Assembly (NCBI GenBank): GCA_964017155.1
Contig: OZ024867.1
Coordinates: 15,465,500-15,529,499 of the forward strand
Length of the DNA: 64,000 nt
Direction of reading: 5' to 3'
Source: Oasisia sp. SBJ-2009
Taxonomy: Eukaryota; Annelida; Polychaeta; Sabellida; Siboglinidae
Numbering within the stretch: the first letter of the stretch is position 1; every line of letters starts with the position of its first letter. A program made the translations under genes and the position numbers. The notes under the pieces are model-generated. The model worked only from the letters and a program-made list of their open reading frames with translations, did not search any database and was not told the origin of the DNA. Positions 1-64,000 of this stretch are shown one piece after another.

Positions 1-50
1 AGACTTGATGTATAAGACTTGGTGTGTAAGACTTGGTGTGTAAGACATGG

Positions 51-92
51 TGTGTTATACTTGATGTGTAAGATTTGATGTGTAAGACATGG
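51..92 (+). repeat. TTATAC cassette (3-unit marker), first of many
   Basis: Three units occur in fixed order: one with TTATACTTGA, one with A(A/T)GATTTGA, and one ending ACATGG. The cassette recurs every few hundred bases through the window, for example with TTATAC at 615, 1007, 1245, 1595, 2533, 3093, 5361, 8691, 9641, 17645, 35831 and 55797. It is the commonest cause of stop codons in the antisense frames, because TTA on the + strand is TAA on the - strand. No function is evident. Confidence 0.85.
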
Positions 93-358
93 TGTGTAAG
101 ACTTGGTGTGTAAGACATGGTGTGTAAGACTTGGTGTGTAAGACATGGTGTGTAAGACATGGTGTGTAAGACTTGGTGTGTAGCACATGGTGTGTAAGAC
201 TTGGTGTGTAAGACATGGTGTGTAGGACATGGTGTGTAGGACATGGTGTGTAAGACTTGGTGTGTAAAACTTGGTGTATAAGACATGGTATGTAAGACTT
301 GATGTGTAAGACCTGGTGTGTAAGACTTGGTGTGTAAGACATGGTGTGTAATACTTGA

Positions 359-414
359 TGTGTACGACATGGTGTGTAAGCCCTGGTGTGTAAGACATGG
401 TGTGTAAGACCTGG
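359..414 (+). repeat. TACGAC-AGCCCTGG cassette (4-unit marker)
   Basis: A unit with TACGACATGG is almost always followed by one with AAGCCCTGG, then an ACATGG unit and an ACCTGG unit. The cassette recurs throughout, for example near 1107, 1973, 2843, 3587, 5992, 8005, 16,480-kb-class blocks excluded, and 17,197. It supplies one of the few regular CpG sites in the array. Confidence 0.8.
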
Positions 415-2189
415 TGTGTAAGACATGGTGTGTAAGACTTGGTGTGTAAGACTTAGTGTGTAAGACATGGTGTTTAAGACATGGTGTGTAAGACATGGTG
501 TGTAAGACCTGGTGTGTAAGACATGGTGTGTAAGACTTGATGTGTAAGACTTGATGTGTAAGACTTGATGTGTATGACTTGGTGTGTAAGACTTGGTGTC
601 TAAGACATGGTGTGTTATACTTGATGTGTAAGATTTGATGTGTAAGACATGGTGTATAAGACATGGTGTGTAAGACTTGGTGTGTAAGACATGGTGTGTA
701 AGACTTGGTGTGTAAGACATTGTGTGTAAGACTTGGTGTGTAAGACATGGTGTGTAAGACTTGGTGTGTAAGACTCGGTGTGTAAGACATGGTGTGTAAG
801 ACATGGTGTGTAAGACATGGTGTGTAAGACCTGGTGTGTAAGACATGGTGTGTAAGACCTGGTGTGTAAGACTTGGTGTGTAAGACTTGATGTGTAAGAC
901 TAGATGTGTAAGACTTGGTGTGTAAGACTTGATGTGTAAGACTTGATGAGTAAGACTTGATATATAAGACTTGGTGTGTAAGACTTGGTGTGTAAGACAT
1001 GGTGTGTTATACTTGATGTGTAAGATTTGATGTGTAAGACATGGTGTGTAAGACTTGGTGTGTAAGACAAGGTGTGTAATACTTGATGTGTAAGACTTGA
1101 TGTGTACGACATGGTGTGTAAGCCCTGGTGTGTAAGACATGGTGTGTAAGACCTGGTGTGTAAGACATGGTGTGTAAGACTTGATGTGTAAGACTTGATG
1201 TGTATGACTTGGTGTGTAAGACTTGGTGTGTAAAACATGGTGTGTTATACTTGATGTGTATGATTTGATGTGTAAGACATGGTGTGTAAGACATGGTGTG
1301 TAAGACTTGGTGTGTAAGACATGGTGTGTAAGACTTGGTGTGTAAGACATTGTGTGTAAGACTTGGTGTGTAAGACATGGTGTGTAAGACTTGGTGTGTA
1401 AGACTCGGTGTGTAAGACATGGTGTGTAAGACATGGTGTGTAAGACCTGGTGTGTAAGACTTGGTGTGTAAGACTTGATGTGTAAGACTTGATGTGTAAG
1501 ACTTGGTGTGTAAGACTTGATGTGTAAGACTTGATGAGTAAGACTTTATGTATAAGACTTGGTGTGTAAGACTTGGTGTGTAAGACATGGTGTGTTATAC
1601 TTGATGTGTAAGATTTGATGTGTAAGACATGGTGTGTAAGACTTGGTGTGTAAGATATGGTGTGTAAGACTTGGTGTGTAAGACATGGTGTGTAAGACAT
1701 GGTGTGTAAGACTTGGTGTGTAACACATGGTGTGTAAGACTTGGTGTGTAAGACATGGTGTGTAGGACATGGTGTGTAGGACATGGCGTGTAAGACTTGG
1801 TGTGTAAAACTTGGTGTGTAAGACATGGTGTGTAAGACCTGGTGTGTAAGACATGGTGTGTAAGACCTGGTGTGTAAGACATGGTGTGTAAGACTTGATG
1901 TGTAAGACCTGGTGTGTAAGACTTTGTGTGTAAGACATGGTGTGTAACACTTGATGTGTAAGACTTGATGTGTACGACATGGTGTGTAAGCCCTGGTGTG
2001 TAAGACATGGTGTGTAAGACCTGGTGTGTAAGACATGGTGTGTAAGAATTGGTGTGTAAGACTTAGTGTGTAAGACATGGTGTTTAAGACATGGTGTGTA
2101 AGACATGGTGTGTAAGACTTGGTGTGAAAGACTTGATGTGTAAGACTTGATGTGTAAGATTTGGTGTGTAAGACTTGGTGTGTAAAACA

Positions 2190-2530
2190 TGGTGTGAAAG
2201 ACATGGTGTGTAAGACATGGTGTGTAAGACCTGGTGTGTAAGACATGGTGTGTAAGACCTGGTGTGTAAGACTTGGTGTGTAAGACTTGATGTGTAAGAC
2301 TTGATGAGTAAGACTTGATGTATAAGACTTGGTGTGTAAGACTTGGTGTGTAAGACATGGTGTGAAAGACATGGTGTGTAAGACATGGTGTGTAAGACCT
2401 GGTGTGTAAGACATGGTGTGTAAGACCTGGTGTGTAAGACTTGGTGTGTAAGACTTGATGTGTAAGACTTGATGAGTAAGACTTGATGTATAAGACTTGG
2501 TGTGTAAGACTTGGTGTGTAAGACATGGTG
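2190..2530 (+). repeat. 168-bp (12-unit) tandem duplication
   Basis: A TGTGAAAGACATGG variant at about 2196 and the 12 units around it are repeated 168 bp later at about 2364, each time ending in the GAGTAAG and TATAAG units. The equivalent place in the second 2,478-bp block (about 4.63-4.80 kb) has a single copy. The copy-2 super-repeat again has two, at about 37,412 and 37,580. This shows that the duplication predates the 35-kb duplication. Confidence 0.8.
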
Positions 2531-4839
2531 TGTTATACTTGATGTGTAAGATTTGATGTGTAAGACATGGTGTGTAAGACTTGGTGTGTAAGACATGGTG
2601 TGTAAGACTTGGTGTGTAAGACATGGTGTGTAAGACATGGTGTGTAAGACTTGGTGTGTAGCACATGGTGTGTAAGACTTGGTGTGTAAGACATGGTGTG
2701 TAGGACATGGTGTGTAGGACATGGTGTGTAAGACTTGGTGTGTAAAACTTGGTGTATAAGACATGGTATGTAAGACTTGATGTGTAAGACCTGGTGTGTA
2801 AGACTTGGTGTGTAAGACATGGTGTGTAATACTTGATGTGTACGACATGGTGTGTAAGCCCTGGTGTGTAAGACATGGTGTGTAAGACCTGGTGTGTAAG
2901 ACATGGTGTGTAAGACTTGGTGTGTAAGACTTAGTGTGTAAGACATGGTGTTTAAGACATGGTGTGTAAGACATGGTGTGTAAGACCTGGTGTGTAAGAC
3001 ATGGTGTGTAAGACTTGATGTGTAAGACTTGATGTGTAAGACTTGATGTGTATGACTTGGTGTGTAAGACTTGGTGTCTAAGACATGGTGTGTTATACTT
3101 GATGTGTAAGATTTGATGTGTAAGACATGGTGTATAAGACATGGTGTGTAAGACTTGGTGTGTAAGACATGGTGTGTAAGACTTGGTGTGTAAGACATTG
3201 TGTGTAAGACTTGGTGTGTAAGACATGGTGTGTAAGACTTGGTGTGTAAGACTCGGTGTGTAAGACATGGTGTGTAAGACATGGTGTGTAAGACATGGTG
3301 TGTAAGACCTGGTGTGTAAGACATGGTGTGTAAGACCTGGTGTGTAAGACTTGGTGTGTAAGACTTGATGTGTAAGACTAGATGTGTAAGACTTGGTGTG
3401 TAAGACTTGATGTGTAAGACTTGATGAGTAAGACTTGATATATAAGACTTGGTGTGTAAGACTTGGTGTGTAAGACATGGTGTGTTATACTTGATGTGTA
3501 AGATTTGATGTGTAAGACATGGTGTGTAAGACTTGGTGTGTAAGACAAGGTGTGTAATACTTGATGTGTAAGACTTGATGTGTACGACATGGTGTGTAAG
3601 CCCTGGTGTGTAAGACATGGTGTGTAAGACCTGGTGTGTAAGACATGGTGTGTAAGACTTGATGTGTAAGACTTGATGTGTATGACTTGGTGTGTAAGAC
3701 TTGGTGTGTAAGACATGGTGTGTTATACTTGATGTGTATGATTTGATGTGTAAGACATGGTGTGTAAGACATGGTGTGTAAGACTTGGTGTGTAAGACAT
3801 GGTGTGTAAGACTTGGTGTGTAATACATTGTGTGTAAGACTTGGTGTGTAAGACATGGTGTGTAAGACTTGGTGTGTAAGACTCGGTGTGTAAGACATGG
3901 TGTGTAAGACATGGTGTGTAAGACCTGGTGTGTAAGACTTGGTGTGTAAGACTTGATGTGTAAGACTTGATGTGTAAGACTTGGTGTGTAAGACTTGATG
4001 TGTAAGACTTGATGAGTAAGACTTTATGTATAAGACTTGGTGTGTAAGACTTGGTGTGTAAGACATGGTGTGTTATACTTGATGTGTAAGATTTGATGTG
4101 TAAGACATGGTGTGTAAGACTTGGTGTGTAAGACATGGTGTGTAAGACTTGGTGTGTAAGACATGGTGTGTAAGACATGGTGTGTAAGACTTGGTGTGTA
4201 ACACATGGTGTGTAAGACTTGGTGTGTAAGACTTGGTGTGTAAAACTTGGTGTGTAAGACATGGTGTGTAAGACCTGGTGTGTAAGACATGGTGTGTAAG
4301 ACCTGGTGTGTAAGACATGGTGTGTAAGACTTGATGTGTAAGACCTGGTGTGTAAGACTTTGTGTGTAAGACATGGTGTGTAACACTTGATGTGTAAGAC
4401 TTGATGTGTACGACATGGTGTGTAAGCCCTGGTGTGTAAGACATGGTGTGTAAGACCTGGTGTGTAAGACATGGTGTGTAAGAATTGGTGTGTAAGACTT
4501 AGTGTGTAAGACATGGTGTTTAAGACATGGTGTGTAAGACATGGTGTGTAAGACTTGGTGTGAAAGACTTGATGTGTAAGACTTGATGTGTAAGATTTGG
4601 TGTGTAAGACTTGGTGTGTAAAACATGGTGTGAAAGACATGGTGTGTAAGACATGGTGTGTAAGACCTGGTGTGTAAGACATGGTGTGTAAGACCTGGTG
4701 TGTAAGACTTGGTGTGTAAGACTTGATGTGTAAGACTTGATGAGTAAGACTTGATGTATAAGACTTGGTGTGTAAGACTTGGTGTGTAAGACATGGTGTG
4801 TTATACTTGATGTGTAAGATTTGATGTGTAAGACATGGT

Positions 4840-7570
4840 GTGTAAGACTTGGTGTGTAAGACATGGTGTGTAAGACTTGGTGTGTAAGACATGGTGTGTA
4901 AGACATGGTGTGTAAGACTTGGTGTGTAGCACATGGTGTGTAAGACTTGGTGTGTAAGACATGGTGTGTAGGACATGGTGTGTAGGACATGGTGTGTAAG
5001 ACTTGGTGTGTAAAACTTGGTGTATAAGACATGGTATGTAAGACTTGATGTGTAAGACCTGGTGTGTAAGACTTGGTGTGTAAGACATGGTGTGTAATAC
5101 TTGATGTGTACGACATGGTGTGTAAGCCCTGGTGTGTAAGACATGGTGTGTAAGACCTGGTGTGTAAGACATGGTGTGTAAGACTTGGTGTGTAAGACTT
5201 AGTGTGTAAGACATGGTGTTTAAGACATGGTGTGTAAGACATGGTGTGTAAGACCTGGTGTGTAAGACATGGTGTGTAAGACTTGATGTGTAAGACTTGA
5301 TGTGTAAGACTTGATGTGTATGACTTGGTGTGTAAGACTTGGTGTCTAAGACATGGTGTGTTATACTTGATGTGTAAGATTTGATGTGTAAGACATGGTG
5401 TATAAGACATGGTGTGTAAGACTTGGTGTGTAAGACATGGTGTGTAAGACTTGATGTGTAAGACATTGTGTGTAAGACTTGGTGTGTAAGACATGGTGTG
5501 TAAGACTTGGTGTGTAAGACTCGGTGTGTAAGACATGGTGTGTAAGACATGGTGTGTAAGACCTGGTGTGTAAGACTTGGTGTGTAAGACTTGATGTGTA
5601 AGACTTGATGAGTAAGACTTGATGTATAAGACTTGGTGTGTAAGACTTGGTGTGTAAGACATGGTGTGTTATACTTGATGTGTAAGATTTGATGTGTAAG
5701 ACATGGTGTGTAAGACTTGGTGTGTAAGACATGGTGTGTAAGACTTGGTGTGTAAGACATGGTGTGTAAGACATGGTGTGTAAGACTTGGTGTGTAGCAC
5801 ATGGTGTGTAAGACTTGGTGTGTAAGACATGGTGTGTAGGACATGGTGTGTAGGACATGGTGTGTAAGACTTGGTGTGTAAAACTTGGTGTATAAGACAT
5901 GGTATGTAAGACTTGATGTGTAAGACCTGGTGTGTAAGACTTGGTGTGTAAGACATGGTGTGTAATACTTGATGTGTAAGACTTGATGTGTACGACATGG
6001 TGTGTAAGCCCTGGTGTGTAAGACATGGTGTGTAAGACCTGGTGTGTAAGACATGGTGTGTAAGACTTGGTGTGTAAGAATTAGTGTGTAAGACATGGTG
6101 TTTAAGACATGGTGTGTAAGACATGGTGTGTAAGACTTGGTGTGAAAGACTTGATGTGTAAGACTTGATGTGTAAGACATGGTGTGTAAGACTTGGTGTG
6201 TAAGACTTGGTGTGTAAGACATGGTGTGTAAGACTTGGTGTGTAAGACATGGTGTGTAAGACATGGTGTGTAAGACTTGGTGTGTAGCACATGGTGTGTA
6301 AGACTTGGTGTGTAAGACATGGTGTGTAGGACATGGTGTGTAGGACATGGTGTGTAAGACTTGGTGTGTAAAACTTGGTGTATGAGACATGGTATGTAAG
6401 ACTTGATGTGTAAGACCTGGTGTGTAAGACTTGGTGTGTAAGACATGGTGTGTAATACTTGATGTGTACGACATGGTGTGTAAGCCCTGGTGTGTAAGAC
6501 ATGGTGTGTAAGACCTGGTGTGTAAGACATGGTGTGTAAGACTTGGTGTGTAAGACTTAGTGTGTAAGACATGGTGTTTAAGACATGGTGTGTAAGACAT
6601 GGTGTGTAAGACCTGGTGTGTAAGACATGGTGTGTAAGACTTGATGTGTAAGACTTGATGTGTAAGACTTGATGTGTATGACTTGGTGTGTAAGACTTGG
6701 TGTCTAAGACATGGTGTGTTATACTTGATGTGTAAGATTTGATGTGTAAGACATGGTGTGTAAGACATGGTGTGTAAGACTTGGTGTGTAAGACATGGTG
6801 TGTAAGACTTGATGTGTAAGACATTGTGTGTAAGACTTGGTGTGTAAGACATGGTGTGTAAGACTTGGTGTGTAAGACTCGGTGTGTAAGACATGGTGTG
6901 TAAGACATGGTGTGTAAGACCTGGTGTGTAAGACTTGGTGTGTAAGACTTGATGTGTAAGACTTGATGAGTAAGACTTGATGTATAAGACTTGGTGTGTA
7001 AGACTTGGTGTGTAAGACATGGTGTGTTATACTTGATGTGTAAGATTTGATGTGTAAGACATGGTGTGTAAGACTTGGTGTGTAAGACATGGTGTGTAAG
7101 ACTTGGTGTGTAAGACATGGTGTGTAAGACATGGTGTGTAAGACTTGGTGTGTAGCACATGGTGTGTAAGACTTGGTGTGTAAGACATGGTGTGTAGGAC
7201 ATGGTGTGTAGGACATGGTGTGTAAAACTTGGTGTGTAAAACTTGGTGTATAAGACATGGTATGTAAGACTTGATGTGTAAGACCTGGTGTGTAAGACTT
7301 GGTGTGTAAGACATGGTGTGTAATACTTGATGTGTAAGACTTGATGTGTACGACATGGTGTGTAAGCCCTGGTGTGTAAGACATGGTGTGTAAGACCTGG
7401 TGTGTAAGACATGGTGTGTAAGACTTGGTGTGTAAGACTTAGTGTGTAAGACATGGTGTTTAAGACATGGTGTGTAAGACGTGGTGTGTAAGACTTGGTG
7501 TGAAAGACTTGATGTGTAAGACTTGATGTGTAAGACATGGTGTGTAAGACTTGGTGTGTAAGACTTGGTG
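4840..7570 (+). repeat. Tandem pair of 1,358-bp (97-unit) blocks
   Basis: TAGCAC variants fall at about 4927, 5795, 6285 and 7153, an 868/490/868 spacing, so a 1,358-bp unit made of 62-unit and 35-unit sub-blocks occurs twice. TTATAC landmarks at 5361 and 5669 recur at 6719 and 7027. The equivalent pair in super-repeat copy 2 is at about 40,056-42,786. Confidence 0.8.
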
Positions 7571-8232
7571 TGAAAGACTTGATGTGTAAGACTTGATGTG
7601 TAAGACTTGATGTGTAAGACTTGGTGTGTAAGACTTGATGTGTAAGACTTGGTGTGAAACATTTGATATGTAAGACTTGATGTGTAAGACTTGGTGTGTA
7701 AGACATGGTGTGTAAGACTTGGTGTGTAAGACTCGGTGTGTAAGACATGGTGTGTAAGACTTGGTGTGTAAGTCTTAGTGTGTAAGACATGGTGTTTAAG
7801 ACATGGTGTGTAGGACATGGTGTGTAAGACTTGGTGTGTAAAACTTGGTGTGTAAGACATGGTGTGTAAGACCTGGTGTGTAAGACATGGTGTGTAAGAC
7901 CTGGTGTTTAAGACATGGTGTGTAAGACTTGATGTGTAAGACCTGGTGTGTAAGACTTGGTGTGTAAGACATGGTGTGTAATATTTGATGTGTCAGACTT
8001 GATGTGTACGACATGGTGTGTAAGCCCTGGTGTGTAAGACATGGTGTGTAAGACCTGGTGTGTAAGACATGGTGTGTAAGACTTGGTGTGTAAGACTTAG
8101 TGTGTAAGACATGGTGTTTAAGACATGGTGTGTAAGACATGGTGTGTAAGACTTGGTGTGAAAGACTTGATGTGAAAGACTTGATGTGTAAGATTTGGTG
8201 TGTAAGACTTGGTGTATAAGACATGGTGTGTA
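7571..8232 (+). repeat. Linking stretch of 14-bp units with GAAAC-ATTTGATATG landmark
   Basis: This ordinary array sequence lies between two block families. It carries a GAAACATTTGATATG landmark near 7667, an AAGTCTTAG variant near 7771, and TTTAAG units. No gene or other element is visible. The equivalent in copy 2 is about 42,787-43,448. Confidence 0.7.
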
Positions 8233-11200
8233 AGACTTGGTGTGAAACACTTAATGTGTAAGACTTGATGTGTAAGACTTGGTGTAAGACTTGGTGAGTA
8301 AGACTTGGTGTGTAAGACTTGGTGTGTAAGACAGGGTGTGAAAGACATGGTTTGTAAGACTTGGTGTGTAAGACATGGTGTGTAAGACTTGGTGTGTAAG
8401 ACATGGTGTGTAAGACTTGGTGTGTAAGACATGGTGTGTAAGACATGGTGTGTAAGACTTGGTGTGTAACACATGGTGTGTAAGACTTGGTGTGTAAGAC
8501 ATGGTGTGTAGGACATGGTGTGTAGGACATGGTGTGTAAGACTTGGTGTGTAAAACTTGGTGTGTAAGACATGGTGTGTAAGACCTGGTGTGTAAGACAT
8601 GGTGTGTAAGACTTGATGTGTAAGACTTGATGTGTAAGACTTGATGTGTATGACTTGGTGTGTAAGACTTGGTGTCTAAGACATGGTGTGTTATACTTGA
8701 TGTGTAAGATTTGATGTGTAAGACATGGTGTGTAAGACATGGTGTGTAAGACTTGGTGTGTAAGACATGGTGTGTAAGACTTGATGTGTAAGACATTGTG
8801 TGTAAGACTTGGTGTGTAAGACATGGTGTGTAAGACTTGGTGTGTAAGACTCGGTGTGTAAGACATGGTGTGTAAGACATGGTGTGTAAGACATTGTGTA
8901 AGACCTGGTGTGAAAGACATGGTGTGTAAGACCTGGTGTGTAAGACTTGGTGTGTAAGACTTGATGTGTAAGACTTGATGAGTAAGACTTGATGTATAAG
9001 ACTTGGTGTGTAAGACTTGGTGTGTAAGACATGGTGTGTTATACTTGATGTGTAAGATTTGATGTGTAAGACATGGTGTGTAAGACTTGGTGTGTGAGAC
9101 ATGGTGTGGAAGACTTAGTGTGTAAGACACGGTGTGTAAGACATGGTGTGTAAGACTTGGTGTGTAGCACATGGTGTGTAAGACTTGGTGTGTAAGACAT
9201 GGTGTGTAGGACATGGTGTGTAGGAAATGGTGTGTAAGACTTGGTGTGTAAAACTTGGTGTGTAAGACATGGTGTGTAAGACTTGATGTTTAAGACCTGG
9301 TGTGTAAGACTTGGTGTGTAAGACATGGTGTGTAATACTTGATGTGTAAGACTTGATGTGTACGACATGGTGTGTAAGCCCTGGTGTGTAAGACATGGTG
9401 TGTAAGACCTGGTGTGTAAGACATGGTGTGTAAGACATGGTGTGTAAGACTAGGTGTGTAAGACATGGTGTGTAAGACATGGTGTGTAAGACTTGGTGTG
9501 TAACTCATGGTGTGTAAGACTTGGTGTGTAAGACATGGTTTGTAGGACATGGTGTGTAGGACTTGATGTGTAAGACTTCGTGTGTAAGACTTGATGTGTA
9601 TGACTTGGTGTGTAAGACTTGGTGTGTAAGACATGGTGTGTTATACTTGATGTGTATGATTTGATGTGTAAGACATGGTGTTTAAGACATGGTGTGTAAG
9701 ACTTGATGTGTAAGACTTGGTGTGTAAGACTTGATGTGTATGACTTGGTGTGTAAGACATGGTGTGTAATACTTGATGTGTTAGACTTGATGTGTACGAC
9801 ATGGTGTGTAAGCCCTGGTGTGTAAGACATGGTGTGTAAGACCTGGTGTGTAAGACATGGTGTGTAAGACTTGGTGTGTAAGACTTAGTGTGTAAGACAT
9901 GGTGTTTAAGACATGGTGTGTAAGACATGGTGTGTAAGACTTGGTGTGAAAGACTTGATGTGTAAGACTTGATGTGTAAGACATGGTGTGTAAGACTTGG
10001 TGTGTAAGACTTGGTGTGAAAGACTTGATGTGTAAGACTTGATGTGTAAGATTTGATGTGTAAGACTTGGTGTGTAAGACTTGATGTGTAAGACTTGGTG
10101 TGAAACATTTGATATGTAAGACTTGATGTGTAAGACTTGGTGAGTAAGACATGGTGTGTAAGACTTGGTGTGTAAGACTCGGTGTGTAAGACATGGTGTG
10201 TAAGACTCGGTGTGTAAGACATGGTGTGTAAGACTTGGTGTGTAAGTCTTAGTGTGTAAGACATGGTGTTTAAGACATGGTGTGTAGGACATGGTGTGTA
10301 AGACTTGGTGTGTAAAACTTGGTGTGTAAGACATGGTGTGTAAGACCTGGTGTGTAAGACATGGTGTGTAAGACCTGGTGTGTAAGACATGGTGTGTAAG
10401 ACTTGATGTGTAAGACCTGGTGTGTAAGACTTGGTGTGTAAGACATGGTGTGTAATATTTGATGTGTCAGACTTGATGTGTACGACATGGTGTGTAAGCC
10501 CTGGTGTGTAAGACATGGTGTGTAAGACCTGGTGTTTAAGACATGGTGTGTAAGACATGGTGTGTAAGACTTGGTGTGAAAGACTTGATGTGTAAGACTT
10601 GATGTGTAAGACTTGGTGTGTAAGACTTGATGTGAAAGACTTGATGTGTAAGACTTGATGTGTAAGACTTGATGTGTAAGACTTGGTGTGTAAGACTTGA
10701 TGTGTAAGACTTGGTGTGAAACACTTAATGTGTAAGGCTTGATGTGTAAGACTTGGTGTAAGACTTGGTGAGTAAGACTTGGTGTGTAAGACTTGGTGTG
10801 TAAGACAGGGTGTGAAAGACATGGTTTGTAAGACTTGGTGTGTAAGACATGGTGTGTAAGACTTGGTGTGTAAGACATGGTGTGTAAGACTTGGTGTGTA
10901 AGACATGGTGTGTAAGACATGGTGTGTAAGACTTGGTGTGTAACACATGGTGTGTAAGACTTGGTGTGTAAGACATGGTGTGTAGGACATGGTGTGTAGG
11001 ACATCGTGTGTAAGACTTGGTGTGTAAAACTTGGTGTGTAAGACATGGTGTGTAAGACCTGGTGTGTAAGACATGGTGTGTAAGACTTGATGTGTAAGAC
11101 TTGATGTGTAAGACTTGATGTGTATGACTTGGTGTGTAAGACTTGGTGTCTAAGACATGGTGTGTTATACTTGATGTGTAAGATTTGATGTGTAAGACAT

Positions 11201-13180
11201 GGTGTGTAAGACATGGTGTGTAAGACTTGGTGTGTAAGACATGGTGTGTAAGACTTGATGTGTAAGACATTGTGTGTAAGACTTGGTGTGTAAGACATGG
11301 TGTGTAAGACTTGGTGTGTAAGACTCGGTGTGTAAGACATGGTGTGTAAGACATGGTGTGTAAGACATTGTGTAAGACATGGTGTGAAAGACATGGTGTG
11401 TAAGACCTGGTGTGTAAGACTTGGTGTGTAAGACTTGATGTGTAAGACTTGATGAGTAAGACTTGATGTATAAGACTTGGTGTGTAAGACTTGGTGTGTA
11501 AGACATGGTGTGTTATACTTGATGTGTAATATTTGATGTGTAAGACATGGTGTGTAAGACTTGGTGTGTAAGACATGGTGTGGAAGACTTGGTGTGTAAG
11601 ACACGGTGTGTAAGACATGGTGTGTAAGACTTGGTGTGTAGCACATGGTGTGTAAGACTTGGTGTGTAAGACATGGTGTGTAGGACATGGTGTGTAGGAC
11701 ATGGTGTGTAAGACTTGGTGTGTAAAACTTGGTGTGTAAGACATGGTGTGTAAGACTTGATGTTTAAGACCTGGTGTGTAAGACTTGGTGTGTAAGACAT
11801 GGTGTGTAATACTTGATGTGTAAGACTTGATGTGTACGACATGGTGTGTAAGCCCTGGTGTGTAAGACATGGTGTGTAAGACCTGGTGTGTAAGACATGG
11901 TGTGTAAGACATGGTGTGTAAGACTAGGTGTGTAAGACATGGTGTGTAAGACATGGTGTGTAAGACTTGGTGTGTAACTCATGGTGTGTAAGACTTGGTG
12001 TGTAAGACATGGTTTGTAGGACATGGTGTGTAGGACTTGATGTGTAAGACTTGGTGTGTAAGACTTGATGTGCATGACTTGGTGTGTAAGACTTGGTGTG
12101 TAAGACATGGTGTGTTATACTTGATGTGTATGATTTGATGTGTAAGACATGGTGTGTAAGACATGGTGTGTAAGACTTGATGTGTAAGACTTGGTGTGTA
12201 AGACTTGATGTGTATGACTTGGTGTGTAAGACATGGTGTGTAATACTTGATGTGTAAGACTTGATGTGTACGACATGGTGTGTAAGCCCTGGTGTGTAAG
12301 ACATGGTGTGTAAGACCTGGTGTGTAAGACATGGTGTGTAAGACTTGGTGTGTAAGACTTAGTGTGTAAGACATGGTGTTTAAGACATGGTGTGTAAGAC
12401 ATGGTGTGTAAGACTTGGTGTGAAAGACTTGATGTGTAAGACTTGATGTGTAAGACATGGTGTGTAAGACTTGGTGTGTAAGACTTGGTGTGAAAGACTT
12501 GATGTGTAAGACTTGATGTGTAAGATTTGATGTGTAAGACTTGGTGTGTAAGACTTGATGTGTAAGACTTGGTGTGAAACATTTGATATGTAAGACTTGA
12601 TGTGTAAGACTTGGTGTGTAAGACATGGTGTGTAAGACTTGGTGTGTAAGACTCGGTGTGTAAGACATGGTGTGTAAGACTTGGTGTGTAAGTCTTAGTG
12701 TGTAAGACATGGTGTTTAAGACATGGTGTGTAGGACATGGTGTGTAAGACTTGGTGTGTAAAACTTGGTGTGTAAGACATGGTGTGTAAGACCTGGTGTG
12801 TAAGACATGGTGTGTAAGACCTGGTGTGTAAGACATGGTGTGTAAGACTTGATGTGTAAGACCTGGTGTGCAAGACTTGGTGTGTAAGACATGGTGTGTA
12901 ATACTTGATGTGTCAGACTTGATGTGTACGACATGGTGTGTAAGCCCTGGTGTGTAAGACATGGTGTGTAAGACCTGGTGTGTAAGACATGGTGTGTAAG
13001 ACTTGGTGTGTAAGACTTAGTGTGTAAGACATGGTGTTTAAGACATGGTGTGAAAGACTTGATGTGAAAGACTTGATGTGTAAGACTTGATGTGTAAGAC
13101 TTGATGTGTAAGACTTGGTGTGTAAGACTTGATGTGTATGACTTGGTGTGTAAGACTTGGTGTGTAGGACATGGTGTGTT
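8233..13180 (+). repeat. Tandem pair of 2,474-bp blocks (177 units, two of them 12 bp)
   Basis: The rare GAAACACTTAATG variant at about 8247 recurs at 10721, and the ACAGGG variant at 8331 recurs at 10805, both 2,474 bp apart. Each block contains two shortened 12-bp units. The count is therefore again 177 units, the same as the 2,478-bp blocks at the left end. The copies differ by point changes and by a 28-bp insertion near 10,200. The second copy has TAAGGCTT where the first has TAAGACTT. Confidence 0.82.
8283..8294 (+). repeat. Shortened 12-bp unit (TGTAAGACTTGG)
   Basis: One TG dinucleotide is missing from the 14-bp unit, which shifts the phase of the array by 2 bp. Similar short units follow ACATTG or ACTTGG near 8897, 10,759 and 11,371 in copy 1. 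In copy 2 they lie near 43,513, 44,127, 45,989, 46,839, 48,701 and 49,313. They are confined to this block family. The copy-2 family has six because the 2,712-bp block that contains two of them is doubled there. Confidence 0.8.
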
Positions 13181-15688
13181 ATACTTGATGTGTATGATTT
13201 GATGTGTAAGACATGGTGTGTAAGACATGGTGTGTAAGACTTGATGTGTAAGACTTGGTGTGTAAGACTTGATGTGTATGACTTGGTGTGTAAGACTTGG
13301 TGTGTAGGACATGGTGTATTATACTTGATGTGTATGATTTGATGTGTAAGACATGGTATGTAAGACATGGTGTGTAAGACTTGGTGTGTAAGACATGGTG
13401 TGTAAGACTTGGTGTGTAAGACATTGTGTGTAAGACTTGGTGTGTAAGACATGGTGTGTAAGACTTGGTGTGTAAGACTCGGTGTGTAAGACATGGTGTG
13501 TAAGACATGGTGTGTAAGACATGGTGTGTAAGACCTGGTGTGTAAGACATGGTGTGTAAGACCTGGTGTGTAAGACTTGGTGTGTAAGACTTGATGTGTA
13601 AGACTAGATGTGTAAGACTTGGTGTGTAAGACTTGATGTGTAAGACTTGATGAGTAAGACTTGATATATAAGACTTGGTGTGTAAGACTTGGTGTGTAAG
13701 ACATGGTGTGTTATACTTGATGTGTAAGATTTGATGTGTAAGACATGGTGTGTAAGACTTGGTGTGTAAGACAAGGTGTGTAATACTTGATGTGTAAGAC
13801 TTGATGTGTACGACATGGTGTGTAAGCCCTGGTGTGTAAGACATGGTGTGTAAGACCTGGTGTGTAAGACATGGTGTGTAAGACATGGTGTGTAAGACTA
13901 GGTGTGTAAGACATGGTGTGTAAGACATGGTGTGTAAGACTTGGTGTGTAACTCATGGTGTGTAAGACTTGGTGTGTAAGACATGGTTTGTAGGACATGG
14001 TGTGTAGGACTTGATGTGTAAGACTTGGTGTGTAAGACTTGATGTGTATGACTTGGTGTGTAAGACTTGGTGTGTAAGACATGGTGTGTTATACTTGATG
14101 TGTATGATTTGATGTGTAAGACTTGGTGTGTAAGACTTGATGTGTAAGACTTGGTGTGAAACATTTGATATGTAAGACTTGATGTGTAAGACTTGGTGTG
14201 TAAGACATGGTGTGTAAGACTTGGTGTGTAAGACTCGGTGTGTAAGACATGGTGTGTAAGACTTGGTGTGTAAGTCTTAGTGTGTAAGACATGGTGTTTA
14301 AGACATGGTGTGTAGGACATGGTGTGTAAGACTTGGTGTGTAAAACTTGGTGTGTAAGACATGGTGTGTAAGACCTGGTGTGTAAGACATGGTGTGTAAG
14401 ACCTGGTGTGTAAGACATGGTGTGTAAGACTTGATGTGTAAGACCTGGTGTGCAAGACTTGGTGTGTAAGACATGGTGTGTAATACTTGATGTGTCAGAC
14501 TTGATGTGTACGACATGGTGTGTAAGCCCTGGTGTGTAAGACATGGTGTGTAAGACCTGGTGTGTAAGACATGGTGTGTAAGACTTGGTGTGTAAGACTT
14601 AGTGTGTAAGACATGGTGTTTAAGACATGGTGTGAAAGACTTGATGTGAAAGACTTGATGTGTAAGACTTGATGTGTAAGACTTGATGTGTAAGACTTGG
14701 TGTGTAAGACTTGATGTGTATGACTTGGTGTGTAAGACTTGGTGTGTAGGACATGGTGTGTTATACTTGATGTGTATGATTTGATGTGTAAGACATGGTG
14801 TGTAAGACATGGTGTGTAAGACTTGATGTGTAAGACTTGGTGTGTAAGACTTGATGTGTATGACTTGGTGTGTAAGACTTGGTGTGTAGGACATGGTGTA
14901 TTATACTTGATGTGTATGATTTGATGTGTAAGACATGGTATGTAAGACATGGTGTGTAAGACTTGGTGTGTAAGACATGGTGTGTAAGACTTGGTGTGTA
15001 AGACATTGTGTGTAAGACTTGGTGTGTAAGACATGGTGTGTAAGACTTGGTGTGTAAGACTCGGTGTGTAAGACATGGTGTGTAAGACATGGTGTGTAAG
15101 ACATGGTGTGTAAGACCTGGTGTGTAAGACATGGTGTGTAAGACCTGGTGTGTAAGACTTGGTGTGTAAGACTTGATGTGTAAGACTAGATGTGTAAGAC
15201 TTGGTGTGTAAGACTTGATGTGTAAGACTTGATGAGTAAGACTTGATATATAAGACTTGGTGTGTAAGACTTGGTGTGTAAGACATGGTGTGTTATACTT
15301 GATGTGTAAGATTTGATGTGTAAGACATGGTGTGTAAGACTTGGTGTGTAAGACAAGGTGTGTAATACTTGATGTGTAAGACTTGATGTGTACGACATGG
15401 TGTGTAAGCCCTGGTGTGTAAGACATGGTGTGTAAGACCTGGTGTGTAAGACATGGTGTGTAAGACATGGTGTGTAAGACTAGGTGTGTAAGACATGGTG
15501 TGTAAGACATGGTGTGTAAGACTTGGTGTGTAACTCATGGTGTGTAAGACTTGGTGTGTAAGACATGGTTTGTAGGACATGGTGTGTAGGACTTGATGTG
15601 TAAGACTTGGTGTGTAAGACTTGATGTGTATGACTTGGTGTGTAAGACTTGGTGTGTAAGACATGGTGTGTTATACTTGATGTGTATG
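12525..15688 (+). repeat. Tandem pair of 1,582-bp (113-unit) blocks, copy-1 specific duplication
   Basis: Landmarks at 12716, 12913, 13179, 13319 and 13604 recur at 14298, 14495, 14761, 14901 and 15186, exactly 1,582 bp later. Both end with the same TAGATG, GAGTAAG and TATATAAG series. In super-repeat copy 2 only one copy exists (50,467-52,048). This is seen as the offset dropping from 37,942 to 36,360. Confidence 0.87.
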
Positions 15689-17326
15689 ATTTGATGTGTA
15701 AGACATGGTGTGTAAGACATGGTGTGTAAGACTTGATGTGTAAGACTTGGTGTGTAAGACTTGATGTGTATGACTTGGTGTGTAAGACTTGGTGTGTAGG
15801 ACATGGTGTGTTATACTTGATGTGTATGATTTGATGTGTAAGACATGGTATGTAAGACATGGTGTGTAAGACATTGTGTGTAAGACTTGGTGTGTAAGAC
15901 ATGGTGTGTAAGACTTGGTGTGTAAGACTCGGTGTGTAAGACATGGTGTGTAAGACATAGTGTGTAAGACATGGTGTGTAAGACCTGGTGTGTAAGACAT
16001 GGTGTGTAAGACCTGGTGTGTAAGACTTGGTGTGTAAGACTTGATGTGTAAGACTAGATGTGTAAGACTTGGTGTGTAAGATTTGATGTGTAAGACTTGA
16101 TGAGTAAGACTTGATATATAAGACTTGGTGTGTAAGACTTGGTGTGTAAGACATGGTGTGTTATACTTGATGTGTAAGATTTGATGTGTAAGACATGGTG
16201 TGTAAGACTTGGTGTGTAAGACATGGTGTGTAAGACTTGGTGTGTAAGACATGGTGTGTAAGACATGGTGTGTAAGACTTGGTGTGTAACATATGGTGTG
16301 TAAGACTTGGTGTGTAAGACATGGTGTGTAGGACATGGTGTGTAGGACATGGCGTGTAAGACTTGGTGTGTAAAACTTGGTGTGTAAGACATGGTGTGTA
16401 AGACATGGTGTGTAAGACTTGGTGTGTAACTCATGGTGTGTAAGACTTGGTGTGTAAGACATGGTCTGTAGGACATGGTGTGTAGGACTTGATGTGTAAG
16501 ACTTGGTGTGTAAGACTTGATGTGTATGACTTGGTGTGTAAGACTTGGTGTGTAAGACATGGTGTGTTATACTTGATGTGTATGATTTGATGTGTAAGAC
16601 ATGGTGTGTAAGACATGGTGTGTAAGACTTGATGTGTAAGACTTGGTGTGTAAGACTTGATGTGTATGACTTGGTGTGTAAGACTTGGTGTGTAGGACAT
16701 GGTGTGTTATACTTGATGTGTATGATTTGATGTGTAAGACATGGTATGTAAGACATGGTGTGTAAGACTTGGTGTGTAAGACATGGTGTGTAAGACTTGG
16801 TGTGTAAGACATTGTGTGTAAGACTTGGTGTGTAAGACATGGTGTGTAAGACTTGGTGTGTAAGACTCGGTGTGTAAGACATGGTGTGTAAGACATAGTG
16901 TGTAAGACATGGTGTGTAAGACCTGGTCTGTAAGACATGGTGTGTAAGACCTGGTGTGTAAGACTTGGTGTGTAAGACTTGATGTGTAAGACTAGATGTG
17001 TAAGACTTGGTGTGTAAGACTTGATGTGTAAGACTTGATGAGTAAGACTTGATATATAAGACTTGGTGTGTAAGACTTGGTGTGTAAGACATGGTGTGTT
17101 ATACTTGATGTGTAAGATTTGATGTGTAAGACATGGTGTGTAAGACTTGGTGTGTAAGACAAGGTGTGTAATACTTGATGTGTAAGACTTGATGTGTACG
17201 ACATGGTGTGTAAGCCCTGGTGTGTAAGACATGGTGTGTAAGACCTGGTGTGTAAGACATGGTGTGTAAGACTTGATGTGTAAGACTTGATGTGTATGAC
17301 TTGGTGTGTAAGACTTGGTGTGTAAG
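15535..17326 (+). repeat. Two tandem 896-bp (64-unit) blocks
   Basis: The TAACTC variant at about 15535 recurs at 16431, and the TTATAC, ATGATTTG and ACATAGTG landmarks follow with the same spacing. The second copy differs by a GGTCTG variant near 16,462. The same block family is present four times in the copy-2 super-repeat. Confidence 0.8.
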
Positions 17327-17539
17327 ACATGGTGTGTTATACTTGATGTGTATGATTTGATGTGTAAGACATGGTGTGTAAGACATGGTGTGTAAGACTT
17401 GGTGTGTAAGACATGGTGTGTAAGACTTGGTGTGTAAGACATTGTGTGTAAGACTTGGTGTGTAAGACATGGTGTGTAAGACTTGGTGTGTAAGACTCGG
17501 TGTGTAAGACATGGTGTGTAAGACATGGTGTGTAAGACC

Positions 17540-20500
17540 TGGTGTGTAAGACTTGGTGTGTAAGACTTGATGTGTAAGACTTGATGTGTAAGACTTGGTG
17601 TGTAAGACTTGATGTGTAAGACTTGGTGTGTAAGACATGGTGTGTTATACTTGATGTGTAAGATTTGATGTGTAAGACATGGTGTGTAAGACTTGGTGTG
17701 TAAGACATGGTGTGTAAGACTTGGTGTGTAAGACATGGTGTGTAAGACATGGTGTGTAAGACTTGGTGTGTAACACATGGTGTGTAAGACTAGGTGTGTA
17801 AGACATGGTGTGTAGGACATGGTGTGTAGGACATGGCGTGTAAGACTTGGTGTGTAAAACTTGGTGTGTAAGACATGGTGTGTAAGACCTGGTGTGTAAG
17901 ACATGGTGTGTAAGACCTGGTGTGTAAGACATGGTGTGTAAGACTTGATGTGTCAGACCTGGTGTGTAAGACTTTGTGTGTAAGACATGGTGTGTAAGAC
18001 TTGATGTGTAAGACTTGATGTGTACGACATGGTGTGTAAGCCCTGGTGTGTAAGACATGGTGTGTAAGACCTGGTGTGTAAGACATGGTGTGTAAGAATT
18101 GGTGTGTAAGACTTAGTGTGTAAGACATGGTGTTTAAGACATGGTGTGTAAGACATGGTGTGTAAGACTTGGTGTGAAAGACTTGATGTGTAAGACTTGA
18201 TGTGTAAGATTTGGTGTGTAAGACTTGGTGTGTAAAACATGGTGTGAAAGACATGGTGTGTAAGACTTGGTGTGAAAGACTTGATGTGTAAGACTTGATG
18301 TGTAAGACTTGGTGTGTAAGACTTGGTGTATAAGACATGGTGTGTAAGACTTGGTGTTTAAGACTTGGTGTGAAAGACTTGATGTGTAAGACTTGATGTG
18401 TAAGACTTGATGTGTAAGACTTGGTGTGTAAGACTTGATGTGTAAGACTTGGTGTGAAACACTTGATGTGTAAGACTTGATGTGTAAGACTTAATGTGTA
18501 AGACTTGGTGAGTAAGACTTGGTGTGTAAGACTTGGTGTGTAAGACAGGGTGTGAAAGACATGGTGTGTAAGACTTGGTGTGTAAGACATGGTGTGTAAG
18601 ACTTGGTGTGTAAGACATGGTGTGTAAGACTTGGTGTGTAAGACATTGTGTGTAAGACATGGTGTGTAAGACTTGGTGTGTAACACATGGTGTGTAAGAC
18701 TTGGTGTGTAAGACATGGTGTGTAGGACATGGTGTGTAGGACATGGTGTGTAAGACTTGGTGTGTCAAACTTGGTGTGTAAGACATGGTGTGTAAGACCT
18801 GGTGTGTAAGACATGGTGTGTAAGACTTGATGTGTAAGACTTGATGTGTAAGACTTGATGTGTATGACTTGGTGTGTAAGACTTGGTGTGTAAGACATGG
18901 TGTGTAAGACTTGGTGTGTAAGACTCGGTGTGTAAGACATGGTGTGTAAGACATGGTGTGTAAGACATGGTGTGTAAGACCTGGTGTGTAAGACTTGGTG
19001 TATAAGAAATGGTGTGTAAGACTTGGTGTGTAAGACATGGTGTGTAAGACATGGTGTGTAAGACTTGGTGTGTAACACATGGTGTGTAAGACTTGGTGTG
19101 TAAGACATGGTGTGTAGGACATGGTGTGTAAAACTTGATGTGTAAGACTTGGTGTGTAAGACTTGGTGTGTAACACTTGATGTGTAAGACTTGATGTGTA
19201 CGACATGGTGTGTAAGCCCTGGTGTGTAAGACATGGTGTGTAAGACCTGGTGTGTAAGACATGGTGTGTAAGAATTGGTGTGTAAGACTTAGTGTATAAG
19301 ACATGGTGTCTAAGACATGGTGTGTAAGACATGGTGTGTAAGACTTGGTGTGAAAGACTTGATGTGTAAGACTTGATGTGTAAGATTTGGTGTGTAAGAC
19401 TTGGTGTGTAAAACATGGTGTGTAAGACATGGTGTGTAAGACTTGGTGTGAAAGACTTGATGTGTAAGACTTGATGTGTAAGACTTGGTGTGTAAGACTT
19501 GGTGTATAAGACATGGTGTGTAAGACTTGGTGTTTAAGACTTGGTGTGAAAGACTTGATGTGTAAGACTTGATGTGTAAGACTTGATGTGTAAGACTTGG
19601 TGTGTAAGACTTGATGTGTAAGACTTGGTGTGAAACACTTGATGTGTAAGACTTGATGTGTAAGACTTAATGTGTAAGACTTGGTGTGTAAGACTTGGTG
19701 TGTAAGACAGGGTGTGAAAGACAGGGTGTGAAAGACATGGTGTGTAAGACTTGGTGTGTAAGACTTGGTGTGTAAGACATGGTGTGTAAGACATGGTGTG
19801 TAAGACTTGGTGTGTAAGACATGGTGTGTAAGACATGGTGTGTAAGACTTGGTGTGTAACACATGGTGTGTAAGACTTGGTGTGTAAGACATGGTGTGTA
19901 GGACATGGTGTGTAGGACATGGTGTGTAAGACTTGGTGTGTCAAACTTGGTGTGTAAGACATGGTGTGTAAGACCTGGTGTGTAAGACATGGTGTGTAAG
20001 ACTTGATGTGTAAGACTTGATGTGTAAGACTTGATGTGTATGACTTGGTGTGTAAGACTTTGTGTGTAAGACATGGTGTGTAAGACTTGGTGTGTATGAC
20101 TCGGTGTGTAAGACATGGTGTGTAAGACATGGTGTGTAAGACATGGTGTGTAAGACCTGGTGTGTAAGACATGGTGTGTAAGACCTGGTGTGTAAGACTT
20201 GGTGTGTAAGACTTGATGTGTAAGACTTGATGTGTAAGACTTGGTGTATAAGACTTGATGTGTAAGACTTGATGTGTAAGACTTGATGTGTATGACTTGG
20301 TGTGTAAGACTTGGTGTGTAAGACATGGTGTGTAAGACTTGGTGTGTAAGACTCGGTGTGTAAGACATGGTGTGTAAGACATGGTGTGTAAGACATGGTG
20401 TGTAAGCCCTGGTGTCTAAGACATGGTGTGTAAGACCTGGTGTGTAAGACATGGTGTGTAAGACATGATGTGTAAGACTAGGTGTGTAAGACATGGTGTG

Positions 20501-22060
20501 TAAGACATGGTGTGTAAGACTTGGTGTGTAACTCATGGTGTGTAAGACTTGGTGTGTAAGACATGTTGTGTAGGACATGGTGTGTAGGACTTGATTTGTA
20601 AGACTTGGTGTGTAAGACTTGATGTGTATGACTTGGTGTGTAAGACTTGGTGTGTAAGACATGGTGTGTTATACTTGATGTGTATGATTTGATGTGTAAG
20701 ACATGGTGTGTAAGACATGGTGTGTAAGACTTGATGTGTAAGACTTGGTGTGTAAGACTTGATGTGTATGACTTGGTGTGTAAGACTTGGTGTGTAAGAC
20801 ATGGTGTGTTATACTTGATGTGTATGATTTGATGTGTAAGACATGGTATGTAAGACATGGTGTGTAAGACTTGGTGTGTAAGACATGGTGTGTAATACTT
20901 GGTGTGTAAGACATTGTGTGTAAGACTTGGTGTGTAAGACATGGTGTGTAAGACTTGGTGTGTAAGACTCGGTGTGTAAGACATGGTGTGTAAGACATGG
21001 TGTGTAAGACATGGTGTGTAAGACCTGGTGTGTAAGACATGGTGTGTAAGACCTGGTGTGTAAGACTTGGTGTGTAAGACTTGATGTGTAAGACTTGATG
21101 TGTAAGACTTGGTGTGTAAGACTTGATGTGTAAGACTTGATGAGTAAGACTTGATATATAAGACTTGGTGTGTAAGACTTGGTGTGTAAGACATGGTGTG
21201 TTATACTTGATGTGTAAGATTTGATGTGTAAGACATGGTGTGTAAGACTTGGTGTGTAAGACAAGGTGTGTAATACTTGATGTGTAAGACTTGATGTGTA
21301 CGACATGGTGTGTAAGCCCTGGTGTGTAAGACATGGTGTGTAAGACCTGGTGTGTAAGACATGGTGTGTATGACTTGATGTGTAAGACTTGATGTGTATG
21401 ACTTGGTGTGTAAGACTTGGTGTGTAAGACATGGTGTGTTATACTTGATGTGTAAGACTTGATGTGTAAGACTTGGTGTGTAAGACTTGGTGTGTTATAC
21501 TTGATGTGTATGATTTGATGTGTAAGACATGGTATGTAAGACATGGTGTGTAAGACTTGGTGTGTAAGACATGGTGTGTAAGACTTGGTGTGTAAGACAT
21601 TGTGTGTAAGACTTGGTGTGTAAGACATGGTGTGTAAGACTTGGTGTGTAAGACTCGGTGTGTAAGACATGGTGTGTAAGACATGGTGTGTAAGACATGG
21701 TGTGTAAGACCTGGTGTGTAAGACATGGTGTGTAAGACCTGGTGTGTAAGACTTGGTGTGTAAGACTTGATGTGTAAGACTAGATGTGTAAGACTTGGTG
21801 TGTAAGACTTGATGTGTAAGACTTGATGAGTAAGACTTGATATATAAGACTTGGTGTGTAAGACTTGGTGTGTAAGACATGGTGTGTTATACTTGATGTG
21901 TAAGATTTGATGTGTAAGACATGGTGTGTAAGACATGGTGTGTAAGACATGGTGTGTAAGACTTGGTGTGTAACACATGGTGTGTAAGACTAGGTGTGTA
22001 AGACATGGTGTGTAGGACATGGTGTGTAGGACATGGCGTGTAAGACTTGGTGTGTAAAAC
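17540..22060 (+). repeat. 4.5-kb block, first tandem copy
   Basis: Landmarks from 17645 (TTATAC) through 17790, 18358 and 18491 recur at 22167, 22312, 22880 and 23013, 4,522 bp (323 units) apart. From about 20478 the spacing is 4,550 bp (325 units), so internal indels are again whole units. The block contains GAAAGAC, GAAACAC, TCAAAC and double-ACAGGG landmarks. The matching single block in super-repeat copy 2 is about 55,692-60,212. Confidence 0.85.
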
Positions 22061-25000
22061 TTGGTGTGTAAGACTTGGTGTGTAAGACTTGATGTGTAAG
22101 ACTTGATGTGTAAGACTTGGTGTGTAAGACTTGATGTGTAAGACTTGGTGTGTAAGACATGGTGTGTTATACTTGATGTGTAAGATTTGATGTGTAAGAC
22201 ATGGTGTGTAAGACTTGGTGTGTAAGACATGGTGTGTAAGACTTGGTGTGTAAGACATGGTGTGTAAGACATGGTGTGTAAGACTTGGTGTGTAACACAT
22301 GGTGTGTAAGACTAGGTGTGTAAGACATGGTGTGTAGGACATGGTGTGTAGGACATGGCGTGTAAGACTTGGTGTGTAAAACTTGGTGTGTAAGACATGG
22401 TGTGTAAGACCTGGTGTGTAAGACATGGTGTGTAAGACCTGGTGTGTAAGACATGGTGTGTAAGACTTGATGTGTCAGACCTGGTGTGTAAGACTTTGTG
22501 TGTAAGACATGGTGTGTAAGACTTGATGTGTAAGACTTGATGTGTACGACATGGTGTGTAAGCCCTGGTGTGTAAGACATGGTGTGTAAGACCTGGTGTG
22601 TAAGACATGGTGTGTAAGAATTGGTGTGTAAGACTTAGTGTGTAAGACATGGTGTTTAAGACATGGTGTGTAAGACATGGTGTGTAAGACTTGGTGTGAA
22701 AGACTTGATGTGTAAGACTTGATGTGTAAGATTTGGTGTGTAAGACTTGGTGTGTAAAACATGGTGTGAAAGACATGGTGTGTAAGACTTGGTGTGAAAG
22801 ACTTGATGTGTAAGACTTGATGTGTAAGACTTGGTGTGTAAGACTTGGTGTATAAGACATGGTGTGTAAGACTTGGTGTTTAAGACTTGGTGTGAAAGAC
22901 TTGATGTGTAAGACTTGATGTGTAAGACTTGATGTGTAAGACTTGGTGTGTAAGACTTGATGTGTAAGACTTGGTGTGAAACACTTGATGTGTAAGACTT
23001 GATGTGTAAGACTTAATGTGTAAGACTTGGTGAGTAAGACTTGGTGTGTAAGACTTGGTGTGTAAGACAGGGTGTGAAAGACATGGTGTGTAAGACTTGG
23101 TGTGTAAGACATGGTGTGTAAGACTTGGTGTGTAAGACATGGTGTGTAAGACTTGGTGTGTAAGACATTGTGTGTAAGACATGGTGTGTAAGACTTGGTG
23201 TGTAACACATGGTGTGTAAGACTTGGTGTGTAAGACATGGTGTGTAGGACATGGTGTGTAGGACATGGTGTGTAAGACTTGGTGTGTCAAACTTGGTGTG
23301 TAAGACATGGTGTGTAAGACCTGGTGTGTAAGACATGGTGTGTAAGACTTGATGTGTAAGACTTGATGTGTAAGACTTGATGTGTATGACTTGGTGTGTA
23401 AGACTTGGTGTGTAAGACATGGTGTGTAAGACTTGGTGTGTAAGACTCGGTGTGTAAGACATGGTGTGTAAGACATGGTGTGTAAGACATGGTGTGTAAG
23501 ACCTGGTGTGTAAGACTTGGTGTATAAGAAATGGTGTGTAAGACTTGGTGTGTAAGACATGGTGTGTAAGACATGGTGTGTAAGACTTGGTGTGTAACAC
23601 ATGGTGTGTAAGACTTGGTGTGTAAGACATGGTGTGTAGGACATGGTGTGTAAAACTTGATGTGTAAGACTTGGTGTGTAAGACTTGGTGTGTAACACTT
23701 GATGTGTAAGACTTGATGTGTACGACATGGTGTGTAAGCCCTGGTGTGTAAGACATGGTGTGTAAGACCTGGTGTGTAAGACATGGTGTGTAAGAATTGG
23801 TGTGTAAGACTTAGTGTATAAGACATGGTGTCTAAGACATGGTGTGTAAGACATGGTGTGTAAGACTTGGTGTGAAAGACTTGATGTGTAAGACTTGATG
23901 TGTAAGATTTGGTGTGTAAGACTTGGTGTGTAAAACATGGTGTGTAAGACATGGTGTGTAAGACTTGGTGTGAAAGACTTGATGTGTAAGACTTGATGTG
24001 TAAGACTTGGTGTGTAAGACTTGGTGTATAAGACATGGTGTGTAAGACTTGGTGTTTAAGACTTGGTGTGAAAGACTTGATGTGTAAGACTTGATGTGTA
24101 AGACTTGATGTGTAAGACTTGGTGTGTAAGACTTGATGTGTAAGACTTGGTGTGAAACACTTGATGTGTAAGACTTGATGTGTAAGACTTGATGTGTAAG
24201 ACTTGGTGTGTAAGACTTGATGTGTAAGACTTGGTGTGAAACACTTGGTGTGTAAGACTTGGTGTGTAAGACTTGGTGTGTAAGACAGGGTGTGAAAGAC
24301 AGGGTGTGAAAGACATGGTGTGTAAGACTTGGTGTGTAAGACTTGGTGTGTAAGACATGGTGTGTAAGACATGGTGTGTAAGACTTGGTGTGTAAGACAT
24401 GGTGTGTAAGACATGGTGTGTAAGACTTGGTGTGTAACACATGGTGTGTAAGACTTGGTGTGTAAGACATGGTGTGTAGGACATGGTGTGTAGGACATGG
24501 TGTGTAAGACTTGGTGTGTCAAACTTGGTGTGTAAGACATGGTGTGTAAGACCTGGTGTGTAAGACATGGTGTGTAAGACTTGATGTGTAAGACTTGATG
24601 TGTAAGACTTGATGTGTATGACTTGGTGTGTAAGACTTTGTGTGTAAGACATGGTGTGTAAGACTTGGTGTGTATGACTCGGTGTGTAAGACATGGTGTG
24701 TAAGACCTGGTGTGTAAGACATGGTGTGTAAGACCTGGTGTGTAAGACTTGGTGTGTAAGACTTGATGTGTAAGACTTGATGTGTAAGACTTGGTGTATA
24801 AGACTTGATGTGTAAGACTTGATGTGTAAGACTTGATGTGTATGACTTGGTGTGTAAGACTTGGTGTGTAAGACATGGTGTGTAAGACTTGGTGTGTAAG
24901 ACTCGGTGTGTAAGACATGGTGTGTAAGACATGGTGTGTAAGACATGGTGTGTAAGCCCTGGTGTCTAAGACATGGTGTGTAAGACCTGGTGTGTAAGAC

Positions 25001-26610
25001 ATGGTGTGTAAGACATGATGTGTAAGACTAGGTGTGTAAGACATGGTGTGTAAGACATGGTGTGTAAGACTTGGTGTGTAACTCATGGTGTGTAAGACTT
25101 GGTGTGTAAGACATGTTGTGTAGGACATGGTGTGTAGGACTTGATTTGTAAGACTTGGTGTGTAAGACTTGATGTGTATGACTTGGTGTGTAAGACTTGG
25201 TGTGTAAGACATGGTGTGTTATACTTGATGTGTATGATTTGATGTGTAAGACATGGTGTGTAAGACATGGTGTGTAAGACTTGATGTGTAAGACTTGGTG
25301 TGTAAGACTTGATGTGTATGACTTGGTGTGTAAGACTTGGTGTGTAAGACATGGTGTGTTATACTTGATGTGTATGATTTGATGTGTAAGACATGGTATG
25401 TAAGACATGGTGTGTAAGACTTGGTGTGTAAGACATGGTGTGTAATACTTGGTGTGTAAGACATTGTGTGTAAGACTTGGTGTGTAAGACATGGTGTGTA
25501 AGACTTGGTGTGTAAGACTCGGTGTGTAAGACATGGTGTGTAAGACATGGTGTGTAAGACATGGTGTGTAAGACCTGGTGTGTAAGACATGGTGTGTAAG
25601 ACCTGGTGTGTAAGACTTGGTGTGTAAGACTTGATGTGTAAGACTTGATGTGTAAGACTTGGTGTGTAAGACTTGATGTGTAAGACTTGATGAGTAAGAC
25701 TTGATATATAAGACTTGGTGTGTAAGACTTGGTGTGTAAGACATGGTGTGTTATACTTGATGTGTAAGATTTGATGTGTAAGACATGGTGTGTAAGACTT
25801 GGTGTGTAAGACAAGGTGTGTAATACTTGATGTGTAATACTTGATGTGTACGACATGGTGTGTAAGCCCTGGTGTGTAAGACATGGTGTGTAAGACCTGG
25901 TGTGTAAGACATGGTGTGTATGACTTGATGTGTAAGACTTGATGTGTATGACTTGGTGTGTAAGACTTGGTGTGTAAGACATGGTGTGTTATACTTGATG
26001 TGTAAGACTTGATGTGTAAGACTTGGTGTGTAAGACTTGGTGTGTTATACTTGATGTGTATGATTTGATGTGTAAGACATGGTATGTAAGACATGGTGTG
26101 TAAGACTTGGTGTGTAAGACATGGTGTGTAAGACTTGGTGTGTAAGACATTGTGTGTAAGACTTGGTGTGTAAGACATGGTGTGTAAGACTTGGTGTGTA
26201 AGACTCGGTGTGTAAGACATGGTGTGTAAGACATGGTGTGTAAGACATGGTGTGTAAGACCTGGTGTGTAAGACATGGTGTGTAAGACCTGGTGTGTAAG
26301 ACTTGGTGTGTAAGACTTGATGTGTAAGACTAGATGTGTAAGACTTGGTGTGTAAGACTTGATGTGTAAGACTTGATGAGTAAGACTTGATATATAAGAC
26401 TTGGTGTGTAAGACTTGGTGTGTAAGACATGGTGTGTTATACTTGATGTGTAAGATTTGATGTGTAAGACATGGTGTGTAAGACTTGGTGTGTAAGACAA
26501 GGTGTGTAATACTTGATGTGTAAGACTTGATGTGTACGACATGGTGTGTAAGCCCTGGTGTGTAAGACATGGTGTGTAAGACCTGGTGTGTAAGACATGG
26601 TGTGTAAGAC
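22061..26610 (+). repeat. 4.5-kb block, second tandem copy (copy-1 specific duplication)
   Basis: This repeats 17,540-22,060 with the same landmark order, including an AAGAAATGG variant at about 19,016 and again at 23,527. An internal rearrangement at about 24.1-24.7 kb changes spacing by tens of units before it returns to register. Copy 2 has only one such block. The offset there falls from 38,152 to 33,602, a 4,550-bp step. Confidence 0.85.
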
Positions 26611-26669
26611 TTGATGTGTAAGACTTGATGTGTATGACTTGGTGTGTAAGACTTGGTGTGTAAGACATG

Positions 26670-29586
26670 GTGTGTTATACTTGATGTGTATGATTTGATG
26701 TGTAAGACATGGTGTGTAAGACATGGTGTGTAAGACTTGGTGTGTAAGACATGGTGTGTAAGACTTGGTGTGTAAGACTCGGTGTGTAAGACATGGTGTG
26801 TAAGACATGGTGTGTAAGATATGGTGTGTAAGACTTGGTGTGTAAGACTTGATGTGTAAGACTTGATGTGTAAGACTTGGTGTGTAAGACTTGATGTGTA
26901 AGACTTGATGAGTAAGACTTGATGTATATGACTTGGTGTGTAAGACTTGGTGTGTAAGACATGGTGTGTTATACTTGATGTGTAAGATTTGATGTGTAAG
27001 ACATGGTGTGTAAGACTTGGTGTGTAAGACATGGTGTGTAAGACTTGGTGTGTAAGACATGGTGTGTAAGACATGGTGTGTAAGACTTGGTGTGTAACAC
27101 ATGGTGTGTAAGACTTGGTGTGTAAGACATGGTGTGTAGGACATGGTGTGTAGGACATGGCGTGTAAGACTTGGTGTGTAAAACTTGGTGTGTAAGACAT
27201 GGTGTGTAAGACCTGGTGTGTAAGACATGGTGTGTAAGACCTGGTGTGTAAGACATGGTGTGTAAGACTTGATGTGTAAGACCTGGTGTGTAAGACTTTG
27301 TGTGTAAGACATGGTGTGTAACACTTGATGTGTAAGACTTGATGTGTACGACATGGTGTGTAAGCCCTGGTGTGTAAGACATGGTGTGTAGGACATGGTG
27401 TGTAGGACATGGTGTGTAAGACTTGGTGTGTCAAACTTGGTGTGTAAGACATGGTGTGTAAGACCTGGTGTGTAAGACATGGTGTGTAAGACTTGGTGTG
27501 TAAGACATGGTGTGTAAGACATGGTGTGTAAGACTTGGTGTGTAACACATGGTGTGTAAGACTTGGTGTGTAAGACATGGTGTGTAGGACATGGTGTGTA
27601 GGACATGGCGTGTAAGACTTGGTGTGTAAAACTTGGTGTGTAAGACATGGTGTGTAAGACCTGGTGTGTAAGACATGGTGTGTAAGACCTGGTGTGTAAG
27701 ACATGGTGTGTAAGACTTGATGTGTAAGACCTGGTGTGTAAGACTTTGTGTGTAAGACATGGTGTGTAACACTTGATGTGTAAGACTTGATGTGTACGAC
27801 ATGGTGTGTAAGCCCTGGTGTGTAAGACATGGTGTGTAGGACATGGTGTGTAGGACATGGTGTGTAAGACTTGGTGTGTCAAACTTGGTGTGTAAGACAT
27901 GGTGTGTAAGACCTGGTGTGTAAGACATGGTGTGTAAGACTTGATGTGTAAGACTTGATGTGTAAGACTTGATGTGTATGACTTGGTGTGTAAGACTTTG
28001 TGTGTAAGACATGGTGTGTAAGACTTGGTGTGTAAGACATGGTGTGTAACACTTGATGTGTAAGACTTGATGTGTACGACATGGTGTGTAAGCCCTGGTG
28101 TGTAAGACATGGTGTGTAGGACATGGTGTGTAGGACATGGTGTGTAAGACTTGGTGTGTCAAACTTGGTGTGTAAGACATGGTGTGTAAGACCTGGTGTG
28201 TAAGACATGGTGTGTAAGACTTGATGTGTAAGACTTGATGTGTAAGACTTGATGTGTAAGACTTGGTGTGTAAGACTTGATGTGTAAGACTTGGTGTGAA
28301 ACACTTGATGTGTAAGACTTGATGTGTAAGACTTAATGTGTAAGACTTGGTGAGTAAGACTTGGTGTGTAAGACTTGGTGTGTAAGACAGGGTGTGAAAG
28401 ACATGGTGTGTAAGACTTGGTGTGTAAGACATGGTGTGTAAGACTTGGTGTGTAAGACATGGTGTGTAAGACTTGGTGTGTAAGACATGGTGTGTAAGAC
28501 ATGGTGTGTAAGACTTGGTGTGTAACACATGGTGTGTAAGACTTGGTGTGTAAGACATGGTGTGTAGGACATGGTGTGTAGGACATGGTGTGTAAGACTT
28601 GGTGTGTCAAACTTGGTGTGTAAGACATGGTGTGTAAGACCTGGTGTGTAAGACATGGTGTGTAAGACTTGATGTGTAAGACTTGATGTGTAAGACTTGA
28701 TGTGTATGACTTGGTGTGTAAGACTTTGTGTGTAAGACATGGTGTGTAAGACTTGGTGTGTATGACTCGGTGTGTAAGACATGGTGTGTAAGACATGGTG
28801 TGTAAGACATGGTGTGTAAGACCTGGTGTGTAAGACATGGTGTGTAAGACCTGGTGTGTAAGACTTGGTGTGTAAGACTTGATGTGTAAGACTTGATGTG
28901 TAAGACTTGGTGTATAAGACTTGATGTGTAAGACTTGATGTGTAAGACTTGATGTGTATGACTTGGTGTGTAAGACTTGGTGTGTAAGACATGGTGTGTA
29001 AGACTTGGTGTGTAAGACTCGGTGTGTAAGACATGGTGTGTAAGACATGGTGTGTAAGACATGGTGTGTAAGCCCTGGTGTGTAAGACATGGTGTGTAAG
29101 ACCTGGTGTGTAAGACATGGTGTGTAAGACATGGTGTGTAAGACTAGGTGTGTAAGACATGGTGTGTAAGACATGGTGTGTAAGACTTGGTGTGTAACTC
29201 ATGGTGTGTAAGACTTGGTGTGTAAGACATGTTGTGTAGGACATGGTGTGTAGGACTTGATGTGTATGACTTGGTGTGTAAGACTTGGTGTGTAAGACAT
29301 GGTGTGTTATACTTGATGTGTATGATTTGATGTGTAAGACATGGTATGTAAGACATTGTGTGTAAGACTTGATGTGTAAGACTTGGTGTGTAAGACTTGA
29401 TGTGTATGACTTGGTGTGTAAGACTTGATGTGTATGACTTGGTGTGTTATACTTGATGTGTATGATTTGATGTGTAAGACATGGTGTGTAAGACATGGTG
29501 TGTAAGACTTGATGTGTAAGACTTGGTGTGTAAGACTTGATGTGTATGACTTGGTGTGTAAGACTTGGTGTGTAAGACATGGTGTG
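26670..29586 (+). repeat. 2.9-kb block, first tandem copy
   Basis: Landmarks at 26675, 26969, 27431, 27879, 28607 and 29144 recur at 29587, 29881, 30343, 30791, 31519 and 32056, 2,912 bp (208 units) apart. Inside it, 27431 and 27879 mark a 448-bp (32-unit) internal tandem duplication with TCAAAC and GGCGTG landmarks. That duplication is absent from super-repeat copy 2. Confidence 0.83.
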
Positions 29587-32200
29587 TTATACTTGATGTG
29601 TATGATTTGACGTGTAAGACATGGTATGTAAGACATTGTGTGTAAGACTTGGTGTGTAAGACATGGTGTGTAAGACTTGGTGTGTAAGACTCGGTGTGTA
29701 AGACATGGTGTGTAAGACATGGTGTGTAAGACCTGGTGTGTAAGACTTGGTGTGTAAGACTTGATGTGTAAGACTTGATGTGTAAGACTTGGTGTGTAAG
29801 ACTTGATGTGTAAGACTTGATGAGTAAGACTTGATGTATAAGACTTGGTGTGTAAGACTTGGTGTGTAAGACATGGTGTGTTATACTTGATGTGTAAGAT
29901 TTGATGTGTAAGACATGGTGTGTAAGACTTGGTGTGTAAGACATGGTGTGTAAGACTTGGTGTGTAAGACATGGTGTGTAAGACATGGTGTGTAAGACTT
30001 GGTGTGTAACACATGGTGTGTAAGACTTGGTGTGTAAGACATGGTGTGTAGGACATGGTGTGTAGGACATGGCGTGTAAGACTTGGTGTGTAAAACTTGG
30101 TGTGTAAGACATGGTGTGTAAGACCTGGTGTGTAAGACATGGTGTGTAAGACCTGGTGTGTAAGACATGGTGTGTAAGACTTGATGTGTAAGACCTGGTG
30201 TGTAAGACTTTGTGTGTAAGACATGGTGTGTAACACTTGATGTGTAAGACTTGATGTGTACGACATGGTGTGTAAGCCCTGGTGTGTAAGACATGGTGTG
30301 TAGGACATGGTGTGTAGGACATGGTGTGTAAGACTTGGTGTGTCAAACTTGGTGTGTAAGACATGGTGTGTAAGACCTGGTGTGTAAGACATGGTGTGTA
30401 AGACTTGGTGTGTAAGACATGGTGTGTAAGACATGGTGTGTAAGACTTGGTGTGTAACACATGGTGTGTAAGACTTGGTGTGTAAGACATGGTGTGTAGG
30501 ACATGGTGTGTAGGACATGGCGTGTAAGACTTGGTGTGTAAAACTTGGTGTGTAAGACATGGTGTGTAAGACCTGGTGTGTAAGACATGGTGTGTAAGAC
30601 CTGGTGTGTAAGACATGGTGTGTAAGACTTGATGTGTAAGACCTGGTGTGTAAGACTTTGTGTGTAAGACATGGTGTGTAACACTTGATGTGTAAGACTT
30701 GATGTGTACGACATGGTGTGTAAGCCCTGGTGTGTAAGACATGGTGTGTAGGACATGGTGTGTAGGACATGGTGTGTAAGACTTGGTGTGTCAAACTTGG
30801 TGTGTAAGACATGGTGTGTAAGACCTGGTGTGTAAGACATGGTGTGTAAGACTTGATGTGTAAGACTTGATGTGTAAGACTTGATGTGTATGACTTGGTG
30901 TGTAAGACTTTGTGTGTAAGACATGGTGTGTAAGACTTGGTGTGTAAGACATGGTGTGTAACACTTGATGTGTAAGACTTGATGTGTACGACATGGTGTG
31001 TAAGCCCTGGTGTGTAAGACATGGTGTGTAGGACATGGTGTGTAGGACATGGTGTGTAAGACTTGGTGTGTCAAACTTGGTGTGTAAGACATGGTGTGTA
31101 AGACCTGGTGTGTAAGACATGGTGTGTAAGACTTGATGTGTAAGACTTGATGTGTAAGACTTGATGTGTAAGACTTGGTGTGTAAGACTTGATGTGTAAG
31201 ACTTGGTGTGAAACACTTGATGTGTAAGACTTGATGTGTAAGACTTAATGTGTAAGACTTGGTGAGTAAGACTTGGTGTGTAAGACTTGGTGTGTAAGAC
31301 AGGGTGTGAAAGACATGGTGTGTAAGACTTGGTGTGTAAGACATGGTGTGTAAGACTTGGTGTGTAAGACATGGTGTGTAAGACTTGGTGTGTAAGACAT
31401 GGTGTGTAAGACATGGTGTGTAAGACTTGGTGTGTAACACATGGTGTGTAAGACTTGGTGTGTAAGACATGGTGTGTAGGACATGGTGTGTAGGACATGG
31501 TGTGTAAGACTTGGTGTGTCAAACTTGGTGTGTAAGACATGGTGTGTAAGACCTGGTGTGTAAGACATGGTGTGTAAGACTTGATGTGTAAGACTTGATG
31601 TGTAAGACTTGATGTGTATGACTTGGTGTGTAAGACTTTGTGTGTAAGACATGGTGTGTAAGACTTGGTGTGTATGACTCGGTGTGTAAGACATGGTGTG
31701 TAAGACATGGTGTGTAAGACATGGTGTGTAAGACCTGGTGTGTAAGACATGGTGTGTAAGACCTGGTGTGTAAGACTTGGTGTGTAAGACTTGATGTGTA
31801 AGACTTGATGTGTAAGACTTGGTGTATAAGACTTGATGTGTAAGACTTGATGTGTAAGACTTGATGTGTATGACTTGGTGTGTAAGACTTGGTGTGTAAG
31901 ACATGGTGTGTAAGACTTGGTGTGTAAGACTCGGTGTGTAAGACATGGTGTGTAAGACATGGTGTGTAAGACATGGTGTGTAAGCCCTGGTGTGTAAGAC
32001 ATGGTGTGTAAGACCTGGTGTGTAAGACATGGTGTGTAAGACATGGTGTGTAAGACTAGGTGTGTAAGACATGGTGTGTAAGACATGGTGTGTAAGACTT
32101 GGTGTGTAACTCATGGTGTGTAAGACTTGGTGTGTAAGACATGTTGTGTAGGACATGGTGTGTAGGACTTGATTTGTAAGACTTGGTGTGTAAGACTTGA
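29587..32200 (+). repeat. 2.9-kb block, second tandem copy (copy-1 specific duplication)
   Basis: This is the second copy of the 208-unit block, including its own internal 448-bp duplication (30343 and 30791). Super-repeat copy 2 has one block only, at about 60,277-62,500. The offset drops by 2,912 to 30,298 after this point. A small difference at the left edge is GATTTGACG near 29,605. Confidence 0.82.
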
Positions 32201-34660
32201 TGTGTATGACTTGGTGTGTAAGACTTGGTGTGTAAGACATGGTGTGTTATGCTTGATGTGTATGATTTGATGTGTAAGACATGGTGTGTAAGACATGGTG
32301 TGTAAGACTTGATGTGTAAGACTTGGTGTGTAAGACTTGATGTGTATGACTTGGTGTGTAAGACTTGGTGTGTAAGACATGGTGTGTTATACTTGATGTG
32401 TATGATTTGATGTGTAAGACATGGTATGTAAGACATGGTGTGTAAGACTTGGTGTGTAAGACATGGTGTGTAATACTTGGTGTGTAAGACATTGTGTGTA
32501 AGACTTGGTGTGTAAGACATGGTGTGTAAGACTTGGTGTGTAAGACTCGGTGTGTAAGACATGGTGTGTAAGACATGGTGTGTAAGACATGGTGTGTAAG
32601 ACCTGGTGTGTAAGACATGGTGTGTAAGACCTGGTGTGTAAGACTTGGTGTGTAAGACTTGATGTGTAAGACTTGATGTGTAAGACTTGGTGTGTAAGAC
32701 TTGATGTGTAAGACTTGATGAGTAAGACTTGATATATAAGACTTGGTGTGTAAGACTTGGTGTGTAAGACATGGTGTGTTATACTTGATGTGTAAGATTT
32801 GATGTGTAAGACATGGTGTGTAAGACTTGGTGTGTAAGACAAGGTGTGTAATACTTGATGTGTAAGACTTGATGTGTACGACATGGTGTGTAAGCCCTGG
32901 TGTGTAAGACATGGTGTGTAAGACCTGGTGTGTAAGACATGGTGTGTATGACTTGATGTGTAAGACTTGATGTGTATGACTTGGTGTGTAAGACTTGGTG
33001 TGTAAGACATGGTGTGTTATACTTGATGTGTAAGACTTGATGTGTAAGACTTGGTGTGTAAGACTTGGTGTGTTATACTTGATGTGTATGATTTGATGTG
33101 TAAGACATGGTATGTAAGACATGGTGTGTAAGACTTGGTGTGTAAGACATGGTGTGTAAGACTTGGTGTGTAAGACATTGTGTGTAAGACTTGGTGTGTA
33201 AGACATGGTGTGTAAGACTTGGTGTGTAAGACTCGGTGTGTAAGACATGGTGTGTAAGACATGGTGTGTAAGACATGGTGTGTAAGACCTGGTGTGTAAG
33301 ACATGGTGTGTAAGACCTGGTGTGTAAGACATGGTGTGTAAGACCTGGTGTGTAAGACATGGTGTGTAAGACATGGTGTGTAAGACTAGGTGTGTAAGAC
33401 ATGGTGTGTAAGACATGGTGTGTAAGACTTGGTGTGTAACTCATGGTGTGTAAGACTTGGTGTGTAAGACATGTTTTGTAGGACATGGTGTGTAGGACTT
33501 GATTTGTAAGACTTGGTGTGTAAGACTTGATGTGTATGACTTGGTGTGTAAGACTTGGTGTGTAAGACATGGTGTGTTATACTTGATATGTATGATTTGA
33601 TGTGTAAGACATGGTGTGTAAGACATGGTGTGTAAGACTTGATGTGTAAGACTTGGTGTGTAAGACTTGATGTGTATGACTTGGTGTGTAAGACTTGGTG
33701 TGTAAGACATGGTGTGTTATACTTGATGTGTATGATTTGATGTGTAAGACATGGTATGTAAGACATGGTGTGTAAGACTTGGTGTGTAAGACATGGTGTG
33801 TAATACTTGGTGTGTAAGACATTGTGTGTAAGACTTGGTGTGTAAGACATGGTGTGTAAGACTTGGTGTGTAAGACTCGGTGTGTAAGACATGGTGTGTA
33901 AGACATGGTGTGTAAGACATGGTGTGTAAGACCTGGTGTGTAAGACATGGTGTGTAAGACCTGGTGTGTAAGACTTGGTGTGTAAGACTTGATGTGTAAG
34001 ACTTGATGTGTAAGACTTGGTGTGTAAGACTTGATGTGTAAGACTTGATGAGTAAGACTTGATATATAAGACTTGGCGTGTAAGACTTGGTGTGTAAGAC
34101 ATGGTGTGTTATACTTGATGTGTAAGATTTGATGTGTAAGACATGGTGTGTAAGACTTGGTGTGTAAGACAAGGTGTGTAATACTTGATGTGTAAGACTT
34201 GATGTGTACGACATGGTGTGTAAGCCCTGGTGTGTAAGACATGGTGTGTAAGACCTGGTGTGTAAGACATGGTGTGTATGACTTGATGTGTAAGACTTGA
34301 TGTGTATGACTTGGTGTGTAAGACTTGGTGTGTAAGACATGGTGTGTTATACTTGATGTGTAAGACTTGATGTGTAAGACTTGGTGTGTAAGACTTGGTG
34401 TGTTATACTTGATGTGTATGATTTGATGTGTAAGACATGGTATGTAAGACATGGTGTGTAAGACTTGGTGTGTAAGACATGGTGTGTAAGACTTGGTGTG
34501 TAAGACATTGTGTGTAAGACTTGGTGTGTAAGACATGGTGTGTAAGACTTGGTGTGTAAGACTCGGTGTGTAAGACATGGTGTGTAAGACATGGTGTGTA
34601 AGACATGGTGTGTAAGACCTGGTGTGTAAGACATTGTGTGTAAGACCTGGTGTGTAAGAC
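32000..34660 (+). repeat. Tandem pair of 1,330-bp (95-unit) blocks
   Basis: Landmarks at 32056, 32111, 32387 and 33073 recur at 33386, 33441, 33717 and 34403, 1,330 bp apart. The same pair starts again in super-repeat copy 2 (62409 and 63739), so this duplication is older than the 35-kb event. Private variants include a TTATGC unit near 32,249, also seen at 62,547, and GTTTTG near 33,475, also seen at 63,773. Confidence 0.82.
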
Positions 34661-36050
34661 TTGGTGTGTAAGACTTGATGTGTAAGACTAGATGTGTAAG
34701 ACTTGGTGTGTAAGATTTGATGTGTAAGACTTGATGAGTAAGACTTGATATATAAGACTTGGTGTGTAAGACTTGGTGTGTAAGACATGGTGTGTTATAC
34801 TTGATGTGTAAGATTTGATGTGTAAGACATGGTGTGTAAGACTTGGTGTGTAAGACAAGGTGTGTAATACTTGATGTGTAAGACTTGATGTGTACGACAT
34901 GGTGTGTAAGCCCTGGTGTGTAAGACATGGTGTGTAAGACCTGGTGTGTAAGACATGGTGTGTAAGACTTGATGTGTAAGACTTGATGTGTATGACTTGG
35001 TGTGTAAGACTTGGTGTGTAAGACATGGTGTGTTATACTTGATGTGTATGATTTGATGTGTAAGACATGGTGTGTAAGACATGGTGTGTAAGACTTGGTG
35101 TGTAAGACATGGTGTGTAAGACTTGGTGTGTAAGACATTGTGTGTAAGACTTGGTGTGTAAGACATGGTGTGTAAGACTTGGTGTGTAAGACTCGGTGTG
35201 TAAGACATGGTGTGTAAGACATGGTGTGTAAGACCTGGTGTGTAAGACTTGGTGTGTAAGACTTGATGTGTAAGACTTGATGTGTAAGACTTGGTGTGTA
35301 AGACTTGATGTGTAAGACTTGATGAGTAAGACTTGATGTATAAGACTTGGTGTGTAAGACTTGGTGTGTAAGACATGGTGTGTTATACTTGATGTGTAAG
35401 ATTTGATGTGTAAGACATGGTGTGTAAGACTTGGTGTGTAAGACATGGTGTGTAAGACTTGGTGTGTAAGACATGGTGTGTAAGACATGGTGTGTAAGAC
35501 TTGGTGTGTAACACATGGTGTGTAAGACTTGGTGTGTAAGACATGGTGTGTAGGACATGGTGTGTAGGACATGGCGTGTAAGACTTGGTGTGTAAAACTT
35601 GGTGTGTAAGACATGGTGTGTAAGACCTGGTGTGTAAGACATGGTGTGTAAGACCTGGTGTGTAAGACATGGTGTGTAAGACTTGATGTGTAAGACATGG
35701 TGTGTATGACTTGATGTGTAAGACTTGATGTGTATGACTTGGTGTGTAAGACTTGGTGTGTAAGACATGGTGTGTTATACTTGATGTGTAAGACTTGATG
35801 TGTAAGACTTGGTGTGTAAGACTTGGTGTGTTATACTTGATGTGTATGATTTGATATGTAAGACATGGTATGTAAGACATGGTGTGTAAGACTTGGTGTG
35901 TAAGACATGGTGTGTAAGACTTGGTGTGTAAGACTCGGTGTGTAAGACATGGTGTGTAAGACATGGTGTGTAAGACATGGTGTGTAAGACCTGGTGTGTA
36001 AGACATGGTGTGTAAGACCTGGTGTGTAAGACTTGGTGTGTAAGACTTGA
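34661..36050 (+). repeat. Zone spanning the end of super-repeat copy 1 and start of copy 2
   Basis: These are ordinary 14-bp units. The interval 34,688-35,380 resembles 900-1,600 and 36,060-36,650 in landmark order (TAGATG, GAGTAAG, TATATAAG, TTATAC, ACAAGG, TACGAC). The interval 35,383-35,830 is a relative of 55-614. From 35,831 the alignment to 615 onward is at offset 35,216, with a 56-bp loss by 35,933. No non-repeat junction sequence is visible. Confidence 0.6.
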
Positions 36051-36669
36051 TGTGTAAGACTAGATGTGTAAGACTTGGTGTGTAAGACTTGATGTGTAAG
36101 ACTTGATGAGTAAGACTTGATATATAAGACTTGGTGTGTAAGACTTGGTGTGTAAGACATGGTGTGTTATACTTGATGTGTAAGATTTGATGTGTAAGAC
36201 ATGGTGTGTAAGACTTGGTGTGTAAGACAAGGTGTGTAATACTTGATGTGTAAGACTTGATGTGTACGACATGGTGTGTAAGCCCTGGTGTGTAAGACAT
36301 GGTGTGTAAGACCTGGTGTGTAAGACATGGTGTGTAAGACTTGATGTGTAAGACTTGATGTGTATGACTTGGTGTGTAAGACTTGGTGTGTAAGACATGG
36401 TGTGTTATACTTGATGTGTATGATTTGATGTGTAAGACATGGTGTGTAAGACATGGTGTGTAAGACTTGGTGTGTAAGACATGGTGTGTAAGACTTGGTG
36501 TGTAAGACATTGTGTGTAAGACTTGGTGTGTAAGACATGGTGTGTAAGACTTGGTGTGTAAGACTCGGTGTGTAAGACATGGTGTGTAAGACATGGTGTG
36601 TAAGACCTGGTGTGTAAGACTTGGTGTGTAAGACTTGGTGTGTAAGACATGGTGTGTTATACTTGATGT

Positions 36670-36980
36670 GTAAGATTTGATGTGTAAGACATGGTGTGTA
36701 AGACTTGGTGTGTAAGACATGGTGTGTAAGACTTGGTGTGTAAGACATGGTGTGTAAGACATGGTGTGTAAGACTTGGTGTGTAACACATGGTGTGTAAG
36801 ACTTGGTGTGTAAGACATGGTGTGTAGGACATGGTGTGTAGGACATGGCGTGTAAGACTTGGTGTGTAAGATATGGTGTGTAAGACTTGGTGTGTAAGAC
36901 ATGGTGTGTAAGACATGGTGTGTAAGACTTGGTGTGTAACACATGGTGTGTAAGACTTGGTGTGTAAGACATGGTGTGTA
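36670..36980 (+). repeat. 154-bp (11-unit) tandem duplication specific to copy 2
   Basis: TAACAC variants at 36783 and 36937 lie 154 bp apart, each followed by two TAGGAC units and a GGCGTG unit. The copy-1 equivalent (about 1.6-1.8 kb) has one copy. Just upstream, copy 2 lacks a 98-bp (7-unit) stretch present at about 1,480-1,580, so the net effect restores the 35,216 offset. Confidence 0.75.
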
Positions 36981-37299
36981 GGACATGGTGTGTAGGACAT
37001 GGCGTGTAAGACTTGGTGTGTAAAACTTGGTGTGTAAGACATGGTGTGTAAGACCTGGTGTGTAAGACATGGTGTGTAAGACCTGGTGTGTAAGACATGG
37101 TGTGTAAGACTTGATGTGAAAGACCTGGTGTGTAAGACTTTGTGTGTAAGACATGGTGTGTAACACTTGATGTGTAAGACTTGATGTGTACGACATGGTG
37201 TGTAAGCCCTGGTGTGTAAGACATGGTGTGTAAGACCTGGTGTGTAAGACATGGTGTGTAAGAATTGGTGTGTAAGACTTAGTGTGTAAGATATGGTGT

Positions 37300-40200
37300 T
37301 TAATACATGGTGTGTAAGACATGGTGTGTAAGACTTGGTGTGAAAGACTTGATGTGTAAGACTTGATGTGTAAGATTTGGTGTGTAAGACTTGGTGTGTA
37401 AAACATGGTGTGAAAGACATGGTGTGTAAGACATGGTGTGTAAGACCTGGTGTGTAAGACATGGTGTGTAAGACCTGGTGTGTAAGACTTGGTGTGTAAG
37501 ACTTGATGTGTAAGACTTGATGAGTAAGACTTGATGTATAAGACTTGGTGTGTAAGACTTGGTGTGTAAGACATGGTGTGAAAGACATGGTGTGTAAGAC
37601 ATGGTGTGTAAGACCTGGTGTGTAAGACATGGTGTGTAAGACCTGGTGTGTAAGACTTGGTGTGTAAGACTTGATGTGTAAGACTTGATGAGTAAGACTT
37701 GATGTATAAGACTTGGTGTGTAAGACTTGGTGTGTAAGACATGGTGTGTTATACTTGATGTGTAAGATTTGATGTGTAAGACATGGTGTGTAAGACTTGG
37801 TGTGTAAGACATGGTGTGTAAGACTTGGTGTGTAAGACATGGTGTGTAAGACATGGTGTGTAAGACTTGGTGTGTAGCACATGGTGTGTAAGACTTGGTG
37901 TGTAAGACATGGTGTGTAGGACATGGTGTGTAGGACATGGTGTGTAAGACTTGGTGTGTAAAACTTGGTGTATAAGACATGGTATGTAAGACTTGATGTG
38001 TAAGACCTGGTGTGTAAGACTTGGTGTGTAAGACATGGTGTGTAATACTTGATGTGTACGACATGGTGTGTAAGCCCTGGTGTGTAAGACATGGTGTGTA
38101 AGACCTGGTGTGTAAGACATGGTGTGTAAGACTTGGTGTGTAAGACTTAGTGTGTAAGACATGGTGTTTAAGACATGGTGTGTAAGACATGGTGTGTAAG
38201 ACCTGGTGTGTAAGACATGGTGTGTAAGACTTGATGTGTAAGACTTGATGTGTAAGACTTGATGTGTATGACTTGGTGTGTAAGACTTGGTGTCTAAGAC
38301 ATGGTGTGTTATACTTGATGTGTAAGATTTGATGTGTAAGACATGGTGTATAAGACATGGTGTGTAAGACTTGGTGTGTAAGACATGGTGTGTAAGACTT
38401 GGTGTGTAAGACATTGTGTGTAAGACTTGGTGTGTAAGACATGGTGTGTAAGACTTGGTGTGTAAGACTCGGTGTGTAAGACATGGTGTGTAAGACATGG
38501 TGTGTAAGACATGGTGTGTAAGACCTGGTGTGTAAGACATGGTGTGTAAGACCTGGTGTGTAAGACTTGGTGTGTAAGACTTGATGTGTAAGACTAGATG
38601 TGTAAGACTTGGTGTGTAAGACTTGATGTGTAAGACTTGATGAGTAAGACTTGATATATAAGACTTGGTGTGTAAGACTTGGTGTGTAAGACATGGTGTG
38701 TTATACTTGATGTGTAAGATTTGATGTGTAAGACATGGTGTGTAAGACTTGGTGTGTAAGACAAGGTGTGTAATACTTGATGTGTAAGACTTGATGTGTA
38801 CGACATGGTGTGTAAGCCCTGGTGTGTAAGACATGGTGTGTAAGACCTGGTGTGTAAGACATGGTGTGTAAGACTTGATGTGTAAGACTTGATGTGTATG
38901 ACTTGGTGTGTAAGACTTGGTGTGTAAGACATGGTGTGTTATACTTGATGTGTATGATTTGATGTGTAAGACATGGTGTGTAAGACATGGTGTGTAAGAC
39001 TTGGTGTGTAAGACATGGTGTGTAAGACTTGGTGTGTAAGACATTGTGTGTAAGACTTGGTGTGTAAGACATGGTGTGTAAGACTTGGTGTGTAAGACTC
39101 GGTGTGTAAGACATGGTGTGTAAGACATGGTGTGTAAGACCTGGTGTGTAAGACTTGGTGTGTAAGACTTGATGTGTAAGACTTGATGTGTAAGACTTGG
39201 TGTGTAAGACTTGATGTGTAAGACTTGATGAGTAAGACTTTATGTATAAGACTTGGTGTGTAAGACTTGGTGTGTAAGACATGGTGTGTTATACTTGATG
39301 TGTAAGATTTGATGTGTAAGACATGGTGTGTAAGACTTGGTGTGTAAGACATGGTGTGTAAGACTTGGTGTGTAAGACATGGTGTGTAAGACATGGTGTG
39401 TAAGACTTGGTGTGTAACACATGGTGTGTAAGACTTGGTGTGTAAGACTTGGTGTGTAAAACTTGGTGTGTAAGACATGGTGTGTAAGACCTGGTGTGTA
39501 AGACATGGTGTGTAAGACCTGGTGTGTAAGACATGGTGTGTAAGACTTGATGTGTAAGACCTGGTGTGTAAGACTTTGTGTGTAAGACATGGTGTGTAAC
39601 ACTTGATGTGTAAGACTTGATGTGTACGACATGGTGTGTAAGCCCTGGTGTGTAAGACATGGTGTGTAAGACCTGGTGTGTAAGACATGGTGTGTAAGAA
39701 TTGGTGTGTAAGACTTAGTGTGTAAGACATGGTGTTTAAGACATGGTGTGTAAGACATGGTGTGTAAGACTTGGTGTGAAAGACTTGATGTGTAAGACTT
39801 GATGTGTAAGATTTGGTGTGTAAGACTTGGTGTGTAAAACATGGTGTGAAAGACATGGTGTGTAAGACATGGTGTGTAAGACCTGGTGTGTAAGACATGG
39901 TGTGTAAGACCTGGTGTGTAAGACTTGGTGTGTAAGACTTGATGTGTAAGACTTGATGAGTAAGACTTGATGTATAAGACTTGGTGTGTAAGACTTGGTG
40001 TGTAAGACATGGTGTGTTATACTTGATGTGTAAGATTTGATGTGTAAGACATGGTGTGTAAGACTTGGTGTGTAAGACATGGTGTGTAAGACTTGGTGTG
40101 TAAGACATGGTGTGTAAGACATGGTGTGTAAGACTTGGTGTGTAGCACATGGTGTGTAAGACTTGGTGTGTAAGACATGGTGTGTAGGACATGGTGTGTA

Positions 40201-43200
40201 GGACATGGTGTGTAAGACTTGGTGTGTAAAACTTGGTGTATAAGACATGGTATGTAAGACTTGATGTGTAAGACCTGGTGTGTAAGACTTGGTGTGTAAG
40301 ACATGGTGTGTAATACTTGATGTGTACGACATGGTGTGTAAGCCCTGGTGTGTAAGACATGGTGTGTAAGACCTGGTGTGTAAGACATGGTGTGTAAGAC
40401 TTGGTGTGTAAGACTTAGTGTGTAAGACATGGTGTTTAAGACATGGTGTGTAAGACATGGTGTGTAAGACCTGGTGTGTAAGACATGGTGTGTAAGACTT
40501 GATGTGTAAGACTTGATGTGTAAGACTTGATGTGTATGACTTGGTGTGTAAGACTTGGTGTCTAAGACATGGTGTGTTATACTTGATGTGTAAGATTTGA
40601 TGTGTAAGACATGGTGTATAAGACATGGTGTGTAAGACTTGGTGTGTAAGACATGGTGTGTAAGACTTGATGTGTAAGACATTGTGTGTAAGACTTGGTG
40701 TGTAAGACATGGTGTGTAAGACTTGGTGTGTAAGACTCGGTGTGTAAGACATGGTGTGTAAGACATGGTGTGTAAGACCTGGTGTGTAAGACTTGGTGTG
40801 TAAGACTTGATGTGTAAGACTTGATGAGTAAGACTTGATGTATAAGACTTGGTGTGTAAGACTTGGTGTGTAAGACATGGTGTGTTATACTTGATGTGTA
40901 AGATTTGATGTGTAAGACATGGTGTGTAAGACTTGGTGTGTAAGACATGGTGTGTAAGACTTGGTGTGTAAGACATGGTGTGTAAGACATGGTGTGTAAG
41001 ACTTGGTGTGTAGCACATGGTGTGTAAGACTTGGTGTGTAAGACATGGTGTGTAGGACATGGTGTGTAGGACATGGTGTGTAAGACTTGGTGTGTAAAAC
41101 TTGGTGTATAAGACATGGTATGTAAGACTTGATGTGTAAGACCTGGTGTGTAAGACTTGGTGTGTAAGACATGGTGTGTAATACTTGATGTGTAAGACTT
41201 GATGTGTACGACATGGTGTGTAAGCCCTGGTGTGTATGACATGGTGTGTAAGACCTGGTGTGTAAGACATGGTGTGTAAGACTTGGTGTGTAAGACTTAG
41301 TGTGTAAGACATGGTGTTTAAGACATGGTGTGTAAGACATGGTGTGTAAGACTTGGTGTGAAAGACTTGATGTGTAAGACTTGATGTGTAAGACATGGTG
41401 TGTAAGACTTGGTGTGTAAGACTTGGTGTGTAAGACATGGTGTGTAAGACTTGGTGTGTAAGACATGGTGTGTAAGACATGGTGTGTAAGACTTGGTGTG
41501 TAGCACATGGTGTGTAAGACTTGGTGTGTAAGACATGGTGTGTAGGACATGGTGTGTAGGACATGGTGTGTAAGACTTGGTGTGTAAAACTTGGTGTATA
41601 AGACATGGTATGTAAGACTTGATGTGTAAGACCTGGTGTGTAAGACTTGGTGTGTAAGACATGGTGTGTAATACTTGATGTGTACGACATGGTGTGTAAG
41701 CCCTGGTGTGTAAGACATGGTGTGTAAGACCTGGTGTGTAAGACATGGTGTGTAAGACTTGGTGTGTAAGACTTAGTGTGTAAGACATGGTGTTTAAGAC
41801 ATGGTGTGTAAGACATGGTGTGTAAGACCTGGTGTGTAAGACATGGTGTGTAAGACTTGATGTGTAAGACTTGATGTGTAAGACTTGATGTGTATGACTT
41901 GGTGTGTAAGACTTGGTGTCTAAGACATGGTGTGTTATACTTGATGTGTAAGATTTGATGTGTAAGACATGGTGTGTAAGACATGGTGTGTAAGACTTGG
42001 TGTGTAAGACATGGTGTGTAAGACTTGATGTGTAAGACATTGTGTGTAAGACTTGGTGTGTAAGACATGGTGTGTAAGACTTGGTGTGTAAGACTCGGTG
42101 TGTAAGACATGGTGTGTAAGACATGGTGTGTAAGACCTGGTGTGTAAGACTTGGTGTGTAAGACTTGATGTGTAAGACTTGATGAGTAAGACTTGATGTA
42201 TAAGACTTGGTGTGTAAGACTTGGTGTGTAAGACATGGTGTGTTATACTTGATGTGTAAGATTTGATGTGTAAGACATGGTGTGTAAGACTTGGTGTGTA
42301 AGACATGGTGTGTAAGACTTGGTGTGTAAGACATGGTGTGTAAGACATGGTGTGTAAGACTTGGTGTGTAGCACATGGTGTGTAAGACTTGGTGTGTAAG
42401 ACATGGTGTGTAGGACATGGTGTGTAGGACATGGTGTGTAAAACTTGGTGTGTAAAACTTGGTGTATAAGACATGGTATGTAAGACTTGATGTGTAAGAC
42501 CTGGTGTGTAAGACTTGGTGTGTAAGACATGGTGTGTAATACTTGATGTGTAAGACTTGATGTGTACGACATGGTGTGTAAGCCCTGGTGTGTAAGACAT
42601 GGTGTGTAAGACCTGGTGTGTAAGACATGGTGTGTAAGACTTGGTGTGTAAGACTTAGTGTGTAAGACATGGTGTTTAAGACATGGTGTGTAAGACGTGG
42701 TGTGTAAGACTTGGTGTGAAAGACTTGATGTGTAAGACTTGATGTGTAAGACATGGTGTGTAAGACTTGGTGTGTAAGACTTGGTGTGAAAGACTTGATG
42801 TGTAAGACTTGATGTGTAAGACTTGATGTGTAAGACTTGGTGTGTAAGACTTGATGTGTAAGACTTGGTGTGAAACATTTGATATGTAAGACTTGATGTG
42901 TAAGACTTGGTGTGTAAGACATGGTGTGTAAGACTTGGTGTGTAAGACTCGGTGTGTAAGACATGGTGTGTAAGACTTGGTGTGTAAGTCTTAGTGTGTA
43001 AGACATGGTGTTTAAGACATGGTGTGTAGGACATGGTGTGTAAGACTTGGTGTGTAAAACTTGGTGTGTAAGACATGGTGTGTAAGACCTGGTGTGTAAG
43101 ACATGGTGTGTAAGACCTGGTGTTTAAGACATGGTGTGTAAGACTTGATGTGTAAGACCTGGTGTGTAAGACTTGGTGTGTAAGACATGGTGTGTAATAT

Positions 43201-43460
43201 TTGATGTGTCAGACTTGATGTGTACGACATGGTGTGTAAGCCCTGGTGTGTAAGACATGGTGTGTAAGACCTGGTGTGTAAGACATGGTGTGTAAGACTT
43301 GGTGTGTAAGACTTAGTGTGTAAGACATGGTGTTTAAGACATGGTGTGTAAGACATGGTGTGTAAGACTTGGTGTGAAAGACTTGATGTGAAAGACTTGA
43401 TGTGTAAGATTTGGTGTGTAAGACTTGGTGTATAAGACATGGTGTGTAAGACTTGGTGTT
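37300..43460 (+). repeat. Copy-2 equivalent of 2.08-8.24 kb, colinear at offset 35,216
   Basis: The landmarks are colinear with copy 1 with only scattered point changes. These include ACGTGG conserved at about 7487 and 42,703, and a TAAGAATTAG at about 6076 that is TAAGACTTAG in copy 2. A single extra 14-bp unit carrying TTTAAG at about 43,455-43,469 moves the offset to 35,230. Confidence 0.83.
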
Positions 43461-43560
43461 TAAGACTTGGTGTGAAACACTTAATGTGTAAGACTTGATG
43501 TGTAAGACTTGGTGTAAGACTTGGTGAGTAAGACTTGGTGTGTAAGACTTGGTGTGTAAG

Positions 43561-46272
43561 ACAGGGTGTGAAAGACATGGTTTGTAAGACTTGGTGTGTA
43601 AGACATGGTGTGTAAGACTTGGTGTGTAAGACATGGTGTGTAAGACTTGGTGTGTAAGACATGGTGTGTAAGACATGGTGTGTAAGACTTGGTGTGTAAC
43701 ACATGGTGTGTAAGACTTGGTGTGTAAGACATGGTGTGTAGGACATGGTGTGTAGGACATGGTGTGTAAGACTTGGTGTGTAAAACTTGGTGTGTAAGAC
43801 ATGGTGTGTAAGACCTGGTGTGTAAGACATGGTGTGTAAGACTTGATGTGTAAGACTTGATGTGTAAGACTTGATGTGTATGACTTGGTGTGTAAGACTT
43901 GGTGTCTAAGACATGGTGTGTTATACTTGATGTGTAAGATTTGATGTGTAAGACATGGTGTGTAAGACATGGTGTGTAAGACTTGGTGTGTAAGACATGG
44001 TGTGTAAGACTTGATGTGTAAGACATTGTGTGTAAGACTTGGTGTGTAAGACATGGTGTGTAAGACTTGGTGTGTAAGACTCGGTGTGTAAGACATGGTG
44101 TGTAAGACATGGTGTGTAAGACATTGTGTAAGACCTGGTGTGAAAGACATGGTGTGTAAGACCTGGTGTGTAAGACTTGGTGTGTAAGACTTGATGTGTA
44201 AGACTTGATGAGTAAGACTTGATGTATAAGACTTGGTGTGTAAGACTTGGTGTGTAAGACATGGTGTGTTATACTTGATGTGTAAGATTTGATGTGTAAG
44301 ACATGGTGTGTAAGACTTGGTGTGTGAGACATGGTGTGGAAGACTTAGTGTGTAAGACACGGTGTGTAAGACATGGTGTGTAAGACTTGGTGTGTAGCAC
44401 ATGGTGTGTAAGACTTGGTGTGTAAGACATGGTGTGTAGGACATGGTGTGTAGGAAATGGTGTGTAAGACTTGGTGTGTAAAACTTGGTGTGTAAGACAT
44501 GGTGTGTAAGACTTGATGTTTAAGACCTGGTGTGTAAGACTTGGTGTGTAAGACATGGTGTGTAATACTTGATGTGTAAGACTTGATGTGTACGACATGG
44601 TGTGTAAGCCCTGGTGTGTAAGACATGGTGTGTAAGACCTGGTGTGTAAGACATGGTGTGTAAGACATGGTGTGTAAGACTAGGTGTGTAAGACATGGTG
44701 TGTAAGACATGGTGTGTAAGACTTGGTGTGTAACTCATGGTGTGTAAGACTTGGTGTGTAAGACATGGTTTGTAGGACATGGTGTGTAGGACTTGATGTG
44801 TAAGACTTCGTGTGTAAGACTTGATGTGTATGACTTGGTGTGTAAGACTTGGTGTGTAAGACATGGTGTGTTATACTTGATGTGTATGATTTGATGTGTA
44901 AGACATGGTGTTTAAGACATGGTGTGTAAGACTTGATGTGTAAGACTTGGTGTGTAAGACTTGATGTGTATGACTTGGTGTGTAAGACATGGTGTGTAAT
45001 ACTTGATGTGTTAGACTTGATGTGTACGACATGGTGTGTAAGCCCTGGTGTGTAAGACATGGTGTGTAAGACCTGGTGTGTAAGACATGGTGTGTAAGAC
45101 TTGGTGTGTAAGACTTAGTGTGTAAGACATGGTGTTTAAGACATGGTGTGTAAGACATGGTGTGTAAGACTTGGTGTGAAAGACTTGATGTGTAAGACTT
45201 GATGTGTAAGACATGGTGTGTAAGACTTGGTGTGTAAGACTTGGTGTGAAAGACTTGATGTGTAAGACTTGATGTGTAAGATTTGATGTGTAAGACTTGG
45301 TGTGTAAGACTTGATGTGTAAGACTTGGTGTGAAACATTTGATATGTAAGACTTGATGTGTAAGACTTGGTGAGTAAGACATGGTGTGTAAGACTTGGTG
45401 TGTAAGACTCGGTGTGTAAGACATGGTGTGTAAGACTCGGTGTGTAAGACATGGTGTGTAAGACTTGGTGTGTAAGTCTTAGTGTGTAAGACATGGTGTT
45501 TAAGACATGGTGTGTAGGACATGGTGTGTAAGACTTGGTGTGTAAAACTTGGTGTGTAAGACATGGTGTGTAAGACCTGGTGTGTAAGACATGGTGTGTA
45601 AGACCTGGTGTGTAAGACATGGTGTGTAAGACTTGATGTGTAAGACCTGGTGTGTAAGACTTGGTGTGTAAGACATGGTGTGTAATATTTGATGTGTCAG
45701 ACTTGATGTGTACGACATGGTGTGTAAGCCCTGGTGTGTAAGACATGGTGTGTAAGACCTGGTGTTTAAGACATGGTGTGTAAGACATGGTGTGTAAGAC
45801 TTGGTGTGAAAGACTTGATGTGTAAGACTTGATGTGTAAGACTTGGTGTGTAAGACTTGATGTGAAAGACTTGATGTGTAAGACTTGATGTGTAAGACTT
45901 GATGTGTAAGACTTGGTGTGTAAGACTTGATGTGTAAGACTTGGTGTGAAACACTTAATGTGTAAGGCTTGATGTGTAAGACTTGGTGTAAGACTTGGTG
46001 AGTAAGACTTGGTGTGTAAGACTTGGTGTGTAAGACAGGGTGTGAAAGACATGGATTGTAAGACTTGGTGTGTAAGACATGGTGTGTAAGACTTGGTGTG
46101 TAAGACATGGTGTGTAAGACTTGGTGTGTAAGACATGGTGTGTAAGACATGGTGTGTAAGACTTGGTGTGTAACACATGGTGTGTAAGACTTGGTGTGTA
46201 AGACATGGTGTGTAGGACATGGTGTGTAGGACATCGTGTGTAAGACTTGGTGTGTAAAACTTGGTGTGTAAG
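43561..46272 (+). repeat. 2,712-bp block, first tandem copy (copy-2 specific duplication)
   Basis: An ACAGGG followed by GAAAGACATGG landmark starts this block at 43561 and the next block at 46273. Landmarks at 43921, 44269 and 44680 recur at 46633, 46981 and 47392, exactly 2,712 bp apart. That spacing equals 194 units, two of them 12 bp. The block corresponds to copy-1 positions of about 8,331-11,042, which occur once there. Confidence 0.88.
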
Positions 46273-47156
46273 ACAGGGTGTGAAAGACATGGTTTGTAAG
46301 ACTTGGTGTGTAAGACATGGTGTGTAAGACTTGGTGTGTAAGACATGGTGTGTAAGACTTGGTGTGTAAGACATGGTGTGTAAGACATGGTGTGTAAGAC
46401 TTGGTGTGTAACACATGGTGTGTAAGACTTGGTGTGTAAGACATGGTGTGTAGGACATGGTGTGTAGGACATGGTGTGTAAGACTTGGTGTGTAAAACTT
46501 GGTGTGTAAGACATGGTGTGTAAGACCTGGTGTGTAAGACATGGTGTGTAAGACTTGATGTGTAAGACTTGATGTGTAAGACTTGATGTGTATGACTTGG
46601 TGTGTAAGACTTGGTGTCTAAGACATGGTGTGTTATACTTGATGTGTAAGATTTGATGTGTAAGACATGGTGTGTAAGACATGGTGTGTAAGACTTGGTG
46701 TGTAAGACATGGTGTGTAAGACTTGATGTGTAAGACATTGTGTGTAAGACTTGGTGTGTAAGACATGGTGTGTAAGACTTGGTGTGTAAGACTCGGTGTG
46801 TAAGACATGGTGTGTAAGACATGGTGTGTAAGACATTGTGTAAGACCTGGTGTGAAAGACATGGTGTGTAAGACCTGGTGTGTAAGACTTGGTGTGTAAG
46901 ACTTGATGTGTAAGACTTGATGAGTAAGACTTGATGTATAAGACTTGGTGTGTAAGACTTGGTGTGTAAGACATGGTGTGTTATGCTTGATGTGTAAGAT
47001 TTGATGTGTAAGACATGGTGTGTAAGACTTGGTGTGTGAGACATGGTGTGGAAGACTTAGTGTGTAAGACACGGTGTGTAAGACATGGTGTGTAAGACTT
47101 GGTGTGTAGCACATGGTGTGTAAGACTTGGTGTGTAAGACATGGTGTGTAGGACAT
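44871..47156 (-). other. Longest stop-free antisense frame (761 codons), probably not a gene
   Basis: The frame translates as a 14-residue repeat of the form PSLTHQVLHTKSYT, with substitutions that mirror the DNA variants. It is open because the reverse complement of the 14-bp unit has no stop in any frame and 42 bp equals 14 codons. The other two - strand frames over the same DNA are also long and give the same peptide in rotated phase. It spans the join between the two 2,712-bp blocks, so its length follows block structure. Frames end at variant units containing TTA, CTA or TCA. No signal peptide, domain, promoter or conserved start context is visible. I do not regard it, or similar frames such as 4801-7020, 40017-42236 and 59591-61768, as coding. 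Confidence 0.25.
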
Positions 47157-48984
47157 GGTGTGTAGGAAATGGTGTGTAAGACTTGGTGTGTAAAACTTGG
47201 TGTGTAAGACATGGTGTGTAAGACTTGATGTTTAAGACCTGGTGTGTAAGACTTGGTGTGTAAGACATGGTGTGTAATACTTGATGTGTAAGACTTGATG
47301 TGTACGACATGGTGTGTAAGCCCTGGTGTGTAAGACATGGTGTGTAAGACCTGGTGTGTAAGACATGGTGTGTAAGACATGGTGTGTAAGACTAGGTGTG
47401 TAAGACATGGTGTGTAAGACATGGTGTGTAAGACTTGGTGTGTAACTCATGGTGTGTAAGACTTGGTGTGTAAGACATGGTTTGTAGGACATGGTGTGTA
47501 GGACTTGATGTGTAAGACTTCGTGTGTAAGACTTGATGTGTATGACTTGGTGTGTAAGACTTGGTGTGTAAGACATGGTGTGTTATACTTGATGTGTATG
47601 ATTTGATGTGTAAGACATGGTGTTTAAGACATGGTGTGTAAGACTTGATGTGTAAGACTTGGTGTGTAAGACTTGATGTGTATGACTTGGTGTGTAAGAC
47701 ATGGTGTGTAATACTTGATGTGTTAGACTTGATGTGTACGACATGGTGTGTAAGCCCTGGTGTGTAAGACATGGTGTGTAAGACCTGGTGTGTAAGACAT
47801 GGTGTGTAAGACTTGGTGTGTAAGACTTAGTGTGTAAGACATGGTGTTTAAGACATGGTGTGTAAGACATGGTGTGTAAGACTTGGTGTGAAAGACTTGA
47901 TGTGTAAGACTTGATGTGTAAGACATGGTGTGTAAGACTTGGTGTGTAAGACTTGGTGTGAAAGACTTGATGTGTAAGACTTGATGTGTAAGATTTGATG
48001 TGTAAGACTTGGTGTGTAAGACTTGATGTGTAAGACTTGGTGTGAAACATTTGATATGTAAGACTTGATGTGTAAGACTTGGTGAGTAAGACATGGTGTG
48101 TAAGACTTGGTGTGTAAGACTCGGTGTGTAAGACATGGTGTGTAAGACTCGGTGTGTAAGACATGGTGTGTAAGACTTGGTGTGTAAGTGTTAGTGTGTA
48201 AGACATGGTGTTTAAGACATGGTGTGTAGGACATGGTGTGTAAGACTTGGTGTGTAAAACTTGGTGTGTAAGACATGGTGTGTAAGACCTGGTGTGTAAG
48301 ACATGGTGTGTAAGACCTGGTGTGTAAGACATGGTGTGTAAGACTTGATGTGTAAGACCTGGTGTGTAAGACTTGGTGTGTAAGACATGGTGTGTAATAT
48401 TTGATGTGTCAGACTTGATGTGTACGACATGGTGTGTAAGCCCTGGTGTGTAAGACATGGTGTGTAAGACCTGGTGTTTAAGACATGGTGTGTAAGACAT
48501 GGTGTGTAAGACTTGGTGTGAAAGACTTGATGTGTAAGACTTGATGTGTAAGACTTGGTGTGTAAGACTTGATGTGAAAGACTTGATGTGTAAGACTTGA
48601 TGTGTAAGACTTGATGTGTAAGACTTGGTGTGTAAGACTTGATGTGTAAGACTTGGTGTGAAACACTTAATGTGTAAGGCTTGATGTGTAAGACTTGGTG
48701 TAAGACTTGGTGAGTAAGACTTGGTGTGTAAGACTTGGTGTGTAAGACAGGGTGTGAAAGACATGGTTTGTAAGACTTGGTGTGTAAGACATGGTGTGTA
48801 AGACTTGGTGTGTAAGACATGGTGTGTAAGACTTGGTGTGTAAGACATGGTGTGTAAGACATGGTGTGTAAGACTTGGTGTGTAACACATGGTGTGTAAG
48901 ACTTGGTGTGTAAGACATGGTGTGTAGGACATGGTGTGTAGGACATCGTGTGTAAGACTTGGTGTGTAAAACTTGGTGTGTAAG
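46273..48984 (+). repeat. 2,712-bp block, second tandem copy
   Basis: This is the tandem copy of the preceding block. The join at about 46,260-46,272 links the equivalent of copy-1 position about 11,042 directly to that of about 8,331, as expected of a head-to-tail duplication by unequal exchange. Private differences include TTATGC at about 46,981 and AAGTGTTAG near 48,186. An ATGGATTG variant is seen near 46,054 in the first copy. Confidence 0.88.
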
Positions 48985-51894
48985 ACATGGTGTGTAAGAC
49001 CTGGTGTGTAAGACATGGTGTGTAAGACTTGATGTGTAAGACTTGATGTGTAAGACTTGATGTGTATGACTTGGTGTGTAAGACTTGGTGTCTAAGACAT
49101 GGTGTGTTATACTTGATGTGTAAGATTTGATGTGTAAGACATGGTGTGTAAGACATGGTGTGTAAGACTTGGTGTGTAAGACATGGTGTGTAAGACTTGA
49201 TGTGTAAGACATTGTGTGTAAGACTTGGTGTGTAAGACATGGTGTGTAAGACTTGGTGTGTAAGACTCGGTGTGTAAGACATGGTGTGTAAGACATGGTG
49301 TGTAAGACATTGTGTAAGACATGGTGTGAAAGACATGGTGTGTAAGACCTGGTGTGTAAGACTTGGTGTGTAAGACTTGATGTGTAAGACTTGATGAGTA
49401 AGACTTGATGTATAAGACTTGGTGTGTAAGACTTGGTGTGTAAGACATGGTGTGTTATACTTGATGTGTAATATTTGATGTGTAAGACATGGTGTGTAAG
49501 ACTTGGTGTGTAAGACATGGTGTGGAAGACTTGGTGTGTAAGACACGGTGTGTAAGACATGGTGTGTAAGACTTGGTGTGTAGCACATGGTGTGTAAGAC
49601 TTGGTGTGTAAGACATGGTGTGTAGGACATGGTGTGTAGGACATGGTGTGTAAGACTTGGTGTGTAAAACTTGGTGTGTAAGACATGGTGTGTAAGACTT
49701 GATGTTTAAGACCTGGTGTGTAAGACTTGGTGTGTAAGACATGGTGTGTAATACTTGATGTGTAAGACTTGATGTGTACGACATGGTGTGTAAGCCCTGG
49801 TGTGTAAGACATGGTGTGTAAGACCTGGTGTGTAAGACATGGTGTGTAAGACATGGTGTGTAAGACTAGGTGTGTAAGACATGGTGTGTAAGACATGGTG
49901 TGTAAGACTTGGTGTGTAACTCATGGTGTGTAAGACTTGGTGTGTAAGACATGGTTTGTAGGACATGGTGTGTAGGACTTGATGTGTAAGACTTGGTGTG
50001 TAAGACTTGATGTGCATGACTTGGTGTGTAAGACTTGGTGTGTAAGACATGGTGTGTTATACTTGATGTGTATGATTTGATGTGTAAGACATGGTGTGTA
50101 AGACATGGTGTGTAAGACTTGATGTGTAAGACTTGGTGTGTAAGACTTGATGTGTATGACTTGGTGTGTAAGACATGGTGTGTAATACTTGATGTGTAAG
50201 ACTTGATGTGTACGACATGGTGTGTAAGCCCTGGTGTGTAAGACATGGTGTGTAAGACCTGGTGTGTAAGACATGGTGTGTAAGACTTGGTGTGTAAGAC
50301 TTAGTGTGTAAGACATGGTGTTTAAGACATGGTGTGTAAGACATGGTGTGTAAGACTTGGTGTGAAAGACTTGATGTGTAAGACTTGATGTGTAAGACAT
50401 GGTGTGTAAGACTTGGTGTGTAAGACTTGGTGTGAAAGACTTGATGTGTAAGACTTGATGTGTAAGATTTGATGTGTAAGACTTGGTGTGTAAGACTTGA
50501 TGTGTAAGACTTGGTGTGAAACATTTGATATGTAAGACTTGATGTGTAAGACTTGGTGTGTAAGACATGGTGTGTAAGACTTGGTGTGTAAGACTCGGTG
50601 TGTAAGACATGGTGTGTAAGACTTGGTGTGTAAGTCTTAGTGTGTAAGACATGGTGTTTAAGACATGGTGTGTAGGACATGGTGTGTAAGACTTGGTGTG
50701 TAAAACTTGGTGTGTAAGACATGGTGTGTAAGACCTGGTGTGTAAGACATGGTGTGTAAGACCTGGTGTGTAAGACATGGTGTGTAAGACTTGATGTGTA
50801 AGACCTGGTGTGCAAGACTTGGTGTGTAAGACATGGTGTGTAATACTTGATGTGTCAGACTTGATGTGTACGACATGGTGTGTAAGCCCTGGTGTGTAAG
50901 ACATGGTGTGTAAGACCTGGTGTGTAAGACATGGTGTGTAAGACTTGGTGTGTAAGACTTAGTGTGTAAGACATGGTGTTTAAGACATGGTGTGAAAGAC
51001 TTGATGTGAAAGACTTGATGTGTAAGACTTGATGTGTAAGACTTGATGTGTAAGACTTGGTGTGTAAGACTTGATGTGTATGACTTGGTGTGTAAGACTT
51101 GGTGTGTAGGACATGGTGTGTTATACTTGATGTGTATGATTTGATGTGTAAGACATGGTGTGTAAGACATGGTGTGTAAGACTTGATGTGTAAGACTTGG
51201 TGTGTAAGACTTGATGTGTATGACTTGGTGTGTAAGACTTGGTGTGTAGGACATGGTGTATTATACTTGATGTGTATGATTTGATGTGTAAGACATGGTA
51301 TGTAAGACATGGTGTGTAAGACTTGGTGTGTAAGACATGGTGTGTAAGACTTGGTGTGTAAGACATTGTGTGTAAGACTTGGTGTGTAAGACATGGTGTG
51401 TAAGACTTGGTGTGTAAGACTCGGTGTGTAAGACATGGTGTGTAAGACATGGTGTGTAAGACATGGTGTGTAAGACCTGGTGTGTAAGACATGGTGTGTA
51501 AGACCTGGTGTGTAAGACTTGGTGTGTAAGACTTGATGTGTAAGACTAGATGTGTAAGACTTGGTGTGTAAGACTTGATGTGTAAGACTTGATGAGTAAG
51601 ACTTGATATATAAGACTTGGTGTGTAAGACTTGGTGTGTAAGACATGGTGTGTTATACTTGATGTGTAAGATTTGATGTGTAAGACATGGTGTGTAAGAC
51701 TTGGTGTGTAAGACAAGGTGTGTAATACTTGATGTGTAAGACTTGATGTGTACGACATGGTGTGTAAGCCCTGGTGTGTAAGACATGGTGTGTAAGACCT
51801 GGTGTGTAAGACATGGTGTGTAAGACATGGTGTGTAAGACTAGGTGTGTAAGACATGGTGTGTAAGACATGGTGTGTAAGACTTGGTGTGTAAC
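48985..51894 (+). repeat. Copy-2 equivalent of 11.0-15.5 kb with a single 1,582-bp block
   Basis: This is colinear with copy 1 at offset 37,942 until about 50.7 kb, then at 36,360. One 1,582-bp block is therefore present where copy 1 has two. It carries the same GAAACATTTGATATG, CAAGACTTGG, TCAGAC and TAGATG landmarks. Nothing other than 14-bp units is visible. Confidence 0.8.
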
Positions 51895-54800
51895 TCATGG
51901 TGTGTAAGACTTGGTGTGTAAGACATGGTTTGTAGGACATGGTGTGTAGGACTTGATGTGTAAGACTTGGTGTGTAAGACTTGATGTGTATGACTTGGTG
52001 TGTAAGACTTGGTGTGTAAGACATGGTGTGTTATACTTGACGTGTATGATTTGATGTGTAAGACATGGTGTGTAAGACATGGTGTGTAAGACTTGATGTG
52101 TAAGACTTGGTGTGTAAGACTTGATGTGTATGACTTGGTGTGTAAGACTTGGTGTGTAGGACATGGTGTGTTATACTTGATGTGTATGATTTGATGTGTA
52201 AGACATGGTATGTAAGACATGGTGTGTAAGACATTGTGTGTAAGACTTGGTGTGTAAGACATGGTGTGTAAGACTTGGTGTGTAAGACTCGGTGTGTAAG
52301 ACATGGTGTGTAAGACATAGTGTGTAAGACATGGTGTGTAAGACCTGGTGTGTAAGACATGGTGTGTAAGACCTGGTGTGTAAGACTTGGTGTGTAAGAC
52401 TTGATGTGTAAGACTAGATGTGTAAGACTTGGTGTGTAAGATTTGATGTGTAAGACTTGATGAGTAAGACTTGATATATAAGACTTGGTGTGTAAGACTT
52501 GGTGTGTAAGACATGGTGTGTTATACTTGATGTGTAAGATTTGATGTGTAAGACATGGTGTGTAAGACTTGGTGTGTAAGACATGGTGTGTAAGACTTGG
52601 TGTGTAAGACATGGTGTGTAAGACATGGTGTTTAAGACTTGGTGTGTAACATATGGTGTGTAAGACTTGGTGTGTAAGACATGGTGTGTAGGACATGGTG
52701 TGTAGGACATGGCGTGTAAGACTTGGTGTGTAAAACTTGGTGTGTAAGACATGGTGTGTAAGACATGGTGTGTAAGACTTGGTGTGTAACTCATGGTGTG
52801 TAAGACTTGGTGTGTAAGACATGGTTTGTAGGACATGGTGTGTAGGACTTGATGTGTAAGACTTGGTGTGTAAGACTTGATGTGTATGACTTGGTGTGTA
52901 AGACTTGGTGTGTAAGACATGGTGTGTTATACTTGATGTGTATGATTTGATGTGTAAGACATGGTGTGTAAGACATGGTGTGTAAGACTTGATGTGTAAG
53001 ACTTGGTGTGTAAGACTTGATGTGTATGACTTGGTGTGTAAGACTTGGTGTGTAGGACATGGTGTGTTATACTTGATGTGTATGATTTGATGTGTAAGAC
53101 ATGGTATGTAAGACATGGTGTGTAAGACTTGGTGTGTAAGACATGGTGTGTAAGACTTGGTGTGTAAGACATTGTGTGTAAGACTTGGTGTGTAAGACAT
53201 GGTGTGTAAGACTTGGTGTGTAAGACTCGGTGTGTAAGACATGGTGTGTAAGACATAGTGTGTAAGACATGGTGTGTAAGACCTGGTCTGTAAGACATGG
53301 TGTGTAAGACCTGGTGTGTAAGACTTGGTGTGTAAGACTTGATGTGTAAGACTAGATGTGTAAGACTTGGTGTGTAAGACTTGATGTGTAAGACTTGATG
53401 AGTAAGACTTGATATATAAGACTTGGTGTGTAAGACTTGGTGTGTAAGACATGGTGTGTTATACTTGATGTGTAAGATTTGATGTGTAAGACATGGTGTG
53501 TAAGACTTGGTGTGTAAGACAAGGTGTGTAATACTTGATGTGTAAGACTTGATGTGTACGACATGGTGTGTAAGCCCTGGTGTGTAAGACATGGTGTGTA
53601 AGACCTGGTGTGTAAGACATGGTGTGTAAGACATGGTGTGTAAGACTAGGTGTGTAAGACATGGTGTGTAAGACATGGTGTGTAAGACTTGGTGTGTAAC
53701 TCATGGTGTGTAAGACTTGGTGTGTAAGACATGGTTTGTAGGACATGGTGTGTAGGACTTGATGTGTAAGACTTGGTGTGTAAGACTTGATGTGTATGAC
53801 TTGGTGTGTAAGACTTGGTGTGTAAGACATGGTGTGTTATACTTCACGTGTATGATTTGATGTGTAAGACATGGTGTGTAAGACATGGTGTGTAAGACTT
53901 GATGTGTAAGACTTGGTGTGTAAGACTTGATGTGTATGACTTGGTGTGTAAGACTTGGTGTGTAGGACATGGTGTGTTATACTTGATGTGTATGATTTGA
54001 TGTGTAAGACATGGTATGTAAGACATGGTGTGTAAGACATTGTGTGTAAGACTTGGTGTGTAAGACATGGTGTGTAAGACTTGGTGTGTAAGACTCGGTG
54101 TGTAAGACATGGTGTGTAAGACATAGTGTGTAAGACATGGTGTGTAAGACCTGGTGTGTAAGACATGGTGTGTAAGACCTGGTGTGTAAGACTTGGTGTG
54201 TAAGACTTGATGTATAAGACTAGATGTGTAAGACTTGGTGTGTAAGATTTGATGTGTAAGACTTGATGAGTAAGACTTGATATATAAGACTTGGTGTGTA
54301 AGACTTGGTGTGTAAGACATGGTGTGTTATACTTGATGTGTAAGATTTGATGTGTAAGACATGGTGTGTAAGACTTGGTGTGTAAGACATGGTGTGTAAG
54401 ACTTGGTGTGTAAGACATGGTGTGTAAGACTTGGTGTGTAACATATGGTGTGTAAGACTTGGTGTGTAAGACATGGTGTGTAGGACATGGTGTGTAGGAC
54501 ATGGCGTGTAAGACTTGGTGTGTAAAACTTGGTGTGTAAGACATGGTGTGTAAGACATGGTGTGTAAGACTTGGTGTGTAACTCATGGTGTGTAAGACTT
54601 GGTGTGTAAGACATGGTTTGTAGGACATGGTGTGTAGGACTTGATGTGTAAGACTTGGTGTGTAAGACTTGATGTGTATGACTTGGTGTGTAAGACTTGG
54701 TGTGTAAGACATGGTGTGTTATACTTGATGTGTATGATTTGATGTGTAAGACATGGTGTGTAAGACATGGTGTGTAAGACTTGATGTGTAAGACTTGGTG

Positions 54801-55478
54801 TGTAAGACTTGATGTGTATGACTTGGTGTGTAAGACTTGGTGTGTAGGACATGGTGTGTTATACTTGATGTGTATGATTTGATGTGTAAGACATGGTATG
54901 TAAGACATGGTGTGTAAGACTTGGTGTGTAAGACATGGTGTGTAAGACTTGGTGTGTAAGACATTGTGTGTAAGACTTGGTGTGTAAGACATGGTGTGTA
55001 AGACTTGGTGTGTAAGACTCGGTGTGTAAGACATGGTGTGTAAGACATAGTGTGTAAGACATGGTGTGTAAGACCTGGTCTGTAAGACATGGTGTGTAAG
55101 ACCTGGTGTGTAAGACTTGGTGTGTAAGACTTGATGTGTAAGACTAGATGTGTAAGACTTGGTGTGTAAGACTTGATGTGTAAGACTTGATGAGTAAGAC
55201 TTGATATATAAGACTTGGTGTGTAAGACTTGGTGTGTAAGACATGGTGTGTTATACTTGATGTGTAAGATTTGATGTGTAAGACATGGTGTGTAAGACTT
55301 GGTGTGTAAGACAAGGTGTGTAATACTTGATGTGTAAGACTTGATGTGTACGACATGGTGTGTAAGCCCTGGTGTGTAAGACATGGTGTGTAAGACCTGG
55401 TGTGTAAGACATGGTGTGTAAGACTTGATGTGTAAGACTTGATGTGTATGACTTGGTGTGTAAGACTTGGTGTGTAAG
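51895..55478 (+). repeat. Four tandem ~896-bp blocks (copy 1 has two)
   Basis: TAACTC landmarks fall at about 51895, 52791, 53701 and 54583, giving spacings of 896, 910 and 882 bp (64, 65 and 63 units). The extra two blocks equal 1,792 bp, which is the observed step in offset from 36,360 to 38,152. Copies 1 and 3 share a GTGTGATTTG-to-ACGTGTATG change near 52,040 and 53,847. This suggests the pair 1+2 was duplicated together as 3+4. Confidence 0.83.
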
Positions 55479-58400
55479 ACATGGTGTGTTATACTTGATG
55501 TGTATGATTTGATGTGTAAGACATGGTGTGTAAGACATGGTGTGTAAGACTTGGTGTGTAAGACATGGTGTGTAAGACTTGGTGTGTAAGACATTGTGTG
55601 TAAGACTTGGTGTGTAAGACATGGTGTGTAAGACTTGGTGTGTAAGACTCGGTGTGTAAGACATGGTGTGTAAGACATGGTGTGTAAGACCTGGTGTGTA
55701 AGACTTGGTGTGTAAGACTTGATGTGTAAGACTTGATGTGTAAGACTTGGTGTGTAAGACTTGATGTGTAAGACTTGGTGTGTAAGACATGGTGTGTTAT
55801 ACTTGATGTGTAAGATTTGATGTGTAAGACATGGTGTGTAAGACTTGGTGTGTAAGACATGGTGTGTAAGACTTGGTGTGTAAGACATGGTGTGTAAGAC
55901 ATGGTGTGTAAGACTTGGTGTGTAACACATGGTGTGTAAGACTAGGTGTGTAAGACATGGTGTGTAGGACATGGTGTGTAGGACATGGCGTGTAAGACTT
56001 GGTGTGTAAAACTTGGTGTGTAAGACATGGTGTGTAAGACCTGGTGTGTAAGACATGGTGTGTAAGACCTGGTGTGTAAGACATGGTGTGTAAGACTTGA
56101 TGTGTCAGACCTGGTGTGTAAGACTTTGTGTGTAAGACATGGTGTGTAAGACTTGATGTGTAAGACTTGATGTGTACGACATGGTGTGTAAGCCCTGGTG
56201 TGTAAGACATGGTGTGTAAGACCTGGTGTGTAAGACATGGTGTGTAAGAATTGGTGTGTAAGACTTAGTGTGTAAGACATGGTGTTTAAGACATGGTGTG
56301 TAAGACATGGTGTGTAAGACTTGGTGTGAAAGACTTGATGTGTAAGACTTGATGTGTAAGATTTGGTGTGTAAGACTTGGTGTGTAAAACATGGTGTGAA
56401 AGACATGTTGTGTAAGACTTGGTGTGAAAGACTTGATGTGTAAGACTTGATGTGTAAGACTTGGTGTGTAAGACTTGGTGTATAAGACATGGTGTGTAAG
56501 ACTTGGTGTTTAAGACTTGGTGTGAAAGACTTGATGTGTAAGACTTGATGTGTAAGACTTGATGTGTAAGACTTGGTGTGTAAGACTTGATGTGTAAGAC
56601 TTGGTGTGAAACACTTGATGTGTAAGACTTGATGTGTAAGACTTAATGTGTAAGACTTGGTGAGTAAGACTTGGTGTGTAAGACTTGGTGTGTAAGACAG
56701 GGTGTGAAAGACATGGTGTGTAAGACTTGGTGTGTAAGACATGGTGTGTAAGACTTGGTGTGTAAGACATGGTGTGTAAGACTTGGTGTGTAAGACATTG
56801 TGTGTAAGACATGGTGTGTAAGACTTGGTGTGTAACACATGGTGTGTAAGACTTGGTGTGTAAGACATGGTGTGTAGGACATGGTGTGTAGGACATGGTG
56901 TGTAAGACTTGGTGTGTCAAACTTGGTGTGTAAGACATGGTGTGTAAGACCTGGTGTGTAAGACATGGTGTGTAAGACTTGATGTGTAAGACTTGATGTG
57001 TAAGACTTGATGTGTATGACTTGGTGTGTAAGACTTGGTGTGTAAGACATGGTGTGTAAGACTTGGTGCGTAAGACTCGGTGTGTAAGACATGGTGTGTA
57101 AGACATGGTGTGTAAGACATGGTGTGTAAGACCTGGTGTGTAAGACTTGGTGTATAAGACATGGTGTGTAAGACTTGGTGTGTAAGACATGGTGTGTAAG
57201 ACATGGTGTGTAAGACTTGGTGTGTAACACATGGTGTGTAAGACTTGGTGTGTAAGACATGGTGTGTAGGACATGGTGTGTAAAACTTGATGTGTAAGAC
57301 TTGGTGTGTAAGACTTGGTGTGTAACACTTGATGTGTAAGACTTGATGTGTACGACATGGTGTGTAAGCCCTGGTGTGTAAGACATGGTGTGTAAGACCT
57401 GGTGTGTAAGACATGGTGTGTAAGAATTGGTGTGTAAGACTTAGTGTATAAGACATGGTGTCTAAGACATGGTGTGTAAGACATGGTGTGTAAGACTTGG
57501 TGTGAAAGACTTGATGTGTAAGACTTGATGTGTAAGATTTGGTGTGTAAGACTTGGTGTGTAAAACATGGTGTGTAAGACATGGTGTGTAAGACTTGGTG
57601 TGAAAGACTTGATGTGTAAGACTTGATGTGTAAGACTTGGTGTGTAAGACTTGGTGTATAAGACATGGTGTGTAAGACTTGGTGTTTAAGACTTGGTGTG
57701 AAAGACTTGATGTGTAAGACTTGATGTGTAAGACTTGATGTGTAAGACTTGGTGTGTAAGACTTGATGTGTAAGACTTGGTGTGAAACACTTGATGTGTA
57801 AGACTTGATGTGTAAGACTTAATGTGTAAGACTTGGTGTGTAAGACTTGGTGTGTAAGACAGGGTGTGAAAGACAGGGTGTGAAAGACATGGTGTGTAAG
57901 ACTTGGTGTGTAAGACTTGGTGTGTAAGACATGGTGTGTAAGACATGGTGTGTAAGACTTGGTGTGTAAGACATGGTGTGTAAGACATGGTGTGTAAGAC
58001 TTGGTGTGTAACACATGGTGTGTAAGACTTGGTGTGTAAGACATGGTGTGTAGGACATGGTGTGTAGGACATGGTGTGTAAGACTTGGTGTGTCAAACTT
58101 GGTGTGTAAGACATGGTGTGTAAGACCTGGTGTGTAAGACATGGTGTGTAAGACTTGATGTGTAAGACTTGATGTGTAAGACTTGATGTGTATGACTTGG
58201 TGTGTAAGACTTTGTGTGTAAGACATGGTGTGTAAGACTTGGTGTGTATGACTCGGTGTGTAAGACATGGTGTGTAAGACATGGTGTGTAAGACATGGTG
58301 TGTAAGACCTGGTGTGTAAGACATGGTGTGTAAGACCTGGTGTGTAAGACTTGGTGTGTAAGACTTGATGTGTAAGACTTGATGTGTAAGACTTGGTGTA

Positions 58401-60276
58401 TAAGACTTGATGTGTAAGACTTGATGTGTAAGACTTGATGTGTATGACTTGGTGTGTAAGACTTGGTGTGTAAGACATGGTGTGTAAGACTTGGTGTGTA
58501 AGACTCGGTGTGTAAGACATGGTGTGTAAGACATGGTGTGTAAGACATGGTGTGTAAGCCCTGGTGTCTAAGACATGGTGTGTAAGACCTGGTGTGTAAG
58601 ACATGGTGTGTAAGACATGGTGTGTAAGACTAGGTGTGTAAGACATGGTGTGTAAGACATGGTGTGTAAGACTTGGTGTGTAACTCATGGTGTGTAAGAC
58701 TTGGTGTGTAAGACATGTTGTGTAGGACATGGTGTGTAGGACTTGATTTGTAAGACTTGGTGTGTAAGACTTGATGTGTATGACTTGGTGTGTAAGACTT
58801 GGTGTGTAAGACATGGTGTGTTATACTTGATGTGTATGATTTGATGTGTAAGACATGGTGTGTAAGACATGGTGTGTAAGACTTGATGTGTAAGACTTGG
58901 TGTGTAAGACTTGATGTGTATGACTTGGTGTGTAAGACTTGGTGTGTAAGACATGGTGTGTTATACTTGATGTGTATGATTTGATGTGTAAGACATGGTA
59001 TGTAAGACATGGTGTGTAAGACTTGGTGTGTAAGACATGGTGTGTAATACTTGGTGTGTAAGACATTGTGTGTAAGACTTGGTGTGTAAGACATGGTGTG
59101 TAAGACTTGGTGTGTAAGACTCGGTGTGTAAGACATGGTGTGTAAGACATGGTGTGTAAGACATGGTGTGTAAGACCTGGTGTGTAAGACATGGTGTGTA
59201 AGACCTGGTGTGTAAGACTTGGTGTGTAAGACTTGATGTGTAAGACTTGATGTGTAAGACTTGGTGTGTAAGACTTGATGTGTAAGACTTGATGAGTAAG
59301 ACTTGATATATAAGACTTGGTGTGTAAGACTTGGTGTGTAAGACATGGTGTGTTATACTTGATGTGTAAGATTTGATGTGTAAGACATGGTGTGTAAGAC
59401 TTGGTGTGTAAGACAAGGTGTGTAATACTTGATGTGTAAGACTTGATGTGTACGACATGGTGTGTAAGCCCTGGTGTGTAAGACATGGTGTGTAAGACCT
59501 GGTGTGTAAGACATGGTGTGTATGACTTGATGTGTAAGACTTGATGTGTATGACTTGGTGTGTAAGACTTGGTGTGTAAGACATGGTGTGTTATACTTGA
59601 TGTGTAAGACTTGATGTGTAAGACTTGGTGTGTAAGACTTGGTGTGTTATACTTGATGTGTATGATTTGATGTGTAAGACATGGTATGTAAGACATGGTG
59701 TGTAAGACTTGGTGTGTAAGACATGGTGTGTAAGACTTGGTGTGTAAGACATTGTGTGTAAGACTTGGTGTGTAAGACATGGTGTGTAAGACTTGGTGTG
59801 TAAGACTCGGTGTGTAAGACATGGTGTGTAAGACATGGTGTGTAAGACATGGTGTGTAAGACCTGGTGTGTAAGACATGGTGTGTAAGACCTGGTGTGTA
59901 AGACTTGGTGTGTAAGACTTGATGTGTAAGACTAGATGTGTAAGACTTGGTGTGTAAGACTTGATGTGTAAGACTTGATGAGTAAGACTTGATATATAAG
60001 ACTTGGTGTGTAAGACTTGGTGTGTAAGACATGGTGTGTTATACTTGATGTGTAAGATTTGATGTGTAAGACATGGTGTGTAAGACTTGGTGTGTAAGAC
60101 AAGGTGTGTAATACTTGATGTGTAAGACTTGATGTGTACGACATGGTGTGTAAGCCCTGGTGTGTAAGACATGGTGTGTAAGACCTGGTGTGTAAGACAT
60201 GGTGTGTAAGACTTGATGTGTAAGACTTGATGTGTATGACTTGGTGTGTAAGACTTGGTGTGTAAGACATGGTGTG
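55479..60276 (+). repeat. Copy-2 equivalent of the 4.5-kb block, single copy
   Basis: This is colinear with 17.3-22.0 kb at offset 38,152, and from about 59.9 kb with 26.3 kb at offset 33,602. Small differences from copy 1 include ACATGTTG near 56,405, GTGCGTAAG near 57,067, and AAGACATGG near 57,159 where copy 1 has AAGAAATGG. Only 14-bp units are visible. Confidence 0.82.
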
Positions 60277-63200
60277 TTATACTTGATGTGTATGATTTGA
60301 TGTGTAAGACATGGTGTGTAAGACATGGTGTGTAAGACTTGGTGTGTAAGACATGGTGTGTAAGACTTGGTGTGTAAGACATTGTGTGTAAGACTTGGTG
60401 TGTAAGACATGGTGTGTAAGACTTGGTGTGTAAGACTCGGTGTGTAAGACATGGTGTGTAAGACATGGTGTGTAAGACCTGGTGTGTAAGACTTGGTGTG
60501 TAAGACTTGATGTGTAAGACTTGATGTGTAAGACTTGGTGTGTAAGACTTGATGTGTAAGACTTGATGAGTAAGACTTGATGTATAAGACTTGGTGTGTA
60601 AGACTTGGTGTGTAAGACATGGTGTGTTATACTTGATGTGTAAGATTTGATGTGTAAGACATGGTGTGTAAGACTTGGTGTGTAAGACATGGTGTGTAAG
60701 ACTTGGTGTGTAAGACATGGTGTGTAAGACATGGTGTGTAAGACTTGGTGTGTAACACATGGTGTGTAAGACTTGGTGTGTAAGACATGGTGTGTAGGAC
60801 ATGGTGTGTAGGACATGGCGTGTAAGACTTGGTGTGTAAAACTTGGTGTGTAAGACATGGTGTGTAAGACCTGGTGTGTAAGACATGGTGTGTAAGACCT
60901 GGTGTGTAAGACATGGTGTGTAAGACTTGATGTGTAAGACCTGGTGTGTAAGACTTTGTGTGTAAGACATGGTGTGTAACACTTGATGTGTAAGACTTGA
61001 TGTGTACGACATGGTGTGTAAGCCCTGGTGTGTAAGACATGGTGTGTAGGACATGGTGTGTAGGACATGGTGTGTAAGACTTGGTGTGTCAAACTTGGTG
61101 TGTAAGACATGGTGTGTAAGACCTGGTGTGTAAGACATGGTGTGTAAGACTTGATGTGTAAGACTTGATGTGTAAGACTTGATGTGTATGACTTGGTGTG
61201 TAAGACTTTGTGTGTAAGACATGGTGTGTAAGACTTGGTGTGTAAGACATGGTGTGTAACACTTGATGTGTAAGACTTGATGTGTACGACATGGTGTGTA
61301 AGCCCTGGTGTGTAAGACATGGTGTGTAGGACATGGTGTGTAGGACATGGTGTGTAAGACTTGGTGTGTCAAACTTGGTGTGTAAGACATGGTGTGTAAG
61401 ACCTGGTGTGTAAGACATGGTGTGTAAGACTTGATGTGTAAGACTTGATGTGTAAGACTTGATGTGTAAGACTTGGTGTGTAAGACTTGATGTGTAAGAC
61501 TTGGTGTGAAACACTTGATGTGTAAGACTTGATGTGTAAGACTTAATGTGTAAGACTTGGTGAGTAAGACTTGGTGTGTAAGACTTGGTGTGTAAGACAG
61601 GGTGTGAAAGACATGGTGTGTAAGACTTGGTGTGTAAGACATGGTGTGTAAGACTTGGTGTGTAAGACATGGTGTGTAAGACTTGGTGTGTAAGACATGG
61701 TGTGTAAGACATGGTGTGTAAGACTTGGTGTGTAACACATGGTGTGTAAGACTTGGTGTGTAAGACATGGTGTGTAGGACATGGTGTGTAGGACATGGTG
61801 TGTAAGAATTGGTGTGTCAAACTTGGTGTGTAAGACATGGTGTGTAAGACCTGGTGTGTAAGACATGGTGTGTAAGACTTGATGTGTAAGACTTGATGTG
61901 TAAGACTTGATGTGTATGACTTGGTGTGTAAGACTTTGTGTGTAAGACATGGTGTGTAAGACTTGGTGTGTATGACTCGGTGTGTAAGACATGGTGTGTA
62001 AGACATGGTGTGTAAGACATGGTGTGTAAGACCTGGTGTGTAAGACATGGTGTGTAAGACCTGGTGTGTAAGACTTGGTGTGTAAGACTTGATGTGTAAG
62101 ACTTGATGTGTAAGACTTGGTGTATAAGACTTGATGTGTAAGACTTGATGTGTAAGACTTGATGTGTATGACTTGGTGTGTAAGACTTGGTGTGTAAGAC
62201 ATGGTGTGTAAGACTTGGTGTGTAAGACTCGGTGTGTAAGACATGGTGTGTAAGACATGGTGTGTAAGACATGGTGTGTAAGCCCTGGTGTGTAAGACAT
62301 GGTGTGTAAGACCTGGTGTGTAAGACATGGTGTGTAAGACATGGTGTGTAAGACTAGGTGTGTAAGACATGGTGTGTAAGACATGGTGTGTAAGACTTGG
62401 TGTGTAACTCATGGTGTGTAAGACTTGGTGTGTAAGACATGTTGTGTAGGACATGGTGTGTAGGACTTGATTTGTAAGACTTGGTGTGTAAGACTTGATG
62501 TGTATGACTTGGTGTGTAAGACTTGGTGTGTAAGACATGGTGTGTTATGCTTGATGTGTATGATTTGATGTGTAAGACATGGTATGTAAGACATGGTGTG
62601 TAAGACTTGATGTGTAAGACTTGGTGTGTAAGACTTGATGTGTATGACTTGGTGTGTAAGACTTGGTGTGTAAGACATGGTGTGTTATACTTGATGTGTA
62701 TGATTTGATGTGTAAGACATGGTATGTAAGACATGGTGTGTAAGACTTGGTGTGTAAGACATGGTGTGTAATACTTGGTGTGTAAGACATTGTGTGTAAG
62801 ACTTGGTGTGTAAGACATGGTGTGTAAGACTTGGTGTGTAAGACTCGGTGTGTAAGACATGGTGTGTAAGACATGGTGTGTAAGACATGGTGTGTAAGAC
62901 CTGGTGTGTAAGACATGGTGTGTAAGACCTGGTGTGTAAGACTTGGTGTGTAAGACTTGATGTGTAAGACTTGATGTGTAAGACTTGGTGTGTAAGACTT
63001 GATGTGTAAGACTTGATGAGTAAGACTTGATATATAAGACTTGGTGTGTAAGACTTGGTGTGTAAGACATGGTGTGTTATACTTGATGTGTAAGATTTGA
63101 TGTGTAAGACATGGTGTGTAAGACTTGGTGTGTAAGACAAGGTGTGTAATACTTGATGTGTAAGACTTGATGTGTACGACATGGTGTGTAAGCCCTGGTG

Positions 63201-64000
63201 TGTAAGACATGGTGTGTAAGACCTGGTGTGTAAGACATGGTGTGTATGACTTGATGTGTAAGACTTGATGTGTATGACTTGGTGTGTAAGACTTGGTGTG
63301 TAAGACATGGTGTGTTATACTTGATGTGTAAGACTTGATGTGTAAGACTTGGTGTGTAAGACTTGGTGTGTTATACTTGATGTGTATGATTTGATGTGTA
63401 AGACATGGTATGTAAGACATGGTGTGTAAGACTTGGTGTGTAAGACATGGTGTGTAAGACTTGGTGTGTAAGACATTGTGTGTAAGACTTGGTGTGTAAG
63501 ACATGGTGTGTAAGACTTGGTGTGTAAGACTCGGTGTGTAAGACATGGTGTGTAAGACATGGTGTGTAAGACATGGTGTGTAAGACCTGGTGTGTAAGAC
63601 ATGGTGTGTAAGACCTGGTGTGTAAGACATGGTGTGTAAGACCTGGTGTGTAAGACATGGTGTGTAAGACATGGTGTGTAAGACTAGGTGTGTAAGACAT
63701 GGTGTGTAAGACATGGTGTGTAAGACTTGGTGTGTAACTCATGGTGTGTAAGACTTGGTGTGTAAGACATGTTTTGTAGGACATGGTGTGTAGGACTTGA
63801 TTTGTAAGACTTGGTGTGTAAGACTTGATGTGTATGACTTGGTGTGTAAGACTTGGTGTGTAAGACATGGTGTGTTATACTTGATATGTATGATTTGATG
63901 TGTAAGACATGGTGTGTAAGACATGGTGTGTAAGACTTGATGTGTAAGACTTGGTGTGTAAGACTTGATGTGTATGACTTGGTGTGTAAGACTTGGTGTG
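60277..64000 (+). repeat. Copy-2 equivalent of the 2.9-kb and 1.33-kb blocks
   Basis: The first part matches 26.7 kb at offset 33,602 then 33,658. After the missing 448-bp and 2,912-bp duplications, the rest matches 30.8-33.7 kb at offset 30,298. The 1,330-bp pair begins at about 62,354 and its second copy is cut by the window end. Private variants include AAGAATTGG near 61,807 and GTATG near 62,584. Confidence 0.82.

Follow-up and report, generated by a model that had tools for sequence, protein, structure and literature searches.

A single young 35-kb tandem duplication in a megabase 14-bp satellite array of Oasisia sp. SBJ-2009

Rare sequence variants in a 14-bp satellite of the siboglinid annelid Oasisia sp. 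SBJ-2009 recur in the same order about 35 kb apart, and two long collinear copies underlie this recurrence. A preliminary description of the locus took the spacing for a higher-order period some 2,500 units long; the question is whether the array is organized at that scale or records a single event. The 35-kb spacing reflects a single young tandem duplication, in an array growing by in-register duplications of many sizes. To the whole of the best explanation, in which one ~35.2-kb head-to-tail duplication in a megabase satellite arose through short homology as part of ordinary array turnover, we would give about three chances in four.

The array and its two long copies

The stretch analyzed ("the window": 64,000 bp, C14:15465500-15529499, C14 being contig OZ024867.1) contains no N and consists of a single 14-bp tandem array of unit TGTGTAAGAC[A/T]TGG, for which TRF returns one row with period 14. 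Segmentation yields 4,572 units of 104 types (4,562 of 14 bp and 10 of 12 bp). The 12-bp units, of two kinds, serve as rare landmarks (8283, 8883, 10757, 11357, 43513, 44113, 45987, 46825, 48699, and 49299), and all 37 genome occurrences of one such landmark lie on C14. Strand asymmetry is strong across the window (GC skew 0.61), and CpG is depleted (170 observed vs ~1,708 expected).

In C14 13.47-17.53 Mb, 16 of 20 sampled stretches (5-10 kb each) belong to this satellite and have its strand orientation. Finer sampling places the edges at 14.770-14.820 Mb and 16.730-16.830 Mb, giving an array that by sampling spans ~1.95-2.06 Mb (satellite from 14.78 to 16.73 Mb) of this 41.9-Mb contig, in an assembly of 764.1 Mb and 33 contigs. 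The array is interrupted at ~15.346-15.386 Mb by an insert of 30-40 kb of non-satellite sequence (L007, L053-L057). Four 5-kb satellite samples to the left of the insert have 88.5-91% of their 14-mers in common with the window, and for twelve longer samples on its right the figure is 92-98%; sharing in 300-bp samples is more variable (77-99% left of the insert). About 0.7-0.8 Mb past the right edge of the array, a minus-strand ORF (L020:2418-2930) matches Pfam DUF4559 (E 1.4e-22), the one family found among the 8 of 36 listed flank ORFs that were compared with Pfam.

Genome-wide, a generic array 42-mer has 3,541 forward and 119 reverse matches. Among the matches listed, the first is at C14 14,783,501, which, assuming contig order, hints that C1-C13 are without it. 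The karyotype is probably n = 14, judging by the sizes of the contigs looked at (C1, C2, C5, C10, and C13 at 45-71 Mb, C14 at 41.9 Mb, C15-C20 at 11-30 kb). The first 9,000 bp of C33 (15,483 bp), the part read, carry on one strand what we take, from recognizing the translations, to be ND4L, ND4, a gap fitting rRNAs, ND1, ND3, ND2, COX1, and COX2, a gene order typical of annelids. By the samples, the satellite forms a megabase tandem array inside a chromosome, as a centromeric satellite would, with one non-satellite interruption. A (peri)centromeric nature is probable, and the array, with its very short monomer, is a candidate for the centromere of this 42-Mb chromosome.

The principal features of the window are as follows.

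1-64000, + strand: 14-bp satellite array (single TRF row of period 14; unit segmentation)
1634-36869, + strand: copy 1 of the 35.2-kb tandem duplication (diagonals at offsets 35216, 35230, 37942, 36360, 38152, 33602, and 30298)
36850-64000, + strand: copy 2, extending 3.2 kb outside the window to 67167 (C14 15532666; 30353-36869 matches 60651-67167 at 99.92%)
36850-36869, + strand: duplication junction, 20 bp common to the copy 1 start (1634), the junction, and the copy 2 end (67148)

In the assembly sequence, on which this geometry rests, the copies are adjacent, collinear, and in the same orientation, and the end of copy 1 is the start of copy 2. A chain with the fewest events, built from gap-free high-identity diagonals, pairs 1634-8243 with 36850-43459 (6,610 bp, 99.89%), 8231-11045 with 43461-46275, 8317-14122 with 46259-52064 (99.95%), 14106-17272 with 50466-53632, 16252-21934 with 54404-60086 (99.91%), 24681-26778 with 58283-60380, and 30353-36869 with 60651-67167. 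It contains 19 mismatches in 25,510 aligned bp (99.93% identity), about one base difference per 1.3 kb. Unit-level alignment of the copies shows 24 differing units out of 1,912, of which 7 lie in 14687-16240/52853-54406, a stretch that the chain pairs differently in arriving at its 19.

Random in-register stretches of 280 bp are 86.4% identical on average, and 6 of 1,988 random pairs reach at least 95%; the copies are far more alike than this background, as copies of a higher-order repeat (HOR) would be. The contrast upholds two points of the preliminary description, that the copies diverged recently and that units inside one copy vary widely. Its count of three residue differences between 4801-7020 and 40017-42236 agrees with the unit alignment, where three base differences (in the units at 6015, 6071, and 6379) allow at most three. 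A chance origin of the match was rejected: exact repetition in the window extends over as many as 275 units, whereas 50 shuffles of the units never gave more than 9 and 50 first-order Markov simulations never more than 13.

The six offsets at which diagonals had been predicted (35216, 37942, 36360, 38152, 33602, and 30298) are all present. With exact 100-bp words the six top offsets are 35216, 37942, 38152, 30298, 35230, and 36360, with 33602 in 13th place. Shortening the words to 60 bp puts 37942, 35216, and 38152 first, in that order, with the short offsets 2474 and 2712 level with 35230, 30298, and 36360. Equally strong matches at unrelated offsets would have told against a special status for 35 kb; many of the 225 segments in the window scan do lie at such offsets (2912, 3724, 4522, 8358, and others), but none exceeds 2,647 bp, and it is the ~35-kb family that supplies the five longest diagonals in the window.

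Length changes, junctions, and mechanism

Along the chain the offset between copies steps by +14, +2712, -1582, +1792, -4550, and -3304 bp, all whole units. These six length changes, from 14 bp to 4.6 kb, leave copy 2 longer in three cases and copy 1 in three.

43457-43470, + strand: one additional 14-bp unit in copy 2 (unit alignment)
46261-48972, + strand: 2,712 bp extra in copy 2 (tandem duplication, 43547-46275 with 46259-48987, 99.89%)
14106-15687, + strand: 1,582 bp extra in copy 1 (tandem duplication, 12524-14122 with 14106-15704, 0 mismatches)
52612-54403, + strand: 1,792 bp extra in copy 2, or lost from copy 1 (diagonals, chain)
21935-26484, + strand: ~4,550 bp extra in copy 1 (17540-19697 with 22062-24219, 99.95%; 20131-21934 with 24681-26484, 99.94%)
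26779-30352, + strand: 3,304 bp net extra in copy 1 (overlaps a 2,912-bp duplication, 26615-29261 with 29527-32173, 99.77%)

The 2,712-bp and 1,582-bp changes read clearly as tandem duplications. Those of 1,792, 4,550, and 3,304 bp may each be either a duplication in one copy or a loss from the other, two histories that leave the same trace, and in the last case 26779-30352 faces 270 bp of copy 2 (60381-60650) outside the aligned chain. Copy 2 was later lengthened at its end, to 70555, by a 3,248-bp duplication (64078-67307 with 67326-70555, 0 mismatches in 3,230 bp). Single-unit changes (one on the chain, two in the unit alignment) are so few that block exchange, rather than one-unit slippage, seems dominant. 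By way of illustration, a divergence of 0.0745% would correspond to an age of ~37,000-370,000 years at an assumed rate of 1e-9 to 1e-8 per site per year, which is uncalibrated for this animal.

Junctions offer a view of how such events arise. Requiring clean adjacency and at least 99.5% identity gave 13 rows; after exclusion of a multi-copy run whose overlap is 621 bp and of two twins carried along inside larger duplications, and with the 35-kb event added, 11 remain. Their overlaps are 13, 17, 17, 20, 21, 22, 24, 24, 30, 39, and 44 bp (median 22), whereas the run at in-register points chosen at random has a median of 11 bp (Mann-Whitney p = 1.5e-4). The parental breakpoint flanks of the 35-kb event are 79-91% identical, close to the 86.4% background. 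Other events depart from this pattern: the 3,248-bp duplication has an 18-bp gap and no overlap, a clean junction is absent from the 1792, 4522, 2912, and 4770 events, and an older 2,474-bp event, with a 14-bp overlap, falls below the identity cut-off at 98.8%. For these 11 rule-selected events, the sequence would favor exchange at about one to three matching units, without a long near-identical tract, and sharing of 13-44 bp suggests short-homology repair or replication restart.

The strongest competing account is classical unequal homologous crossing-over as described by Smith, in which stretches of extensive homology paired out of register to produce the duplication. In its favor, the events keep the register of the unit, repeats suitable for pairing abound in the array, and the 1792, 4522, 2912, and 4770 changes lie amid long similar blocks without clean short junctions. 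At the 35-kb breakpoints, however, the paired sequences are only as alike as random in-register array, and the clean junctions have 13-44 bp in common and no more. We regard this origin as possible but rather unlikely, and prefer, only moderately, break-induced or microhomology-mediated restart or illegitimate sister exchange. Some of the length changes could still be losses through ordinary homologous recombination between local repeats.

Under the short-homology reading that we prefer, a segment of ~35.2 kb (1634-36849) in the megabase 14-bp array would have undergone one head-to-tail duplication. The trigger may have been a break or a stalled fork; exchange between sister chromatids or by replication restart would follow, with one to three matching units (here 20 bp) serving as primer. 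The route could be break-induced or microhomology-mediated, or an illegitimate unequal exchange, as proposed for centromeric satellites. The copies would then have drifted apart by in-register blocks of 14 bp to 4.6 kb and by base changes. A bolder version would hold that the satellite is a megabase array private to its chromosome, and that its whole hierarchy (0.36-35 kb) stems from in-register duplications via one to three matching units, through replication restart without a size limit and not through homologous crossing-over. In that full form the proposal is speculative, and we would wager against it at about three to one; if it were true, the array would be a legible natural record of the growth of a young satellite.

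Assembly, copy number, and reading frames

Two alleles of one 35-kb segment, one copy per haplotype, might have been placed in tandem by the assembler. A base difference of ~0.07% with a few block indels would suit two haplotypes equally well, but the copies join through only 20 bp in common, with 79-88% identity immediately to the left, whereas an assembly-graph error normally requires kilobases of near-identity. The window is also without N, and a second, differently sized duplication lies nearby. We consider such an artefact improbable.

Much less probable still is a true HOR with a 35-kb period and three or more copies. Two collinear copies do exist, but a search for further ones, which the preliminary description had recommended on the parent contig, found none in 104 kb of contiguous sequence, at 16 sampled loci, or with two 42-mers genome-wide. 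In 37 kb of flanking sequence, the best match of either copy lies downstream (covered to 94000) and measures 2,351 bp at 99.40% (57291-59641 with 79802-82152). In the 10 kb upstream it is 1,904 bp at 99.8% (-149 to 1754), overlapping the start of copy 1 and matching inside both copies. When 16 satellite loci (14.97-16.53 Mb, from -500 to +1,069 kb) were compared with the window, trying the 60 commonest offsets per locus, short pieces were recovered, the best being 1,532 bp at 99.4%. The two copy-specific 42-mers each occur exactly twice in 764 Mb, both times here, by exact matching that a copy at least 1% diverged in unsampled array could escape.

Elsewhere in the array the local offsets differ (2,618 bp at L003; 1,526 bp at L018; 2,954 and 1,848 bp at L012; 5,132 bp at L009 and L010; 4,770 bp at L043). 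Just upstream of the window, L009 and L010 match over 9,144 bp at 99.98% with an offset of 19,144 bp, a separate large duplication. Upstream landmark spacings of 2922, 2588, 2908, and 2224 recur as a 10,642-bp block, beginning at 15412247, 15431391, and 15442033 (region C14 15412247-15452675). The array, as far as it was looked at, is pieced together from duplications of many different lengths.

In an HOR the block would recur several times in succession with a constant period; two copies were found here, the flanks do not continue the pattern, and the landmarks appear exactly twice. The proposed period of about 2,500 units gives way to one duplication, so that setting its length against regular satellite higher-order periods is not apt. 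Definitions vary: TRASH, as described in PMC10199239, counts any pair of equal-length blocks of similar monomers as an HOR, and by that looser pairwise usage the gap-free segments of the duplication would count as HOR pairs.

The last alternative, with next to no probability in our estimate, is that the duplicated segment has a function under selection, such as coding: minus-strand open frames do reach 761 codons and the frame 40017-42236 matches Pfam SHLD1_C (E 6.8e-7, 29.9 bits vs a cut-off of 27), but the reverse complement of the consensus is stop-free in every frame, which makes long frames automatic and on which ground coding was rejected as their explanation, and no single stretch within the match passes alone. 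The SHLD1_C match would be an effect of repetitive composition; of the two frames scanned in the window, the other (44871-47156) had no Pfam match. The duplication is probably without function of its own.

Relation to known arrays

Very short monomers have received uneven attention. A broad comparative survey of satellites excluded monomers below 50 bp, according to PMC4053949, so arrays like this one would not appear in it. No title on the present satellite was among the matches listed for the mollusc and annelid satellite literature, which is not proof of absence. Human DYZ1 has a 3.6-kb unit (PMC4022460) of pentanucleotides (as given in a reference title in PMC4022460), and simple-sequence arrays with kilobase blocks are described in PMC2588610. 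These resemble the 14-bp array in their very short monomers and kilobase-scale repeated blocks; DYZ1, however, has a regular period, whereas the 35-kb block is a single duplication.

Nested HORs of alpha satellite share with the present array duplications of different ages, whole-unit changes, and local variants. The alpha satellite monomer is 171 bp vs 14 bp here, and the 35-kb block has two copies and no long regular run. Unequal exchange and break-induced replication are reviewed as models for such nested HORs in PMC8997354, which also reports that complete centromere sequences put the unequal-exchange model in question and that further evaluation is warranted. A short, variable monomer makes duplication breakpoints legible, so this array may help to choose between unequal crossing-over and break-induced or microhomology-mediated replication, and could thereby inform our view of the engine of satellite growth.

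In maize centromere 10, an adjacent segmental duplication of 22.7 kb provides the closest precedent, with a 5-nt junction match and an age of ~121,000 years by its authors' estimate (PMC4806543); adjacent duplications there create higher-order CentC repeats (PMC4806543). As reported, both cases are single recent head-to-tail duplications of tens of kilobases inside a centromere (here a candidate one), with a brief identical stretch at both ends and the junction, and with smaller adjacent duplications alongside. The maize event involved a retrotransposon segment, a 5-nt match, and a centromere defined by CENH3, whereas the present one involves pure 14-bp satellite, a 20-bp match, and a candidate centromere. 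The 35-kb duplication is a fresh example of a known phenomenon, an ordinary product of array turnover.
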